Assembly: GCA_030867875.1 (NCBI GenBank)
Contig: JAOWCC010001501.1
Coordinates: 31,020,792-31,084,791, forward strand
Length of the DNA stretch: 64,000 nucleotides
Reading direction: 5' to 3'
Source of the DNA: Actinernus sp. WN-2022
Taxonomy: Eukaryota; Cnidaria; Anthozoa; Actiniaria; Actinernidae
Of this stretch, positions 1-64,000 are shown piece by piece. How positions within the stretch are numbered: position 1 is the first letter of the stretch; the number at the start of each line of letters is the position of its first letter. A program made the position numbers and the translations under genes. The notes beneath the pieces were generated by a model. The model saw only the letters and a list, made by a program, of their open reading frames with translations. It ran no database searches and was not told the origin of the DNA.

Positions 1-288
1 TAACTTCAACTTCGCAACGATACTGGTTCGATGCTACATGTACATGGTGGGTAACCATTGGACTGGCGGCGTATCATTAACTCTGGAGTTTGGCTATTAG
101 AAGAAAGATCTAGAGCTGTCTATCATGCTAATATCGTCCACTCATATTTCGTTATGACGATACCATTCAAAGGCTTTGCACGATTGTCCGGAGGAATATT
201 AACAAACAAGTGAATAACATTCCTGATATTTAACAATTATTTACCGAAGTAGAGGTGAATAGTGGTGGATATTTACCGAGCCGCTTAG

Positions 289-468
289 TATATACCACAC
301 TCCAGGTGAATAGCCAGCACCAAATAGTTATTTTATTTTCTGTCAAATGGACAAAAACTCGCGCTAGATGATCGCTGCTTTGCTCGGAGGTGAATATGAA
401 ATCATATTCACTGTTTGAGTAGCCAATCAGAGCGCGCGAAAAGTGATATTCACTGGTGTGGTATATAC
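289..468. mobile_element. MITE family A, copy 1
   Basis: Terminal inverted repeats TATATACCACAC and GTGTGGTATATA bound about 180 bp. The interior carries the recurring motif AGCCAATCAGAGCGCGCG near the right end. Related copies lie at 7305-7481 and 28419-28590. There is no coding capacity, so it is a non-autonomous DNA element. The transposase superfamily cannot be told from the sequence. Confidence 0.7.
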
Positions 469-906
469 TAATGACTCTTATTCAGAGTTCCCATGGTCAG
501 GGAAATTTTTTTTTTCAAGGTCAGGGAATTGTCAGCGAATTTAGGATTTGGTCAGGGAAATCCAAAATTTCAATGAAAAGTCAGGGAATTTTTATTTTCA
601 GGTTTCCTATTTTGGGGGCAATTTTGGGCTGTTTTGTTCAATGTTGCTGTCCCAAAATAGCGATTGAATATTTGGAAAAAATACGAGCGTGCGCTGGAGG
701 TCAGTGTAAAATGTTTCTTGGTCAGTGAAAAGTCAGTGAAATGTCAGGGAATTTTTTTTCTGCAAATGTGTGGGAACCCTGTTATTGGTTTATGATAGCT
801 CGTTACCACAGATCCACACCGCGGCAAAACGGGTATGCTCCGCTGGCCAAAAGAACGAAGGCACTGCTATCAAATACAAATTACCGAGGGTTTCAACTTT
901 TTTAGT

Positions 907-977
907 AAATAATTTTATAACTTAGTAAACTCACAGTGAATTACAAATTAAGAAAACTTCAACCTGTTAAAGTCTTA
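907..977. repeat. Dispersed repeat, also at 18503-18566
   Basis: A stretch beginning TTAGTAAACTCACAGTG is repeated almost exactly inside the intersectin-like gene at 18503-18566. In both places a CACACCGCGG motif lies upstream, but here it is about 90 bp further away, so the second copy looks like an internally deleted derivative. Its origin is unknown. Confidence 0.55.
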
Positions 978-1237
978 GGCTTAGCTTTTAAGTAGTTTTC
1001 TTATTTTTTTACAAAACAGTTCACAAATGATGCTTTTAAGCAGAAATTTTATAATCACGGGTATGTGCCTGTTGTTTCATTTCAGTTTCGCGGGAAACTG
1101 GGGGCGGCCGCGCGCCGACAAGAAATAGCAAATACGCATGCGCGTAACGTTTTGCCGCGATAAACCACAGATCATACATTACCACAGATACCACTTGTCT
1201 GTCGTGTATACATGGGAATAAAAATGTATAACTTGTC

Positions 1238-1361
1238 AGGATCAATCCCGGCTTCTGGGGAACCCCCACCCCTCCCCCACACTTCACCAATCTTTAATAG
1301 AACGATGCCTATCCAAGGGAGGGGTGGGTAGGTAGTTTATCAGTAACCGGGATTGAACCAC
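1238..1361. mobile_element. MITE family B (GC-rich ends), copy 1
   Basis: Imperfect inverted repeat. A left end reading GGATCAATCCCGG followed by a C-rich AACCCCCACCCCTCCC block is mirrored by AAGGGAGGGGTGGGTAGG and CCGGGATTGAACC on the right. Related copies are at 2112-2260 and, partially, at 60404-60482. Confidence 0.6.
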
Positions 1362-1472
1362 TTGTCAGGCTGACCCACTCGTTTGCGAGGTTCATTCTCG
1401 GTCTCGTTTTTGCTTATGGTAAAAAAACACTGAACTTTCGCGGGACCTAAAACAGCCATAGGGGCTTATGAA

Positions 1473-1686
1473 AGTCAGGACCCGGTTAAATCACAGATCC
1501 AATTGGAATTTAGCGTGTTAGTTTTTGTGGAGGGAGGAAAACCGGAGTACCGGCCGGAGAAAAACCCTCGGAGCAAGGGCGAGATACAACAAACTCAACT
1601 CACATATGGCGCCGCGAACGGGAATCGAACTCAGGCACAGAGGTGAGAGGTGAGAGGTGAAGGTGCTTACTACTTGCGCCACCCTG
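1473..1686 (-). mobile_element. tRNA-derived SINE, family B (reverse copy)
   Basis: On the minus strand this reads as a tRNA-like head followed by a GTGAGTTGAGTTTGTTG-type body and an end reading CGGGTCCTGAC. The same unit occurs forward at 2769-2957 and reverse at 15602-15769 and 46735-46908. The head is diverged here, with an expanded GTGAGAG repeat. Confidence 0.65.
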
Positions 1687-2111
1687 GTAAGTACAACATG
1701 TGCCATGATCCAAGACGTTTGTTCCACTTCGTTCACATGATTACAGGGTTCGAAGAAACAACTCGTCCGCTCGTCAGGACCTGTGCTAAACAACGTTGGG
1801 CAAGTGCAAGAAAATCACCGAGGCCCTTACTGCATGCGAGATTTCCAAAGGGTAGATTTATTGCTTGAAAACGTTCTTTTCAGGGAGGGATCAATCAACA
1901 TGTTTTTGTACGGATAGGGCAATACTTTTTGAATCCCGAGAAAATAGTTTGGGCAAGTGAGAAGAAGAATCGGGCAAGTACAGTTTGGAATCACTTGATT
2001 ACTGATTGTGTTAGGTGAAGGAAACTGACGTCATGGCCATGCATGTGGCCGGTTTTTGTGTGTGTTAGTTTATGTAACATCATTCGTTGTAGTATTTTGC
2101 ATAAATATCGC

Positions 2112-2260
2112 AGTGGATCAATCACGGTTTCCGGAAAACCCCCACCCCTCCCCCCATACTTCACCCTAATCTTATGGTTAATCATTAATGGCGTGATGCA
2201 TATCCAAGGGAGGGATGGGTGGGGTGGTTGGGTAGTTTTCCAGAATCCAGGATTGAGCCG
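2112..2260. mobile_element. MITE family B, copy 2
   Basis: Ends read TGGATCAATCACGGTTTCC and a mirrored CCAGGATTGAGCC. The C-rich arm ACCCCTCCCCCCATAC pairs with CCAAGGGAGGGATGGGTGG. It is the best-preserved copy of the family in the window. Confidence 0.65.
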
Positions 2261-2768
2261 TAATCAGACAGTATTTAAATACCATGAGCGGTATTTATGC
2301 CAAATATCACGTACAAATTATGCTATCATTTCTTTATAATATGAGCTAAGGAATTTACTAAAAATAGACAATCAGATGTTTTCTCAGTGCACCGCTTGCA
2401 TAACGAACGTACGGTTTGGAAAAGAAAAAGTAGCAAATTATTTTTTTTATATACTACAATTTCCATAACATTTTTGAACATCCTTGTGCTTCAGAACTAG
2501 ACTGGGATCAAACCCTATCCACGTCGTGTATACATGAGTGACCCCGGGGCTTGAACTATCACCCCTTGAATGTGTAATAGCACTACAATATACCACTCCT
2601 CAGCCAATCAGATTTCAGACATTTCTTAGCTCATATTACAAACTATGAAAGCTCAAGTACAATACTTCTAGCTTTGCACTGAAGGAAGTGTAAAGTTTCA
2701 ATTAGTGATGTGTTTGTCAAGCTCTAGACCAGAATGATGTAGACGGTAGTTAGGGTGTTACGGGTATA

Positions 2769-2957
2769 ATGGAGCCGGGTGGCACAGTTGTTAAGCGTTT
2801 CGCCTCTCACCTCTGTGCCTGGGTTCTATTCCCGTTCACGGCGCCACATGTGAGTTGAGTTTGTTGGTATCTCGCCCTTACTCCGAGGGTTTTTTCTCCA
2901 CAAAAGCCAACACGCTGAATTGCAATTCGATCTGTGGTTGAGCCGAGTCCTGACTTT
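2769..2957 (+). mobile_element. tRNA-derived SINE, family B (forward copy)
   Basis: The 5' part has pol III promoter boxes of a tRNA: an A-box-like TGGCACAGTTG and a B-box GGGTTCTATTCCC. A non-tRNA body shared with three other copies in the window follows. This is the expected architecture of a tRNA-SINE. It is not a functional tRNA gene, because the sequence does not fold as a complete cloverleaf ending in a normal acceptor stem. Confidence 0.7.
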
Positions 2958-3978
2958 GTTCAGCCTCTATGGTTTGTTTCAGTCCGTTAAAATTCAGAGT
3001 ATTCTATCATCCGGTACAACACACGAGCGATGTGTCTGCTTCACTGTCTTTTTCGTACGTGTGCCACTCGTACGTGTGCCACTCATACGTCAGCCTCGTG
3101 TCGGTTTTTCATTAATGCGGGTTTCATTTTCTTACAGGATAAACGGGAAAAGACAAAGAGCAAAATGCTTTGGGAGCAGACGACTACTTTGCGGCTATGC
3201 ATGCTTGCAATATGGTCTGCAACAGAAACATGTAAAACGCTACGAGTCTCTTATTATTGGCACATTTTCTGAGCTATGGTGCTGCCAGGCTTGCTTCGTA
3301 TGTACTATAGTACCGAGACGGTATAAATCTTTTCTTCTCTAAGATGATTGGATCTAAGAAAGTTTAGGTTTCTGAAACTCGGCAATTCCAGAAAAACGTA
3401 ACTCCGTTAAACACATAAAACAGTTAACATTCAAATGCTGAAGGCTAAATCTGTATGAATATAAACAAAGTATCGTCGGTAAAGGTTCTTGTTTTTCGTA
3501 AAGATTTCGGACAAGTTCTTACGCGTATTGTGAAACATGTAGACTGCCATGTATTGTAACCTAGCGCTTAACTAATTAAAAATAAAACAAATTGCGAATG
3601 TGATGGATTGAGTGACTTTCACTGAAAGAAAGATTACTTTTATTTCTTTTTAGTTTTGATTTTTTTAAATATTTTTATTTGGAGGCCTGTTTCATCGATC
3701 ATTAGGTGGTTATTCCGTCAACTTGTAAAATGAGATGATGAATAAAATGGCTACATTCAATCTGTCGTGCATGTCGTTGGTCCCAAAGCATTTTGTCTTT
3801 CGTCTGGACTAATAAGTTGATAATAACTGCATTTCCTTCGCTGATTAACCCGCTAATTCGACTTTTCCGTATAACAACTTTTGAGGCTCCTGTTTCCTCA
3901 GGCGTGTGATAAGGTGCTACGAAGCTACCTTGTTATACTATAAGAACTAATATAAGAAGACGCACTAAGTTTTCTTTT

Positions 3979-4690
3979 GCCCATATACGTCTAGACGCAT
4001 GCGTCTGTAGTATAAACACGGCCAATATCTAACAAACGTCTAATGAAACAGTACTCCATGTATCCACTGATACTTGCGCTTACTCATGGATCTTCTGTTG
4101 GTTAAAGTGCCTGTGTGCCCATATACGTCTAGACGCATGCGTCTGTAGTATAAACACGGCCAATATCTAACAAACGTCTAATGAAACAGTACTCCATGTA
4201 TCCACTGATACTTGCGCTAACCATCTTACTCATGGATCTTCTGTTGGTTAAAGTGGCTGCGTGCCCAAATACGTCTAGACGCGTGCGTCTGTAGTATAAA
4301 CACGGCCAATATCTAACAAACGTCTGATGAACAGTACTCCATGTATCCACTGATACTTGCGCTAACCATCTTACTCTTGGATCTTCTGTTGGTTAAAGTG
4401 CCTGTGTGCCCAAATACGTCTAGACGCGTGCGTCTGTAGTATAAACACGGCCAATATCTAACAAACGTCTGATGAACAGTACTCCACGTATCCACTGATA
4501 CTTGCGCTTACTCATGGATCTTCTGTTGGTTAAAGTGCCTGTGTGCCCAAATACGTCTAGACGCGTGCGTCTGTAGTATAAACACGGCCAATATCTAACA
4601 AACGTCTGATGAACAGTACTCCATGTATCCACTGATACTTGCGCTAACCATCCTACTCATGGATCTTCTATTGGTTGAAGTGGCTGTGAG
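3979..4690. repeat. Tandem repeat, five units of about 137-146 bp
   Basis: Unit starts (GCCCATATACG or GCCCAAATACG) fall at 3979, 4117, 4263, 4408 and 4545, with a broken sixth start at 4690. Each unit contains the self-complementary motif ACGTCTAGACG followed by TGCGTCTGTAG. Length variation comes mainly from presence or absence of an 8-bp AACCATCT-type segment. No coding meaning is apparent. Confidence 0.9.
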
Positions 4691-5924
4691 CCCAAATTGT
4701 TTATCATTAAGTAATGATCCGTGTAAAAAGTATGATAAAATCCATTGTTCTGCAGCATTGAGCCTCCCTCACATGGGATTTTGTCTGTGTTTTAAAATAC
4801 TGGGTGATAATTATGAATATTCTGAAATAAAAGTAGTTTAAAGTCTTCGTTTCATTCCATTTTTATGAACAAATTATCTTCCAACCAATAGCAACAGCCA
4901 AAAACAATAGCTACGAAACAGGCACGATTGATAAGGTTCCGAACATAGGATTTGCTTTACAAACGACATTTTGAACCGCAGTGCAAATCGTAGTTTTAAT
5001 ATTTTGAAATCTTCCTAACCTTTATGGCGATATTCATGTTTTAACCAACGAGATCAAGAATTTTCACAATACAAAATTAAGTAATGGTCCGCGCAAGAGG
5101 TAGGCTTATGTTATGCATGGAATGTAAAAAGGTGCTAATTGTGGTATTGTTTCAATCTTCCACCTCATTGGCTTAGACATTAAAATATATCTAAAATTGA
5201 AGAAGAAGAACATTTTTTCTCATTTTGTAAACAGATTTGAATTGCATCTAGTAAGAACTCTCATTACTTTCAATATGACGAACTTTCAATATGGGGCACA
5301 TTTTTAAATTGAACGTTTTCTTGTCCTTTAAAATGCATTTTTAGTGGATATAATTTCCGAAATTTCTGATTTAAGGGTTGATGAGTTGTCAGTATGAAAA
5401 ACAGAAAATACTAAAGTGGGGAAAGCAAATTGCATCTGAACAATAGAATTGTGCCTACCTCTTGCGCGGACTGTTACTTAACACCTTGCTCCATCTGAAT
5501 GCCGTTCGGTGCCGTACTTCATACACGAATCATTAGTTAATATCAATAGACCATTTTCTTAAGTATGCGCACGCAACAGGCTTGACGGGCCGGTAAATAC
5601 TTCACGTGGGAATCACGTAGTGGTTTCCTATAACCCTCCCTATTATTTCAACCAATACTAAATCCAAGCTTTTTTGCTCTGACGAAGGGCTAACGCTCGA
5701 AATGTCAGCTGCTACTCGCTTTCCACGGTGGTTAGCATACCTCGATCGACTTTAGTTGATTACACAGGGCGGGCCGTGAGTTAGCTTTTGTTAGACTCGT
5801 TCTGATGCGACAGCCTTTGTTATTTAAATTATCGGCTATTGTTCAAAAATTGGCGGCTATTGTTCAAAAAGCGATTTGGCGGGCCAATATTGCGTGCGCA
5901 TGCCTGAGAAAACGGTCTATTGTA

Positions 5925-6310
5925 CATCCAGTGAATAGTAAAATATTTCTTGATTTGAGTGTTGCTTCTATGAGTTTCCTATTTCCAATATGCTAATGAT
6001 GTGATGACACAGGAGGCCAACAAAAGGTCATTTCTTTCTCCTTGCCAATGAAACTATTCCTGATTTATACAAAATATTTGGTAAAATCACTGATATTAGG
6101 CCCAAATATAACATGAATGTGTAGAACAAAATATTTATCTCAGCCAGCATGTTTTTGTATAATAACTGAGGCCTCGTGTAACATCATTAGCATATTGGAA
6201 ATAGAAACCTCTATAACTCAGACGGACACTCGAATCAAGAACTATTTTCCTATTTACTTGATGTAGAATTGAATGGAATTTAAAAAACATTGGGCTTACA
6301 GGCACTTTAA
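5925..6310. mobile_element. MITE family C, copy 1
   Basis: Two inverted arms, each containing TTTCCAATATGCTAATGATG or its complement, surround a variable centre. The right end runs into a GGGCTTACAGGCACTTTAAA terminus. Other copies are at 21410-21560 (half), 21985-22415 (best) and 50036-50372. Confidence 0.65.
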
Positions 6311-6419
6311 ACGAGGGTATGAGTCACCAGTGTTTATTGGGGTAACAATCTGTCATTCGAAAAACTAGTTCTTCCATGAGGAAGGATGATATCCCAACAT
6401 ATTTAACAATTATTCCCCG

Positions 6420-7260
6420 AACTGGAGGTGACTAGATTAACAATAACCTATTCACCTCCACTTCGGTAAGTAATTATTCACTGTTTTCGGTCTCGCGCGC
6501 GAATTATTCACTTGTTACTAATTTGAGGCTGGCTGTTTCACGTGCGTGGTACATTTCTCGCGCGTGATTGGTTGAATGCGTCACGTGACCCAATATTTTC
6601 TCTCCGTGAGCGGGAAATATAAGCGAATATATCCCCTGTGAGTGTATAAGCGCGCGTCAAAGAAAATATGTGAAGGATATGATGACGACAATAACCTACA
6701 TTGTGGGGTCGAAATATGCCCTGATATTTGTCCTTGGACATAGCTCACAGTTTCGCTCTCGGGAACTGTTCTCTTCTCGGATCAGATAATAACCGCGGAC
6801 GAAATATCGGGGCATATTTCGACGCCACAAATAGGTTATTGTATTTATACGACCCCTGTGAGCGTAAAGGCTGCTTCACACTTGCGACATAACCATAAGA
6901 CCATACGCAAGCGCAGATTGTACTTTAAGGTTGGATGAATGCTTTGTTCTACTCAAGTATAAAGGGGTTAACTAACCATGAAGCACAATCTGCGCTTACG
7001 TATGTTCTTATGCTTATGTCGCAAGTGTGAACCGGCCTTGAGCGCGCGTCAATGAAAATATTTGAAGGGTGATACCAATAGTAACCTACATCGTGGCGTC
7101 GAAAGATGCCCTGATATTTGTCCTTGGACATTACCTGTTCCGAGAAGAGAACAGTTTCCCTCGAGCTTCGCTCTCGGGAATGTTCTCTTCTCGGAACAGG
7201 CAATATCCGCGTACGAAATATCAGGGCATATTTCGACGCCACAAATAATGGGGATATTTA
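6420..7260. repeat. Nested inverted-repeat region
   Basis: Short blocks recur in both orientations: GTCGAAATATGCCCTGATAT near 6700 and 7100, with complements near 6790 and 7215. A strong hairpin sits at 7135-7205, where CTGTTCCGAGAAGAGAACAG is mirrored by CTGTTCTCTTCTCGGAACAG-type sequence. The layout suggests several related hairpin elements inserted into each other. Confidence 0.5.
6869..7037. mobile_element. Inverted-repeat element nested in another element
   Basis: Left end GGCTGCTTCACACTTGCGAC is mirrored by GTCGCAAGTGTGAACCGGCC on the right. The internal arms (CGCAAGCGCAGATTGT and ACAATCTGCGCTTACG) also pair. The flanks GTGAGCGTAAA and TTGAGCGCGCGTCAA resemble the continuous host sequence near 6640-6660, so this insertion split an older element. 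Confidence 0.65.
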
Positions 7261-7304
7261 CCGAGCCACTTTTCACCGACACCGAGGTAAACAATTTGTT
7301 GTAA

Positions 7305-7481
7305 TATATACCACACAAGTCAATAGCCAGCACCAAATAGTTATTTTATTTTCTGTCAAATGGACAAAAACTCGCGCGAGTTGATCGCTGCTTCGCTCGT
7401 AGGTGAATAGCAAAGGATCTTCACCCTCCGGAGTAGCCAATCAGAGCGCGCGAGAAACACTATTCACTTGTGTGGTATATA
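7305..7481. mobile_element. MITE family A, copy 2
   Basis: Same terminal repeats as the copy at 289-468 and nearly the same interior, including AATAGCCAGCACCAAATAG and the AGCCAATCAGAGCGCGCG motif. A half copy with only the right end follows at about 7690-7742. Confidence 0.75.
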
Positions 7482-7742
7482 GAGATTATTACATGTTAAG
7501 AGCTTTATTATACATTTAAAGTGAATACAATAACAGAAAATTAAGCATACAATTTATTTCTAAAAGCAACAGTACAGTGAAGTGATATCGTATCACTTCA
7601 CTGATATGGTTTTTATTCACGGCTTTATCACACGGATATCAACCCCAAATGTGTAATAAATACTAATACAGGATATTACGAGTTGGAGTAGCCACTGAAT
7701 CTGAGCGCGGCGCGAAAAAACTATTCACTTGTGTGGTATATA

Positions 7743-9174
7743 TTCTTCAGTTGAGTTGAGTGACGTACCATGTTCGACTACAAGCATCTGTAAACTAGAA
7801 CTGGTTCACGTGATTACTAACTATTCATACAGGGCACAAGATGTTTCAGGAATAAATCGTAACCCGAAAGCCCCCATTGTTCCCCACTATAAGTACCTTA
7901 ATTCGAAGGTGATATTTCGCCAATGGCTTTAACGCCGTCTATTTGTAGGTTCAGTTGTGAACAACTAGCACGACATTGACCTAATTCCTCCGGAATAAGA
8001 ATATACAGAATGATCACTGCAAATCACTCTATCGTTTTTTTTCTAGACACTGGAATACCAGCTGTATCCTGAATACCATAGGTCAACAAATGTTTGTAGT
8101 TTACAGTGCAATATGTGCCTGAACCACTGATTTCCAGACACTATTCCATCTATTCTTATTCTGGAATATGATCATCGAACACGCCCTCTCTATGTAAACC
8201 ATGGATCCATGATGTAAACACATCAAATGAGCTGTTTGCCGTATCGGTGGACATGATTAGCGTCACTGGTATTCCTGCAACTCATTTGAATTTTAAAAAT
8301 TCAGTATGTATTCTGATGCAACGTATACGTCTAACATTGCGAACCCTAACTTTGACTGTTAGGAAAATACGGATTACAGAAAGCCTAGGCGATGGATCAA
8401 GTACTTTCTTTTTTCCGCAATTGCGAAAAATCACTTAAATTTGTCTAGGAAATCTAAAACTCAGAAAAGATTTATGTTTCTTCCATTAAACACGAGTGAG
8501 TTATGTTGAATTAAAATACAACTCGTGTATGTTTTTCTTCAAATGACTGGTGCTTTGAGCTCTCGCCCCCTATACACTGTATGTTGCCTGGTATAAGTCG
8601 GGTTTTTCTATCGATTTGTTGCCGTTCGATAGCTGTGTTTTCATTTTCAATGAGTACTGAATCTGATAAAGCAAATGCAGAACGAGGTTGATCTGTAAAT
8701 ACGCTGATGGAGAACGATAACACCCAAAGCTACACAATGACAAGGCTTTCACTTTTTAAGTATTTTAAAAGTATTTTTGTAGTATTGCTTCTCTTTCGAA
8801 ATCGTCATTTTCAAGCTTCGAATTCAGCCTAAAATCATTTCTTTTCACACCCCAAACACTCCCCCAGCCCTCCCCTGCCAATACCGCTGTGACCTGTGCG
8901 TTATTTCTGGTGGTGGTATTTTGAGATGATGCAACTTTCTTTCTCTGTTGCCACACGCCAATACTGCTGTTTAGAAATAATAAAACTCGCACCTCGCCAA
9001 GCTCTGGGCAATACCTAAACGTTCCCAATATGCCACCACTTCTAGACTCAGATGAAAACAAAGATGATGATGATTATTTTCACGTTGTTGTTGCTGGCAG
9101 TTTTCTTATGGCGTGACTGGAGTGAAAAACAAAATGCAAATTAAGTGAACAGTAGCGAATATCTAATGAGCAGG
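7743..9174. other. No gene recognised
   Basis: The stretch contains only short ORFs without family resemblance and weak inverted repeats (for example the TAGACACTGGAATACCAG region near 8045). I looked for SH3-type exons (ALYDY, WWxG or PSNYV-like peptides), which an upstream intersectin part would need, and saw none. Confidence 0.4.
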
Positions 9175-9184
9175 TATATTTATA
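9175..9184 (+). promoter_or_regulatory. TATA-like sequence upstream of the intersectin-like first exon
   Basis: TATATTTATA lies about 165 bp upstream of the ATG at 9348. The spacing would suit a core promoter with a 5' UTR of roughly 130 bp. The region is A/T-rich, so chance occurrence is quite possible. Confidence 0.25.
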
Positions 9185-9347
9185 GCGCGACACCACATAC
9201 GCGATTTCTGCCAGCGTGTAAGATATGACGCCAAGATAGCAGTCTTAAATGATTAGCATGGTTTGTGATTCGCATTTCGAGTCGAGCTGGTCTAGTAGGA
9301 GTATACCGTGCAGATAGTGAAGCCTTGATTTACCACACAGTATAGCA

Positions 9348-9504
9348 ATGGGTTTTTCACGTGGGGAATTCTCGTTTTTAACCGGTTTGAGGTCATCAGC
9401 GCGAAATCTTTATAACAAGAAGTCAAAGAACAGTAAAAAGGAGAAAAAGGCGCCAAGAGGGAAACGAGTAACCATAACCGGTGGATCTGGTTATGTACAA
9501 ACCG
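9348..9504 (+). CDS. ITSN: Putative first exon (52 codons plus 1 nt)
   Basis: The ATG at 9348 opens a frame through a very basic stretch ([18 protein letters not shown], residues about 23-40). It stops at an ACCG|GTAATT donor in phase 1, exactly the phase required by the exon at 11942. The protein begins MGFSRG, where Gly2 and a small residue at position 6 followed by a polybasic patch could suit N-myristoylation and membrane binding. That is inference only. No homologue of this peptide is recognised. Confidence 0.5.
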
Positions 9505-12500
9505 GTAATTCCAGTTACAATTTTATTTCTAATTTTATCAAAGTGTTTTACATTGTTTTTTCTCTCTTAATTTTCGTTGCAAGATTGAAAAGCGTCAATA
9601 CTGGCTTCATTCAAACACGTGGATGTTGTCGAGTCCCTCGCCTGTTAGCATATGAAAATATCACCTTTATAACTCAGTTAAACCAGAGAATTTCGCTATA
9701 ATTTTCTTATTAAAACATTGCCATTTTCCCAAACTGTTCACGCTAGTTCTTTTAGATTGTAAATGCTATATTTATTAGTGCCGCCTCGTAACAAACTCAA
9801 CAGTGAGTGAAAAACGTCAAGTAGGCGATGTTTGCTGCGATTTTAGAGGCGATTTCAAATTGAATTTTCAATTCGCCGTGAAATCGCCGTTAGTTTAAAC
9901 GGGTGATTTGAAATCGCCGCTAAAATCGCAGCAAATTGCTAGTGGAAATGGACATTCACCGGACGGACACTTTCTATTCAAAGTACACATTTTGTTCATG
10001 TAGCATCTTCACAAGGAGATGGGGTTTTCGAAAAGGGGTTTTCAACGTACTTATTAACAGGTTGTTTTCTTTGGTGAAACGCTTTCTATGTTCAGTTTAA
10101 CTCGTGGTTGATAATCCATGTTGATTTTAGTTTTATGTGTCGCCTTCAAATTTTTAAAACAAAACTACACAAATAACACCATGAGATAGAAGAGAAATAG
10201 TAGCTGCGGTTACACTAGCTAGACCAGTTTACCTGGGTAAATTCGTGTTTTCGTGTCGAACCGATTTCCCCAGGAGAAAACGTACCTAGGTATATTTCCA
10301 TAGTTACGAAAGAAAGAACAATGGAACTTTTCCTTGATAGCACCCCAGATAAGTCTTAGGGGTCGCTGCCGACCCCAGATAGTTCAGCCAATGAAATTCC
10401 GAGGATCTGACTGTACAATAGGCCTTCGCGCAACAAAGTTACTGGGGCGTGATATTCAACGGTCTTCGTGTAACCGCTGTACCCTGGTAAATTTAAACCC
10501 CAGATGGATTTTATTGGGGCCAGTTTTACTGGGTAAACGACTTTATCTGGGGTAGTGTAACCGCAGCAACTATGTGAATGTCCTGATATTATTTTCTAAG
10601 GATGGCCAAGATTAAGTAATAGTTCGGCTAAGAACAAGGCAGTCCAACAACTCTCATAGCTGTAAATATGACTAAAATTCAGCATGGGGAACATTTTAAA
10701 ATTGGGAGCTTTCTTGGGTATTGTTTTGGACTCTTCTGATTGAACGAAATGTGTTCACATAAAAGGAAAGTATAGTTTTCAAACAGTTTCAGTGGATTTG
10801 ATTTAAGAAATTTATTATTTAAGGTTGACATGTGCACAATATCAAAAACAGAACCTTGTTATATGCCAAAAGCCTATTGTCGCTGAAAATAGAAACTTGC
10901 CTAGTTTTTACACGCATTGTTAGTTAAAGTGGATTAGAAAAGCTTATTCTAGAAATTTGACAGCCTGCGAACAGGCTAATGGCAATAGGGGGAGGAGGGG
11001 GAAGAGGGGGAAGAAGAGCCTGCTTCATGTCCACTCCAATAATTGGCCGGCTTTGTTTATCTAATTAGGATCGGCACATGAGTGCACCGGCATCTGAAAT
11101 GCGCCAAAGTTATCAAATCTAACCATAGTGAAATGGTTAGGAAACTCAGGGACCTTCTTTGTTATAGGTCTTTGTTAGCTTTTTTCGACCACTACCGTGC
11201 ACAGAACACAATAGAAATTCCAACATGTTAGTCAATCAGCCAATAGAAACGTGTGAGTTCAGTCGTTCAGGGAACGCTAATGAACTAGGATCGTGCACAA
11301 TCTTTTGTCTTACCCCTTCCAACCTAAATCGCAGCGCCTTTGTTAGCCCTTTTGAAGTTTGCCGGGTTTCCTAACCATTCCACTCTATTAACTATGATCT
11401 AACTTACTCGTGGATACAAGTATTTCATTGGAGAATGGACCAATAAAAGTTTGCACGACGCACTCTTCTTCCCCCTTCTCTCCCTCCCATGGGCCTGTTT
11501 GAAGGCTAGAAACTTCATTTCGATTACAGTGTACCGATTTCATGTTGCTCTAAATTCCTCTTCCAATTTTCTCCAGTATACCTGGAAAGCATACTCTGAT
11601 TTATTTATTATCTTTACACATTTACCTGTATACATTTGAATATGTCTAAGTATATTTTTCTTTACGGCTATATAGCAATTATTTTCATTAATTTCTGTAC
11701 ACACATATACATATAAGGGTGGGGCTAGGGTAACAATGTTCTTATAGAGGTGGGGGTTGCGGTGTTCTGTATCTAGTAGGGGACCTCGTGTCCTATTATA
11801 CAACACCTGCCCTTTGGGTGAATCTTGAAAAAGTTGATCATTTCGGGGGTGACAGTGTTCCTTTGACGTGTTTGTTAGTGTGATTTTTTTTTTAAAGGCG
11901 TTATTTAAATTATAAGTAATAAAATCATTCCTTGTTTATAGGGTCCGGCTTGTTTGATGCCAAGATCCTCGCTTCCATGTCTGATTCAGAAAGAATGCGG
12001 CAGGTAATGTGACTGTCGATAATGTATGTATTTCTATAGCCTAACGGACACCTCCCATAAGGAGATGAAGTGATATATCAAAATCACTCGTACGAGTGTT
12101 TGGTCACGAGATCAAAACACTTAGAACTGAAGTTGAAAAACGACGTGCAGAGGAGTTTTTTAAACTCAGTTCGAGGTGTTTTGATCTCGCGATCAAACAC
12201 GTGTACGAGTGTTTGGTATGGATTCTCAAACGAACACGCCATCTAAGAGAAAACGAAGAAGAAAGTTTGGATAATTTAATGTGCAAGTCTTACTATTCTC
12301 ATAAATTATTCATTAGTTTGAGAAATGCTGACCATAAATTACTGTTAGTTTTGAGGGATTCTCTCGATTAGCTCTGCTATTATAGATCCATCACTCTTCA
12401 ACTTATATTTCTATTGTCACAATTTACATTTATTACTCATACTTCTTGTATACAACTTATAAATGTTTTTCTATAGTACTTATACATTATGCTCATATTG

Positions 12501-15500
12501 TTAATTTATTATCTTCCAAGTGGCAAATATCGTGATGTAATATATGTAAGCTTAATGTCAATTATTGCCCTCTTAAGAATATCTAGTGGAATTATTATTC
12601 TTATTTCATTTCTATTTCTATTTCTATATTTTCCGTGTTTCTATAGAGTTTTTTGCAACTACTGCTCAGTTTCTCGTTTTCTGATTGGTTCAGTGACCAT
12701 TGAAAATAAGAGGACAGATTGCGTCACGCGTCACGCATTACGTCATAGCGCGCTGGAATCACTTTTCTCTCAATTTCCCTCGTTTTCAAGGCGTTTCCGC
12801 TTGACTGTTTATCGTTTGTTGTTGTAAATAATAAAATGTACGTTAATTTACCGTGATATCTCCTCTTATTTGCCACGTTTCTCGTCATCACATGGTCAAC
12901 ATTTGTTGTGGATTGACTCAGGTTAGCGCCTCGTAAAAGCCACAACAATTACCCTATATCATTATGACGTCACGGCTTGTTTATGAGGGGGACAGAATGG
13001 ACTTGAACAATAGAATTTTGAACTAAATCTGCTCTGCTGAGGAAAATTTAACTTCGAATTGTCTGGTTTCCAGATATCAGCTGTATCAATGTTTATCCCA
13101 CAATATTTACCGTATTTGGTGGCTGTTACCGCTATTCTACGTTCTACAAAATGGATTTGATAGCGATTTCCTTTGTGTTGTTGCTGTTTTGTCCCCCTCC
13201 CGCGACCGTGATCCTTAGCGTTTAAACAATAGATTGTTTTGATTTGACGTCATAATGATATAGGTCAATTGTGACCATGCGATGACGCAAAACGTGGTAA
13301 ATATAAAGAGGACATACCACGGTAAACTATCGTAAATTAGTTAGATAGAAACACGAGTGGGAGTTTGGGAGAACGAGAAATGGCAATAGGAACACAATCC
13401 CTAGGGGCGAGTGTTTGCACTGCTATTTCGAGTTCTTCTAATCTTCCACAAGTGTTTCTATAACTCTATGGGAGCAAGGAAAATGGTTTCTATTTTCTTT
13501 ATAAAATAAACGAGGAAAAACGCTCGTTTTATTTGATCATCAAAACGTAAATTCTCCCAAGTAGCTCAAAGCCATAGAAACATGGCTTTCAGCCAATCAG
13601 AGCGCGCGTACTATCGAATCTATTGTATAATTCAAAAGGCAGTTGATGAGTAAATAAATAAACTTGAACGCTGACTGTGATTGTTACAGAACGCCATCTA
13701 TGAGTTGATTAACACAGAACAGACGTATATGGATAACTTGAGTCTCACTCTGGAGGTAATAAAACAGTAAAGTTGCTTTATCATTATTTTAATAGAGGTA
13801 TTTCTCTCCTCTGCTGGTAGAAACCAACTAGTGTTCTAACACGAATCCTGCAATTCGATTGGCTACGCTATACTCACTATCTATTGTGTGATAGATCTGA
13901 GTGAGTTGCGAAAAGCCTGGGGCCAACGCAATAATTTTACAAGTCAGGCAGTTGTTTTCTGGCGTTTAAAGTGCCACTGCGATCAAATTTTGATATATCA
14001 AAGTTTCTGCATATTCATAAAGTAAAGTTGCTATGTTATTACCAGTTCAAGCCGTTTTAATTTTCGATACGGCGACGGGAAGTCTTTCCAAGTATTGAAT
14101 CTAAACGTCTGCCATTACGGGAGGCCGTTTCCTTTGTTCAGCTTTATAAAAAGGGTTATTCAGCGGAAGTGATGTCCAACGCGCAACGCTCGCCTGCACA
14201 ACACAACGCCTTGGAGGCATATTTCTACTAAAAACGTCTTCACGTGCACAAGAAGAAAGTTATATTATCTTTGCGAGCTTGACTACTTTTTTATGTCCTC
14301 TATTTCGCGCGCCGTGGTTGTCGTGTTGCGCGTATGACGTCACTTCCGCTGAATAATGAGAACGGCCTCCAATAATGTAGGACAGGATTTTACCGGTAAA
14401 CTCTCCTAAACGTTTGTGGTTCAGCTTGCCGGCTCATTTGGGAAATGTTTTTGTAATTTGGATATTTCTAACACTGATTGACCTATTGACACTAAAAAGT
14501 GGAAAATCGAAATGGTATTTTGTTATCGTAGTGGCCCTGTAAACAATGGTCAGACTCGGAAAATGCACGTGTAAAAGTTTTACTGGCTTCAAAAATAAAG
14601 CAATGGCATAAAATGCGTCAAAATACAAAAACGTCTTCTTGGTTCAGTTTAAGATTGATCAACTGGTTGGTTTCTACTAAACATTTTAGTCTACTCGCTC
14701 TCAGTTTCTATGGCTGATAGTTGTTAAATAGCATACGTATTGTATACAGGTTGTAGCTTATTCAGTGGTTCTCGCTTTTCTTTTTTCTTATCCCGGTAAG
14801 TTCGCAATTTAGTTGTTACATTTTAGCACAGTGTTGTATTAGTTAATTTGTGCCGAAAACATATCCCTCTATCATGTTTTTGATCTAAAAAAGACATCCC
14901 CATGCAGTACTTTTCCCGCTGATCGTTCAGTTCGACATTTCAGGTTTTACTCCTCATTTTTAATTAGGTATTCTACAACCCTCTGGCCGAGTCAGGCATG
15001 CTTACGTCCGAAGAGCTCTCCACTGTGTTTGTCAACTGGAAGGAACTGATCCACTGCAATATGAAACTGCTTAAGTAAGCTGTCTTCTTATCCGTTCGCT
15101 CTGTCGCTCAAAACATCTCCTGCAACTCGCTTCCCACAGCCGTAGCATACATTAAAGGGGCACGGTCATGAGCTGCGCATGTGCGAGGTTTTGGACAATT
15201 TATGCAAAAATGCTTGGAATTTAGTTCGCCGATGCACGTCGCAGAACAACAACACTTGCTCGAAGATTTTCAAGAATCCGACTTAACACTAGAGTGCACT
15301 AACATGTGAGATTGCTGTGATATCGACGGATTGTTTACTTCTCGTTCCTCCCGATAGAAAGCATACTCGACTTGAAAACGTCCGTCGGACGATTTCAAGT
15401 TTGGATGGCTTAGTAACCACGCCTGTTATTCATGACCGTGCCCCTTTAAAATGTTAAAATGTTAAATATTTTGTTTATCCTCGTCCGGATGAATAAGGCT

Positions 15501-18500
15501 GATTAGGCCTCCAGCAAGATAATTATGCTAATGTGTGCAAGACTCATTCCACACACTCCTTACTACATTCATATGTAATCTGCATCCAACGCTCAACTCA
15601 CCTGTTGATTTTTATGGAGGGAGGAAAACCAGAAAACCCTTAGAAACACCCTCGGAGCATGGATGAGAATCAACAAACTCAACTCACATATGACGTCACG
15701 CCCGGGAATCGAACTCGGGCCACAGTGGTGAGAGGGAAGCGCTTATACGCGTTGCGCCACACAGCTCCCTTAATTGATTATACCAGTGTTATTCATTGGC
15801 TCCTTATTTGTCTTATTACCTCTCGTTACGTTTGGTGTGATACGTTGCTCGTAATTTAGTTTATCATATACTCAACAAAATATCTGGATTCTGATTGGTC
15901 AATAACGAGTGCATAGAAAGGTTATAGAGTGCACAGTCGCACGCTCTCAGCAAATGTCGGCTCAGTATATCGCATGAACGCGAGTGCTATACTTGATTTA
16001 TGGGCAGAGAGTGATATTTTGGAAGTTCTGAAATGCACTCGCCTAAAGGCTCGTGCAACCAAATAAGAACTTTCAAAATATCACTCAGTGCCTATAAATC
16101 CTGTATAGCACTCTCGTTCATGCGATTTCCTCAACGTAACACTATGTAACGTAACGTAACACTACGTTATGTAACGTAACACTACGTAATGTAACGTAAC
16201 ACTACGTAACACTACGTAATGTAACGTAACACTACGTAACGTAACACTACGTAACGTAACACTACGTCACTTTATTTACCGCTGGTACGGAGAGAGTTGA
16301 CTCAGTTACAGTAGCTTTTACCCAAACTCCTTCCTTCAGCGTCATAACTCGGTGTTCAAAATGTATATTTAAAGAAGTTGTGTTTGTGTATTTACTAATA
16401 AAGTCAACTTTTTGTCGAGGTGCATTGTGGTATAGAGCCATTTGGCGAGGAACCAATGTGAATCGAACTGATGCAATCTATAGTGCAGTTTCTAACCAAT
16501 TCCTTTACAGGGCGTTCTTGGTTCGTAAGAAGATGAGGAACAACGGTGTGATCGTAATGATTGGAGACTTGATGTGTGAACAGGTAACTGATGCGACAAT
16601 GCGTAACCATCTAAATACAGTGTTAAATGTATACTGTAGCTAGTATAGTGTTTAGGTGTCTGGTAATGTGTCGTATAGACTTGTTGCATAAATTGATTCT
16701 GGATTCCCCCTACCACATGCAACCGGAAGTATGAATATCTAACTTTCAATGCATAATATGGGTTACTACTTCCGGTTCCATGAAAGCGAGGCTAGAGATG
16801 TAAATTATGCAAAGGGTCATTTGGTAATGTGAAAGTTAGTAATAGCAGATTGTTTTACTTGTTTCTGTTGTAGCTGCCACATCTGACACCATATGTCAGG
16901 TTCTGCAGTCGACAGTTAAAGGCTTGCCAACTGATTCAACAGAAGATTGAGAGCAGTGCGGAGTTCAAGCAATTCGAGAAGGCAAGTTAATGTGAATGTG
17001 TTTGACATTTTAGGGTATGTTTGCTCCCTACCAATCCCCTCCCCCACCCCCCCCCCCCCCCTCCCCCCCCCCCCTCCCTGGGACAGAATTGAATAACGTG
17101 ACGCACTGAGACTGGGGGCGACAGCAGCGTATACGAATATGGCGGACATTTTACAGTTTTACGAGTAACCTTCATGTTTTCTGCGAAGAATAAGAGTTTC
17201 ACGGCAAGGATAAGCTTCACATGCTCAGACAATTTCCTTCAGAAACTAAGGGAAATAATGTTTTGAACAGTGTAGTTTAAGTTTTGAACACTGGGATAAC
17301 ATTTACTACAAACACGAGACATTGACTGGCACTAGATAGAGCAGATTTTGTATGAGTGGGACAAACTACAGCACTGACTACAGCACGATTACCGTACGGC
17401 ATGCCGTGACATTGAAATGGTTTCCCATTGTTTTTGTCCTGCTGATCCAATTAAATTACAGAAATACGTAAACACGGTTACGGCAACGTTACGGATATGC
17501 CGTAGTTTGTCCCACTCATACGAAATCCCCCGCCCCCCCCCCAAAAAAAAATCTTAACTCTACTGTTGGCCAAAGTTCATGCTTGTAGCAGAAATACCAC
17601 AATTCTTTAAAGTGCAAGTATTATGTCAAAAAATATAAATATATATTGCATTATTGTGTTGGTTTCTGACAAAAAGGTATTAATCTTGCAGATTTTGTAA
17701 CATTTCTGGCATTTAATCCCTCATTTTGGTTACTTTTCATGGATCCTGTGACGTCATAAGATGAATCAACTCCCTCCCAAGAGAAAACTACTACAATAAA
17801 ATCCCGTAGGTTTCCATTGTGACATCACAAGATGAATCAATCCCGCAATTCGGGTAGCGTTTATTCTAGTTTAATTGCTGCTCCTGCCTCTCGAAGAAAA
17901 CTAAGTTAGACAACTGAAGTATATTAGAAATAGAATTTGGGGCAAAAAGAGTTAATGTTGTTTTATGGCGGTACTTGCACTTTAACCATTCTACCTGACT
18001 AAATAGGTTGTCAGTGTAGTAACATTTACTTTCAATTGCCTGTTTAGAAATGTTGTGCAGATCGTCGAGCCAGCGGTCTTCCCCTCACTAGCTACCTGTT
18101 GAAGCCGCTACAGAGAATCTGCAAGTATCCACTGCTGATCAGAGAGGTGGGGGATCGTTTTTGGTCGCTTATCAATATGCTCTTTTGTGTGAATAAGATT
18201 CCAATGCTCTTGGACATGGACAATAAAATCAACCATTGGTGTGGAAATGATCTAGCTGTCGAAAATGCGGGGAGAATTGTTCTCAAAACTACTTTTCGCA
18301 AACGTTGCACCACTGTAATAATGCCGACTGTTGAAGAACGTTAAATCCACGATTCGTTTGACTTGATTTCTTGATTGGCTTTGTTTTCAGATACTGAAGT
18401 ACTCGCCAGAGAATCACCCTGACCGAGTGAACCTGGAGATGGCCCTGGAGAAAGCTGACGAGCTGTGCAGTCAGGTGAGGTCAGATGCACACCGCGGTAA

Positions 18501-21500
18501 AACGTTAGTAAACTCACAGTGAATTACAAATTAAGAAAACTTAAACCTGTTGAAGTATTAGGCTCCGAAATGACTGATACAGTTCGTTAACTGTAACGTT
18601 GATGTGGATGCCATTTCCGTAATCCAAATGGTCACGTGATGTGCGCCTTGCAAAACTATAACTAACCTTGTATCGGCATTCTTCATTACCCATTCCACAC
18701 AGTGACAGTTTACGGATTTCTTCTCCAGTTTTAATAACCAAGGAACTGTTGTTGTTAGTGTAATATGCTATTTTATTCCTTAGGTTTGTTGCTGATCTAT
18801 CGTGTTACATCATGTCATTTTCAGGTTAATGAAGGCGTTCGTTACCAGGAAAACTCTGATCGTCTTGAATGGCTGCAGACACATGTCAAACATGACGGTC
18901 TCGGCGAGGTGGGTGACATCTAAAGATGTTCTGTCATCGAGATTTCATTCTTTGCTTCTCTGTTCACTGTTCCAACTAAACTATTTTTCTTCTTTCACTT
19001 AGCATCTCATTTTTAATTCGACTACGAACTGTCTAGGGCCAAGGAAACTTCTTTATTCGGGAACTCTTTTGAAGGTACGTTGCTTCGCTTGTTCTTCACG
19101 CTGTCATCATGATGTTTTAGTTCGTGAAAAACCTGTCTACCATGCCAGAATATCGGTTTGCTTTACCCACAGGCTTACCATCCTATACTCCAGGTTTGCA
19201 CCTCAACATTGGTTTTGGGTTCTCTGTGGCTACGAATTGAAAGATCACTGAGAAACTTTGATATGGAGTTAGATTTTCACTCCTGGAATGAACCTTTAGC
19301 GATACTGTGCTCTAAATAAAATAAATAAAGATTAGTAGTTATTTGAGTGTTGTGTGGTGTTTTTTTACGGGAAAAGTGTTCTATTTAGCGAGTTTGGCGA
19401 AAGATAATTTCGGGTAGAGATCAGAGAGAGAGAAAAAAAATAAAAGCAGGCAACTCGACGGCAAAAAATCGCTCGACCAAGACCTGGTTGCTGCCGAAAA
19501 TTTCACCTTTTCCTCAAATCGCTCACTCAAGAGCTCTCAGTATGTAACAGAACGATAATGTGACAAAAGTTGGGATGTTGTGACAAAAGTTGGGATCGTT
19601 TCCTTCAAGAATTTCCCAGACAATCGACTTCGGAGTACCTAAATTTGCTTTCTCCCTATGATCTGTTCAAAACGCTTACTAAATGGATTCTAAATATGCG
19701 TTTGGCATCGAATTTCCATTCCTCGCCCCTCCCCGAAGTGGACAAATACAATTCAGAAAGTCCAGAAAGGACTCTTTGTTTACGCCAACCAAGATGGCGG
19801 CCACGTTCGTCTACCATGTTGGTTGATCTAACAACATAAGCTAGTGAAGAATCGTTTGTTTACATCAACCAAGTTGGCGGCCATGTTGGTTGATATAACA
19901 ACAGAAGCGAACGAACAATCTTTTGTTTACGTCAACCAAGATGGCGGCCATGTTGATTGATCTAACAAGAGAACTAACGAGGTATATTTTGTTTACGTCA
20001 ACCAAACTTGGCGGCCATGTTGATTGATCTAACAAGAGAAGCTAACAAGGAGTCACTTGTTCACGCCAACCAAGATCCAAGATGGCGGCCATGTTGGTTG
20101 ATCTAACAAGAGAAGCTAACGAGGAATCTTTTGTTTACATCAACCAAGTTGGCGGCCATGTTGGTTGATATAACAACAGAAGCGAACGAACAATCTTTTG
20201 TTTACGTCAACCAAGATGGCGGCCATGTTGATTGATCTAACAAGAGAACTAACGAGGTATATTTTGTTTACGTCAACCAAACTTGGCGGCCATGTTGATT
20301 GATCTAACAAGAGAAGCTAACAAGGAGTCACTTGTTCACGCCAACCAAGATGGCGGCCATGTTGGTTCATCTAACAAGAGAACCTAACGAGGAATTTTTT
20401 TTTTATATACGTCAACCAAGATGGCGGCTATGTTGGTTGATCTAACAAGAGAACCTAACTAGGATTTTTTTTTTACTTCAACCAAGATGGCGGCGATGAC
20501 GTCACATAGAAACGACGGATTGTTGTGGTGACGTAATTTTCGTATGTTTGTTTCAGGTTAAGAGCGGCAAAGAACTGAAAGCCTTCTTGTTCAATGACTT
20601 CCTTCTACTAACTCGACCCCATAGCTCCATCGCAGGTAGCTTGTCAAAGAAGATTCGGTTCGAGTCAAACGAAGCAGGCGTACAGTACACTATCTACCGT
20701 AAGGTGAGATGATGTTGTTGTTTAGGGATGTTTCCACTTGATGTCATTTGTCATTTCTCTAACGTTTTATATATATATATATATTCTTGCAGCCAATTTT
20801 CCTGAACGAAGTTGTTGTGAAGCGACCTTCAGATTTGAACAGTAAGTGTCAAACTTCTGACCAGATCAGTCAATACTGTCCCTATTCTGATTGGTTAATA
20901 TCTATTCTTATTTTTTCCCTGGTGGCGCGCCGTGGTTTTCTTTCTCATCCTTGGGGGGGGGGGGGGGGGGGGGACTGCAGAAAATGGCCAGTGACAAATG
21001 TATCGTGAGTAACTAGCCCTACTCTGATCGAAGACTATCTGTCCTAGCTTCTTTCTTCTCGCATTAAGGGGTCACTCAGTCTTATTTTTCGCATCAAATG
21101 TTTGCGTTCTATAAATGCGTGGCTCACTTGACCTAGTATTTTGTTGCCTTGTTCTTCAGGTGAGGATCCGGTGTTCTCTGTATCGCATATTGAGCGAGTT
21201 TATACCTTCAAAGCCGAGTCGAAAGGAGAAAGGTAAATGACCACTTGCACCAAAAACTGTCTTCTCTTCTTGGACTTGAAAAGAAAAGCAGGAGCTACGT
21301 CCACTGTCCCATTTGAAAGTAGAAAGGGACCTCGACAGACTAAAGCCCAGTAATAATAGTAATAGGAATAATAATAAGAGAGAGAGAGTGAATGAATCAC
21401 CTTATTTAAAATGCTTGTAAGCCCAAATTTTGAAACATTGAAATCGATTCTCCATCAAGTAAATAGTTGAACTGTAAAATATTTCTTGATTTGTGTTGCA

Positions 21501-23924
21501 TCTTTGAGTTATATAGAGATTTCTATTTCCAATATGGTAATTATGTGATGACGTTTTAGACGTAATGGCAACAACAGTGAGAATGTTGTTCAGTTGTCCT
21601 TGTTACAAGTCAATGTACCAATAATGAGTTGTTGGGTGTTTCTTTGGCAGAAATCGATGGATTAATAACCTGGAGAAAGCCGCTGATTACTTCATCGAGA
21701 CCGAGAGGTTCATGAGACAAAAGGCACATCGCAGTAAGTATTAGAATCTACTCATGGGTATTTATTCTCGACTTTAAACATCTTGAATCAAATGTAACAA
21801 TTATAATAATAATAATAGGCCATATTTATATAGCGCCATATCACCACAGTCTCATGGCGCTTTACATTTTACTGAAATACATTTTACACTGTTAATCGTT
21901 TTGAATCATCAGTTAAAAAAAAACGTTGATCCGATTGAACAATGAATAATGAACAAAACACATTGAACAATAATTTTCCGACCTTAAAGTGCATATAAGC
22001 CCTAGCCAGTTATCTTTGATATCGATTGTACATGAAGTGAATAGTCCAACGGTAGAATATTTCTTGATTTGGGTGTTGCGTCTATGAGATATAAAGGTTT
22101 ATATTTCCAATATGCTAATGATGTGATGTCATCACCGACATTTGCTGAATTTCTTTGTGCTTGTAAATTAAGCTATTTTCTAATTTAGAATTTTTTTTTT
22201 GTAAAATCACTTTGATAATTTGTCTCCACCAGCATGCTTTTGTATAATAAGTGATGTCGGTGATGACATCACGTCATTAGCATATTGGAAATATAAACCT
22301 TTATATCTCGTAGACGCAACACCCAAATCAAGAAATATTCTACCGTTGGACTATCCACTTCATGTACAATCGATATCAAAGATAACTGGCTAGGGCTTAT
22401 ATACACTTTAAACAGGAAGGCTATAGACCCATTCGAAAAATAGCGTCCAATTTAATTAACTATTGTTTAGTACTGACTAGACTCGCTTACACGTTCAAAA
22501 GCTTTTGTTTGTACTGACTAGCCTCGTGTTCACGTTACCAGAACAATAGCTTTTTAAATTGGACGCCATTTTTCGAATGGGTCTCACTGACACCTTTAGT
22601 TGTCACTCAGCCTTTGTGGACTGAACATCTCTGTGATGCTCCGCTTGACTGCTCCCTACTGATTGCTTATTGCGCGAAATTCAAATCAAACACGAGAATG
22701 TTAAACTTCATAGTAAGGACTACAGAGTTCGTAAACAGTCATAAAATACCGCCTAAAGTCTTTAATAAACAACTATCTTTCCTCTGTTCACTTTTTGATG
22801 ACTTGTTTGATTTTAAACCTTACAAATTTCACATTTTAGCAGGAGAGACTGATTCACTCGCCCACATTCTTCGCTGCTCTGAAATTTGAATTTCAAATTT
22901 CGAGTTCGCCATGCGCGAAAAGAGGAGGGGCTTGCCCTTTATACTGGAACTTCGTGTTTAAATGTGAGTTGGTAATATGATAAAACGGCACTCTTTGGTG
23001 GTGTCGTGATAAGCAGAATTAAGTCATTAGCGCCGTTTTATTTTATTGCACTTGCATTTATTTTACAAGTATATGCAGCAGGCTTACTATTTGGTTGTAT
23101 AGAGTGACTGCAATGACCGATTGCAATAAACCCTTGAATCATCATCTTATAGTCTATTAGATGCAAAGAAAGAGATGAAAATAAAATATTTAACGGCTCC
23201 TGTGCATTTTTTAATATTCTAGGAACTGCTTTACGGCTGTATAGACCTATCCCACGCAGCGGCCATCTTGGAATCAATCTATTGTTAATGCCTACCCAGC
23301 CTCTGTCTCAAATGTGTTCAACCGAGGCTGGATAAGCATTAAAGTGCCAATGAAATGAAAAAATGGATCCCGTTTTTATTTTATTTTATTAAATTCTAGG
23401 TTTCTCTTAGTCATTTTGTAGAAATAGAAATCACTTTGGAGAGCGCGAACACATTTTTTTTTCGTATCGAAGTCAGGCGGAATTGCCAAAATCTAGCGAC
23501 AATTTTTATGCCGTTAAAGATATGGTAATCACATGCGTGACGTCACAAGGTGTACTCATTTCTATTCGTCCCCATAAATACTACGAAATAAGTGCATTTT
23601 TGGCCAGTTTTTAATTTAAATATGTAATACTTTGGGAAACCTTGAAGATGGCCATATTTTTTGTAGAATCCTTGCAGTCGGCTTTGTGGATATAAATGCA
23701 CACACCTAGTGACGTCACGCATGTGATTAGCATATCTTTAACGGCGTAAAAATTGTCGCCAGATTTTGGCAATTCCGCCTGACTTCGATACGAAATAAAA
23801 TTATGTTCGTGCTCTCCAAATTGATTTTTAATTGCACAAAATGACTAAGGGAAGTCTATAATTTAATAAAATAAAATAAAAACGGGATCGATTTTTTTCA
23901 TTTCATAGGCACTTTAACAATATG

Positions 23925-23960
<36 letters not shown>

Positions 23961-26900
23961 TTATTCCAAGATGGCCGCCGCGTGGGTTAGGTCTATCGCG
24001 ATCACTCTTGTTCAATGTTTGGTGTTCGTTGTTCGCTGTTCAATGGTATCAACGTTTTTTTAAATATAGGTGCATAATATCAATATTGAGTATAATTCCA
24101 CTGTTACAACCATTTAGCTGTAAGCATTACTGTGAATGCTGCTCGACCTCTCCTCTTAGGTTTTTGTTATGCTGTAATTATAGAGCGGTTTTCGATTGAG
24201 TGTCGTAAATCCAAAACCAAAGTAATCACAGAACCAATCATGAGCAAGTAAAAACACAATGAGCCAATCACGAACTGAAGTAACTCACGATTGGTTTTAC
24301 TTGAACCAATCACGAGTAAAAGTAAACGCAATTATGGATGGCGTGATGATTGATGGCGTGATGATTGATGGCGTGATGGACCAAACACGTTTGGTTTTAG
24401 TTTAGCACTTGATTGGCTGATAATCACAAAACATTTTCCACAGCCAATAGGAAAACCGAGCAAACGCAAAATCAAAGCAATCACGGATTGCTTTCGACAC
24501 TCAATCGAAATCCGCTCTACTTATAGGTAGTTTTAGTTAGTCTAATACCTAAGCACTATCGGTTATCATCAGCTCGCTCAATCCGCACACCTGGCATCGG
24601 CAAATTGACAGTCACCATCATCGAGGGCATGGACTTGCTGGCAGCAGATCCTAACGGTAAGGAACTAGTGTATTCTGAATAGTAGTTCTTGAAACGTAAC
24701 AAACCCTCTTTCTATTAATTTGGATACATTTTGATTATCATGCTAACTAGATACAAGCCTCTAACTAAGCTGTCTCAACTCCAGCCTCGATGTGACCAAA
24801 GGCTTGGTTACCTTTCAAAATGGCGGTCAAGAACTACGAGTTGGACTATAGCCCTGGGTGCGATAACGCGAGACCAGTAATTACAAATAAGTGAATGTAG
24901 CCACGAAAACCAGAAGGCAGTCTTGGAGTTTGGTTTTTAGATTTCGAATGTTGACCCACAGGAAACTCGAAAGCCTTTCCATTTTCATTCTGTATCTATT
25001 ACATATTGAGTACAGTTACTGACACTAATGTTATGTAATAAACCATTTTTAACAACAACAACCAATTTTCTCGCTTTCTGATTCGTTCTTGGCCATGATC
25101 AATAAACGTACAGACAATGAAAATGACGTTACTCGCAGAGGCTTAGGTATTCAAATTGTGTAAACTTCTGATCCAAAAAGCAAGAAAATAAGTATTTCAC
25201 GAGCATATCATTGTAAGAAGTTAATCGGTAAGTCAAACTTCCTTTATATACTGCCATTTGTCAAAATTTGAGCTTTCTCTCGAGTGAATAAAATCAGTGA
25301 ATTTGTGGCCAACTTTGGCAGTTTGTTACTCGCTCAACCTCTTTCAGAACTCACAAGTGTTGACTAAAAAGTAAATAATTTAGGTCATTTTAGAGCCTCT
25401 GTTCAGGATATCTACATAACTTTTTTAGGTAGAAATAAACAGTGTAGAATTCGATTTTTTTTGTAGAGAAATGTTTACCTTTTTTGATTCGAAAGCAGTT
25501 TATTACGCACTCGTGTGAAGAGTTTTGTTGTTAAAAGATCGCATACATTTTATTGGTCATAGAAATGATGCCAAACATCTTACATTTTATGACGTCATTT
25601 CTATGATCAATAAGAGTATATATAGACAATGTAAAAATGTATGCGACTTGTTAAATGTATTTACAGGTATGAGCGACCCTTACTGTGATGTTAGTATGGG
25701 TAGTCAGGAGCACAGGACTAAAGTATGTCCACAGACTCTCAACCCCAAATGGAATTACACCATGTCATTCACAGTGAAGGACTTGGAACAAGACGTCCTC
25801 TGCATCACGGTGTTCGACAGGGACTTCTTCTCACCCAACGGTATACGAAAACCTTATACAATAGATAGTTACTAACGCGCTCACTGATTGGTCAGAAACC
25901 ATGTGTTTATGAGAGGAAAGACACATAGAAAGTATGAACAAACTAATCAGAGTGCGCGATACTTAGAACAAGACGTCCTCTGCATCACTGTGTTCGACAG
26001 GGACTTCTTCTCACCCAACGGAACACGAAAGCCTTTCTTTATGTAATTCTTGACGCTCATGATTTACCACTGTTTTCATTGCTACGCGATGACGCGAGAC
26101 CGAAGTTGTGACGTGTAGTTTGCATTGGACTGCCATCAATCATACAAAGTGGGAGGGGCTAAATAACTGTCAATCACACAAAGTGGGAGGGGCTAATTAA
26201 CTGTCAATCATACAAAGTGGGAGGGGCATGGCTGACATATTTCATACAATCCTAATTACTCTGTAGCAATGAAAGCTGTGACACTCAAATGTCACAGGAT
26301 TACTTATTTTTGCATGCGGTTTTATCTAACAGGGTTGATTTTCTCATGTGATCATTGCTAACCAGTGTTAATAAAAACAGCTTTATTGCATTGGGTCTAT
26401 AAGTGCATGGGGAAATTCTTGGCAGTCGCGACGCAATTTGGCTGTCGTCTGGAAAACTACCCAACGTGAAAACTCAAGGTTTCACGTAAGAAAGTAAATA
26501 TCTTTTTTCATTCGGCGTGAACGGAACTCTGTGCTTATCCTGATATTTTTGTTTAGAAAACCTTAGTAAGAAATTAGGGACCTTTAGCAACCACGACGGC
26601 AACGTCTAGGACGACGGCATAAAACAATAGCCTTAATTACAAAATACAATAACTGCACGTGAAAATGCACGCAGTTGCCTACATTTTCACCGTTCTCTGC
26701 AAAAACACAACGTGAAAACCCCAAATTGTACGTTTTAAAGACAACGCGAACGTAAGAAAGTAAATCAAATCATTTATCGTTCGGCGTGAACGGAACTCTA
26801 TAGTCATTATATTTTTCGAAAATCTGGTTGTGAAAAACAATTCAAGGCGAACAAGGGAAATAGTAAACACCAAATTTCGGAAGAAAATGTTTTCTACGTC

Positions 26901-27218
26901 CCGTCGTCACTGCTGTCGCCGTCCTGGTTGCTAAAAGTCCCTATTAAACCGACGGCGACGGCTATGACGACGGGGACTTAAAAATGTTTTCTTGTGAAAT
27001 TAGATGTTTATCGTTTCCTTTATTCGCTAATTACATGCGACAAAGTTGTCCGTCGGCGTTAAGTAGTTTTTTTGTACGTCTTTGTTTTAGATTTCCTCGG
27101 CCGTACTGAAGTAAGTCTTGCTAGTCTACGGAAGAAGGGTGAAGGACCGTGGTTAGAACGACTTCTCCTTCACGAGGTCTCCACGGGGGAGGTCGTGCTG
27201 AAGATCGACTTGCAGTGA
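9348..27218 (+). CDS. ITSN: Intersectin-type RhoGEF (DH-PH-C2), gene span
   Basis: Seventeen exons join in consistent phases to a predicted 549-residue protein. Residues about 74-262 form a DH (Dbl homology) domain with the hallmark [14 protein letters not shown] helix. Residues about 290-415 form a PH domain. Residues about 428-545 form a C2 domain with SDPYC and VFDRD calcium-loop-type motifs. The order, exon phases and C-terminus match the end of long intersectins, endocytic scaffolds whose DH domain activates Cdc42 at the membrane. The EH, coiled-coil and five SH3 domains of classical intersectin are not seen in the 9.3 kb upstream. The N-terminal exon has its own ATG and a matching phase, so this may be a short isoform or a truncated paralogue. 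DH-PH-C2 identity is near certain; the start is not. Confidence 0.9.
9828..9938. repeat. Inverted repeat in intron 1
   Basis: TTTGCTGCGATTTTAGAGGC is mirrored by GCCGCTAAAATCGCAGCAAA about 70 bp on, with a second pairing block (ATTTCAAATTGAATT) inside. It is a hairpin MITE of about 110 bp. Confidence 0.55.
10199..10572. mobile_element. MITE with TAGTAGCTGCGGTTACACTA ends
   Basis: The left terminus TAGTAGCTGCGGTTACACTA is mirrored by TAGTGTAACCGCAGCAACTA. Subterminal pairing blocks read ACCTGGGTAAA and TTTACTGGGTAAA-like, and the centre repeats CACCCCAGATAAG in both orientations. It is about 374 bp and non-coding. Confidence 0.75.
10965..11511. mobile_element. Long imperfect inverted-repeat element
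   Basis: A purine-rich left arm (GGGGGAGGAGGGGGAAGAGG) pairs with the pyrimidine-rich right arm (CTTCTTCCCCCTTCTCTCCC). Inner arms also pair, for example TATCAAATCTAACCATAG with CTATTAACTATGATC and AATGGTTAGGAAACTC with TTTCCTAACCATTCC. It has no coding content. Confidence 0.6.
11942..12003 (+). CDS. ITSN: Exon 2: linker before the DH domain
   Basis: The acceptor TTTATAG precedes a phase-1 start, and the donor is CAG|GTAATG in phase 0. It encodes [18 protein letters not shown], which aligns with the short helix between the last SH3 and the DH domain of intersectins (the SxxERxRQ-type ending). It is the first exon that can be assigned to the family by sequence. Confidence 0.85.
12082..12213. 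mobile_element. Inverted-repeat MITE (ACGAGTGTTTGGT ends)
   Basis: ATCACTCGTACGAGTGTTTG on the left is mirrored by ACACGTGTACGAGTGTTTGG on the right. The inner blocks GATCAAAACACTT and GAGGTGTTTTGATC pair. Confidence 0.6.
12630..13480. mobile_element. Inverted-repeat element of about 850 bp
   Basis: Arms pair over several hundred bases. CCTATATCATTATGACGTCA (about 12952) is mirrored by TGACGTCATAATGATATAGG (about 13245). TTTACCGTGATATCTCCTC pairs with GAGGACATACCACGGTAAA, and the outer TTTCTATAGAGTT pairs with AACTCTATGG-type sequence near 13470. A related end recurs at about 45790-45960. Confidence 0.7.
13690..13755 (+). CDS. ITSN: Exon 3: start of DH domain
   Basis: Acceptor TTACAG, donor GAG|GTAATA, phase 0 on both sides, 22 codons. 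It encodes [20 protein letters not shown], the first conserved DH helix (the E-L-x-x-T-E-x-x-Y signature), which contacts the GTPase switch 1 in Dbl-family proteins. Confidence 0.92.
14113..14372. mobile_element. Inverted-repeat MITE (GGAGGCCGTT ends)
   Basis: CATTACGGGAGGCCGTTTCC is mirrored by GAACGGCCTCCAATAATG. Inner arms TTATTCAGCGGAAGTGATGT and ACGTCACTTCCGCTGAATAA pair. It is about 260 bp. Confidence 0.7.
14968..15074 (+). CDS. ITSN: Exon 4: DH domain
   Basis: Acceptor TTAG, donor AA|GTAAGC in phase 2. It encodes a [20 protein letters not shown] segment and ends with NMKLLK. The FVNWKELI core is nearly invariant in intersectins and fixes the family assignment. Confidence 0.95.
15151..15449. 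mobile_element. MITE with AAAGGGGCACGGTCATGA ends
   Basis: ATTAAAGGGGCACGGTCATG is mirrored by CATGACCGTGCCCCTTTAA. The body is about 299 bp. TTAA at both borders could be the target duplication or part of the terminal repeat. Confidence 0.7.
15602..15769 (-). mobile_element. tRNA-derived SINE, family B (reverse copy)
   Basis: The minus-strand head has B-box-like GGTTCGATTCCCGG (visible as CCGGGAATCGAACTCGG) and an A-box region near the right end, followed by the family body. It sits in intron 4. Confidence 0.7.
15968..16128. repeat. Inverted repeat in intron 4
   Basis: TCGCATGAACGCGAGTGCTA is mirrored by TAGCACTCTCGTTCATGCGA. Inner blocks AGAGTGATATTTTGGAAG and CTTTCAAAATATCACTC also pair. 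Confidence 0.65.
16137..16268. repeat. Short-period tandem repeat of GTAACACTAC and GTAAC units
   Basis: About 130 bp built from GTAACGTAACACTACGTAA-type units in irregular order. It is a minisatellite. It is not a canonical telomere repeat. Confidence 0.85.
16511..16583 (+). CDS. ITSN: Exon 5: DH domain
   Basis: Acceptor TTTACAG, donor CAG|GTAACT, phases 2 to 0. It encodes [20 protein letters not shown], matching the intersectin LRVRKKM...MIGDIL block between DH helices. Confidence 0.95.
16874..16981 (+). CDS. ITSN: Exon 6: DH domain, with GC donor
   Basis: 36 codons encoding [20 protein letters not shown] and the following QQK...FKQFEK helix. The exon must end in phase 0 to join exon 7. 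The only fitting donor is AAG|GCAAGT, a textbook GC-AG donor in which every other consensus base is present. Confidence 0.93.
17033..17080. repeat. C-rich low-complexity tract
   Basis: Nearly pure C over about 45 bp with a few T interruptions, in intron 6. Confidence 0.9.
17340..17530. mobile_element. MITE family I, copy 1
   Basis: The left end GTATGAGTGGGACAAACTAC is mirrored by GTAGTTTGTCCCACTCATAC. The interior contains CGGCATGCCGTGACATTGAA and the CTGATCCAATTAAATTACAG block. Copies are at 45968-46143 and 47465-47640, and a complex one fills the intron at 50729-51118. Confidence 0.75.
17608..17986. mobile_element. MITE family J, copy 1
   Basis: Terminal AAAGTGCAAGTA is mirrored by TACTTGCACTTT at about 17985. 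A reverse-oriented relative is at 47808-48127, sharing blocks such as GATTAAATGYCAGAA and TTCAGTTGTCTAA. Confidence 0.7.
18048..18146 (+). CDS. ITSN: Exon 7: DH domain catalytic helix
   Basis: Acceptor TTTAG, donor GAG|GTGGGG, phase 0. It encodes the most diagnostic DH segment, [19 protein letters not shown], the LLKPxQRxxxYPLL helix that contacts switch 2 of the GTPase. Cys replaces the Thr or Arg usual before RYP/KYP, which is tolerated in the family. Confidence 0.97.
18391..18474 (+). CDS. ITSN: Exon 8: end of DH domain
   Basis: Phase 0 on both sides, 28 codons. It encodes [20 protein letters not shown] plus ELCSQ, matching the last long DH helix in intersectins. Confidence 0.96.
18825..18908 (+). 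CDS. ITSN: Exon 9: DH-PH linker
   Basis: Phase 0, 28 codons. It encodes [20 protein letters not shown] followed by VKHDGLGE. The [15 protein letters not shown] string is close to invariant in metazoan intersectins. Confidence 0.96.
19003..19074 (+). CDS. ITSN: Exon 10: first strand of PH domain
   Basis: 24 codons, phase 0, encoding [20 protein letters not shown]. The NCLGPRK motif marks the beginning of the intersectin PH domain. Confidence 0.95.
19773..20505. repeat. Tandem array of 11 YY1-like motif units (intron 10)
   Basis: Units of about 65-75 bp built from CAACCAAGATGGCGGCCATG followed by TTGGTTGATCTAACAAGAG and a variable GAAGCTAACGAGGAAT spacer. Seven units hold an exact AAGATGGCGGC; the other four read GTTGGCGGC or CTTGGCGGC. 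A three-unit block near 19860-20060 is repeated at about 20135-20340, showing higher-order duplication. The core equals the YY1 consensus as known from vertebrates; binding here is inference. Confidence 0.9.
20557..20703 (+). CDS. ITSN: Exon 11: PH domain core
   Basis: 49 codons, phase 0 both sides. It contains [20 protein letters not shown], the PH-domain strand pair with the [10 protein letters not shown] signature, and ends VQYTIYRK. The acceptor (TTTCAG) lies about 50 bp after the end of the YY1-like array. Confidence 0.97.
20793..20841 (+). CDS. ITSN: Exon 12: PH domain
   Basis: Acceptor TTGCAG after a (TA)n run, donor A|GTAAGT in phase 1. It encodes [16 protein letters not shown], matching the PIFLNEVLVKLP block of intersectins. 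Confidence 0.96.
20948..20973. repeat. Poly-G tract
   Basis: A run of about 26 G in intron 12. It is a potential quadruplex former in RNA, and its length is prone to sequencing error. Confidence 0.85.
21160..21232 (+). CDS. ITSN: Exon 13: PH domain
   Basis: Phase 1 in and phase 2 out (AG|GTAAAT). It encodes [20 protein letters not shown], the strand carrying the HIxRVYxxxAES motif. Confidence 0.96.
21410..21560. mobile_element. MITE family C, half copy
   Basis: Only one arm is present: TGTAAGCCCAAATTTTG through CAAGTAAATAGTTGAAC, ATTTCTTGATTTGTGTTG and TTTCCAATATGGTAATTATG. It corresponds to the left arm at 21985-22150. Confidence 0.6.
21651..21733 (+). CDS. ITSN: Exon 14: C-terminal PH helix
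   Basis: Phase 2 in and phase 1 out (A|GTAAGT). It encodes [20 protein letters not shown] plus RQKAHR, the closing PH alpha-helix with its conserved Trp. Confidence 0.95.
21985..22415. mobile_element. MITE family C, best copy
   Basis: Arms of about 165 bp are almost perfectly complementary: ATATAAGCCCTAGCCAGTTA (left) with TAACTGGCTAGGGCTTATAT (right), then ATTTCTTGATTTGGGTGTTG, TTCCAATATGCTAATGATG and CATCACCGACAT. The high arm identity implies fairly recent activity. Confidence 0.85.
22428..22585. mobile_element. MITE family F, copy 1
   Basis: ATAGACCCATTCGAAAAATA mirrors TTTTTCGAATGGGTCTCA. The inner arms contain GCGTCCAATTT and AAATTGGACGCC. A related copy is at 53676-53840. Confidence 0.75.
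23338..23917. mobile_element. MITE family D, copy 1 (about 580 bp)
   Basis: Ends AAAGTGCCAATGAAATGAAA and TTTCATTTCATAGGCACTTT. Long complementary arms include TCGTATCGAAGTCAGGCGGA with its complement and TCACATGCGTGACGTCAC with GTGACGTCACGCATGTGA. A second copy lies at 30153-30745. Confidence 0.85.
24180..24521. mobile_element. MITE family E, copy 1 (CCAAT-box rich)
   Basis: Ends TAGAGCGGTTTTCGATTGAG and CTCAATCGAAATCCGCTCTA. The interior holds at least five CCAAT or ATTGG motifs and a triplicated GATTGATGGCGTGAT unit. A second copy lies at 55947-56247. Confidence 0.8.
24573..24656 (+). CDS. ITSN: Exon 15: start of C2 domain
   Basis: The acceptor ATCATCAG lies about 50 bp right of MITE E. 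Phases are 1 to 1 (donor G|GTAAGG). It encodes [20 protein letters not shown], the first C2 strands; the GxDL loop supplies the first acidic position of the calcium site. Confidence 0.95.
25667..25840 (+). CDS. ITSN: Exon 16: C2 domain core
   Basis: 58 codons, phases 1 to 1. It contains [19 protein letters not shown], then [11 protein letters not shown], and [20 protein letters not shown] and FDRD are the calcium-binding loop motifs of C2 domains, and TLNPKWN is the canonical strand-4 signature. Confidence 0.97.
25962..26036 (+). pseudogene. Partial duplicate of the 3' half of exon 16
   Basis: About 75 bp repeats 25781-25855 with few changes (TGGAACAAGACG becomes TAGAACAAGACG, which alters a Trp/Leu-frame codon). 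The duplicated copy lacks the acceptor half, and the donor GGTATACG has become GGAACACG, so it cannot be spliced as a normal exon. The 120 bp between copies contains an ATTGGTCAGAAACC block and the MITE-type AATCAGAGTGCGCG motif. Confidence 0.85.
26140..26232. repeat. Three tandem copies of a 32-bp unit
   Basis: ACAAAGTGGGAGGGGCTAA-type units with CTGTCAATCAT spacers occur three times in a row in the last intron. Confidence 0.85.
26466..26946. mobile_element. MITE with TAGGGACCTTTAGCAACC ends plus flanking duplicate
   Basis: From 26575, TTAGGGACCTTTAGCAACCA is mirrored by TGGTTGCTAAAAGTCCCTA at about 26945. The inside contains AAGTAAATCAAATCATTTAT and TTCGGCGTGAACGGAACTCT, and the latter also occurs directly outside the left end at 26516, indicating a nested or tandem insertion. 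Confidence 0.75.
27091..27218 (+). CDS. ITSN: Exon 17: end of C2 domain and stop
   Basis: Acceptor TTTTAG, phase 1 in. It encodes [20 protein letters not shown], then [18 protein letters not shown] and TGA at 27216-27218. The end at the LHEVxTGE(I/V)xxxxDLQ strand is where metazoan intersectins end, so the C-terminus is complete. Confidence 0.97.
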
Positions 27219-27460
27219 CTGGAATAAGAATTTTGTATTTCAGCAAGTGTGTATAAATAATCATCAGGCGTGGGAATTGCACTCAGCGGTTGCTCCTCCC
27301 GCAGTGTACATATGGGATTTTTCCGAAACGAGAAGCACTAGTGAAGACTGACTTTCAGTCTTACATTGTAATAAGTAACTACTACTTGTGCAAAGCAACT
27401 GCCGTGGAAATCTCGCGGAACAGTCGTTTATCTGACTCCATGGATAATCCTGTGATGGAG

Positions 27461-27725
27461 AATCCTAAAATCTGATGGAGAAACCTGAAATCTGATGGAG
27501 AAACCTGAAATCTGATGGAGAATCCTGAAATCTGATGGAGAAATCTGATGGAGAATCCTGAAATCTGATGGAGAATCCTGAAATCTGATGGAGAAATCTG
27601 ATGGAGAATCCTGAAATCTGATGGAGAAACCTGAAATCTGATGGAGAGCCCTGAAATCTGATGGAGAATCCTAGAATCTGATGGAGAAACCCTAATATCT
27701 GATGGAGAATCAGAAAATCTGATGG
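27461..27725. repeat. Minisatellite just 3' of the intersectin-like stop
   Basis: Units of 20 bp (AATCCTGAAATCTGATGGAG) alternate with 13-bp short forms (AAATCTGATGGAG), about 15 units in total, beginning 243 bp after the stop codon. No nearer AATAAA precedes it, so it may lie in the 3' UTR. Confidence 0.9.
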
Positions 27726-28418
27726 AAAATTTTGCAGATCTTGGTTCCGCTAGTGAGAGAACTGATGACACGGAACGTCCCTAAAACGATGTCGACGATC
27801 GCCTCACAGTAAAAAGGTTATGTAACACAGCAAATGACGGACACTTTCTGTATGGCAACTGCCATCAAATGTAATTGTGCACCCATCAAGTCTTACTATA
27901 AGACTTTTAGAAACTGTTGTTCTGCGCATGTCAATTCCGTTTCCTGATAGGAACAGTATGTAATACATTATTACACAATGTCGCTGTTATCACATTGTGA
28001 TCGAGACATAGTGTTAAGCGAGAAAAGCCTTAATTGCCACTGTTCCGACTTACAAGAGATGGAGGCGCTTATCGAGTTCCATAAGTAATTAGTTAAACCT
28101 ATTTGTGGCGTGAAAGTATATAAACAATCACCTTACACTTGTGGTGTTGAAGAGTGAAGCTCGCGTGAAACTGAGTTTCGAGGAAAATATAATATCCAAG
28201 GACAAATATCAGTTCATATTTCGAAGTCACAAAGTAGCTTATTGTCTTTATTAGGGGCAGACTTCACCATTTGCAACCTTAAATGTAATTGGTTACCCAA
28301 ACAATAGCCTACCCCCTGAAACAATATAAACCCTAACCCTAAAACAATGGGATTCTTTATCAGTGAAGTCCAATAGGATACGACCTACAGAAGTCTAACC
28401 GCTTTATTATCCTTTCGC
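27726..28418. other. Intergenic, nothing assigned
   Basis: No coding exon and no strong repeat recognised. A short AACCCTAACCCT occurs near 28330, too brief to call telomeric. Confidence 0.4.
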
Positions 28419-28590
28419 ATATACCACACAAGTGAATAGTGTTTTCGCGCGCTCTGATTAGCTACTCAAACTCGGAATATCCTGCACTATTCACTGCTTT
28501 CGGTATCGCGCGCGAAGAATTATCTTGTTAATGGGTTTTTGAACTTTTTGAGATAATTTAAGGCTGGCTATTTCATTTGTGTGGTATGTA
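28419..28590. mobile_element. MITE family A, copy 3
   Basis: ATATACCACACAAGTGAATA on the left and TTTGTGTGGTATGTATA on the right. The interior carries GCGCGCTCTGATTAGCTACT, the complement of the family motif. Confidence 0.7.
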
Positions 28591-28832
28591 TATTGTGTGG
28601 AGAGAAAATGAGTGATGGATTATAGAAGTTTATATAAAGAAAATGTTGATGTAAGGGTTTACTAAGCCCCTCGACGGAACAGCGAGATAAAACATCCCCT
28701 GTTTCAAAAATATACCCTATCAGGAGCCCATGCCAGGAGCGTCCCAGGCCAATGTTTTCATGGACTCGCAGGTTTTATACAAAATAAGTAAACAAATAGC
28801 TAGTTGATAACATCAATAATTGGTTAAGCATA

Positions 28833-28838
28833 AATAAA
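28833..28838 (+). terminator. Candidate poly(A) signal for the intersectin-like gene
   Basis: AATAAA is the first canonical hexamer I see after the stop at 27218, giving a 3' UTR of about 1.6 kb. Another is at 29618-29623. Neither has further support from the sequence. Confidence 0.25.
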
Positions 28839-29650
28839 AAATAATAAGTTTGAATAACACTTAAAGTGGTTTGTGATAATAGAAATCTTGCAATGAAAGC
28901 CAAGAAGTCCAGTTGTAACTTTCCAGAGCTCTATAGACTTTGATGATGTGGCCCAGTTCATTATTAAAATCCGATTAGCTTAATCCAGGATTGAGGGTAA
29001 TCATTAATGTTATAGTACTAATTTCAAGTTTCCAACTTTTGGCTTTGTGTGAAATGAAGTAGCACACTTCTAGTTAAACCTTGATGGGGAAATACACATC
29101 ATTCAGTTTTACCAGAAGTCCATAACGATATGGACTTCCGGTTTTACCAAGAGAACCAAACCATTATTAACACTTACCAGACTTCGAACAAATGTAGCGT
29201 GTTCATAGCCAAGCACAAGCTGATACGACAATGATTTGATTTAGAACAAACACGTCTACTTCAATTTGTTATAATAAGACAGTTTAGCTGTGACAAAACA
29301 TGACTCACCCTATCAGAGCAGACTCTTGAACAGACGTTTGTTTTTGTTTTGGTCATACGGGACATCATACAAGACTTTATAGCTGCCAAGTAAATATTGG
29401 ACGGCTTGTAGTGCTGTTGGTGTTAACAGCACCACATGCATCACGTACAGTAATTTGTTATCACGTACAGTAATTTGTTATTAATTCCAATTATTATTCA
29501 ATTACTCGTGTACAAATTGGCTTTATCATGTATATATTAATATAAATAACATTTGTTTATTTAGTTATTTTCTCGAAGATATTAGCTTATTTCAGCTACT
29601 CTGTAAATTCGAGGATAAATAAAGTGTATGTATGTATGTATGTATGTATG

Positions 29651-30074
29651 TACAGTCAACTCACCCCGCTAATACGGACACCCCACTAAAAAGGACACCC
29701 CCGCTAATACGGACACCCCCGCTAATACGGACACCCCCGCTAATACGGACACCGTTATTACGGACGCACCCGTTATTACGGACATCCCAGCTAATACGGA
29801 CACCTCAGCTAATACGGACAGGAATACAACCATGATTATTACGGACTCTCGCTATTACGCACTTACGGACACTACGCTCGGAACATTTTAACGTATTGAG
29901 TAGCAACCTCAAAGACTTCCGTTTCATTGTCTACTTTTTCTGCTATGATCTCTGCTTTACGTTTTTTCCGTTACAGTTTTTTAAATCTCGAGTTTTGTCT
30001 CGTCTTCTGCTACGCTCGATCTCGCCGCTTACGAACACCAAATTGGTGTCTATCATACCGAGAGTTGACTGAAT
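29651..30074. mobile_element. TIR element with internal ACGGACACC tandem repeats
   Basis: TACAGTCAACTC at the left and GAGTTGACTGAA at the right form short terminal inverted repeats. Beginning at about 29672, roughly ten 16-18 bp units of the type CTAATACGGACACCCC follow. The GTTATTACGGACA motif also occurs in the element at 40965-41135. The ends resemble pogo/Tigger-type Tc1-mariner derivatives, which is an inference from terminal sequence only. Confidence 0.65.
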
Positions 30075-30152
30075 ACAATGTTTTACTGGTCTATTACTAA
30101 TGATGTCAACATTACTTACTTGGTGTACAGTGCCATGACTGCCTGCTCCATG

Positions 30153-30745
30153 TTAAAGTGCCAATGAAATGAAAAATTCGATCCCGTTTTTATTTATTTT
30201 TATTACATTCTAGGCTTCTCTTATTCATTTTGTGCAATTAAAAATCAATTTGGAGAGCGCGAACATATTTTGTTTTCGTATCGAAGTCAGGCGGAATTGC
30301 CAAAATCAGGCGACAATTTTTCTGCTGTTAAAGATATGGTAATCACATGCGTGACGTCACTAGGTCTGCGCATTTATATTCGTCTCCATAAATACTACAA
30401 AATAATTGCATTTTTGGCCAGTTTTCAATTTAAATATGTAATACTTTGAGAAACCTTGATGATGGCCATAATTGTTCTAATAGAATCCTTGCAGTCGGCC
30501 ATATTTTTACCTTTGTGAATATTAATGTAGGACCTAGTGACGTCACGCATGTGATTAGCATATCTTTAACGGCATAAAAATTGTCGCCTAATTTTGGCAA
30601 TTATGCCTGACTTCGATACGAAATAAAATTATGTTCGCGCTCTCCAAATTGATCTAACATTGCACAAAATGGCTAAGGGAAGCCTATAATTCAATATAAT
30701 GAAATAAAAATGGGATCGGTTTTTTGATGTCATTGGCACTTTAAA
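30153..30745. mobile_element. MITE family D, copy 2
   Basis: Same ends (AAAGTGCCAATGAAATGAAA, TTGGCACTTT) and same arms as 23338-23917, including CGTATCGAAGTCAGGCGGAA and ATGCGTGACGTCACTAGG. The inner region differs by substitutions only, so it is a true family member. Confidence 0.85.
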
Positions 30746-31301
30746 TACACGACCAAAAGGGAAAACGAGGACAATTCTGTCATTAATAAACAAAATACAC
30801 AAATTATTCGCAGTCACAATTTGGAGCCTTAACTAAATACATTCTATATAAGAGCTAATTCTAAGATATGTTTTCATTCGTAAAGTTTAGGTGCTGATTT
30901 GCTTGTGGACATCATTACAAATCCTGATAACATAAGTGAATGTAAGAAGAAACAGATGGTGTATAAATAGATTGTTTGTATCAAAGATGTTGTATTTGAT
31001 GTATTTATGGCTCCATGAAATACGGTGCCTTTTAAACTTGTCTTTTTAAATACGCACTCTGCGAGTAGTGCCTTTTTCCCGCTAAAAGAGAAAAGAACGC
31101 TCTGCCGAAAACCTGTCAAGTTGATATTGAGCACGGGCAAGCGTTGCTTGAATACAATTCTCGAGATCGTGTCATCAATTTGTTCACTGTAAAAACTGGT
31201 TTAACGACGGTAAACCGGACTGACTAGTCTAGAAGTTGGGGTTGCGACTTGACAACGCTCGAACATGCTCAGGATTTCGGCAGAGCCTTCTATTCTCTTC
31301 T

Positions 31302-31765
31302 GTATCTGTATCTGTTTATTTGATCGGTAAAGCTATTTGCATACAACCAATATAAATTAATAAATACATAAATCAGTAAATCGATTAACAACTAAATATA
31401 AGCTTATTGCAGAAAAGATAGGACTTGCTTACTAAAGCTTTCGGGGCTTTTTGTATTTACTACATGTTCTGGGAGATTATTCCAGGCAGGAATAGTGCGA
31501 AAAAAAAAAGAGTACTTGAAGACATCAGTGCGCACATTGAAGTGATTGTAATTTTTAGAGTGCTTCCGCCGTGTAACCCCTGTAGATAGGGCGGCATACT
31601 GAGTTGGCTCAATAGCGTTGAGGCCAAGGGTGGATTTGTGAAAAAAGCTTAGGCGGAGGCACTCCCGCCGTTTAGAAAGGAGGGGCCAGTTCAGGTTTGA
31701 CAACATGGAGCTGACACTGGACTCCCTTTTTACAGGAAGAGTCTCTGCTCGCAGGCTGTCTTGAC
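31302..31765 (-). pseudogene. Non-LTR retrotransposon 3' end (reverse transcriptase C-terminus)
   Basis: On the minus strand an open frame runs through SSVSSMLSNLNWPLLSKRR, then RLSFFHKS, FFFRTIPAWNNLPEHVV and SFSKQVLSFLQ to a stop at 31404. This is the conserved C-terminal region of LINE polymerase ORFs (the W-x-x-L-x-x-R-R and P-x-W-N-x-L-P motifs). Catalytic RT and endonuclease domains are missing, so it is a 5'-truncated dead copy. The 3' side ends in ATACAG microsatellite units, typical of several LINE clades. Confidence 0.85.
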
Positions 31766-32333
31766 GTCTTAATTCTCATAACCAATGACATACATTCGGC
31801 AGCTGTGATGGTAAAATGGTGTCAGATCTACTAGAGAGCTGGGGGTGGACCGTAGAAAACTGTATTTCCCTTTCATTGTGAGTTACAGAAAGCAGCCCAG
31901 TTGAACCCTCGTTCTAGATTCATGAAGATATGAGTCTTACATGGCCTACGCGTTTGCAACTTTATTCAACCGATTACTCAATGAAGATCATTGTCTATTT
32001 AACAACACTGTTAAAATATTTCTGAGCTGTACAATAAATGATATGATCCATTCATCCAGTAGAGTTTCGATGTTATCTTTGCTTAATTAAGAGACGTTCA
32101 GAACCTTGAATTTCTTTAGCTGAATACGTCTGTGTGGCTTTCCACAAGCTTCAGTAGCATGACTCAAACTTTGTGAGCATGCGCCAACTACAACGCGTCA
32201 CAAATGCTAAAAATAGCAATGACGTAACTATCCATCAGTTTAACTTAAACACTTGTGTAAATCAAGTAAAAGTCGATGAAGGTATGCTAACCGCCGCCGG
32301 AAGCAAGTAGCAGCTGACGTTTTATGTTTAGAC

Positions 32334-32732
32334 ATGAGTATATTACACAGGAGTGTTCCTATGGTGTGTATATTTATAGTCGCAAAGTTCTGGTATACGA
32401 TTACGTTGTCGTTTGTTCTCTTGCGCTTTAGTATTTTTAGCAGTTCGAACCGTGTTAATTACAGTTTTTCAGTGCATCCTGATTTGTTAAAAGTGACGGC
32501 CTTTGTTTCTTCTCGCGGGAAACTCTATGCTAAAATAACTCAACCGTATACAGTGTTGTGTGACAATAAAATGTGGGAAGAGGAACACTCCTCTGTAATA
32601 TACTCCTGGTTTAGAAGAGCAATTCAATCCAGCTCAAATTTCACCCATTTATTGATACTTGTAATATCTCAGTATACTGAACATTTAATGCCCTCACTAA
32701 ATGCGAGAGTCCAAAATATCCACATCTTATAA
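32334..32732 (+). CDS. Unrecognised 132-codon ORF
   Basis: It opens with ATG and has a hydrophobic N-terminal stretch (about residues 8-33) that could be a signal peptide or a membrane anchor, followed by a mixed, moderately basic region and a TAA. I recognise no family. There is no clear splice context, and it sits in repeat-rich intergenic DNA, so chance is a real possibility. It is listed because it is the longest ATG-initiated ORF between the two genes. Confidence 0.15.
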   Translation: MSILHRSVPMVCIFIVAKFWYTITLSFVLLRFSIFSSSNRVNYSFSVHPDLLKVTAFVSSRGKLYAKITQPYTVLCDNKMWEEEHSSVIYSWFRRAIQSSSNFTHLLILVISQYTEHLMPSLNARVQNIHIL

Positions 32733-32769
32733 ATGGAATGTCGGGAAAAAACCGTCTATTTATAGCATA

Positions 32770-32928
32770 AGATCAGCCTGTTCCCAAGGCGTTCTGGATG
32801 GTAATGTTTTTCTGATGGTTAATGGGAACCCTGTGGTTTGTACTGGTTGGTGACGTCACAAACCAGTACAAACCACAGGGATCCCATTAACCCATCAGAA
32901 AACGCCTTGGGACAAGGCTGAGCATAGA
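32770..32928. mobile_element. Hairpin MITE (CCCAAGGCGTT ends)
   Basis: TTCCCAAGGCGTTCTGG is mirrored by AACGCCTTGGGACAAGG. The inner arms GTTTGTACTGGTTGGTGACG and CAAACCAGTACAAACC meet at a TGACGTCA centre. Confidence 0.7.
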
Positions 32929-35119
32929 TCATACTACTAACAAACAGACTCCATAATTGGAAAGGGATGTCAAATTTAATAATATCCACGGCAAGTTTGA
33001 GATCGATAGGTTGAATATGGTTTGAGAAATTTGATTTTATAAAAAACGTGAAAAGTTACAAAGCCACAACAACAACAACAACAACGTTTTTATTTTACAA
33101 ACATAAAATTACAATTACACTGACCCGCAAATAGCTAAAAAAAAGCCAATTGTGGCGGGCCGTGAATAAATAAACAGAAGAAACAATACATTTAATAATT
33201 CAAGGAATGAAGGAAGGAGAAGGGAAGGGAGAAAAAAAGAGAAAAACTTAGGGTAATAAGTAAATGTAAAGGATAAGAAGAACGAATAATAATTAATTAT
33301 TATTATTAAAAATAATAATTATTTGGACTGAATTTTCTGAATTATCATGGGTACATCAGCATTGTCATCCTCATATTCTAATATTGTTTGAAGTAACTTT
33401 GGTATGGCTGTATGACAATGTTCGCTGTGATGTGACTAGCTAACTTTTCATAATGCACACTATCGTGGGGCTGTAAAGAGAAGTCAGGCATGGTACCACT
33501 ACAATGGGATAGGACTTGAGAAAGGCCCCCTATACACTCTTATCAGATCAACTAAAATGTGTATAAAATCTGTACTCATTTCAATTGGTACCAACAATTT
33601 AATAAGTATGAACATAATCGAGGGCAAAGATGCTTTCCAGGTATATTCAAGAGAGAATGAGGTAAGAACGAATCCCCCATACATGGGTCGTCTGTTCCAA
33701 TGATAATTCTTTGAAATCTATTTTTAGATTAATAGAACACAGCCTGGTTATTTTAAGAAAGACACCTGATTGGCGTAAAGTGGCGCTCTTGTGCAAAGGA
33801 GTGGTTTATAACAATGCTATGAGGATCAAGGAGATATAAACTGGGTAACTAACGAGGGCAGCCTACCAGAATAAGATAAATAATACTTACATCACGTGTT
33901 GTGAAACTAAAAATAGATTTAACATAATTATAATGGGGATTCGTTATCTCACCTCATCCTCTCTTGGCACTGGAAGGTTGGCATGGATTCAAGTGGATGA
34001 AAAATACTGCTTTTATGAGAAATGTTTAGCAACTTGAAATCGGTTCACTGTAACCGAAATCAAGTTTCTAGAATAGCTGAGATTTTGTAATCCGCTTTAA
34101 TCTTTGTCATCCTCAATCAAATAAGTTTTAAAAGCCTTCTGGGGACATTCACATGGTATTTATCTTCTATCTCAAAGTGTTATTTTGTAGTTTCGTTTTA
34201 AAGAAACTTGAAGGTGCTATTCGATTCACATTTTGAAAGTAATGGATGAGAAATAATATTGTGCAAGGTTATGGTGGAGTAATAAGTACCACTCGAGACC
34301 TGTATTCTGATTGCACCCTGTAGCTATATTCATTTGTTTTTGTACTGCACGTTCTAAAGGTTAGGGTGTTTTGTATTGTTGGGTAAGGCAATGCTGTGGC
34401 TCGTTTCGAGCGGTACAGGCCGGCTCTCATGGTGTTAAAAACATGTAGAGCTGGAAGCAGAGAACACAATATGGAGCAACTAAAATTCATTACAAGCTGT
34501 TAACAACCGTTGGAAAGAATCTTGAGATCAGATGTTGCAAGAGTACTATAGTAACGATCGTTAAATTATCCTAGCGTCCGAGATCCAATAACTCTTTAGT
34601 AACATGTTCTGCAGTCTTTTTTTTACTCTGTCTACTCTGTTACAGTACATGTGATCGTTCTGGAGAAATACCAAAGCTAAAAATGCCTATACTTATATAT
34701 AAAACATATGTGACCATTGATCGACAGAAACAACAATAGACCAAACAAATTACACACGTGTGATTGGTTGAGAGTTATTCAAAGAATAGTTGAGTGACTA
34801 CATTTTAAATATTTAATCAAGCTTATTATTTTCCGTCCTTCGATATTAAATATTCATATTCCTTCGTATTCGAAACTGACCAAAACTTGAAAATAATTGG
34901 TCTAAAACATAAATAATGTTTCCGTGATTTTTCAATTCAGGTTTGCTTCGATTTGTTTTTCAACTTGTTACTATAGGAATATCTTAATGGTCTTCAAATG
35001 ATGTTGAAAGACTAATTTTGCTCACTATTAGAGAGAACGTAACTAAATAGGTTGCAACAGTCTTCGGAGAGTTTATTAGTATAACTGGATTGGACAGTAA
35101 AGAAAAGACAGCTTTAATA
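32929..35119. other. Intergenic region before the TMEM117 locus
   Basis: Contains an AAC-repeat and AT-rich microsatellites (about 33068-33085 and 33285-33320) and no recognised exon. The 5' UTR and promoter of the TMEM117 locus should lie near its right end. No TATA box stands out. Confidence 0.35.
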
Positions 35120-35212
35120 ATGTCATCCAAGGTTCATCCGTCGATCATCACAATAAACCCGAAAGAACTTCGAGAAATACAAAAGATACATGAGCTGGGG
35201 AGAAAATACTGG
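35120..35212 (+). CDS. TMEM117: TMEM117 module 1, exon 1 (N-terminus)
   Basis: ATG at 35120, 31 codons (MSSKVHPSIITINPKELREI and onward to RKYW), donor TGG|GTAAGG in phase 0 matching exon 2. The N-terminus is not conserved in the family, so the assignment rests on phase, position and a good donor. An in-frame TAG upstream was not needed for the call. Confidence 0.65.
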
Positions 35213-38200
35213 GTAAGGTGAACATTTGTTTGATATACATGTAATAACTGATGTGTTGTATCATATGTTAGTATCATAATGATTGCAAACATATTATGCT
35301 ATGGACTATGGAGTAGACTAAGTATTTCCTTTTGTAGGTAATATTTGTCTGCAGTGAGTAATTGTGAGTTTATGATATCATTAGTAGAGCATATTGAGAT
35401 ATATACGGAATTCATCACAGGTATGGCGGATGATCAAATAAACGGCTTTCACTTACTGTAAGACAACAGTGTTTCCAATGATAATTGAATCTTACTCCAA
35501 ATAACTATAGTCTTGTTTCATATTGAAAAGTTTGATTTCAGTAATGGGAAGCAATAATCCTGATTCGTATGTTTTGGGATTTCAAGTAATGTGAGATTTA
35601 TGAACTTTTTATAGCTGCTTAATGGAACTACTTCTTTGTAATATAAAAATAAAGATTGAAGAAGGTTTTATTAGAACTAGAGTAGAACTTGTTCTATATC
35701 TAAGGCAGGCCCGGCTAATTTTAAACGAACTTCCTTGAGTTGTGTTTGATTCGTATGTTTTGGGATTTCAAGTAATGTGAGATTTATGAACTTTTTATAG
35801 CTGCTTAATGGAAGTACTTCTTTGTAATATAAAAATAAAGATTGAAGAAGGTTTTATTAGAACTAGAGTAGAACTTGTTCTATATCTAAGGAAGGCCCTC
35901 GCCTAATTTTAAACGAACTTCCTTGAGTTGTTACATTCAAAGATGTGGCATCTCCAATTCATCCGTTCAAATTATGATTATGATTTTATCGCCTGTTAAA
36001 CACTTTATATAGTCTATAATTATAGTACGAGCTCTCTATGTTCAAATGTACATATGATATATTTCAGTCGTGTTAATCCTCTCGTGAGTATAACGAGGCT
36101 TCATTTGACGATTTCAGAATTTATATTTGCTGTCCTATTCACATGCTGCCTTTCGGTCTGGTCACGTGGGTTTAAATCAAATTGACCGACAACGTTTTCT
36201 GGAATACTTATAGCAGTATACATTTCATATTTAACAATTAGACTACGAGCTCGATGTTCCTATCGGCTGCTAGTTGACGAGGAGTGTAGCTCTGAGTCAA
36301 CTATCAGCCATAGAAACCGATAGCGAGTAGTCTAAACCAGCTAGTACAATCTTAAACTGAAACAAGAATATCATTTTGACGACTTGGCAGCCATTGCTTT
36401 TGAAAACCGGCTTTTTCGCTGCTCACTGTCTATCACAGATTATAGTTCACCACAACATTTTGGCGCGCGCTCATTGGTCAAAAGCGATCACGTGACGTGA
36501 TAGTTGTCATCCGCGGAGGCAAACTATCAGGCGTTATAGTTCACCACAAACTTTTGGTGCGCGCTCATTGGTCAAGAGCGATCACGTGACGTGATAGTTG
36601 CCGTCCGCGGAGGCAAACTATCAGGCGATAGTGCCCGCTGAGCACGAAAGACAATTTTGTGTTGAACAATAACGCAAATAGACTGTGTCTGTCTCGGACC
36701 TATCGGCTGATAGTTTCCCTTGGAAATTTGATGTTCTTAAAACTAGCATATAAGCCCTCGAACTTCGTTCTCGGGCTTATATTTGTTTTAAGAACATCAA
36801 ATTTCCGCGGGCAACTATCAGCCGATAGTTCCTCGACGGACACAGTCTATTTGTATAATAGTGCCCGCTGAGCACGAAAGACAATTTTGTGTTGAACAAT
36901 AACGCAAATAGACTGTCTGTCTCGGACCTATCGGCTGATAGTTTCCCTTGGAAATTTGATGTTCTTAAAACTAGCATATAAGTACTCGAACTGCGTTCTC
37001 GGGCTTATATTTGTTTTAAGAACATCAATTTCCGCGGGCAACTTTCAGCCGATAGTTCCTCGATGGACACAGTCTATTTGTAGAATAGATAGTGAGTAGC
37101 TTAGCCAATCAGATTGCAGGATTCGTGATAGAACAATAGTTGGTTCTACTAATATGCAATAGACCAGTTCGTGTTTTTTCCTGACATATTGAATAAGATG
37201 CAAAAAAAATCGCTTTATAAGAAAACGGAGAAAATTTGGAGAGTTTTGGACTCTCGCATTTAGTGAGGATTCAACACAAGTGTATCAAATTTTCAGTATA
37301 ATGAGATATTACAAAATTAGTGTTATTTTAATAAATGAGTGAAATTTGAGCTGGATTGAGTTGCTCTTCCAAACATTAAACAATTGTTAGTTTTCCATAC
37401 AGTTGCTATATAATTATGACGACCGAATTACAAATTACGTATATTTCCCAGATGCTGATGCGGAATACTGATGTTAATGAGAGAACCAGCAGACATGGAA
37501 AATTAAACCTAGTCGTCTGTCCCCGATTCAAACGGGAGACAGAGGGAGGGAGGTCGTTTGTAGTGTCGACTACACGTTTCTGGAATACGATCCCAAATGA
37601 AATAAAAAGAAAACCGAGTCTAGGTAGTTTCAAGAAAGCTATGTTCGAATATTTTTTTGTTACTTATAAGGATATAGAACATTTTACCATTTAAATATTA
37701 GCTCTGCCTTTGGCGTCACATTTTTACCATTTTTAATATAGATACACTGTACATATAGTCCAATATTGATACGTTTGTCTTTTAGCTTGCTCATAAATTA
37801 ATTATATTTTGTAATTGTTATTCAGAGTTTTTATATTTTATGATATTAATTGTAGGAGGGCCACTGGTTTTTCAGTTGTAATACTGTTATGTGTCTACCC
37901 TCTATAAATAAAGTTGATTATTATTTGATTATAAAGGAACAGGTTAGATTTTTAAACATTATCATATGAACAGTAGAAAAGTAATTACCTTTAAACTTCA
38001 TATACTTGTGAAAATGTACACAATATTGACACACACGAAATTTGAGGTTGTTTGGAGAAATATTCACCAGATGCCAGATCTCCAAACTTTAGAAATTTCC
38101 ACATGTTTCCTTATAAATCGAACACTTTGCACTGACCTCATTCAAACTGTCGGAAAAATCGCGAACTGGTCAATTCTCTCGTATTCTCTTGTGAGTATAA

Positions 38201-41200
38201 ACATCTGCATTTGGCAACTTGGACTGGTTTCCATCAGAAATCGATCGGCTTTTACTTCATCGTTGGCAAGATCGGCCCTTTAATGAGCCAAAACATTTTG
38301 ATCAATAAAGAATGCAAAGAAATGATAAAATATTTTTTCTAAGACATCGTAAAACCAATAAAGTTCGTTCATCAGTTGATCGAGATAATTAATATGAATG
38401 TTGTGTTAGCAATCGAAATGACAACATATTGGCGTGTCATGTAAGCTGTGAGATTTCCCTATATGCTTGTTTCAATTGAAGACATTTTCTTTTTACCCCA
38501 TCCATAATCTAAGAATAGACCATTTTACTTAGCCTATATTTGTCGTGCTTATCTCAAATCCTTTAGGAAAAAGATTCTTTCTTCAAGAGATTTCCATATC
38601 AATGTATCTTCTCGTTCGTTAACAAGAAGTAAATGAAACAGTGCACGACGTGATCTGAACGTGATCTAAAATGAAGCAATAAAGATGGCGGCTTTTGCTT
38701 TTATCCACAATCCTTTGCACGCGAAAATCTTTAATCGCGGTAGAGAGTATACAAATCTAAAAACAATCCAGTACAACTGATGTTGCTAATACACTGTCAT
38801 AAAAGAGAACAGGGGATTTATACGTGTTATTTCGATTGTGCTAGGTTCGCAAGGGATTATGGTCAAATGCACAGCCGCCATCTTTTTTTCGTGCGATCTA
38901 AAATGGGAAATAAAACATGTTTTCATTTAAGTGGCCTTATAAACTATCCACATACTCGGGAAATCTGTATTGAATTCCGCAGCCTAAAGTAGATCTTCTG
39001 CGATACGAGGAAGAAGAAAAGAAAACTGACGTGCAGAGGTGGCGGTACTACCTGCGCCATCCCTGGCTTCGTATCTGTACAGCGTATCTGGTGGTGTTCT
39101 GTAACTTCCTGATCTTCGCTGAGGACCCCGTGTCACACAGTTACACTGAATGCACCATCGACTACATAGGAGATGTGTACACATTTGTGTTTGCAAGGTA
39201 AGGGCGATCTATGGATATACGTGACCCATTTGGGATTGCTGTGACGTGACCCATGTGGGATTGAACAGTTTAGACGGGCAACGTAAAACAATAAATACAC
39301 AGAACGATCGACAGAGCCCGTTTTATATGTGTGTTTTTTAAAGTAATATTCCGGGCGGTGCAGTAATGTGGCCAATACCTTTGTTACACTCTAATCACTC
39401 TGTGAGTGTAAAACATTTTACTAACTTAACTACATTTTATTTACCACAATTCACTCTTTTCACCTGGTGGCCATCTTGGATTCAAAGCGAGGCAATCCTT
39501 TGTTTTTGCCAGGTTAGCCTCTTTTTGACTATCCCTCACTACGAGGCTAACCTGGCAAAAACAAAGGATTGCCTCGCTTGGAATCCAGGATGGCCACCAG
39601 GTGAAAAGAGTGAATACACAGCTTTGGCTTTATTCTGTATAACGTTTTGTCAGTACGTTAGTCACGAGGGCAACCTATACTGGCAAGGTTACGCAGTAAT
39701 AAGAAAAATGGCAGATGCATGGTATCGATGCAACTGATGCAAGAGTTAAAGGTTGAAAAAAGGTGACTTTTAATTAAGACGAGAATATGGAAGATCAACA
39801 GCTAGAGTAGACTTGAATTATTTGACTCATTATTTACTACAACGGATAATTCAAGGAAAAATATCAAACTAATCCAAATATCCGGTGGGTGAAGGCGTAC
39901 AGTTGTACGGCCCCGCAAATGATCCCAGGCCCGCAAATGATCCCGGCCCGCAAATGATCCCGGCCCGCAAATGATCCCAAACTGATCGTCCCACAAATGA
40001 TCACGGCCCGCAAATGATCCCAAAATCGTCCCGCAAATGATCCCGGCTGAAAATATGAATGGGAACGGATTTTGGATTGCGAGACTATTCTGTTTGCAAT
40101 TCTTCGTATGGTTTTCTTATGCTTATTATCATTTTGCGTATATATTCAATAAAAAGTTTAGCTGGATTCCTTGAAAAATCTATCATAGTAAACTCAGCCA
40201 CAAACACTTGGAGTCTTTAGTCTACGTTTCACGCGGTACTTAGATAACAAAAAACATGTGCAATTTTTAGAAATCCAATTTACTGTATAAACGACCGTCT
40301 CAGCCTGCACTACGAAACGCTTGCGTAATATATAACTGATGATAACTTGTCGACAACAAATTAGTGGGTCGCCTGTGGTTTCGGCGGGAATCAACGCCTC
40401 GTAGGTGGTCTAGTTGTGTGACAGTTCCTTCAGTGTTTACAAATGCAAAATAGAGAAACCCTCGCTACTTCTTATTGTGCTATTGCTTATACTTGTCTGA
40501 GCGTTTCCTCGGTAGGAGATGAGGATGACAAAAAGAACAAGAAATTGAGAGCTTATAAATGATATTTCCAGTGTTCTTCGGTGGAATTTGCCGGTATTGC
40601 CTGTCATTGAACTACCACGTGCTTGCAATCTGCACAAGCCACTTTTGCACAGGTATATATGCAATTTGATTTGAAACCACTTGTCCAGTCAAGTAGGATA
40701 TTTTAAAATTTGGCCATACATAAGGAGTTGAACAACTGCTGAGACTAAATTGATACTGAAATTACTATAAATACAGAACCCTAGCTATAGCCTGGAGACC
40801 ACAAGCAAAGTACTGTAGTTAAGATAAGTTAACAAAGCCTCTCTAATAACTGATTTTCCATGTCTATAATATAAAGCTGAGTGCAGATACTTATATTTGC
40901 CAGTTTGGTTGCTGAACTGTCATGCTAGTTTTCTACACAGCAACAAAAATAGCTGTATTCCTGTATTCAGTGGAACCCCGTTATAACGGACACCGAAGGG
41001 ACCAGAGAAAGTGTCCGTACTAACGGGTGTCGCGGGTGTCCGTAATAACGGGATATTTTTTTACAGAAAATGGACATAGTTGAAAACTGCAAGTAACTTT
41101 GGGGTATCCGTAAGGCGGGGTTCCACTGTATATAATACCCGTGAGTATGGATTTTATCAATGGTTGTCATTGACGCCTGCGTTGCCGTTGCTGTATAATT

Positions 41201-44200
41201 CAAAATGATAGGTGTACAATTTTGTCATGATTACGCATCAAATTTACGCATATATTTACCAGTTTTATATTGCCGATGCGGCATTTGCCGCGAGGACGGA
41301 TTGTATGAATGTCATTAAACAGTCGTCAGCCCAAGACGTCATTAAACAGTCGTCAGTCCAAGACGTCATCAAACAGTCGTCAGTCCAAGACGTCATCAAA
41401 CAGTCGTCAGTCCAAGACGTCATCAAACAGTCGTCAGCCCAAGATGTCATTAAACAGTAGATAGGATTTCACAAAATTGTTGTTTGACTCTTTTTTTTTA
41501 TTCAATCAAAATAGGATAATCCCGACAACCTAGCTTAGGCTTTCTCTTGCTTTCTTGATATCTTTTAATATCTTAACCCCATGCCTGTGAAATGTTGGGC
41601 AAATCAACTAGCGGTGGTCGACTACAATGCTCCTCTTTTCATTACTAAACATGGCTCTCAAACAAAGGAGCTATAAATGCAATTTTAATTAAAAGTATCG
41701 TGTCAAACGTTTTCCGGAATAATATTCAAGGAGCCCAGGTTTTCCTATGTGTTTTGAGCGGGCTTGTTTTAATTTGAGCTTCTTTAAAAATACAGTAGAT
41801 TGATGATTTTACAAAGAAAGCGGCGTCTATTACTTACTAACACGTACTCAGAACATTTATTTTCGGATAACTATATTCATCATGCAGTGTATCCAGCCAA
41901 GTTTTTTTGATTGAAAAATATAAAAAAAGAAATGTATATATGCAAAATAAAATTATAAGCATAACATAAAAACATGTAGAATTCCAAATGAAGAGTCTCG
42001 CAATCCAAAATCCGTTGCCATTCCATATTTTCAGCTGGGATCATTTGCGGGAGGATTTTGGGATCATTTGCGGGCCAGGATCATTTGCGGGCCTGGGATC
42101 CGCATTTGCGGGGCCGTACAGTACTCCCATATATAAGCTATATCGGGTATGTGCCGCTCTAAAAAGTATGGGTTTCGAGCTGTTTTAGTCTGAAATAGGG
42201 TGATCAATTTTGCCTTTTTAGTCTGGAATGGGGTATGATTTTGACGTGGAAGTATAATACCGCACATGTTCATTTATTTCTCTTGTTATTTTGACACTGT
42301 TCTTCAAAATAAAATAAGAAGGAGAAATATAAACCACGGAGAAAACTTAGATTCGATAAAATGATTATATTTCCGCTTTAAGTGCTGCATGAAATAGGGT
42401 ACATAATTTCAGGTCAGGCCTGAAAAGGGTACGGAATATCATATATATTTTGGGTTGAAATAGGGTCACGGGAGACCCATGCGGTAAAACCCCAACCCCG
42501 GTCACCCCGGCTCCAAACAACCATCTCAAACATACCACACAGCTGCAAAGCACCGCTGATATAAGTACAGGTAATCATCCAACCTCGTTCCCATGGTCTT
42601 CTCGGTCAGATCCAAGATGGCGGGTACCCGAGAGAAGACCCTGGTAAAGGCTGGATCACGTGATCAAACACTCCCAGATTTTGGGAGTATTTTGTCACGT
42701 GATTTGGCGATCTAAGATGGCGGCCAAGCTAAATATGGGAATAGTTCATGACGTGTACAAACCATAGGTATCCCAATCCGGAGTGGGCGAGATGCGGTTA
42801 ACGGTATTTCCACGCGGCGAACGACGTAGTGAAAACAGGTCTGCTAAACGGTTCGAAATGGAGTTTACTTGGATAAAGAAACAGTGGAAGGGTATCACAA
42901 AGCTACCAGGATGTATCTATATAAGCTAGAAGAGAATCCTAAAAAGCCGTTCATTTTCTGTTAGCGTTGAAGCGAAGCGATCGATAGCACATGTTCAGAT
43001 TTAACGGCTTCTCCTAGCTTTACCACTGATGAAACTTACCAGAAAACTACCCAGTTATGCACTTCATCTATTGCTCTACCTACACAGCGTGTTTTAAGGT
43101 TATTTAAAATCGTTTTATTGATCAAATTTAAGCAATCGAATCTAAATACAAGCACCTCTCTGGACTCAGTCCGTTTGGCCAATAAAAAGCATTGTTAGAA
43201 CAACCCTTGCGTCATAATCGAAGAGCCAATCAGAATACGTGACAGTTCAGCCTTTACCAAGGTCTTCTCTCGGGTAGCCGCCATCTTGGATCTTACCGAG
43301 AAGACCCTGTGGACGAGGTTGGGTAATCATCTGAATTCGAATGCAATTCGGGATTAATTTGAACGAGTGAGATTTTCAAAGAGTATCGAAATTGCCTGAG
43401 CCCGTAGAGATCTTTGAAAAATCTCACGAGTTCAAATTAATCCAGAATTGCACGAGAAAGCCATATGATTACTTGTTAATAATGTTCATCCGCGTATTTG
43501 TGCTTTTTGTCGTGATGTTATTCAAAGATTTTGCTTCAGTTTTTCAACTTCTCCCGGCTGTAAATGTGGAAATCTCTCTTTGTTAATGTTCTACATTGTT
43601 TCAAAAGTTTGGAAACACCGCCGCCTCTCAGTTGATCCAATTCATGAGTTCTGGTTGGATATAGTTTGTTCACATTTGAGGTATTACATGATTTGGCACT
43701 CAGGTATTACATGATTCGGCACTGGTATTACAGCTATTATATCTCAGCCAATCAAATTTGAGAACTCGTTACATGTATATATTATAAGTCACAGAAGAAC
43801 TGATTGCACTCTACAGGTATCCCACGGGCTCGTTCGTACTTGTTAAACTCGTTGCATGTATATTATAAGTTAGATAAGTCACATAAGAACTTATTGCACT
43901 CTACAGGTATCCCACGGGCTCGTTCGTACTTGTTAAACTCGTTGCATGTATATTATAAGTCACATAAGAACTGATTGCACTCTACAGGTATCCCACAGGC
44001 TCGTTCGTACTTGTTAAACTCGTTGCATGTATATTATAAGTCACATAAGAACTGATTGCACTCCACAGTTATCCCACAGGCTCGTTCGTACTTGTTAAAC
44101 TCGTTGCATGTATATTATAAGTCACAGAAGAACTGATTGCACTCCACAGTTATCCCACAGGCTCGTTCGTACTTGTTAAACTCGTTGCATGTATATTATA

Positions 44201-47200
44201 AGTCACAGAAGAACTGATTGCACTCCACAGTTATCCCACAGGCTCGTTCGTACTTGTTAAACTCGTTGCATGTATATTATAAGTCACATAAGAACTGATT
44301 GCACTCTACAGGTATCCCACGGGCTCGTTCGTACTTGTTAAACTCGGTACATGGCTGTTCGCCGTTGGTCTTGGTATGCTGATCGGCAAGTATATTGTTC
44401 ACAAATGGCTATTTTGTCACAAGTTCAAGCTAAAGATATTTACAGAAGACGGCCAAGGTTCATGGATGATCATGTTTCTTACATGTCTGATGTCACTGTA
44501 CATATTCAGGTATTATGACTGTTAGTATTACGTATGCTATAAATATTATATTTCAGCCAATCAGAGTTCAACTACTATATCGCAACTCCGCCGTCGCAGT
44601 GCAGTTTTCCGTTGTTGTTGTTGGGCGACCATCTTGGATTTAACAATGGCAACTCAGATATCCATCCCAGAGTGCACTGCGACGGCGGAGTTGCGATATA
44701 GTCTATACATAGAGGTTGTTAGTCGTCTAAGTATCTAATACGGCTGTGTATTTTTACGAGTCGTGCGTATTTTGGTGAGCCAAACTACGAATGACGAGCA
44801 AAAATACAGCCGTATTAGATGCTTAGCCGACTAATAAGTTATTTATTATATAAATTCTGCAAAGAAACGATATTTTCTTTCCATAATAACCAAAACCCAT
44901 GCACGCGCTCGAGAAATGGGATTTACCATATATAGTGATTGGTTTACCGTATATGGTGATGGTTTACCATATATGGTGACGGGAAGCCATTTTAACGTAT
45001 ACATGCCATTTCATGCAGTGTAACTACCCGAAATACGGTCTCATATTTGGTGCGTTCTTGCCAGAATTATATAATAAAGGGCGGTATTTCATTTTTTTCT
45101 ATGAAATACATAGCGGTATTTCATGGCTAGATCAGGCCAATCAAAATGCAGCAAATTTCGCGCCCTTTCTTTATCAGCCAATAAGAATTCAAGATTTTGA
45201 ATACATAATTAGTCTGCAGACGCATTCGCCACTCGAAACTTTTGTTTTCCGGCGAGAAAATCGTCGTCATATGATAAATCTTCCCGTAAATTTGTTTTTA
45301 TAGGATAATATTTTTATTTCATGGTTTTCTGTGGAATACTGGCGAATATATTTCACGAGAAATTTGTATTATTTGGTATACCAAAATAATATGAATTTCG
45401 AGTGAAATTTTCGCCGGTATTCCATAGAAAACCATGAAATAACCAGTAATTACCCTATAAATATTATATTTCAGCGAATCAGAACTCAGCATTTGTTATG
45501 AAATACAGAACGGTATTCCATGCCTAGACGAAGCCAATCAAAATGCAGGAAATTTCGCGCTATTTCTTTTTCAACCAATCAGAATCTAGAAATTTCAATA
45601 CATAATTAGTCTCGAGACGCAGCCGCCACTCATGACCGTTGGCTTCAAAGAAAATGTCAAAAAAATCTTAATGGCTCTCTTTCCGAACACAAAATAGATA
45701 TACCAATTTCTTATATATAGAATAATATTGTTATTTCATGGTTTTCTTATGGAATATGGGCGAAATATGGGCGAGTACTGTATTTCCGGCCACTGCTACT
45801 TCGAGTTATTTTAATCTTCTACAAGTGTTTCTATTTCTTTATAAGATAAGCGAGTAAAAATACGGGAAAATGCACGCTTTGTGGTGATCAAAATGTAAAT
45901 TCTCCCAACTACTCAAGCGCGCGCAACTTTCATGTTTCTGTACAGTCATAGAAATACGGCTTTCAGCCAGGGACAAACTACATCTCCGTAGCCTTACCGT
46001 AACTGTACTATAACTTGCTGTACGATGACTCTGTCATTTGATTGGATCAGCAGGACAACAAACAATAGGGAAACCGTTTCAATGTCACTGCCTGTCGTAC
46101 AGTAACCGTGCCGTAAGTCATTGCCGTAATACGAAATCTGCGCTATGTACTCTATGTACTCTATGACCCCAATGAAGGTAAAATGTCGTGTTCATAACTT
46201 TCGTCGAGTGACGGGTATTTTTAAAGTAAAGTAAATCAACTTTACTTAACGTCGGTAACTCGTGGCAGTTTCGTGAGACTGATAAACTTGAGGCCGACGT
46301 GTGACCTACGATTTTACGTCCTTATCCGAGAAGACGTGAAGGTCTAACCATTTGCAATTCAAGGACGAGAACGTTTCACAAAGGTATCACCTTCAACTCA
46401 GGTATTTTAAGACCTGCATTGTTGGTCCGGTTTGAACCCGCGACCTCCCGCAGAGCTTAACCACTGAGCTATCCGCAACATAATCAATTAATGGCGTATT
46501 TTGTTATGTATGACAGCTTTGCGTATAACGGGTTTCTGATGCTGGAAGGCAAGTACATGGACAAGTTACACGCTAGTAGCCGCATGTCAATGGAGAACCA
46601 GTCATTCATGAAGCTGGCGGCAATGGGGACGTGGATGGGTGACTTTATTACCGCATGGATGGTCACTGATATGATGTTACAGGTAACGCACGACTCTGAA
46701 TTTCTAACGAGACCTGAAACCATAGGGGCTGATCAAAGTCAGGACCCGGCTAATTCACAGATCGAATTGGAATTGAGCGCGTTGTTTTTTTTGTGGAGGG
46801 AGGAAAACCGGAGAACCCATCAACAAACTCAACTCACATGTGGCGCCGCGAATCCAACCCTAGTCACAGAGGCGAAGCGCGTAACCACTGCGCAACCCCG
46901 ACTCCCCGACACACATCTTTATCGCTACTCATTCAACCAGTCTCCGGATATATTTCTGATATTTCTATCATATAATATCAAAATTCCAACTAAATACTCA
47001 TGAAGGTCAATCATATACTCAGCACGGTCTTGGATATGCATACTGCTGCTCTTCATATATATTACTGATACGTTGATGTTTGGTATAACGCTGATATAAC
47101 AAACATTATCCTAAACGCATTTTCCATAAATCTATGTGGTATTTAGAACATGATTGAGTGGTCATGTTATATCGGCATATAAAGATTTAGATCCGATATA

Positions 47201-50200
47201 ACACGGCCACGAATTTTAAAATAACTTTTAAACCCTTTCACCATCTAAAATGTAACAATTTTCTGATTTTTTGATGAAAAGCGTCAAAATCAGTTTGGCG
47301 CTATCGTTTGCGTCATGGACATGCACAGCGCCGCACAAAAACAGGTCCCACATTGGAGAGACGGTCTGTATGCATCAAGACAGGACTTTTACTTGATATT
47401 TCACCTGACCGGGATTGGGGAGATTAGTTGGTTGTGAGACTTCCCTCATACATACACTAGCATAGGGCAGATTTCGTATGAGTGGGACAAACTACAGCAC
47501 GGTTACCGTACTGCATGCCGTGACATTGAAATAGTTCCCCTATTGTTTTTGTTCTGCTGATCCAATTAAATTACAGAAATACGGTACAGCACGCTTACGG
47601 ACATGCTGTAGTTTGTGCCACTCAGTACGAAATTTCCTCTAGCGTTTCTTGGATACAGCACTGATTAAAGGAGCTGTGTCAGGGTGAGGGAAACGCCTTT
47701 ACGTTCTGGGCTGGAACAAAATTATTTTCAGCAGTTTTTATATAAACTGACGACCCTAGCATACGTGTGGGATGGATGAAATCAAAGTAAATGTGCAAAT
47801 ATGATTAAAGTGCAAGTAGCGCCAAAAAACAACATTGACTCTTTTCTAATATACTTCAGTTGTCTAAATTAGTTTTCTTCGAGAAACCGGAGCAGCAATT
47901 CCAATCAGCTAGAATAAAAGTTACCCGAATTGCGGGATTGATTAATTTTGTGATGTCACAATTGAAAGCTACGGGATTTTATTGTAATAGTTTTCTTCTT
48001 ATGACGTAACAGGATCCACGACAAGTAACCAAAATTAGGGATTAAATGTCAGAATTTTTACAAAATCTGCAAGAGTGAGAAACAAACACAATAGTACAAA
48101 TGTTTTTGACATGATACTTCCACTTTAACAAACTGCGTAGATCTTAGTCTTCAAGGAAAATAGCGCATATCCTTTCACTCAAGCATAAAGGGAGGGGACT
48201 TTAACTGTTTGAACATTGATTCCAGACATGCGCAAAACCATGACACAGCGCCTTTAAAAAACATCAGTGTCTATATTTGCTATCACACTGATGTTTTATT
48301 ATTCAGTGTTATATCAGATATATGTATCCGACAAGTACTAGTGACTACGTCTGGACTGAATATTTAATTAGTTCTTGAAGCTATCACGTGGTATTATTCA
48401 GCGCACAGGATTGGCTAGCACCCTTTATGAATTATTAACGAGGTTTACAAGGTTACATATATCGTATTGGCAAAGCTATTTATTGCGCGCGTTGTGAGAA
48501 TTTGCGTGCGCAGATTGCCATTTCCGACGTATTTTGGCTCACGGATTTGTGGGAGACCTAGAAGTGTTCAGTGCATGTCTGCAGTCTGTCACTTACTTAC
48601 TCACTACTGAACTTGGCAAAGCGGCCTGTACCGTGGGGCCGATATCCAAGATGGCAGCCGATGAGGGCCTTATGTTTTTTTAACATATCGAAACTTGTAA
48701 AGCTCCGATCAGTGCCTGTAGTCATTTTCAAATTGCCTGTGTCGTTTCCGACTGTTTAATGGTAACAATTATATATAACTATTAGTTATACCAAGAGATC
48801 ATAAGTAAGAGAGGAAATCTCCAATACGCCCGCTTGTGCAATGATACTATCGAATAAGTAAGAGTTAAATACCGAGAACGGAGGCAATAAGCATGTGGCT
48901 TATTGCCGACGTTCGAGGTATTTAAGTGTCTTATTTGATACTTGACGAGGTTTTCGCAAAAGTTTCATTGATGTAGCTCTTTATAGATAGATTTTGGGCG
49001 AGTACCAAGACGGAGAAAAGGTTCTAAATCATTATAGGGATATTTAGTAAGTTTGGCTGAAGCCAAGGTGAATGAATTCCTTGGAGAAAATAATAAAACA
49101 AATTCCTTAATGCAAGCGCAATTCAGTGTATAAGCTAGAAACAACAAAATATCGTTGAATTGTATTGAATTGCTCGTTATAAATGCAAGGGATGTATGAG
49201 AAACGTTCCCGGGATGTATCCGGATACATCCCGGGAACTTTTCTCATACATCCCTTGCATTTATAATGTGGGTATGTATGGAAAATAAAGCCTCATGAAT
49301 AACAAAGAAAACCTTGTCAAGTATGAAATAAACTCTATTAAAACCTATTTTTAGGAACCGGAAGCAGCTGAGAAGTGCGCGAGCGCGCGAAATCTCATGG
49401 CGGCAAAATATTTTCGTGCCACGAGAGTCGCGTGATCGCGCACTTTGCTTCAGCTGCTTCCGGTTACTAAAATAGAATTTATTAGACAGTATCATCGCAC
49501 ACCGCGAGCTACAAGATTCTCTCTCTTACTTATTCCCATCTTGGTTATCCTAAATAAATATTATTATATAACTCAAGGTACGAATAATTTGTTGCTTCTG
49601 ATAATGCTCACGCTATTGTCTCACAAGGGTCTTAAGTATCCAGACTGGGGCCAAGCTGTTCGTGCGGTTTGGAATAAAGGCTTGAACCGCGTGTACGCGT
49701 TCTGGTTTGTCGCTCTCACCATGACGATCGTAGTGTCCACAGCAATCAGCACTGACTACCTGGACTGGGACCGAATTAGTAGGGACTTCATGCCGACCAA
49801 CGAGCTGTCCAGGGCATTGTTAACATCGTTTATCCTGGTCATGGATCTGCTCATTGTTATGCAGGTACGAATCACAACAAGAATCGGCCTTTTGCAGGAT
49901 ACAATCACGTGGTGGTGCTGGATGGCAAACAAAAATCCGACTTTAATTATTTAAAGTAACTTGTACGAGATCGGTGGAGTTATTAGCAAAACCTGTTTGT
50001 AAATGCTATTTTCTACCTCCAATCGATTGCCGTTCTTTCTAAAACTATGTTTTTGAAGATGTTATGTCACAGGAGGCCTAATTTACTACACAAAAACGTA
50101 CTGGCAGAGGTAAATATTTTTTCTACCCATCCATGTAGTATTTGGGCTTTATATCAGTGATGTTACCAAACATTTTTTATAAATCAGAAATAGTTCATTC

Positions 50201-53200
50201 ACAAGGAGAAAGAAATGACGTTTAGTTGGCCTCCTGTGACGTCACATAATTACCATGGAAACCATTAAGTCATAGACGCAACACTCAAGACAATAAATAT
50301 GTTACAATCCATCTATTTACTTGATCAAAAAAATAGATTTTAATGATAAAAATGGGCTTATAGGCACTTTATGTATAGAAAAATGACATTAGGCGTTAAT
50401 AAAGTTTATCTGTGCAATTCCCATGTTTTCTGTTTCTCCTTTCTAATTCTTAGGATTGGGAATTTCCACACTTCTCTGGTGCTCTTGACGTCAAGTTACC
50501 AGGAGTTAACACAGACTCAGTGGAGTTTCGTCTTCCTGGTTGTTGTGGTAGCGACGCATTCGATGTGTACATAACCGGCAAGTGGTTCAACTATGGCATC
50601 ATCTTTATGGTGATGATACTTGACTTGAACATGTGGAAGAACCAGATATTCTACGATCCGCTGACATATGGCCAGTACACCGATAAGGGAGGATACATTT
50701 ACACCGTGTCCGACAAACAATTCCTAAGGTATTAACCAAGTTACGTTACCGTAACCGTTATCGTTATCGTTGATTGGATCAGCAGGAAAAACAAGAGGGA
50801 AACCATTTCAATGTCACGGCATGCCGTGTAGTACAGCAGATTTCGTATGAGTGACAAACTACGGCATGTCCGTAGCCTTACCGTAGCCGTGCTGTACCAT
50901 ACTAAACTCTGTAATTTGATTGGATCAGAAAGACAAAAACAATGGGAAACCATTACAAAGTCACGGCATGCCGTATAGTAACCGTGCCGTAGTCAGTGCC
51001 GTAGTTTGTCCCACTCATACGTAATCTGCTCTACTGTAAAGCATGCAGTAACATTGAAATGGTTTCCCATTGTTTTTGTCTTTTTGATCCAATCCAATTA
51101 TTCCCCTCGTGTCTTAAGGTGGGCTAATGACAGCATGATGACCTACGAGTGGCGATGGAACCACATGAATCCAAAGACAAACAGGACGTTTGGCTCAGAT
51201 GACCACCGCATGAACTCCAGGTACAAGGGCTACAGTTTAGGCCTCAAGGGACTCGCATTCGTACCCAGTCTCGTGACTTTTTGTCTGTTTGGATACCTTC
51301 TTTGGCTGCTTGGTCAGGAAGAGAATGGGGACGAGGTGCTTATACGCAGGTACCGGTGCAACGCAAGGCGTGAACGGCAACTGAAACGAATCAGAAGGAA
51401 GAAGAGACGGCAAGCAAAACTGAAGAGGAAGACTGCCAAAGAAGAGGGCGTTAACATGGTAAGTTTCATTACGCGGGCTTGACAGGAGTCCATAACCAGG
51501 AGCGTCCATATCTCCTATATAGGTGTCACGGTATTTTCACAAGTTCGGCTAGTTTTAGATAATTTCTCCCGCCAATTGTTGGGTTGCACCAGCGGCGGAA
51601 CAAAATATGCCTCATTAGCTACTTTTGTTATACCAACCAACATGGCTGCTACGCTTTTGTACCATGTATTTAGAAATACATTTTAAACATTTGACAACAA
51701 AGGAACCTTTCTTTTACGAGGTTTTAATTATTCTTTTGGTCTAAAACGTGCGAGGAGACCAACACAACAAGAAAGTTGAAGTAACGTCCTAACCTTATTA
51801 AAGAAGAACAACACGAGGATGAAGTTGATTTCCCTGCTAGCAGAGGTTCCTTTTCCTCACTTTCTTTTATAAGCGCTTTCCAGATTGGCGGGGAAACAAA
51901 AACCTCTGCCTCGCAACATCGTTTGATCTAACTGCCGCCCACGACCATGGATGAATAAATTATATCAAAAAAACATAGAGTACGCATGCTTGTGTAAAAG
52001 ATTTGCTGATTTCAATATGAACCCGCTGTGATACCGCGCAGTTGCAGTTGGAAAAAAATATTTAATGTAGGCCACACATCTTTTTAACAAATCCTTGCTT
52101 AGCATAGAAACTTTTTCCGACTGCAACATTATATTCTCTCGAGGCAACTTAATAGTTAGACTGCTAGCAAGTCCCTGCTATTCCGCTAATTTATAAATGA
52201 GCGCGAAGCCATGGCTGAACATGGCATAACATGATTCAACATGGCATAACATGGTTCAACATGGCACAACATGGTTCAACATGGCATAACATGGTTCAAC
52301 ATGGCACAACATGGTTCAACATGGCATAACATGGTTCAACATGGCACAACATGGTTCAACATGGCACAACATGGTTCAACATGGCACAACATGGCACAAC
52401 ATGATTCAACATGGTACAACATGGTTCAACATGGCACAACATGGTTCAATATTACACAACATGGTTCAACATGGCACAACATGGTTCAACATGGCATAAC
52501 ATGCTTCAACATGGCATAACATGGTTCAACATGGTTCAACATGGCTCAACATGGCACAACATGGTTCAACATGGTTCAACATGGTTCAACATGGTTCAAC
52601 ATGGCACAACATGATTCAACATGGCAGAACATGGTTCAACATGGCACAACATGGTTCAACATGACTGGTTTAGAGCGGAAAAAATCCTGTTGTGCCATGT
52701 TTAGCCATGGCTTCGCGCTCAAATAGAAATTAGCGGAATAGAGGGACTTACAAGCAGTCTACCATATAATGTAAGAATACCCAAGGTAAATATGAAAAGC
52801 ACTTACTAGTATATTTTTTGATAACAAATAATTGATTTTCTTTTAATGATCGTAGAACCAGAGTAGCCTCGACCTACCAGACGATGGCTGCACCCCAGAC
52901 CCCTCTCAATTGCCCAAACCTGAAATACTAGATCCATTCCTCTTGGAGGACGACGAAGAACCACAGGAAGTCCAAACCAAGGAAGAAGAAAAAGAGGTTA
53001 AGCAGACTCAGAATCAGTTCAAGTATTACCTACGTCACCCTTATTTGAGAATAGTCACAGCATATCTGGTGGTGTTCTGTAACTTTCTGATATTCGCTGA
53101 GGATCCTGTGTCACACAGTTACACTGACTGTATCATTGATATTATAGGAAATATCTATGCATTTATCATGGCAAGGTGAGAGAGCCAACAGCCACTGGTG

Positions 53201-56200
53201 TACTTGAATTTGTTCAACTGGTTTCAAAGCCTCGGCACGAGTTTTGCTTTCAAAACGTGTTATATTTTATCGACTTGCGAATCAGTACACAAAAATAACA
53301 ATAGCCCACTTCCGAGATATGCCTCACTTCGAATTCCTTACCTACATACAAAGGAATCAATACGAGGCTCCGTGCATAATGCTCAGTCGTTCGTTACAAG
53401 ACTACAGCACTTCTGTAGTCACTTCTGTAATTACGTAAGCGCTGCATTATTTTTGTTTTTTTGACATTTCAAGATTACAGTAAATGTCAGTCTACACCGA
53501 GTTTCACTATAAACGTAAGAACTTCTCCGAAATCTTTACGAAAGCCAAGAACCTTTACTGGCGATGCTTTGTTTATATTCATACACATTTAGCCTTCAGC
53601 ATTAGAATGTTAACTGATTGATTCCTTTGTACGTAAGAAGTAAGGCATATTTAAACACAATCTGCCGACCTTCATAGACCCATTGCATAAATGGCGTCCA
53701 ATTTCAATAACCATTGTTTAGGAATCTTTAGTCTCACTTTCATGTGAAAACGTTTTTGTGTCGCAACGTGAACACGAGGCTAAAGTCTCCAGGACAATAC
53801 CTATTTAAATTGGACGCCATTTATGCAACACGATGTGTCTATGCTTTGCCAGGGCGTAGCTATTGTTTACTTTTGCGAATATATTTACTAAAAATAAATG
53901 TATGTATCACGATTCACTGATCATTTTGTTTACTTTTGAGACGCCAATATAACATGGTATTGGCGTCCCAGAATATCAGCCTCTGATTGGCTCTTGCGCG
54001 AGCCCTTGCAGTTACATGGGTTCCAGGTCAAGTTCAAAAGTCGTTTGTTCAACCACAGGCAGCCCAAGCTCTAAATATCTAGCTAATACTTACAGCGTTT
54101 GTATGGGGATTTCAACGAGCTAGAAATACGAAAGAATTAATGAATAAAATGCCTTATCTTGCCTCCATAGTGTATTACTTGCTGTCTGTGTGGTAACAGG
54201 GGTGATATGAAGCGATTTTAGCGAGTTTTCATTTCCTCTGCTCCCCTTCCTAAGAAAAAGACAAGGCAGCACACTAGTTTCGCGAGGGCCCACCACTTCA
54301 ACCGAAATATTTCAGTTCAAAATATTGTGGCCGCCACAATTCCTCCATAGAATCCCAGCAGAAAGGTTGTTCTTTCTTTTGAATGCGATTGCCATGCAAT
54401 TCCAGCCTTGCGACGAGCACAACGAAGCATTTTGTTTCTCCAAAGTGACGCTTATAAATTGGTAGAGAGCCTTGAACCAGCTGGGGTCGACTGCCCGGCC
54501 GTCAAAGGCTGCTGGGTAACCGTCGAAACGCTCCTGTGGTAACCAAGCCTTCAACCTAAAATTAAGCCGCGCGGGGTACCTGACCGGCGATTGTCGACAA
54601 CAACAAAATTTACTACCACGAAGTGCATGTACAGAGCGAATCAAGAAAAGCGACCAATCAAATCTCAGAGGATCGTGTTTCGAATACATATCGATGCATA
54701 CTGTTGCAAAAGGAAAAACGATTGCTGTTCATAATTGCATTTTTTCAATGCTCTCTAAAATTTTTGTTGTTGTCGACAATCGCCGGTCAGGTACCCCGCG
54801 CGGCTTAATTTTAGGTTGAAGGCTTGGTTACCACAGGAGCGTTTCGACGGTTACCCAGCAGCCTTTGACGGCCGGGCAGTCGACCCCAGCTGGTTCAAGG
54901 CTCTCTACCAATTTATAAGCGTCACTTTGGAGAAACAAAATGCTTCGTTGTGCTCGTCGCAAGGCTGGAATTGCGTGGCAATCGCATTCAAAAGAAAGAA
55001 CAACCTTTCTGCTGGGATTCTATGGAGGAATTGTGGCGGCCACAATATTTTGAACTGAAATATTTCGGTTGAAGTGGTGGGCCCTCGCGAAACTAGTGTG
55101 CTGCCTTGTCTTTTTCTTAGGAAGGGGAGCAGAGGAAATGAAAACTCGCTAAAATCGCTTCATATCACCCCTGTTACCACACAGACAGCAAGTAATACAC
55201 TATGGAGGCAAGGTAAGGCATTTTATTCATTAATTCTTTCGTATTTCTAGCTCGTTGAAATCCCCATACAAACGCTGTAAGTATTAGCTAGATATTTAGA
55301 GCTTGGGCTGCCTGTGGTTCAACAGCAAGATTTCTACAGTTTCACCTTCAAAACACTGTAAATTACAAGATAAGAATTATTCAATCCTAAAGGTAAGGGT
55401 TGCCATTGTAGTTTCCGTCAGAAATCTAACACTCTTATCCGCTAAAAGTACAATTTTCACAATTTGTGAAGAGATTTCAAAACACGTCGCGAAAGTTTTC
55501 TCCACTCAAGCCGTGAAACCGTTGCCATAGATATACTAGGCGCCTTTTGAGAATTGAAATTACGATCAGCATAAGTTTGGTGCTTCATTCTCTTCTTTCT
55601 TTTAACAATTCCCGTCTTAACTGTTGAATCGCGATACAAAACTAATTGCGATCAGTTTGAGACGCCGATACCGAATTATATTGCCGGCGTTGGAAGAAAA
55701 TATATTTTTCGTATTGGACTTCGTCGCTGCGCGACTCCGCCCAATACGAAATATATTTTCTCCCAACTGGCCGGCAATATAATTCGGTATCGGCGTCTCA
55801 AAATCGCAATTAGTTTATAATATTTCGATTGATTTTACGTTTTCAAGCAAATAGTGTCATCACATTGATACAAAATTGAATAAAGTTTCACTAAGCGTGA
55901 CGGTGAACACAAGGTATTTTAGTAACACGGCGAAGTGATAGTGTGTTAGAGCGGTTTTCAGTTCAGTGTAGTAAAACCAAAACCAAAGTAATCACAGAAC
56001 CAATCACGAGCAAGTAAAAACACAATGAGCCATCACGAACTGAAGTAACTCACGATTGGTTTTACTTGAACCAATCACGAGGAAAAGTAAACGCAATCGT
56101 CGATGGCGCGATGGACCAAAACACGTTTGGTTTTAGTTGAGCACTTGATTGGCTGATAATCACAATTAAAACATCATTTTCCACAGCCAATAGGAAAACT

Positions 56201-59200
56201 GAGCAAACGCAAAACCAAAGTCGACACTCAATCGAAATCCGCTCTTATACTGTCAACTCGTATTACAACGGACATCTTTTGGGACCGCGATTTGGTGTCT
56301 TTAATAAAGACAGTCTGTAATTCACTCTTTTACAAAGCGAGATTATCTTCTGTCATCCTCCTTCATCGTGTCTGTAATACAAACAGTACCTATAACCCTC
56401 CACCCCTGTGTTTTTTCTCTCTGTGTCAGGTATCCCCCTCATGCAGGATTTGTTGTACTGAAGGTGTTCATGTTCATCGTGTCTGTCATAACTGGAATGA
56501 TTGTTGGCAAGTTCTTCGTGCACAAGTTTCTGTTTTGTCGCGTCTTTAAACTAAAGCTGTTCTCCGAGGAAGGACAGGTTAGTAATTGACGCGATCAGTT
56601 GTCAGTGCTTTACATAGCCTACGTGGCAAGCGCTGGGGAGGGGGAGCGGAGGAGGAATGGGGAGAGAAACGAAAAGGGAAGGGAGCGCTTGCAGCGTATT
56701 TTTTTTGCAGTATTTTTCCTTTCATTTTCAGTGTCGTCTGACATTTGACATCTGTCAAAATCAACCAATCAGCTTCTATCTGTTATTTGACCTTGCCGGG
56801 AAAGTTCAAGTGAATCTGAATCCCCCTCCCCCTCCCCCTCCCCCTCCCCCTCCCCCTCCCCCTTCGCCTTCCCCTTCGCCTTCCCCTTCGAGTCACCCTT
56901 CACATCGTCTTCATCAGCAGTTTACATGAAATATTCAAAATGGCGGATGGACTATTACATACCTATAATGACGAGATGTTTTCCGTATAATAATTGTTCA
57001 CCGTACAACTGAAGCATAATACTCACAACAACGATAACTACAGGTTAAGTAACAGATACAGAATTCGTGGCCGTGCTTTATGGGATTTACAAACTCGAGC
57101 TGGAAGCGAGAATCCGATAAAGCATGGACACGAATTCTGTATCTGTTATCAAACATATAGATGCATAGAGTCATGTTTTCAGTTATTTTGCTGATACGAC
57201 TTATTTTGGGCGAGAAAATCGAAGCAAAAATTTATGTAAATCAGGACGAAATCTGTATCAGATTTACAGATCGTTATCATTTATCGCTCAGTGATTTCCT
57301 TTGTTTTTGCTTCATGAATTATTAATGAGTTCGATAATGGTCATTAATCATTCACTGGTGACACAGGGTTCATGGATGGTGATGTTTCTCATGGTTCTGG
57401 TGTTTACCTTCAACTGGAGCTTTTGCTACAATGAGTTCCTGTTACTTGGGGGCCCGCAGTACATCCCATACAAGGTCAGCAGTAATATGGGCATTGAGAA
57501 TCAAAACTTTATGAAGGTAGCTGCTATGGGAACGTGGTTCGGTGACTTCATTACTGCTTGGATGGTTACGGATATGATGTTACAGGTAGGAACTGCTGTA
57601 AACAGTACTAGAGACAGATGAGGAATCACTCTTTTCACCTGGTGGCCATCTTGGATTAAAAGCGAGGCAATCCTTTGTTTTTGCCAGGTTAGCATCGTTT
57701 TGACTATTCCTCACTGCGAGGCTAACCTGGAAAAAACAAAGGATTGCCTCGCTTTGAACCCAAGATGGCCACCAGGTGAAAAGAGTGAATTAAAAAACTG
57801 TTCAGTATCTTTAGAGCTTTTTCGGAAAATATTTGCCCTTCGTTGTCTCTTTTCCGTGTTTTTTTTTTGTTTTGCCCATTTTCAACTGATGTTGTTCTAT
57901 ATCCTTTACTGACTAAATATGATGTTACACTTAACAACAAAAGTGTACACAAGTAAAGTATGCGTTTGAAAGACTTCACAGATGAACACATAGCCTTATA
58001 AGAGCAACTAGCTATATAGAGATTGCGCGTGGCCTAGCCTGTTCTCCGACCGTATGGATAACCAATGTAATAGCTAGATTTGACCCCTTACCTTAATCTG
58101 CCTGCATAAATCTGCCCCGATATCGCGTTTCGAGACGTTGTTATACCTGCTAGGGTAGAACAGTTCTTTCCATTGTTGTCACTGTTTCAATGTGCTCTGT
58201 TTTGCCCTGGTTTGGCTATGTTTTTCCACTTATAAGGCACGAATTGCAGCAAATTATCAAAACATTCATATATTTTTGGGGGTCAATAAAAGTTCCTTTA
58301 CAAGAATAATAAGGTTGGGAAGAAGTCAAAAGGAAAATAGAGTACCGAGGTCTCACGCGTCGGCGTGGAAGCCGTGTAATCTGAGAAACTAATTTATCCC
58401 ACATTGATAACACGGTATTGGACCTATTATGCAATTTCCCACACTTGTCATAACGGAAAAAAACAGATCTATTTTTTTAATTAATAAATATTGCTGTTTT
58501 TAAATGTTCGCCCATCGTTCTATGTCACGTGTATGGGACCTGTGTGGTCAACCTTTGCTAGTGACTATTCAAATAACGTTTTGACTGCACGAGATATCAT
58601 TGTTTTAGTGAAACGATTTCTACACATCTAGCTGACCAGTATTGCGTGACTCAGGAGTTTTACATTTATCTGATTTATGTTAAGCGGATTGCCCCTCCCC
58701 GCTGCGTCCAAGGTTCAAATCCCAAATGCAGTGAAACGTGAGTTAAGCTCAGTATTGATAGACTTGCTTCGAGGTTTTCATGCTCAATTCAAATGCGATC
58801 TACGATTTGGCCGCCTCCCTAATTAGATATTCCGATGGTGCTCTCCAGATCCTGTTATAATTCTCACGCCCGGGGGGGGGGAGGGGGCTGTGTAGGACAC
58901 CACCCTTTAGTTTAGGACCCTGTTTAGGACAAGTGACAAAATACAGACTATCTTGTTTTACACAATTTTCAAGTGTTTTATTGGCAATTGCAATTATGCA
59001 AATCAAAAAGGCTCTGAAATGATCTGATGTTGCCTGATGACCTGTTAAAGACCAGTGAGACCAGGATAATCGTACAATCAATACCCTGTTTAGGACATGT
59101 TCAGACCCTGTTTAGGACAGACTCGCATGAAATTATATACCTTGTTCAGGACAGAGAGGCCAAAAACCGTATCCTGTCCAGCGGCACGTCCCCGTATAAG

Positions 59201-62200
59201 CGATATAAGGGAGTACCCCCCCCCCCCCCCCTTCCCGGATTCTCACGTAACGGGTAATGAAAGGGTTTAAACCTCAGCGATGGAGCCTAAATTGCTTCTT
59301 TGTATATTTGTTTATTTTTATCGGAAATGTTACGTGATCAGGCTACAATCTTGGACAATATGAGTTGGGAACAAAATTCCCAACTCCCCCCGTTTCAGTA
59401 ATGATAGCGTGGCCAAACTGAAATGGAGGTTATGCTTAACATCACTGAAATAGGGGGAAGGGAAGGTCTTAATTGTTCAACTAAGGTGACCAAGAGCTTT
59501 GATACCTAGTTGGTATAAACAACTCGGCTAAGTGCTTCGCATATGGTGATTTCATAATGGATAGTGCCGTATGAAATTGGCTAAAATAATGAATAATAAT
59601 TACATGTCAAGTCGAAACAAATCACCCCCACATGTATTAAAAACGCAGGCGTTGACAGAAATAATCAGGGTTTCTTGCTAGTGCGGATAGGCCCTTACTT
59701 ACCAAATCATATCTCGTTTGGCTATGGCTTAAGTATGAAAGGTTTTGATATCATCTGATACTGCGTGACGTATCGTTATTACCTGACGCGCTGCGTGACT
59801 GTTTATTTCAGGAAACTCAGTACGAGTGGTGGAGTCCGCGCCTGAGGGTTTGGTGGCGGCACGGTATGAACCGTGTGTATGCATTCTGGGGCGTGGCAGT
59901 GTTCATGACGATAGTGGTTTGTACCGCCATTACCACTGACTACCTGGACTGGGACCGGATCAGTAATGACTTCATGCCGACCAATGAGGTGTCCAGGGCA
60001 TTCTTAGCATCGTTTATTCTGGTCATGGATCTGCTCATTGTTATGCAGGTATATCCCCCACCCGACCCCCACCCCCGCTTGTTTCGCCCTAAATTGAATG
60101 GTTAATGAATATAGACTATATCGCAAAACCGCCGTCGCAGTGCACTCTGGGATGGATATCTCAGTTTTTCATTGCTGTTGTTGGGCGGCCATCTTGGATT
60201 TAACAATGGGAACTGAGATATCCATCCCAGAGTGCACTGAGACGGCGGGATTGCGATATAGTCTATGGTAGAACTGTTGACGAAGTCTTTGGGTGAAGAC
60301 GAAAGCTCCTGAAGCTGCTTTCAAAAGTATTGTGTATAGTTACAAAACGTTTTAAATTTCACTAATAATTAATCACCTACACAGATGAATTTTCATGGAA
60401 CATCAATGGTTAATCATTAATTACACATGTATACCCAAGGGAGGGGTGGGTGGGTAGTTTCCCAGAAACCGTGATTGATCCATAATGATTGACAGTTAAT
60501 AACAGTTTTAAACCAACGAGCATTCCTAACGATGCTCCAAAAGGCATGCAAGGAAACAGTTTTGTATAGGCCAATCCTTGCTGACGTCATTAAGCTTCAA
60601 GCTACAAACAAACAGACTACATCAGTTGAAAGAGAATTTTAAACTTAGTAATCACCGAAAATTCGAGATTGATATATTAAATATTTACGGAGAAATTGAC
60701 TTTTCAAAACTGTAAAATGGGCTGTATGATAGGCAAGAGTTGCTGACAGCCATACGTTCATACATTCTTTGTAAATTTTGAGATTTTTAAACGGTCATTT
60801 CTCAAAATGTATTTATCATATCATTCTCAAATTTTCGGTGATTATAAAGTGTGACAATCTCTTTCGATTTATGGACTCTGTTTGTTTGTATGTACGTCGC
60901 TTGAAGTTTGATGTATGCTAATGAGGAAAAACATAGACAAAGATTCGCCTATATATAGACCCTTTCATGCAGCTTGCCTGTTTTTGCCCCATTTCAGACC
61001 ACGTGATAGTTCTTCAGAGGATTCAGTGCTTTGTTTTCTAGTTATTGTAATTAGTACATTTCCTCTTGGGATACAGAAAAACAAAAACGCACTACTCAAG
61101 GGAAAAGTCACGTGGTCTGAAATGGGGCAACAAACAGGCAAGCTGAAAGGGTCTATTGTGCAAGGTTGTCAGATGATATTTGCTTTCCGTGGGCTTGCAT
61201 GCAGGTTTAGTTATTAACTGGCAATTAATATGTGTGCTTCAGGTCTCCAGAACTAGTTCAGAAAATAATAACTTGTGTAGTGATCGATTGAAAAATGATG
61301 GAAAAGTAAATTGGCCAATCAAATGTAATATATATATTTTTTATTTCATGGCAGGATTGGGAGTTCCCATATTTTGCCGGTGGTATGGACATCAAGTTAC
61401 CCGGTATTAATACTGGCGATGTTAGTTTTAAACTCCCGGGTGGAGAGGTACATATTACTGGCAAATGGTTTAACTATGGAATTATTTTCATTGTCATGAT
61501 TCTGGACTTAAACATGTGGAAAAACCAGATTTTCTATGACCCGTATGTTTACGGACAGTATACAGACAAGAACGACTACATCTACACCGTCTCTGATAAG
61601 GCCTGGTTAAAAAACGCCACTCGTGAAACTCTGACCTACGTTTGGCGGTGGAACAATACTGATCCGCTGACCAGTACGTTTTACGGGCTCCAGGATCATC
61701 GCATGAATTCTAAGTATTTGAACTATCCTCTTAGTGTTAAAGGAATTGCGTTTGGTCCTTCTATAACGGCATTTGTTGTGTTTGGGTATTTGGCGAAGAG
61801 ATTTTCAAGGGAGGAAGCAGAGGAGAAGATGACAAAGGTAGATGATCTACAGCCGGTAAAATCAGAGGAAGACTGGGACTTGCCTGATGAGAGCGACGAA
61901 GAAGACGGCGATATCAGCCGGTCAGCGGCTCTTGGTAGAAGAGGACGTCAAGAACTGAACGGCGCAGTTTTGAATGCCATGAGAAACACGAGAGGGGATA
62001 CGACTGGTGACCGAGGTCCCAACAATGGTGAAGCAATAGAAGACAGTTTACGAGATGAAGACCTGCCAAATGTCTGCTTAGGCGGTGAAAGAAGTAAAAC
62101 AATGGTAGACATTGTAATGATGAAGAGAGCTTCAAAACGCTGGCATCACCGAGCGGTCGCCAGGAGAACCTTGTCAACTTTGAGTATTGGCAGCTCACAA

Positions 62201-62788
62201 GATAGTCCTGCTAGTTCTACAGAGGATGTCAGGAACGCACGAGATCGCCACGTGATATCTCCACTTAGTCTAGACAGTTCTCACAGTGACGTCAGAGGCT
62301 CTATCGGTGACGTCACTAGGGCTGTGCGTGGCAAACACGATGAGCAGGCGAGCAGTTCATTCTTTTCTGCAAGTGATCTTGTGGCGTCTAGCAGGCATGT
62401 CACTGCGAGTAATGACATCTTACGCTCGCCCGCGGCGTTAGATTCCGGGGAAGAGAGCGATCCACCGAAGGAACTCTCTTTTTCTGAACTCCAGAAGGAT
62501 AATTCGAAAAATCGTGAAAATGCTCAAAAGAACTGGGATAAACTAAAACGACACAAGGAACTGTCCATTGGCGATCTTTTTAGAGTTGAGCCCAAAAAGT
62601 CTGGTTCCCACATCTCCGAGGGATCTTTGCATACTTCGTCGGATGAGGAGACTACTGCTCGCGAATTATCTGGTGGTGTTTCTCCTATCACACATGCGCG
62701 CCAATCGAGGGAGTGGCCAAAACCTTCTGCTATTAACTTACTTCAAGTGCCGAGGAAGAAAGGACGAACAGTCAAATCAGGGCCTTAA
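35120..62788 (+). CDS. TMEM117: Tandem TMEM117-type membrane protein (two modules), gene span
   Basis: Twelve exons join in matched phases to 1293 residues. Module 1 is residues 1-508 and module 2 is residues 509-1293. Each module repeats the whole TMEM117 plan: a YYLRHPxLR...FLIFAEDPVSHS first membrane span, a YPxG...GK second span, GSWM third span, MGTWxGDFxTAWMVTDMMLQ, a TTDYLDWDRIS loop, ASFILVMDLLIVMQDWEFP, and GKWFNYGIIFxVMILDLNMW with a last span. About eight spans per module are expected from hydropathy. TMEM117 family proteins are usually about 500 residues with one module. The vertebrate member has been linked to ER-stress cell death; the molecular activity is unknown. Alternatively these are two adjacent genes, but module 2 lacks a visible start. 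Family identity is certain; the fusion is likely but untested. Confidence 0.85.
35561..35930. repeat. Tandem duplication of a 186-bp segment
   Basis: Two nearly identical copies start at 35561 and 35747 (TGATTCGTATGTTTTGGGAT). Each contains AATAAA (ATAAAAATAAAGATT) about 100 bp in. Only a few differences separate them, so the duplication is recent. Confidence 0.9.
36238..36343. mobile_element. Hairpin MITE (TAGACTACGAG ends)
   Basis: TTAGACTACGAGCTCG is mirrored by CGAGTAGTCTAAACC. The inner arms ATCGGCTGCTAGTTGAC and GTCAACTATCAGCC pair. A half copy (TTAGTCTACTCGCTC) sits near 14690 in the intersectin-like gene. Confidence 0.6.
36441..37088. repeat. Stacked tandem duplications containing hairpins
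   Basis: A 94-bp unit (TATAGTTCACCACAA... CACGTGACGTGATAGTTG) occurs twice from 36441, then a 230-bp unit (TAGTGCCCGCTGAGCACG) occurs twice from 36629 and 36859. Each 230-bp unit is itself palindromic: AAATTTGATGTTCTTAAAAC pairs with GTTTTAAGAACATCAAATTT around a TCGAACTTCGTTCTCGGGC loop. Confidence 0.85.
37416..37920 (+). pseudogene. Non-LTR retrotransposon 3' end fragment
   Basis: The open frame 37416-37694 encodes KLNLVVCPRFKRETEGGRSF, then STTRFWNTIPNEIKRKPSL and FKKAMFEYFF. The R-x-F...R-F-W-N-x-(I/L)-P and S-F-K-x-x-(L/M) pattern is the C-terminus of LINE polymerase ORFs. Upstream RT motifs are missing. The 3' tail has AATAAAG and ATT-rich repeats. It differs clearly from the fragment at 31302-31765. 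Confidence 0.8.
38683..38890. mobile_element. Imperfect inverted-repeat element with AAGATGGCGGC ends
   Basis: AAGATGGCGGCTTTTGC at the left and GCACAGCCGCCATCTTT at the right face each other. Inside, ACAATCCTTTGCACGCG pairs with CGCAAGGGATTATGG. It ends about 95 bp before the module 1 exon 2 acceptor. Confidence 0.55.
38983..39197 (+). CDS. TMEM117: TMEM117 module 1, exon 2 (first membrane span)
   Basis: Acceptor TTCCGCAG, donor AG|GTAAGG, phases 0 to 2. After an acidic-basic stretch (RYEEEEKKTDVQRWR) it encodes the family signature YYLRHPWLRICTAYLVVF with the following FLIFAEDPVSHSYTE. The alternative acceptor at 38989 would put TAG in frame and is excluded. Confidence 0.95.
39450..39615. 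mobile_element. Palindromic MITE family G, copy 1
   Basis: Nearly perfect palindrome. CACTCTTTTCACCTGGTGGC and CATCTTGGATTC through CTTTGTTTTTGCCAGGTTAG are mirrored to the right with about 15 bp of loop. A second copy is at 57628-57790 in the corresponding gene but a different intron. Confidence 0.9.
40965..41135. mobile_element. Nested MITE with CAGTGGAACCCCG ends
   Basis: CAGTGGAACCCCGTTATAAC is mirrored by GGCGGGGTTCCACTGTATA, and GTGTCCGTACTAACGGGTGT occurs inside. TA-type borders and the CAGTGGAACC-like terminus resemble pogo/Tigger-derived MITEs (inference). It lies inside the 39900-42125 element. Confidence 0.7.
41316..41458. repeat. 27-bp tandem repeat, about five units
   Basis: GACGTCATCAAACAGTCGTC units with an AGTCCAA spacer. 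The period is divisible by three, so it reads as a VIKQSSVQD repeat in one frame, but there is no ATG and no context for a gene. Confidence 0.9.
42570..43330. mobile_element. TIR element of about 760 bp with AAGATGGCGG near both ends
   Basis: GGTAATCATCCAACCTCGTT is mirrored by GACGAGGTTGGGTAATCATC. The inner arms TCCAAGATGGCGGGTACCCG and CGGGTAGCCGCCATCTTGGA pair, followed by GAGAAGACCCTGGTAAAGGC and its complement. It is non-coding. Confidence 0.8.
43333..43448. repeat. Inverted repeat next to the 760-bp element
   Basis: ATTCGGGATTAATTTGAACG is mirrored by GAGTTCAAATTAATCCAGAA, with AGTGAGATTTTCAAAGA and TCTTTGAAAAATCTCAC inside. Confidence 0.75.
43767..44311 (+). repeat. Tandem array of a splice acceptor plus exon 5' end (81-bp units)
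   Basis: Copies of the start of module 1 exon 3 (CTCTACAG then GTATCCCACGGGCTCG) occur at 43817, 43907, 43988, 44069, 44150 and 44231; the seventh, at 44312, continues into the real exon. The period is 81 bp (first 90). Each unit holds the acceptor and 13 exon codons, then diverges into GTTGCATGTATATTATAAG, which gives an in-frame TAA. Copies 4-6 read CTCCACAGT instead of CTCTACAGG. Confidence 0.95.
44312..44509 (+). CDS. TMEM117: TMEM117 module 1, exon 3 (spans 2 and 3)
   Basis: Phase 2 in (AG|G) and phase 2 out (TTCAG|GTATTA). It encodes YPTGSFVLVKLGTWLFAVGL, GMLIGKYIVHKWLF and EDGQGSWMIMFLTCLMSLYI. It spans both the GQ-GSW boundary, where module 2 has an intron, and extra sequence beyond. 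The acceptor is the last of seven tandem copies. Confidence 0.93.
44572..44706. mobile_element. Palindromic MITE family H, copy 1
   Basis: TATATCGCAACTCCGCCGTC is mirrored by GACGGCGGAGTTGCGATATA. The interior has GGGCGACCATCTTGGATTTA. A second copy is at 60114-60267. Confidence 0.85.
44722..44836. repeat. Inverted repeat (TCTAATACGGCTGT arms)
   Basis: AGTATCTAATACGGCTGTGT is mirrored by ACAGCCGTATTAGATGCTTA. Confidence 0.75.
45075..45740. repeat. Two diverged direct copies of an about 250-bp repeat
   Basis: Blocks such as CCAATCAAAATGCAG, AAATTTCGCGC and AATACATAATTAGTCT appear in the same order near 45140-45230 and 45535-45625. ATTTCATGGTTTTCTGTGGA and its complement also occur between them, so the unit has hairpin character. 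Confidence 0.65.
45968..46143. mobile_element. MITE family I, copy 2
   Basis: GGGACAAACTACATCTCCG on the left and CCGTAATACGAAATCTGCGC on the right, with the family core TTTGATTGGATCAGCAGGAC. Its ends are more decayed than those of other copies. Confidence 0.65.
46221..46480 (-). mobile_element. tRNA-Val-like SINE, family A (reverse copy)
   Basis: Minus-strand mirror of the SINE at 63501-63776: AAAGTAAAGTAAATC at its 3' end, GACGTGAAGGTCTAACCA in the body and CCGGTTTGAACCCGCGACCT (complement of the B box) in the tRNA head. It ends only 36 bp upstream of the module 1 exon 4 acceptor. Confidence 0.9.
46517..46682 (+). CDS. TMEM117: TMEM117 module 1, exon 4 (spans 3-4)
   Basis: Acceptor TATGACAG, donor CAG|GTAACG, phases 2 to 0. 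It encodes FAYNGFLMLEGKYMDKLHAS, then MAAMGTWMGDFITAWMVTDM-type sequence (LAAMGTWMGDFITAWMVTD). The C completing Ser gives IFSFAYN, close to vertebrate TMEM117 at this point. Confidence 0.95.
46735..46908 (-). mobile_element. tRNA-derived SINE, family B (reverse copy)
   Basis: AAAGTCAGGACCCGGCTAAT begins it, and GCGCCGCGAATCCAACC with GCGCAACCCCGACTCCCC ends it. It lies 53 bp after the exon 4 donor, with the second SINE family just left of the same exon. Confidence 0.75.
47465..47640. mobile_element. MITE family I, copy 3
   Basis: GCAGATTTCGTATGAGTGGG is mirrored by GTGCCACTCAGTACGAAATT. The interior is CGTACTGCATGCCGTGACAT, then CTGCTGATCCAATTAAATTA. Confidence 0.75.
47808..48127. mobile_element. 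MITE family J, copy 2
   Basis: Starts AAAGTGCAAGTAGCGCC and ends ATACTTCCACTTT. It shares AATATACTTCAGTTGTCTAA and GAATTGCGGGATTGATTAA with the copy at 17608-17986 in opposite orientation. Confidence 0.7.
48835..48955. repeat. Inverted repeat (TTAAATACCGAGAACG arms)
   Basis: AAATACCGAGAACGGAGGCA and AATAAGC are mirrored by GCTTATTGCCGACGTTCGAG and GTATTTAAG. Confidence 0.7.
49172..49268. repeat. Near-perfect 90-bp palindrome
   Basis: TTATAAATGCAAGGGATGTA, TGAGAAACGTTCCCGGG and ATGTATCC meet their exact complement with almost no loop (centre ATCCGGAT). Only one base differs between the arms. Confidence 0.9.
49335..49478. mobile_element. Inverted-repeat MITE (AACCGGAAGCAGCTG ends)
   Basis: TTTTTAGGAACCGGAAGCAG is mirrored by CTGCTTCCGGTTACTAAAA. 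The centre includes CATGGCGGCAAAATATTTTC. Confidence 0.75.
49628..49864 (+). CDS. TMEM117: TMEM117 module 1, exon 5 (spans 5-6)
   Basis: 79 codons, phase 0 on both sides. It encodes KYPDWGQAVRAVWNKGLNRV, ISTDYLDWDRISRDFMPTNE and TSFILVMDLLIVMQ. It is the same length as its module 2 counterpart (59812-60048). The acceptor TCTCACAAG is the only AG that keeps the KYPDWG peptide in frame. Confidence 0.95.
50036..50372. mobile_element. MITE family C, diverged copy
   Basis: Right arm features shared with family C: GGCCTCCTGTGACGTCACAT, GTCATAGACGCAACACTCAA and a GGGCTTATAGGCACTTTA terminus. The left arm (CACAGGAGGCCTAATT) is weaker. Confidence 0.65.
50454..50728 (+). CDS. TMEM117: TMEM117 module 1, exon 6 (span 7)
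   Basis: Acceptor TTCTTAG, donor AAG|GTATTA in phase 2. It encodes DWEFPHFSGALDVKLPGVNT, then ITGKWFNYGIIFMVMILDLN and GYIYTVSDKQFLR. In module 2 the same region continues without an intron. Confidence 0.95.
50735..51110. mobile_element. Nested MITE family I copies forming a whole intron
   Basis: The intron 50729-51118 begins after AAG|GT and ends in AAG|GT. A forward half copy (GTTGATTGGATCAGCAGG to CACGGCATGCCGTG) lies at about 50770-50827, a full copy at about 50832-51034 (CAGATTTCGTATGAGTG to CCCACTCATACGTAATCTG), and a reverse half copy follows (GCATGCAGTAACATTGAAAT to TTTTTGATCCAATC) to about 51095. Fewer than about 60 bases at the two edges are not MITE-like. Confidence 0.85.
51119..51458 (+). 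CDS. TMEM117: TMEM117 module 1, exon 7 (last span and basic tail)
   Basis: Phase 2 in, phase 0 out with a perfect donor ATG|GTAAGT. It encodes TYEWRWNHMNPKTNRTFGSD, LAFVPSLVTFCLFGYLLWLL (span 8) and a strongly basic tail (RRERQLKRIRRKKRRQAKLK). If the donor is used it joins 52856 in frame. If not, VSFITRA and TGA (51480-51482) follow, giving a 515-residue protein, the usual TMEM117 size. Confidence 0.92.
51954..51959 (+). terminator. Candidate intronic poly(A) signal after module 1
   Basis: AATAAA lies 472 bp downstream of the read-through stop at 51482 and before the module 2 acceptor. It could end a short, single-module transcript. The hexamer alone is weak evidence. Confidence 0.3.
52150..52765. 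mobile_element. TIR element filled with an AACATGGCACAACATGGTTC array
   Basis: TAGACTGCTAGCAAGTCCCT and GCTATTCCGCTAAT (left) pair with ATTAGCGGAATAGAGGG and ACTTACAAGCAGTCTA (right). Between them, about 450 bp (52217-52665) consists of 10-bp AACATGG(C/T)NN(A/T) units, roughly 45 in all, arranged mostly as 20-bp pairs. The element lies in the intron that joins the two modules. Confidence 0.9.
52856..53175 (+). CDS. TMEM117: TMEM117 module 2, exon 1 (linker and first span)
   Basis: Acceptor GATCGTAG, phase 0 in; donor AG|GTGAGA, phase 2. In frame, TAG immediately precedes the exon and no Met occurs until its last codons, so it cannot initiate translation. It encodes an acidic linker (FLLEDDEEPQEVQTKEEEKE) and then YYLRHPYLRIVTAYLVVFCN and FLIFAEDPVSHSYTD. 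Confidence 0.93.
53676..53840. mobile_element. MITE family F, copy 2
   Basis: ATAGACCCATTGCATAAATG mirrors CATTTATGCAACACGATGTG. Inner blocks GGCGTCCAATTTCAATAAC and TTTAAATTGGACGCCATTT match copy 1 at 22428-22585. Confidence 0.75.
54051..55319. mobile_element. Giant foldback element with 560-bp arms
   Basis: Arms 54051-54610 and 54760-55319 are the same length with no net indel and almost complete complementarity; I noted one clear mismatch (GAATTGCATGG against GAATTGCGTGG). The loop is about 150 bp. Both arms can be read as the same 80-codon frame without ATG (RFDGYPAAFDGRAVDPSWFK), possibly a captured exon or transposon remnant; I do not recognise the family. In RNA it would form a very long hairpin. 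Confidence 0.95.
55633..55820. mobile_element. Inverted-repeat MITE (AATTGCGATCAGTTTGAGAC ends)
   Basis: GAGACGCCGATACCGAATTA and TATTGCCGGC pair with GCCGGCAATA and TAATTCGGTATCGGCGTCTC. Inner arms AAAATATATTTTTCGTATTG and CAATACGAAATATATTTTCT also pair. Confidence 0.85.
55947..56247. mobile_element. MITE family E, copy 2
   Basis: TTAGAGCGGTTTTCAGTTCA at the left, CACTCAATCGAAATCCGCTC at the right, and the same CCAAT-rich interior as 24180-24521 with one unit instead of three GATGGCG(T/C)GATG repeats. Confidence 0.8.
56430..56577 (+). CDS. TMEM117: TMEM117 module 2, exon 2 (span 2)
   Basis: Phase 2 in, phase 0 out (CAG|GTTAGT). It encodes YPPHAGFVVLKVFMFIVSVI, TGMIVGKFFVHKFLF and LKLFSEEGQ. 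It aligns with the first two-thirds of module 1 exon 3. Confidence 0.95.
56820..56892. repeat. CCCCCT and CCCTTCG microsatellite
   Basis: Seven or more TCCCCC units followed by CCTTCGCCTTCCC variants, in the module 2 intron. Confidence 0.9.
57048..57155. repeat. Inverted repeat (CAGATACAGAATTCGTG arms)
   Basis: ACAGATACAGAATTCGTGGC and GTGCTTTATGGGATT are mirrored by CCGATAAAGCATGGACACGA and ATTCTGTATCTGTTAT. Confidence 0.8.
57367..57585 (+). CDS. TMEM117: TMEM117 module 2, exon 3 (spans 3-4)
   Basis: 73 codons, phase 0 on both sides. It encodes GSWMVMFLMVLVFTFNWSFC, NMGIENQNFMKVAAMGTWF and GDFITAWMVTDMMLQ. No intron occurs at the IF-S position that splits this region in module 1. Confidence 0.96.
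57628..57790. mobile_element. Palindromic MITE family G, copy 2
   Basis: AATCACTCTTTTCACCTGG and GGCCATCTTGGATT are mirrored at the right by CCAAGATGGCCACCAGGTGA and AAAGAGTGAATT. It begins 42 bp after the exon donor. Confidence 0.9.
58840..59235. repeat. Region with TTTAGGACA repeats and G/C homopolymer ends
   Basis: Several GTTTAGGACA or CAGGACAGA motifs lie between a (G)9-GAG-(G)5 run at about 58873 and a (C)16 run at about 59216, with CCAGATCC...ATTCTCACG at the left and ATTCTCACGTAACGGG at the right. It is probably a degraded inverted-repeat element. Confidence 0.5.
59812..60048 (+). CDS. TMEM117: TMEM117 module 2, exon 4 (spans 5-6)
   Basis: 79 codons, phase 0 both sides. It encodes YEWWSPRLRVWWRHGMNRVY, ITTDYLDWDRISNDFMPTNE and ASFILVMDLLIVMQ. 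Confidence 0.97.
60114..60267. mobile_element. Palindromic MITE family H, copy 2
   Basis: ATAGACTATATCGCAAAACC and GCCGTCGCAGTGCACTCTGG are mirrored by CCAGAGTGCACTGAGACGGC and GGGATTGCGATATAGTCTAT. The centre holds GGGCGGCCATCTTGGATTTA. Confidence 0.9.
60404..60482. mobile_element. MITE family B, partial copy
   Basis: The right half only: GGTTAATCATTAA, CCCAAGGGAGGGGTGGGTGG and AAACCGTGATTGATCC, as at 2175-2260. Confidence 0.65.
60598..60912. mobile_element. Inverted-repeat element of about 315 bp
   Basis: CAAGCTACAAACAAACAGAC and AATCACCGAAAATTCGAGA on the left pair with TCAAATTTTCGGTGATTAT and GACTCTGTTTGTTTGTATG on the right. Confidence 0.65.
60955..61157. mobile_element. Inverted-repeat MITE (TATAGACCCTTTCA ends)
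   Basis: TATAGACCCTTTCATGCAGC, TTGCCTGTTTTTGCCCC and ATTTCAGACCACGTGA are mirrored by TCACGTGGTCTGAAATGGGG, CAACAAACAGGCAAGC and TGAAAGGGTCTAT. Confidence 0.85.
61355..62788 (+). CDS. TMEM117: TMEM117 module 2, last exon (spans 7-8 and long tail)
   Basis: 477 codons plus TAA. The first 150 or so residues are conserved: DWEFPYFAGGMDIKLPGINT, ITGKWFNYGIIFIVMILDLN, LTYVWRWNN and FYGLQDHRMNSKYLNYPLSV with span 8. The remaining roughly 320 residues are polar, acidic and Ser-rich with basic patches (LGRRGRQ, KRASKRWHHRAVARR), hydrophilic throughout and probably disordered and cytosolic. Such a tail is longer than that of vertebrate TMEM117. The codons have no stops across 1.4 kb, so the tail is under coding constraint. 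Confidence 0.97.
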   Translation, partial: DWEFPYFAGGMDIKLPGINTGDVSFKLPGGEVHITGKWFNYGIIFIVMILDLNMWKNQIFYDPYVYGQYTDKNDYIYTVSDKAWLKNATRETLTYVWRWNNTDPLTSTFYGLQDHRMNSKYLNYPLSVKGIAFGPSITAFVVFGYLAKRFSREEAEEKMTKVDDLQPVKSEEDWDLPDESDEEDGDISRSAALGRRGRQELNGAVLNAMRNTRGDTTGDRGPNNGEAIEDSLRDEDLPNVCLGGERSKTMVDIVMMKRASKRWHHRAVARRTLSTLSIGSSQDSPASSTEDVRNARDRHVISPLSLDSSHSDVRGSIGDVTRAVRGKHDEQASSSFFSASDLVASSRHVTASNDILRSPAALDSGEESDPPKELSFSELQKDNSKNRENAQKNWDKLKRHKELSIGDLFRVEPKKSGSHISEGSLHTSSDEETTARELSGGVSPITHARQSREWPKPSAINLLQVPRKKGRTVKSGP

Positions 62789-63500
62789 GAATAGTTTGCT
62801 TCGTTTCAGTCTCCTAGGCCTCTCTTTCTTAATGAAACAGAACTTGATCGAAGCTGTTTCGAATGAGGAATGAAAATTGGGTGCCAATAGGATTTTTTGC
62901 AATTTCATGTGGAGCTTGTAATTAGGTATGTCATGCTAGCCATGATTTTAATAAGCGTTTACGGAGGTCAATTAAAAGCAAATTATCTGTACAAATGTGC
63001 TTTTCGTCGATACTTAAGCGCCTTAAGGGAAAATATAGCACAGCTATTCGTTTGATTCTTGTCAAACATAACAAGACAACTTATCCGGCAATTATGGCAA
63101 ACCAAGTTATTTCTATTGCAATTCATGCCGGTGGGGAATTAAGTTAGGTTTGGGGGCTGAGGGAGTGGAAGAGCGCCAGAGTGGAGTCGGAGGTTTAGGT
63201 CACAGTACCCTAAGCAAGCTTAGGGCCATGCAAAATCTCACGAAACCATGCAGTTGGGGTACTAAAAATCTACCTTCAACTATAGCTGAGGTAATTTTCC
63301 TATATAGTAGACGTACGAGTCTCCCCAGCTACGATTCTTATGTGTTACCCTGCAACACATTGCGGGCGCCCTATGAGATCACTCATCTGCAGAACGTGCA
63401 GGCGCTTATTTACTTTATTGTACGGCAACTGATAACTAGTTTCTGTAAAAGAAAACCATATCTCTAGGTGGTCAGTACTTTTATTGTACTTATCTTACTG
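62789..63500. other. 3' flank of the TMEM117 locus
   Basis: No further exon and no strong inverted repeat seen. ATTAAAAGC near 62971 is a variant poly(A) hexamer (ATTAAA), so the 3' UTR may end within this stretch. Confidence 0.35.
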
Positions 63501-63776
63501 CCTCCCGGTTAGCTCAGTGGTTAAGCTCCGGTCTGACGAGCGGGAGGTCGCGGGTTCAAACTCCGGCCGGACCAACACTGCAGGGTCTTAAAATAACTGA
63601 GTAGAAGGTGCTACCTTTGTGAAACAATCTCGTTCTCGAACTGCAAGTGGTTAGACCTTCACGTCTTCTCGGTTAAGGACGTAAAATCGTAGGTCCCACG
63701 TCGGCCTTAAGGTTATCAGTCTCGCCAGACTGTCACAAGTTGCCGACGTTAAATAAAGTTGCTTTACTTTACTTTT
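63501..63776 (+). mobile_element. tRNA-Val-like SINE, family A (forward copy)
   Basis: The head carries a perfect A box (TAGCTCAGTGG), an anticodon loop CTGACGA (GAC, Val) and a B box (GGTTCAAACTCC), and ends GGCCGGACCA. A roughly 200-bp unrelated body (GAAGGTGCTACCTTTGTG and beyond) and a tail of CTTTA repeats follow. The second copy is at 46221-46480 on the minus strand. Confidence 0.92.
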
Positions 63777-63846
63777 GCTATATGTTTATTTTTATTTTAT
63801 TTTAAACACTACATTATAAACAAAACAACAAAAAACCTGTAAGTTA

Positions 63847-63852
63847 AATAAA
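63847..63852 (+). terminator. Candidate poly(A) signal
   Basis: AATAAA about 1.06 kb after the TMEM117 stop, downstream of the SINE. It is one of several possibilities; the SINE tail itself also contains AATAAA near 63752. Confidence 0.25.
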
Positions 63853-64000
63853 GATGGTACTCTTCTCTCTCTGTTTTTTTCTTGTTATCAATACTATACA
63901 CACCTGCCTTAGGTGGAGTTCCACTGTCGCGAATTGTTTTACTTCCATGCACGTAAAACGCCAGGTTTACTTGCGTAAAAAAAAAAAAATCCTTTTTTAT

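Follow-up and report, generated by a model that had tools for sequence, protein, structure and literature searches.

The window, a stretch of 64,000 nucleotides from Actinernus sp. WN-2022, carries two copies of the TMEM117 family plan (PF15113). They are read here as parts of one gene, in which splicing of twelve exons is predicted to yield one two-module TMEM117 protein of 1293 residues, a covalently linked, unequal pair. The probability of this reading is put at about three in four. The open frame of twelve exons, the membership of both modules in the family, their conserved residues and the charges of the linker are direct observations, whereas we infer the splice between 51458 and 52856, the membrane topology, the pairing of the modules and any activity. 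The two-module protein is likely a real variant of the known TMEM117 family.

Gene structure

The exons were rebuilt from their splice sites. All 12 are GT-AG exons on the forward strand (35120-62788) and join in frame to an ORF of 1293 codons that closes with its only stop. This reproduces the coordinates and the count of the first-pass annotation, which had described two complete copies lying head to tail, twelve exons and 1293 residues without a frame break. Exons 1-7 form module 1 (508 residues), and exons 8-12 form module 2 (785 residues plus the stop).

Exon 1 (35120-35212), obtained from the rebuilt splicing, holds the start methionine and the N-terminal tail of module 1 (31 residues) and ends in a phase-0 donor. 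A similar start is present in the Orbicella record P0035. Exon 2 (38983-39197), defined by splice sites and translation, encodes TM1 of module 1, and exon 3 (44312-44509), defined by splice sites, encodes TM2 and the start of TM3. Exons 4 (46517-46682) and 5 (49628-49864) match PF15113 in the frames 46461-47000 (E 4.8e-23) and 49436-49951 (E 5.1e-35), respectively. Exon 6 (50454-50728) carries TM7 (frame 50454-50732, E 1.3e-45). The last exon of module 1, exon 7 (51119-51458), comprises the remaining TM7-TM8 loop, TM8 and a basic tail (frame 50982-51479, E 1.2e-27). Module 2 begins with exon 8 (52856-53175), an acidic linker followed by TM1 (frame 52856-53176, E 1.3e-24). Exon 9 (56430-56577), defined by splice sites, encodes TM2. 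Exons 10 (57367-57585) and 11 (59812-60048) match the profile in the frames 57295-57618 (E 6.3e-36) and 59749-60102 (E 6.7e-39). Exon 12 (61355-62788) contains TM7, the loop with its glycosylation motifs, TM8, a long polar C-terminal tail and the stop (frame 61310-62785, E 3.2e-68). Similar last-exon ORFs to exon 12 are present in the database; none was found in viral contigs and none in bacterial and archaeal contigs, as expected of an animal gene.

Family membership and age of the pair

The Pfam scan covered eight exon-bearing frames, those of exons 4-8 and 10-12. PF15113 was matched in 8/8 frames with E-values from 4.8e-23 to 3.2e-68 and scores of 82.2 to 231 bits, versus a Pfam gathering score of 27 bits. 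Profile positions 1-54 and 82-411 are covered by module 2, positions 114-410 by module 1. Each module carries all 50 family-invariant residues (50/50), the invariant columns having been defined from an alignment of 93 family proteins. The piecewise profile match and the complete set of invariant columns are shared with the single-module TMEM117 family, e.g. human TMEM117 (Q9H0C3), and so are the two glycosylation-type motifs per module in the TM7-TM8 loop. Known TMEM117 members consist of a single module; here two are predicted in one chain of 1293 residues with a charged linker of 102 residues between them. The C-terminal tail of module 2, about 320 residues long, is also unlike that of known single-module TMEM117. 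Where those members have one module of about 500 residues, the open frame of the window has two, provided that the junction is spliced; the single-module length characterises the known members but is not required for membership in the Pfam family.

An alignment of the two modules over 433 columns gives 62% identity. Three introns are common to both, namely one before the R of RYP (phase 2), one after MMLQ (phase 0) and one after IVMQ (phase 0). Two inner introns of module 1, between F and SFAYN and between L and RWAN, are absent from module 2, and one inner intron of module 2, between GQ and GSW, is absent from module 1. The N-terminal tail of module 1 holds one extra intron. The identity of 62%, the three differing inner introns and the 50 of 50 invariant residues in each module argue for an old duplication and against an assembly echo. 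Both halves of this old duplication are under constraint.

Tandem arrays in and around the locus might suggest an artefact, i.e. a segment falsely repeated in the assembly or annotation, or a recent duplication now in decay. This explanation deserves hardly any credence. A recent duplication or assembly echo was discarded in view of the identity of only 62% and the three differing inner intron positions, and the full set of invariant residues in each module speaks against the artefact as well. Moreover, both module types are found again in other records. Among the records compared, the closest to module 1 comes from Nematostella (81% identity over 421 columns), the closest to module 2 from Actinostola (64% over 449 columns), which points to a likely anthozoan source, probably a sea anemone.

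Junction between the modules

The last exon of module 1 ends in ATG at 51458, followed by the donor GTAAGT, and the first exon of module 2 begins at 52856 with AAC after an acceptor AG. Both sites are in phase 0, and both were confirmed in the sequence, together with the in-frame stops just upstream of 52856 and the lack of an in-frame methionine before TM1 in exon 8. The phase-0 donor and acceptor predict a junction intron of 1397 bp (51459-52855, forward strand). Among all forward-strand GT dinucleotides, only 0.26% score as high as the donor at 51458 with a generic donor matrix. Two phase-0 sites agree in frame by chance in one of three cases; the phase match is therefore weak by itself, and the case for the fusion rests on the comparison with relatives. 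A minisatellite with a 20-bp period and 23.7 copies lies within the junction intron (52210-52663, forward strand).

If the junction intron is not spliced, the frame runs into a stop seven codons past the donor, giving the tail VSFITRA. Poly(A)-type hexamers follow in the intron, ATTAAA at 51797 and AATAAA at 51954. These features would suit two separate tandem genes, in which module 1 reads through the donor to the stop and module 2 uses its own unrecognised promoter and first exon, perhaps inside module 1. The coral record P0035 from Orbicella is annotated in this way, and Hydractinia P0138 is annotated as a single-module protein as well. Exon 7 contains in-frame methionines at 51210 and 51456, which could possibly start a separate module 2 message from a promoter inside module 1. 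Between the modules (51459-52855), a search for an exon with an ATG and a usable phase-0 donor returned no candidate at donor cut-offs of 3.7, 6 and 7.5, the lowest being about the weakest donor in the gene model. A separate start of module 2 in this interval was set aside on these grounds. Exon 8, in turn, offers no methionine before TM1. The acidic stretch preceding TM1 of module 2 (PEILDPFLLEDDEEPQE) resembles by eye a stretch of the Actinostola record P0121 (TDVLDAAFFLDDADDEPKE), which also lacks a methionine. This counterpart indicates that the stretch is likely translated.

In seven relatives, Orbicella P0035 and the ORFs P0037 and P0039-P0043, the last exon of module 1 stays open beyond the position of the donor. 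By position after the basic tail, V-S stands in 7/7 at the place of the GTAAGT of the window, a correspondence set by eye, as MAFFT does not bring the V-S of every row into the same column. In P0037 and P0039-P0043, similarity to the window ceases to be clear at least about 10 residues before V-S; in Orbicella P0035 it reaches to within three residues of it. The residue just before V-S is R or W in all seven, not M. Past V-S, the tails of P0035, P0037 and P0039-P0043 measure 24, 65, 61, 68, 65, 61 and 69 residues, respectively. There, P0039 and P0042 fit a shifted-frame reading of the same DNA as P0037, P0040, P0041 and P0043, the compatible stretches being 12 to 26 residues long, whereas none exceeded 7 residues in 60 control pairs of unrelated sequences. 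The six ORFs are near-identical, and this comparison draws on protein sequences, not on the DNA of the relatives. The shifted-frame tails suggest that the stretch past V-S is likely not coding. An intron would then begin at V-S, and the exon would splice on instead of ending there. Since the frames of the relatives vary in length and frame past the donor, the stop in this region does not represent a conserved gene end. We infer that the donor of exon 7 is conserved in the relatives. With the varying frames past the donor, the R or W in the place of the methionine at 51456, and neither a start exon between the modules nor a methionine in exon 8 before TM1, two separate genes are an unlikely arrangement.

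One gene might also form two products: retention of the junction intron, with cleavage of the transcript inside it, would give a short module 1 protein, and splicing of the intron would give the double protein. The strong donor adjoining an in-frame stop and the poly(A)-type hexamers downstream are in line with such a choice, and the read-through form appears in the coral model P0035. The short tail is, on the other hand, conserved neither in sequence nor in length. Two products are a possible, yet rather doubtful, outcome; they are compatible with the spliced double protein and not opposed to it.

A third arrangement resembles an operon. The modules would be co-transcribed, and a trans-spliced leader would cap module 2 at 52856, yielding two proteins. 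Exon 8 starts at an acceptor and no first exon of its own was found nearby; leader trans-splicing is known in Hydra. As exon 8 has no methionine before TM1, the leader would have to supply the start codon, and to our knowledge no such leader has been described in anthozoans. In addition, the Clytia record described below has both copies in one protein. An operon-like pair is thus very improbable.

The first-pass annotation had proposed a tandem in-frame fusion and had added that the family would work as a dimer. The fusion stands as the best-supported reading, given that no start exon of module 2 was found between the modules, that module 1 has no conserved stop in the relatives, and that Actinostola and Clytia have joined or double records. 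The dimer part found no support in titles and abstract openings, in solved folds or in the Clytia double model.

Topology and linker

For human TMEM117, PMC4938508 gives eight predicted TM helices, a C-terminus measured to lie in the cytosol, and glycosylation of the TM7-TM8 loop. PMC10550824 names six TM regions for TMEM117. A hydropathy scan of the window protein located seven segments in each module. The AlphaFold model of the module 1 relative P0035 (pLDDT 84.0, pTM 0.77) contains eight helices of membrane length; the basic tail lies in an additional long helix (466-509). The TM7-TM8 loop has two N-X-S/T motifs in module 1 and two in module 2.

With an even number of helices, a second copy can follow in the same orientation. 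In the proposed fusion protein, each module would cross the membrane eight times and both start and end in the cytosol, the side on which the C-terminus of human TMEM117 was measured to lie, and the whole protein would have sixteen membrane helices. Both module ends being cytosolic, a cytosolic linker could join the two copies without inverting either. It would tie the modules to each other in a constant 1:1 ratio, with the long polar C-terminal tail of module 2 as the single large arm in the cytosol.

The linker spans 102 residues from TM8 of module 1 to TM1 of module 2. Its first half (51315-51458, forward strand, 48 residues) is basic with a net charge of +12, and its second half (52856-53017, forward strand, 54 residues) is acidic with a net charge of -12. 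Only 11 of 20000 letter shuffles reached this charge split. The Clytia linker is likewise basic, then acidic (+11, -4), with the boundaries as chosen in this analysis. As a guess, the linker may fold into a charged hairpin clamping the modules.

Joined and single records in other cnidarians

Three protein searches were evaluated. The whole-protein search scored 4559 candidates of 711 to 2262 residues, of which the best 34 are listed; the module 2 search scored 7992 candidates, 255 of which passed and the best 120 of which are listed; the third scored 390 candidates. The matches listed total 216. By the count of family motifs, only P0121 and P0122 (2/216) are two-copy proteins among the matches listed. 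No module 2 of Nematostella occurs among them. Gene catalogues may split or drop double proteins, given the two doubles among these 216 matches.

P0122 from Clytia hemisphaerica (UniRef A0A7M5UJW0) is 936 residues long and contains two TMEM117 copies; its match extends over 97% of a query region of 900 residues. It shares with the window protein two copies in one record and the order of basic and acidic linker halves. It differs in its second copy, which is strongly diverged and has 34/50 invariant residues, compared with 47/50 in the first copy. This suggests that the second TMEM117 copy of P0122 is a degenerate partner half.

P0121 from Actinostola (hypothetical protein QZH41_003212, 1102 residues) consists of part of module 1, followed by module 2. 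The order of the modules and the acidic linker without methionine agree with the window, while module 1 is incomplete and a peptidase M20 domain is inserted in module 2. Counterparts of exons 1-3, 5, 7 and 11 are missing. P0121 is probably a faulty gene model, and hence it is evidence for the physical order of the modules and not a proven fusion.

The peptidase M20-type domain of P0121 lies between exons of module 2, perhaps as a gene nested in an intron or as a model error. The window intron matching this site (56578-57366) is only 0.8 kb long. In a further record, P0216 (eukprot, 1336 residues), a TMEM117 domain is joined to the ion-channel domains PF00520 and PF07885, which may reflect a merged gene model or hint at a function.

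In a tree of 25 rows, a branch with support 98/99 separates eight rows from other cnidarian and bilaterian TMEM117. They comprise module 1 (M1) and module 2 (M2) of the window with their kin from Nematostella, Orbicella and Actinostola, the first and second Clytia copies (Clytia A and B), and Hydractinia P0138. This proposed cnidarian two-module TMEM117 group branches apart from the single-module TMEM117 of the tree (98/99). It includes records annotated as single-module proteins (P0034, P0035, P0138) and is therefore a kinship group, not proof that each member is double.

In the best tree, the M1 and M2 types of the window group together (79/73), as do Clytia A, Clytia B and Hydractinia (89/84); neither grouping is firm. 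The alternative groupings, in which Clytia A goes with module 1 or Clytia B with module 2, were not rejected (AU p 0.19 each), and Clytia B forms a very long branch. Because M1 groups with M2 and Clytia A with Clytia B in the best tree, the doubling in Clytia may be a separate event. By these trees, the doubling would either be ancestral to cnidarians or have happened twice.

A last-exon tree of 66 rows placed 34 ORFs (P0001-P0033 and P0038) outside both the module 1 group (80/97) and the single-module group (98/89). They lie near module 2 of the window, without a supported clade with it. Their position suggests that genes of the module 2 type are likely widespread, probably in anthozoans.

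Relation to dimeric membrane proteins

Two-domain channels and transporters are internally duplicated membrane proteins. The fusion in the window resembles them in the tandem in-frame duplication and the fixed pair of units. It differs in that no PDB match links TMEM117 to a dimeric channel fold. The notion that TMEM117 works as a dimer is drawn from the architecture alone, as none of the PDB fold matches stands out, no solved relative was found by sequence, and the second half of the AlphaFold model of the Clytia double protein (P0122) is not confident.

In the TMEM117 literature, including anoctamin, vasopressin and dimer contexts, titles and abstract openings contain no mention of a two-module TMEM117, and no title concerns TMEM117 pairing or a dimer. 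A search for TMEM117 with Clytia returned no literature, and one for fused covalent dimers in general nothing useful. No paper on TMEM117 in cnidarians was recognized by title or abstract opening in a broad search, in which a mention elsewhere in a text could exist. A molecular activity of any TMEM117 member was not encountered in the portions of the literature searched. Work on Tmem117 in AVP neurons (Gaspari 2023) is among the references of PMC10789691.

Tentatively, and with considerable doubt, TMEM117 might be an obligate dimer that cnidarians have hard-wired into one chain, perhaps twice. Both halves would have stayed conserved in anthozoans, and the second half would have decayed to a regulatory partner in hydrozoans. 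TMEM117 is present across animals, and a natural double protein with two conserved halves would argue that the modules work side by side. If the Clytia doubling was independent, as weakly suggested by the best tree, the case for pairing grows. If the fusion is true, the double protein is a ready-made concatemer for testing the uncharacterised TMEM117 family.

Other features of the window

An 81-bp tandem array (43763-44353, forward strand) lies before exon 3 and extends into it. Its copies at 43817, 43907 and 43988 repeat the exon 3 acceptor and the first 35 nt of the exon, either exactly or with one change. Use of any of these three upstream copies leads to an in-frame stop after 17 codons. 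They are possible decoy or poison acceptors.

Upstream of the gene, open frames in the region 18048-25872 match RhoGEF (18048-18341, E 3.3e-8) and C2 (25519-25872, E 1e-16) domains. They resemble the end of an intersectin gene. Each module contains one intron frame (39342-39734 and 57622-57909, respectively) of a shared repeat-like element, the two being 87% identical over 54 amino acids.
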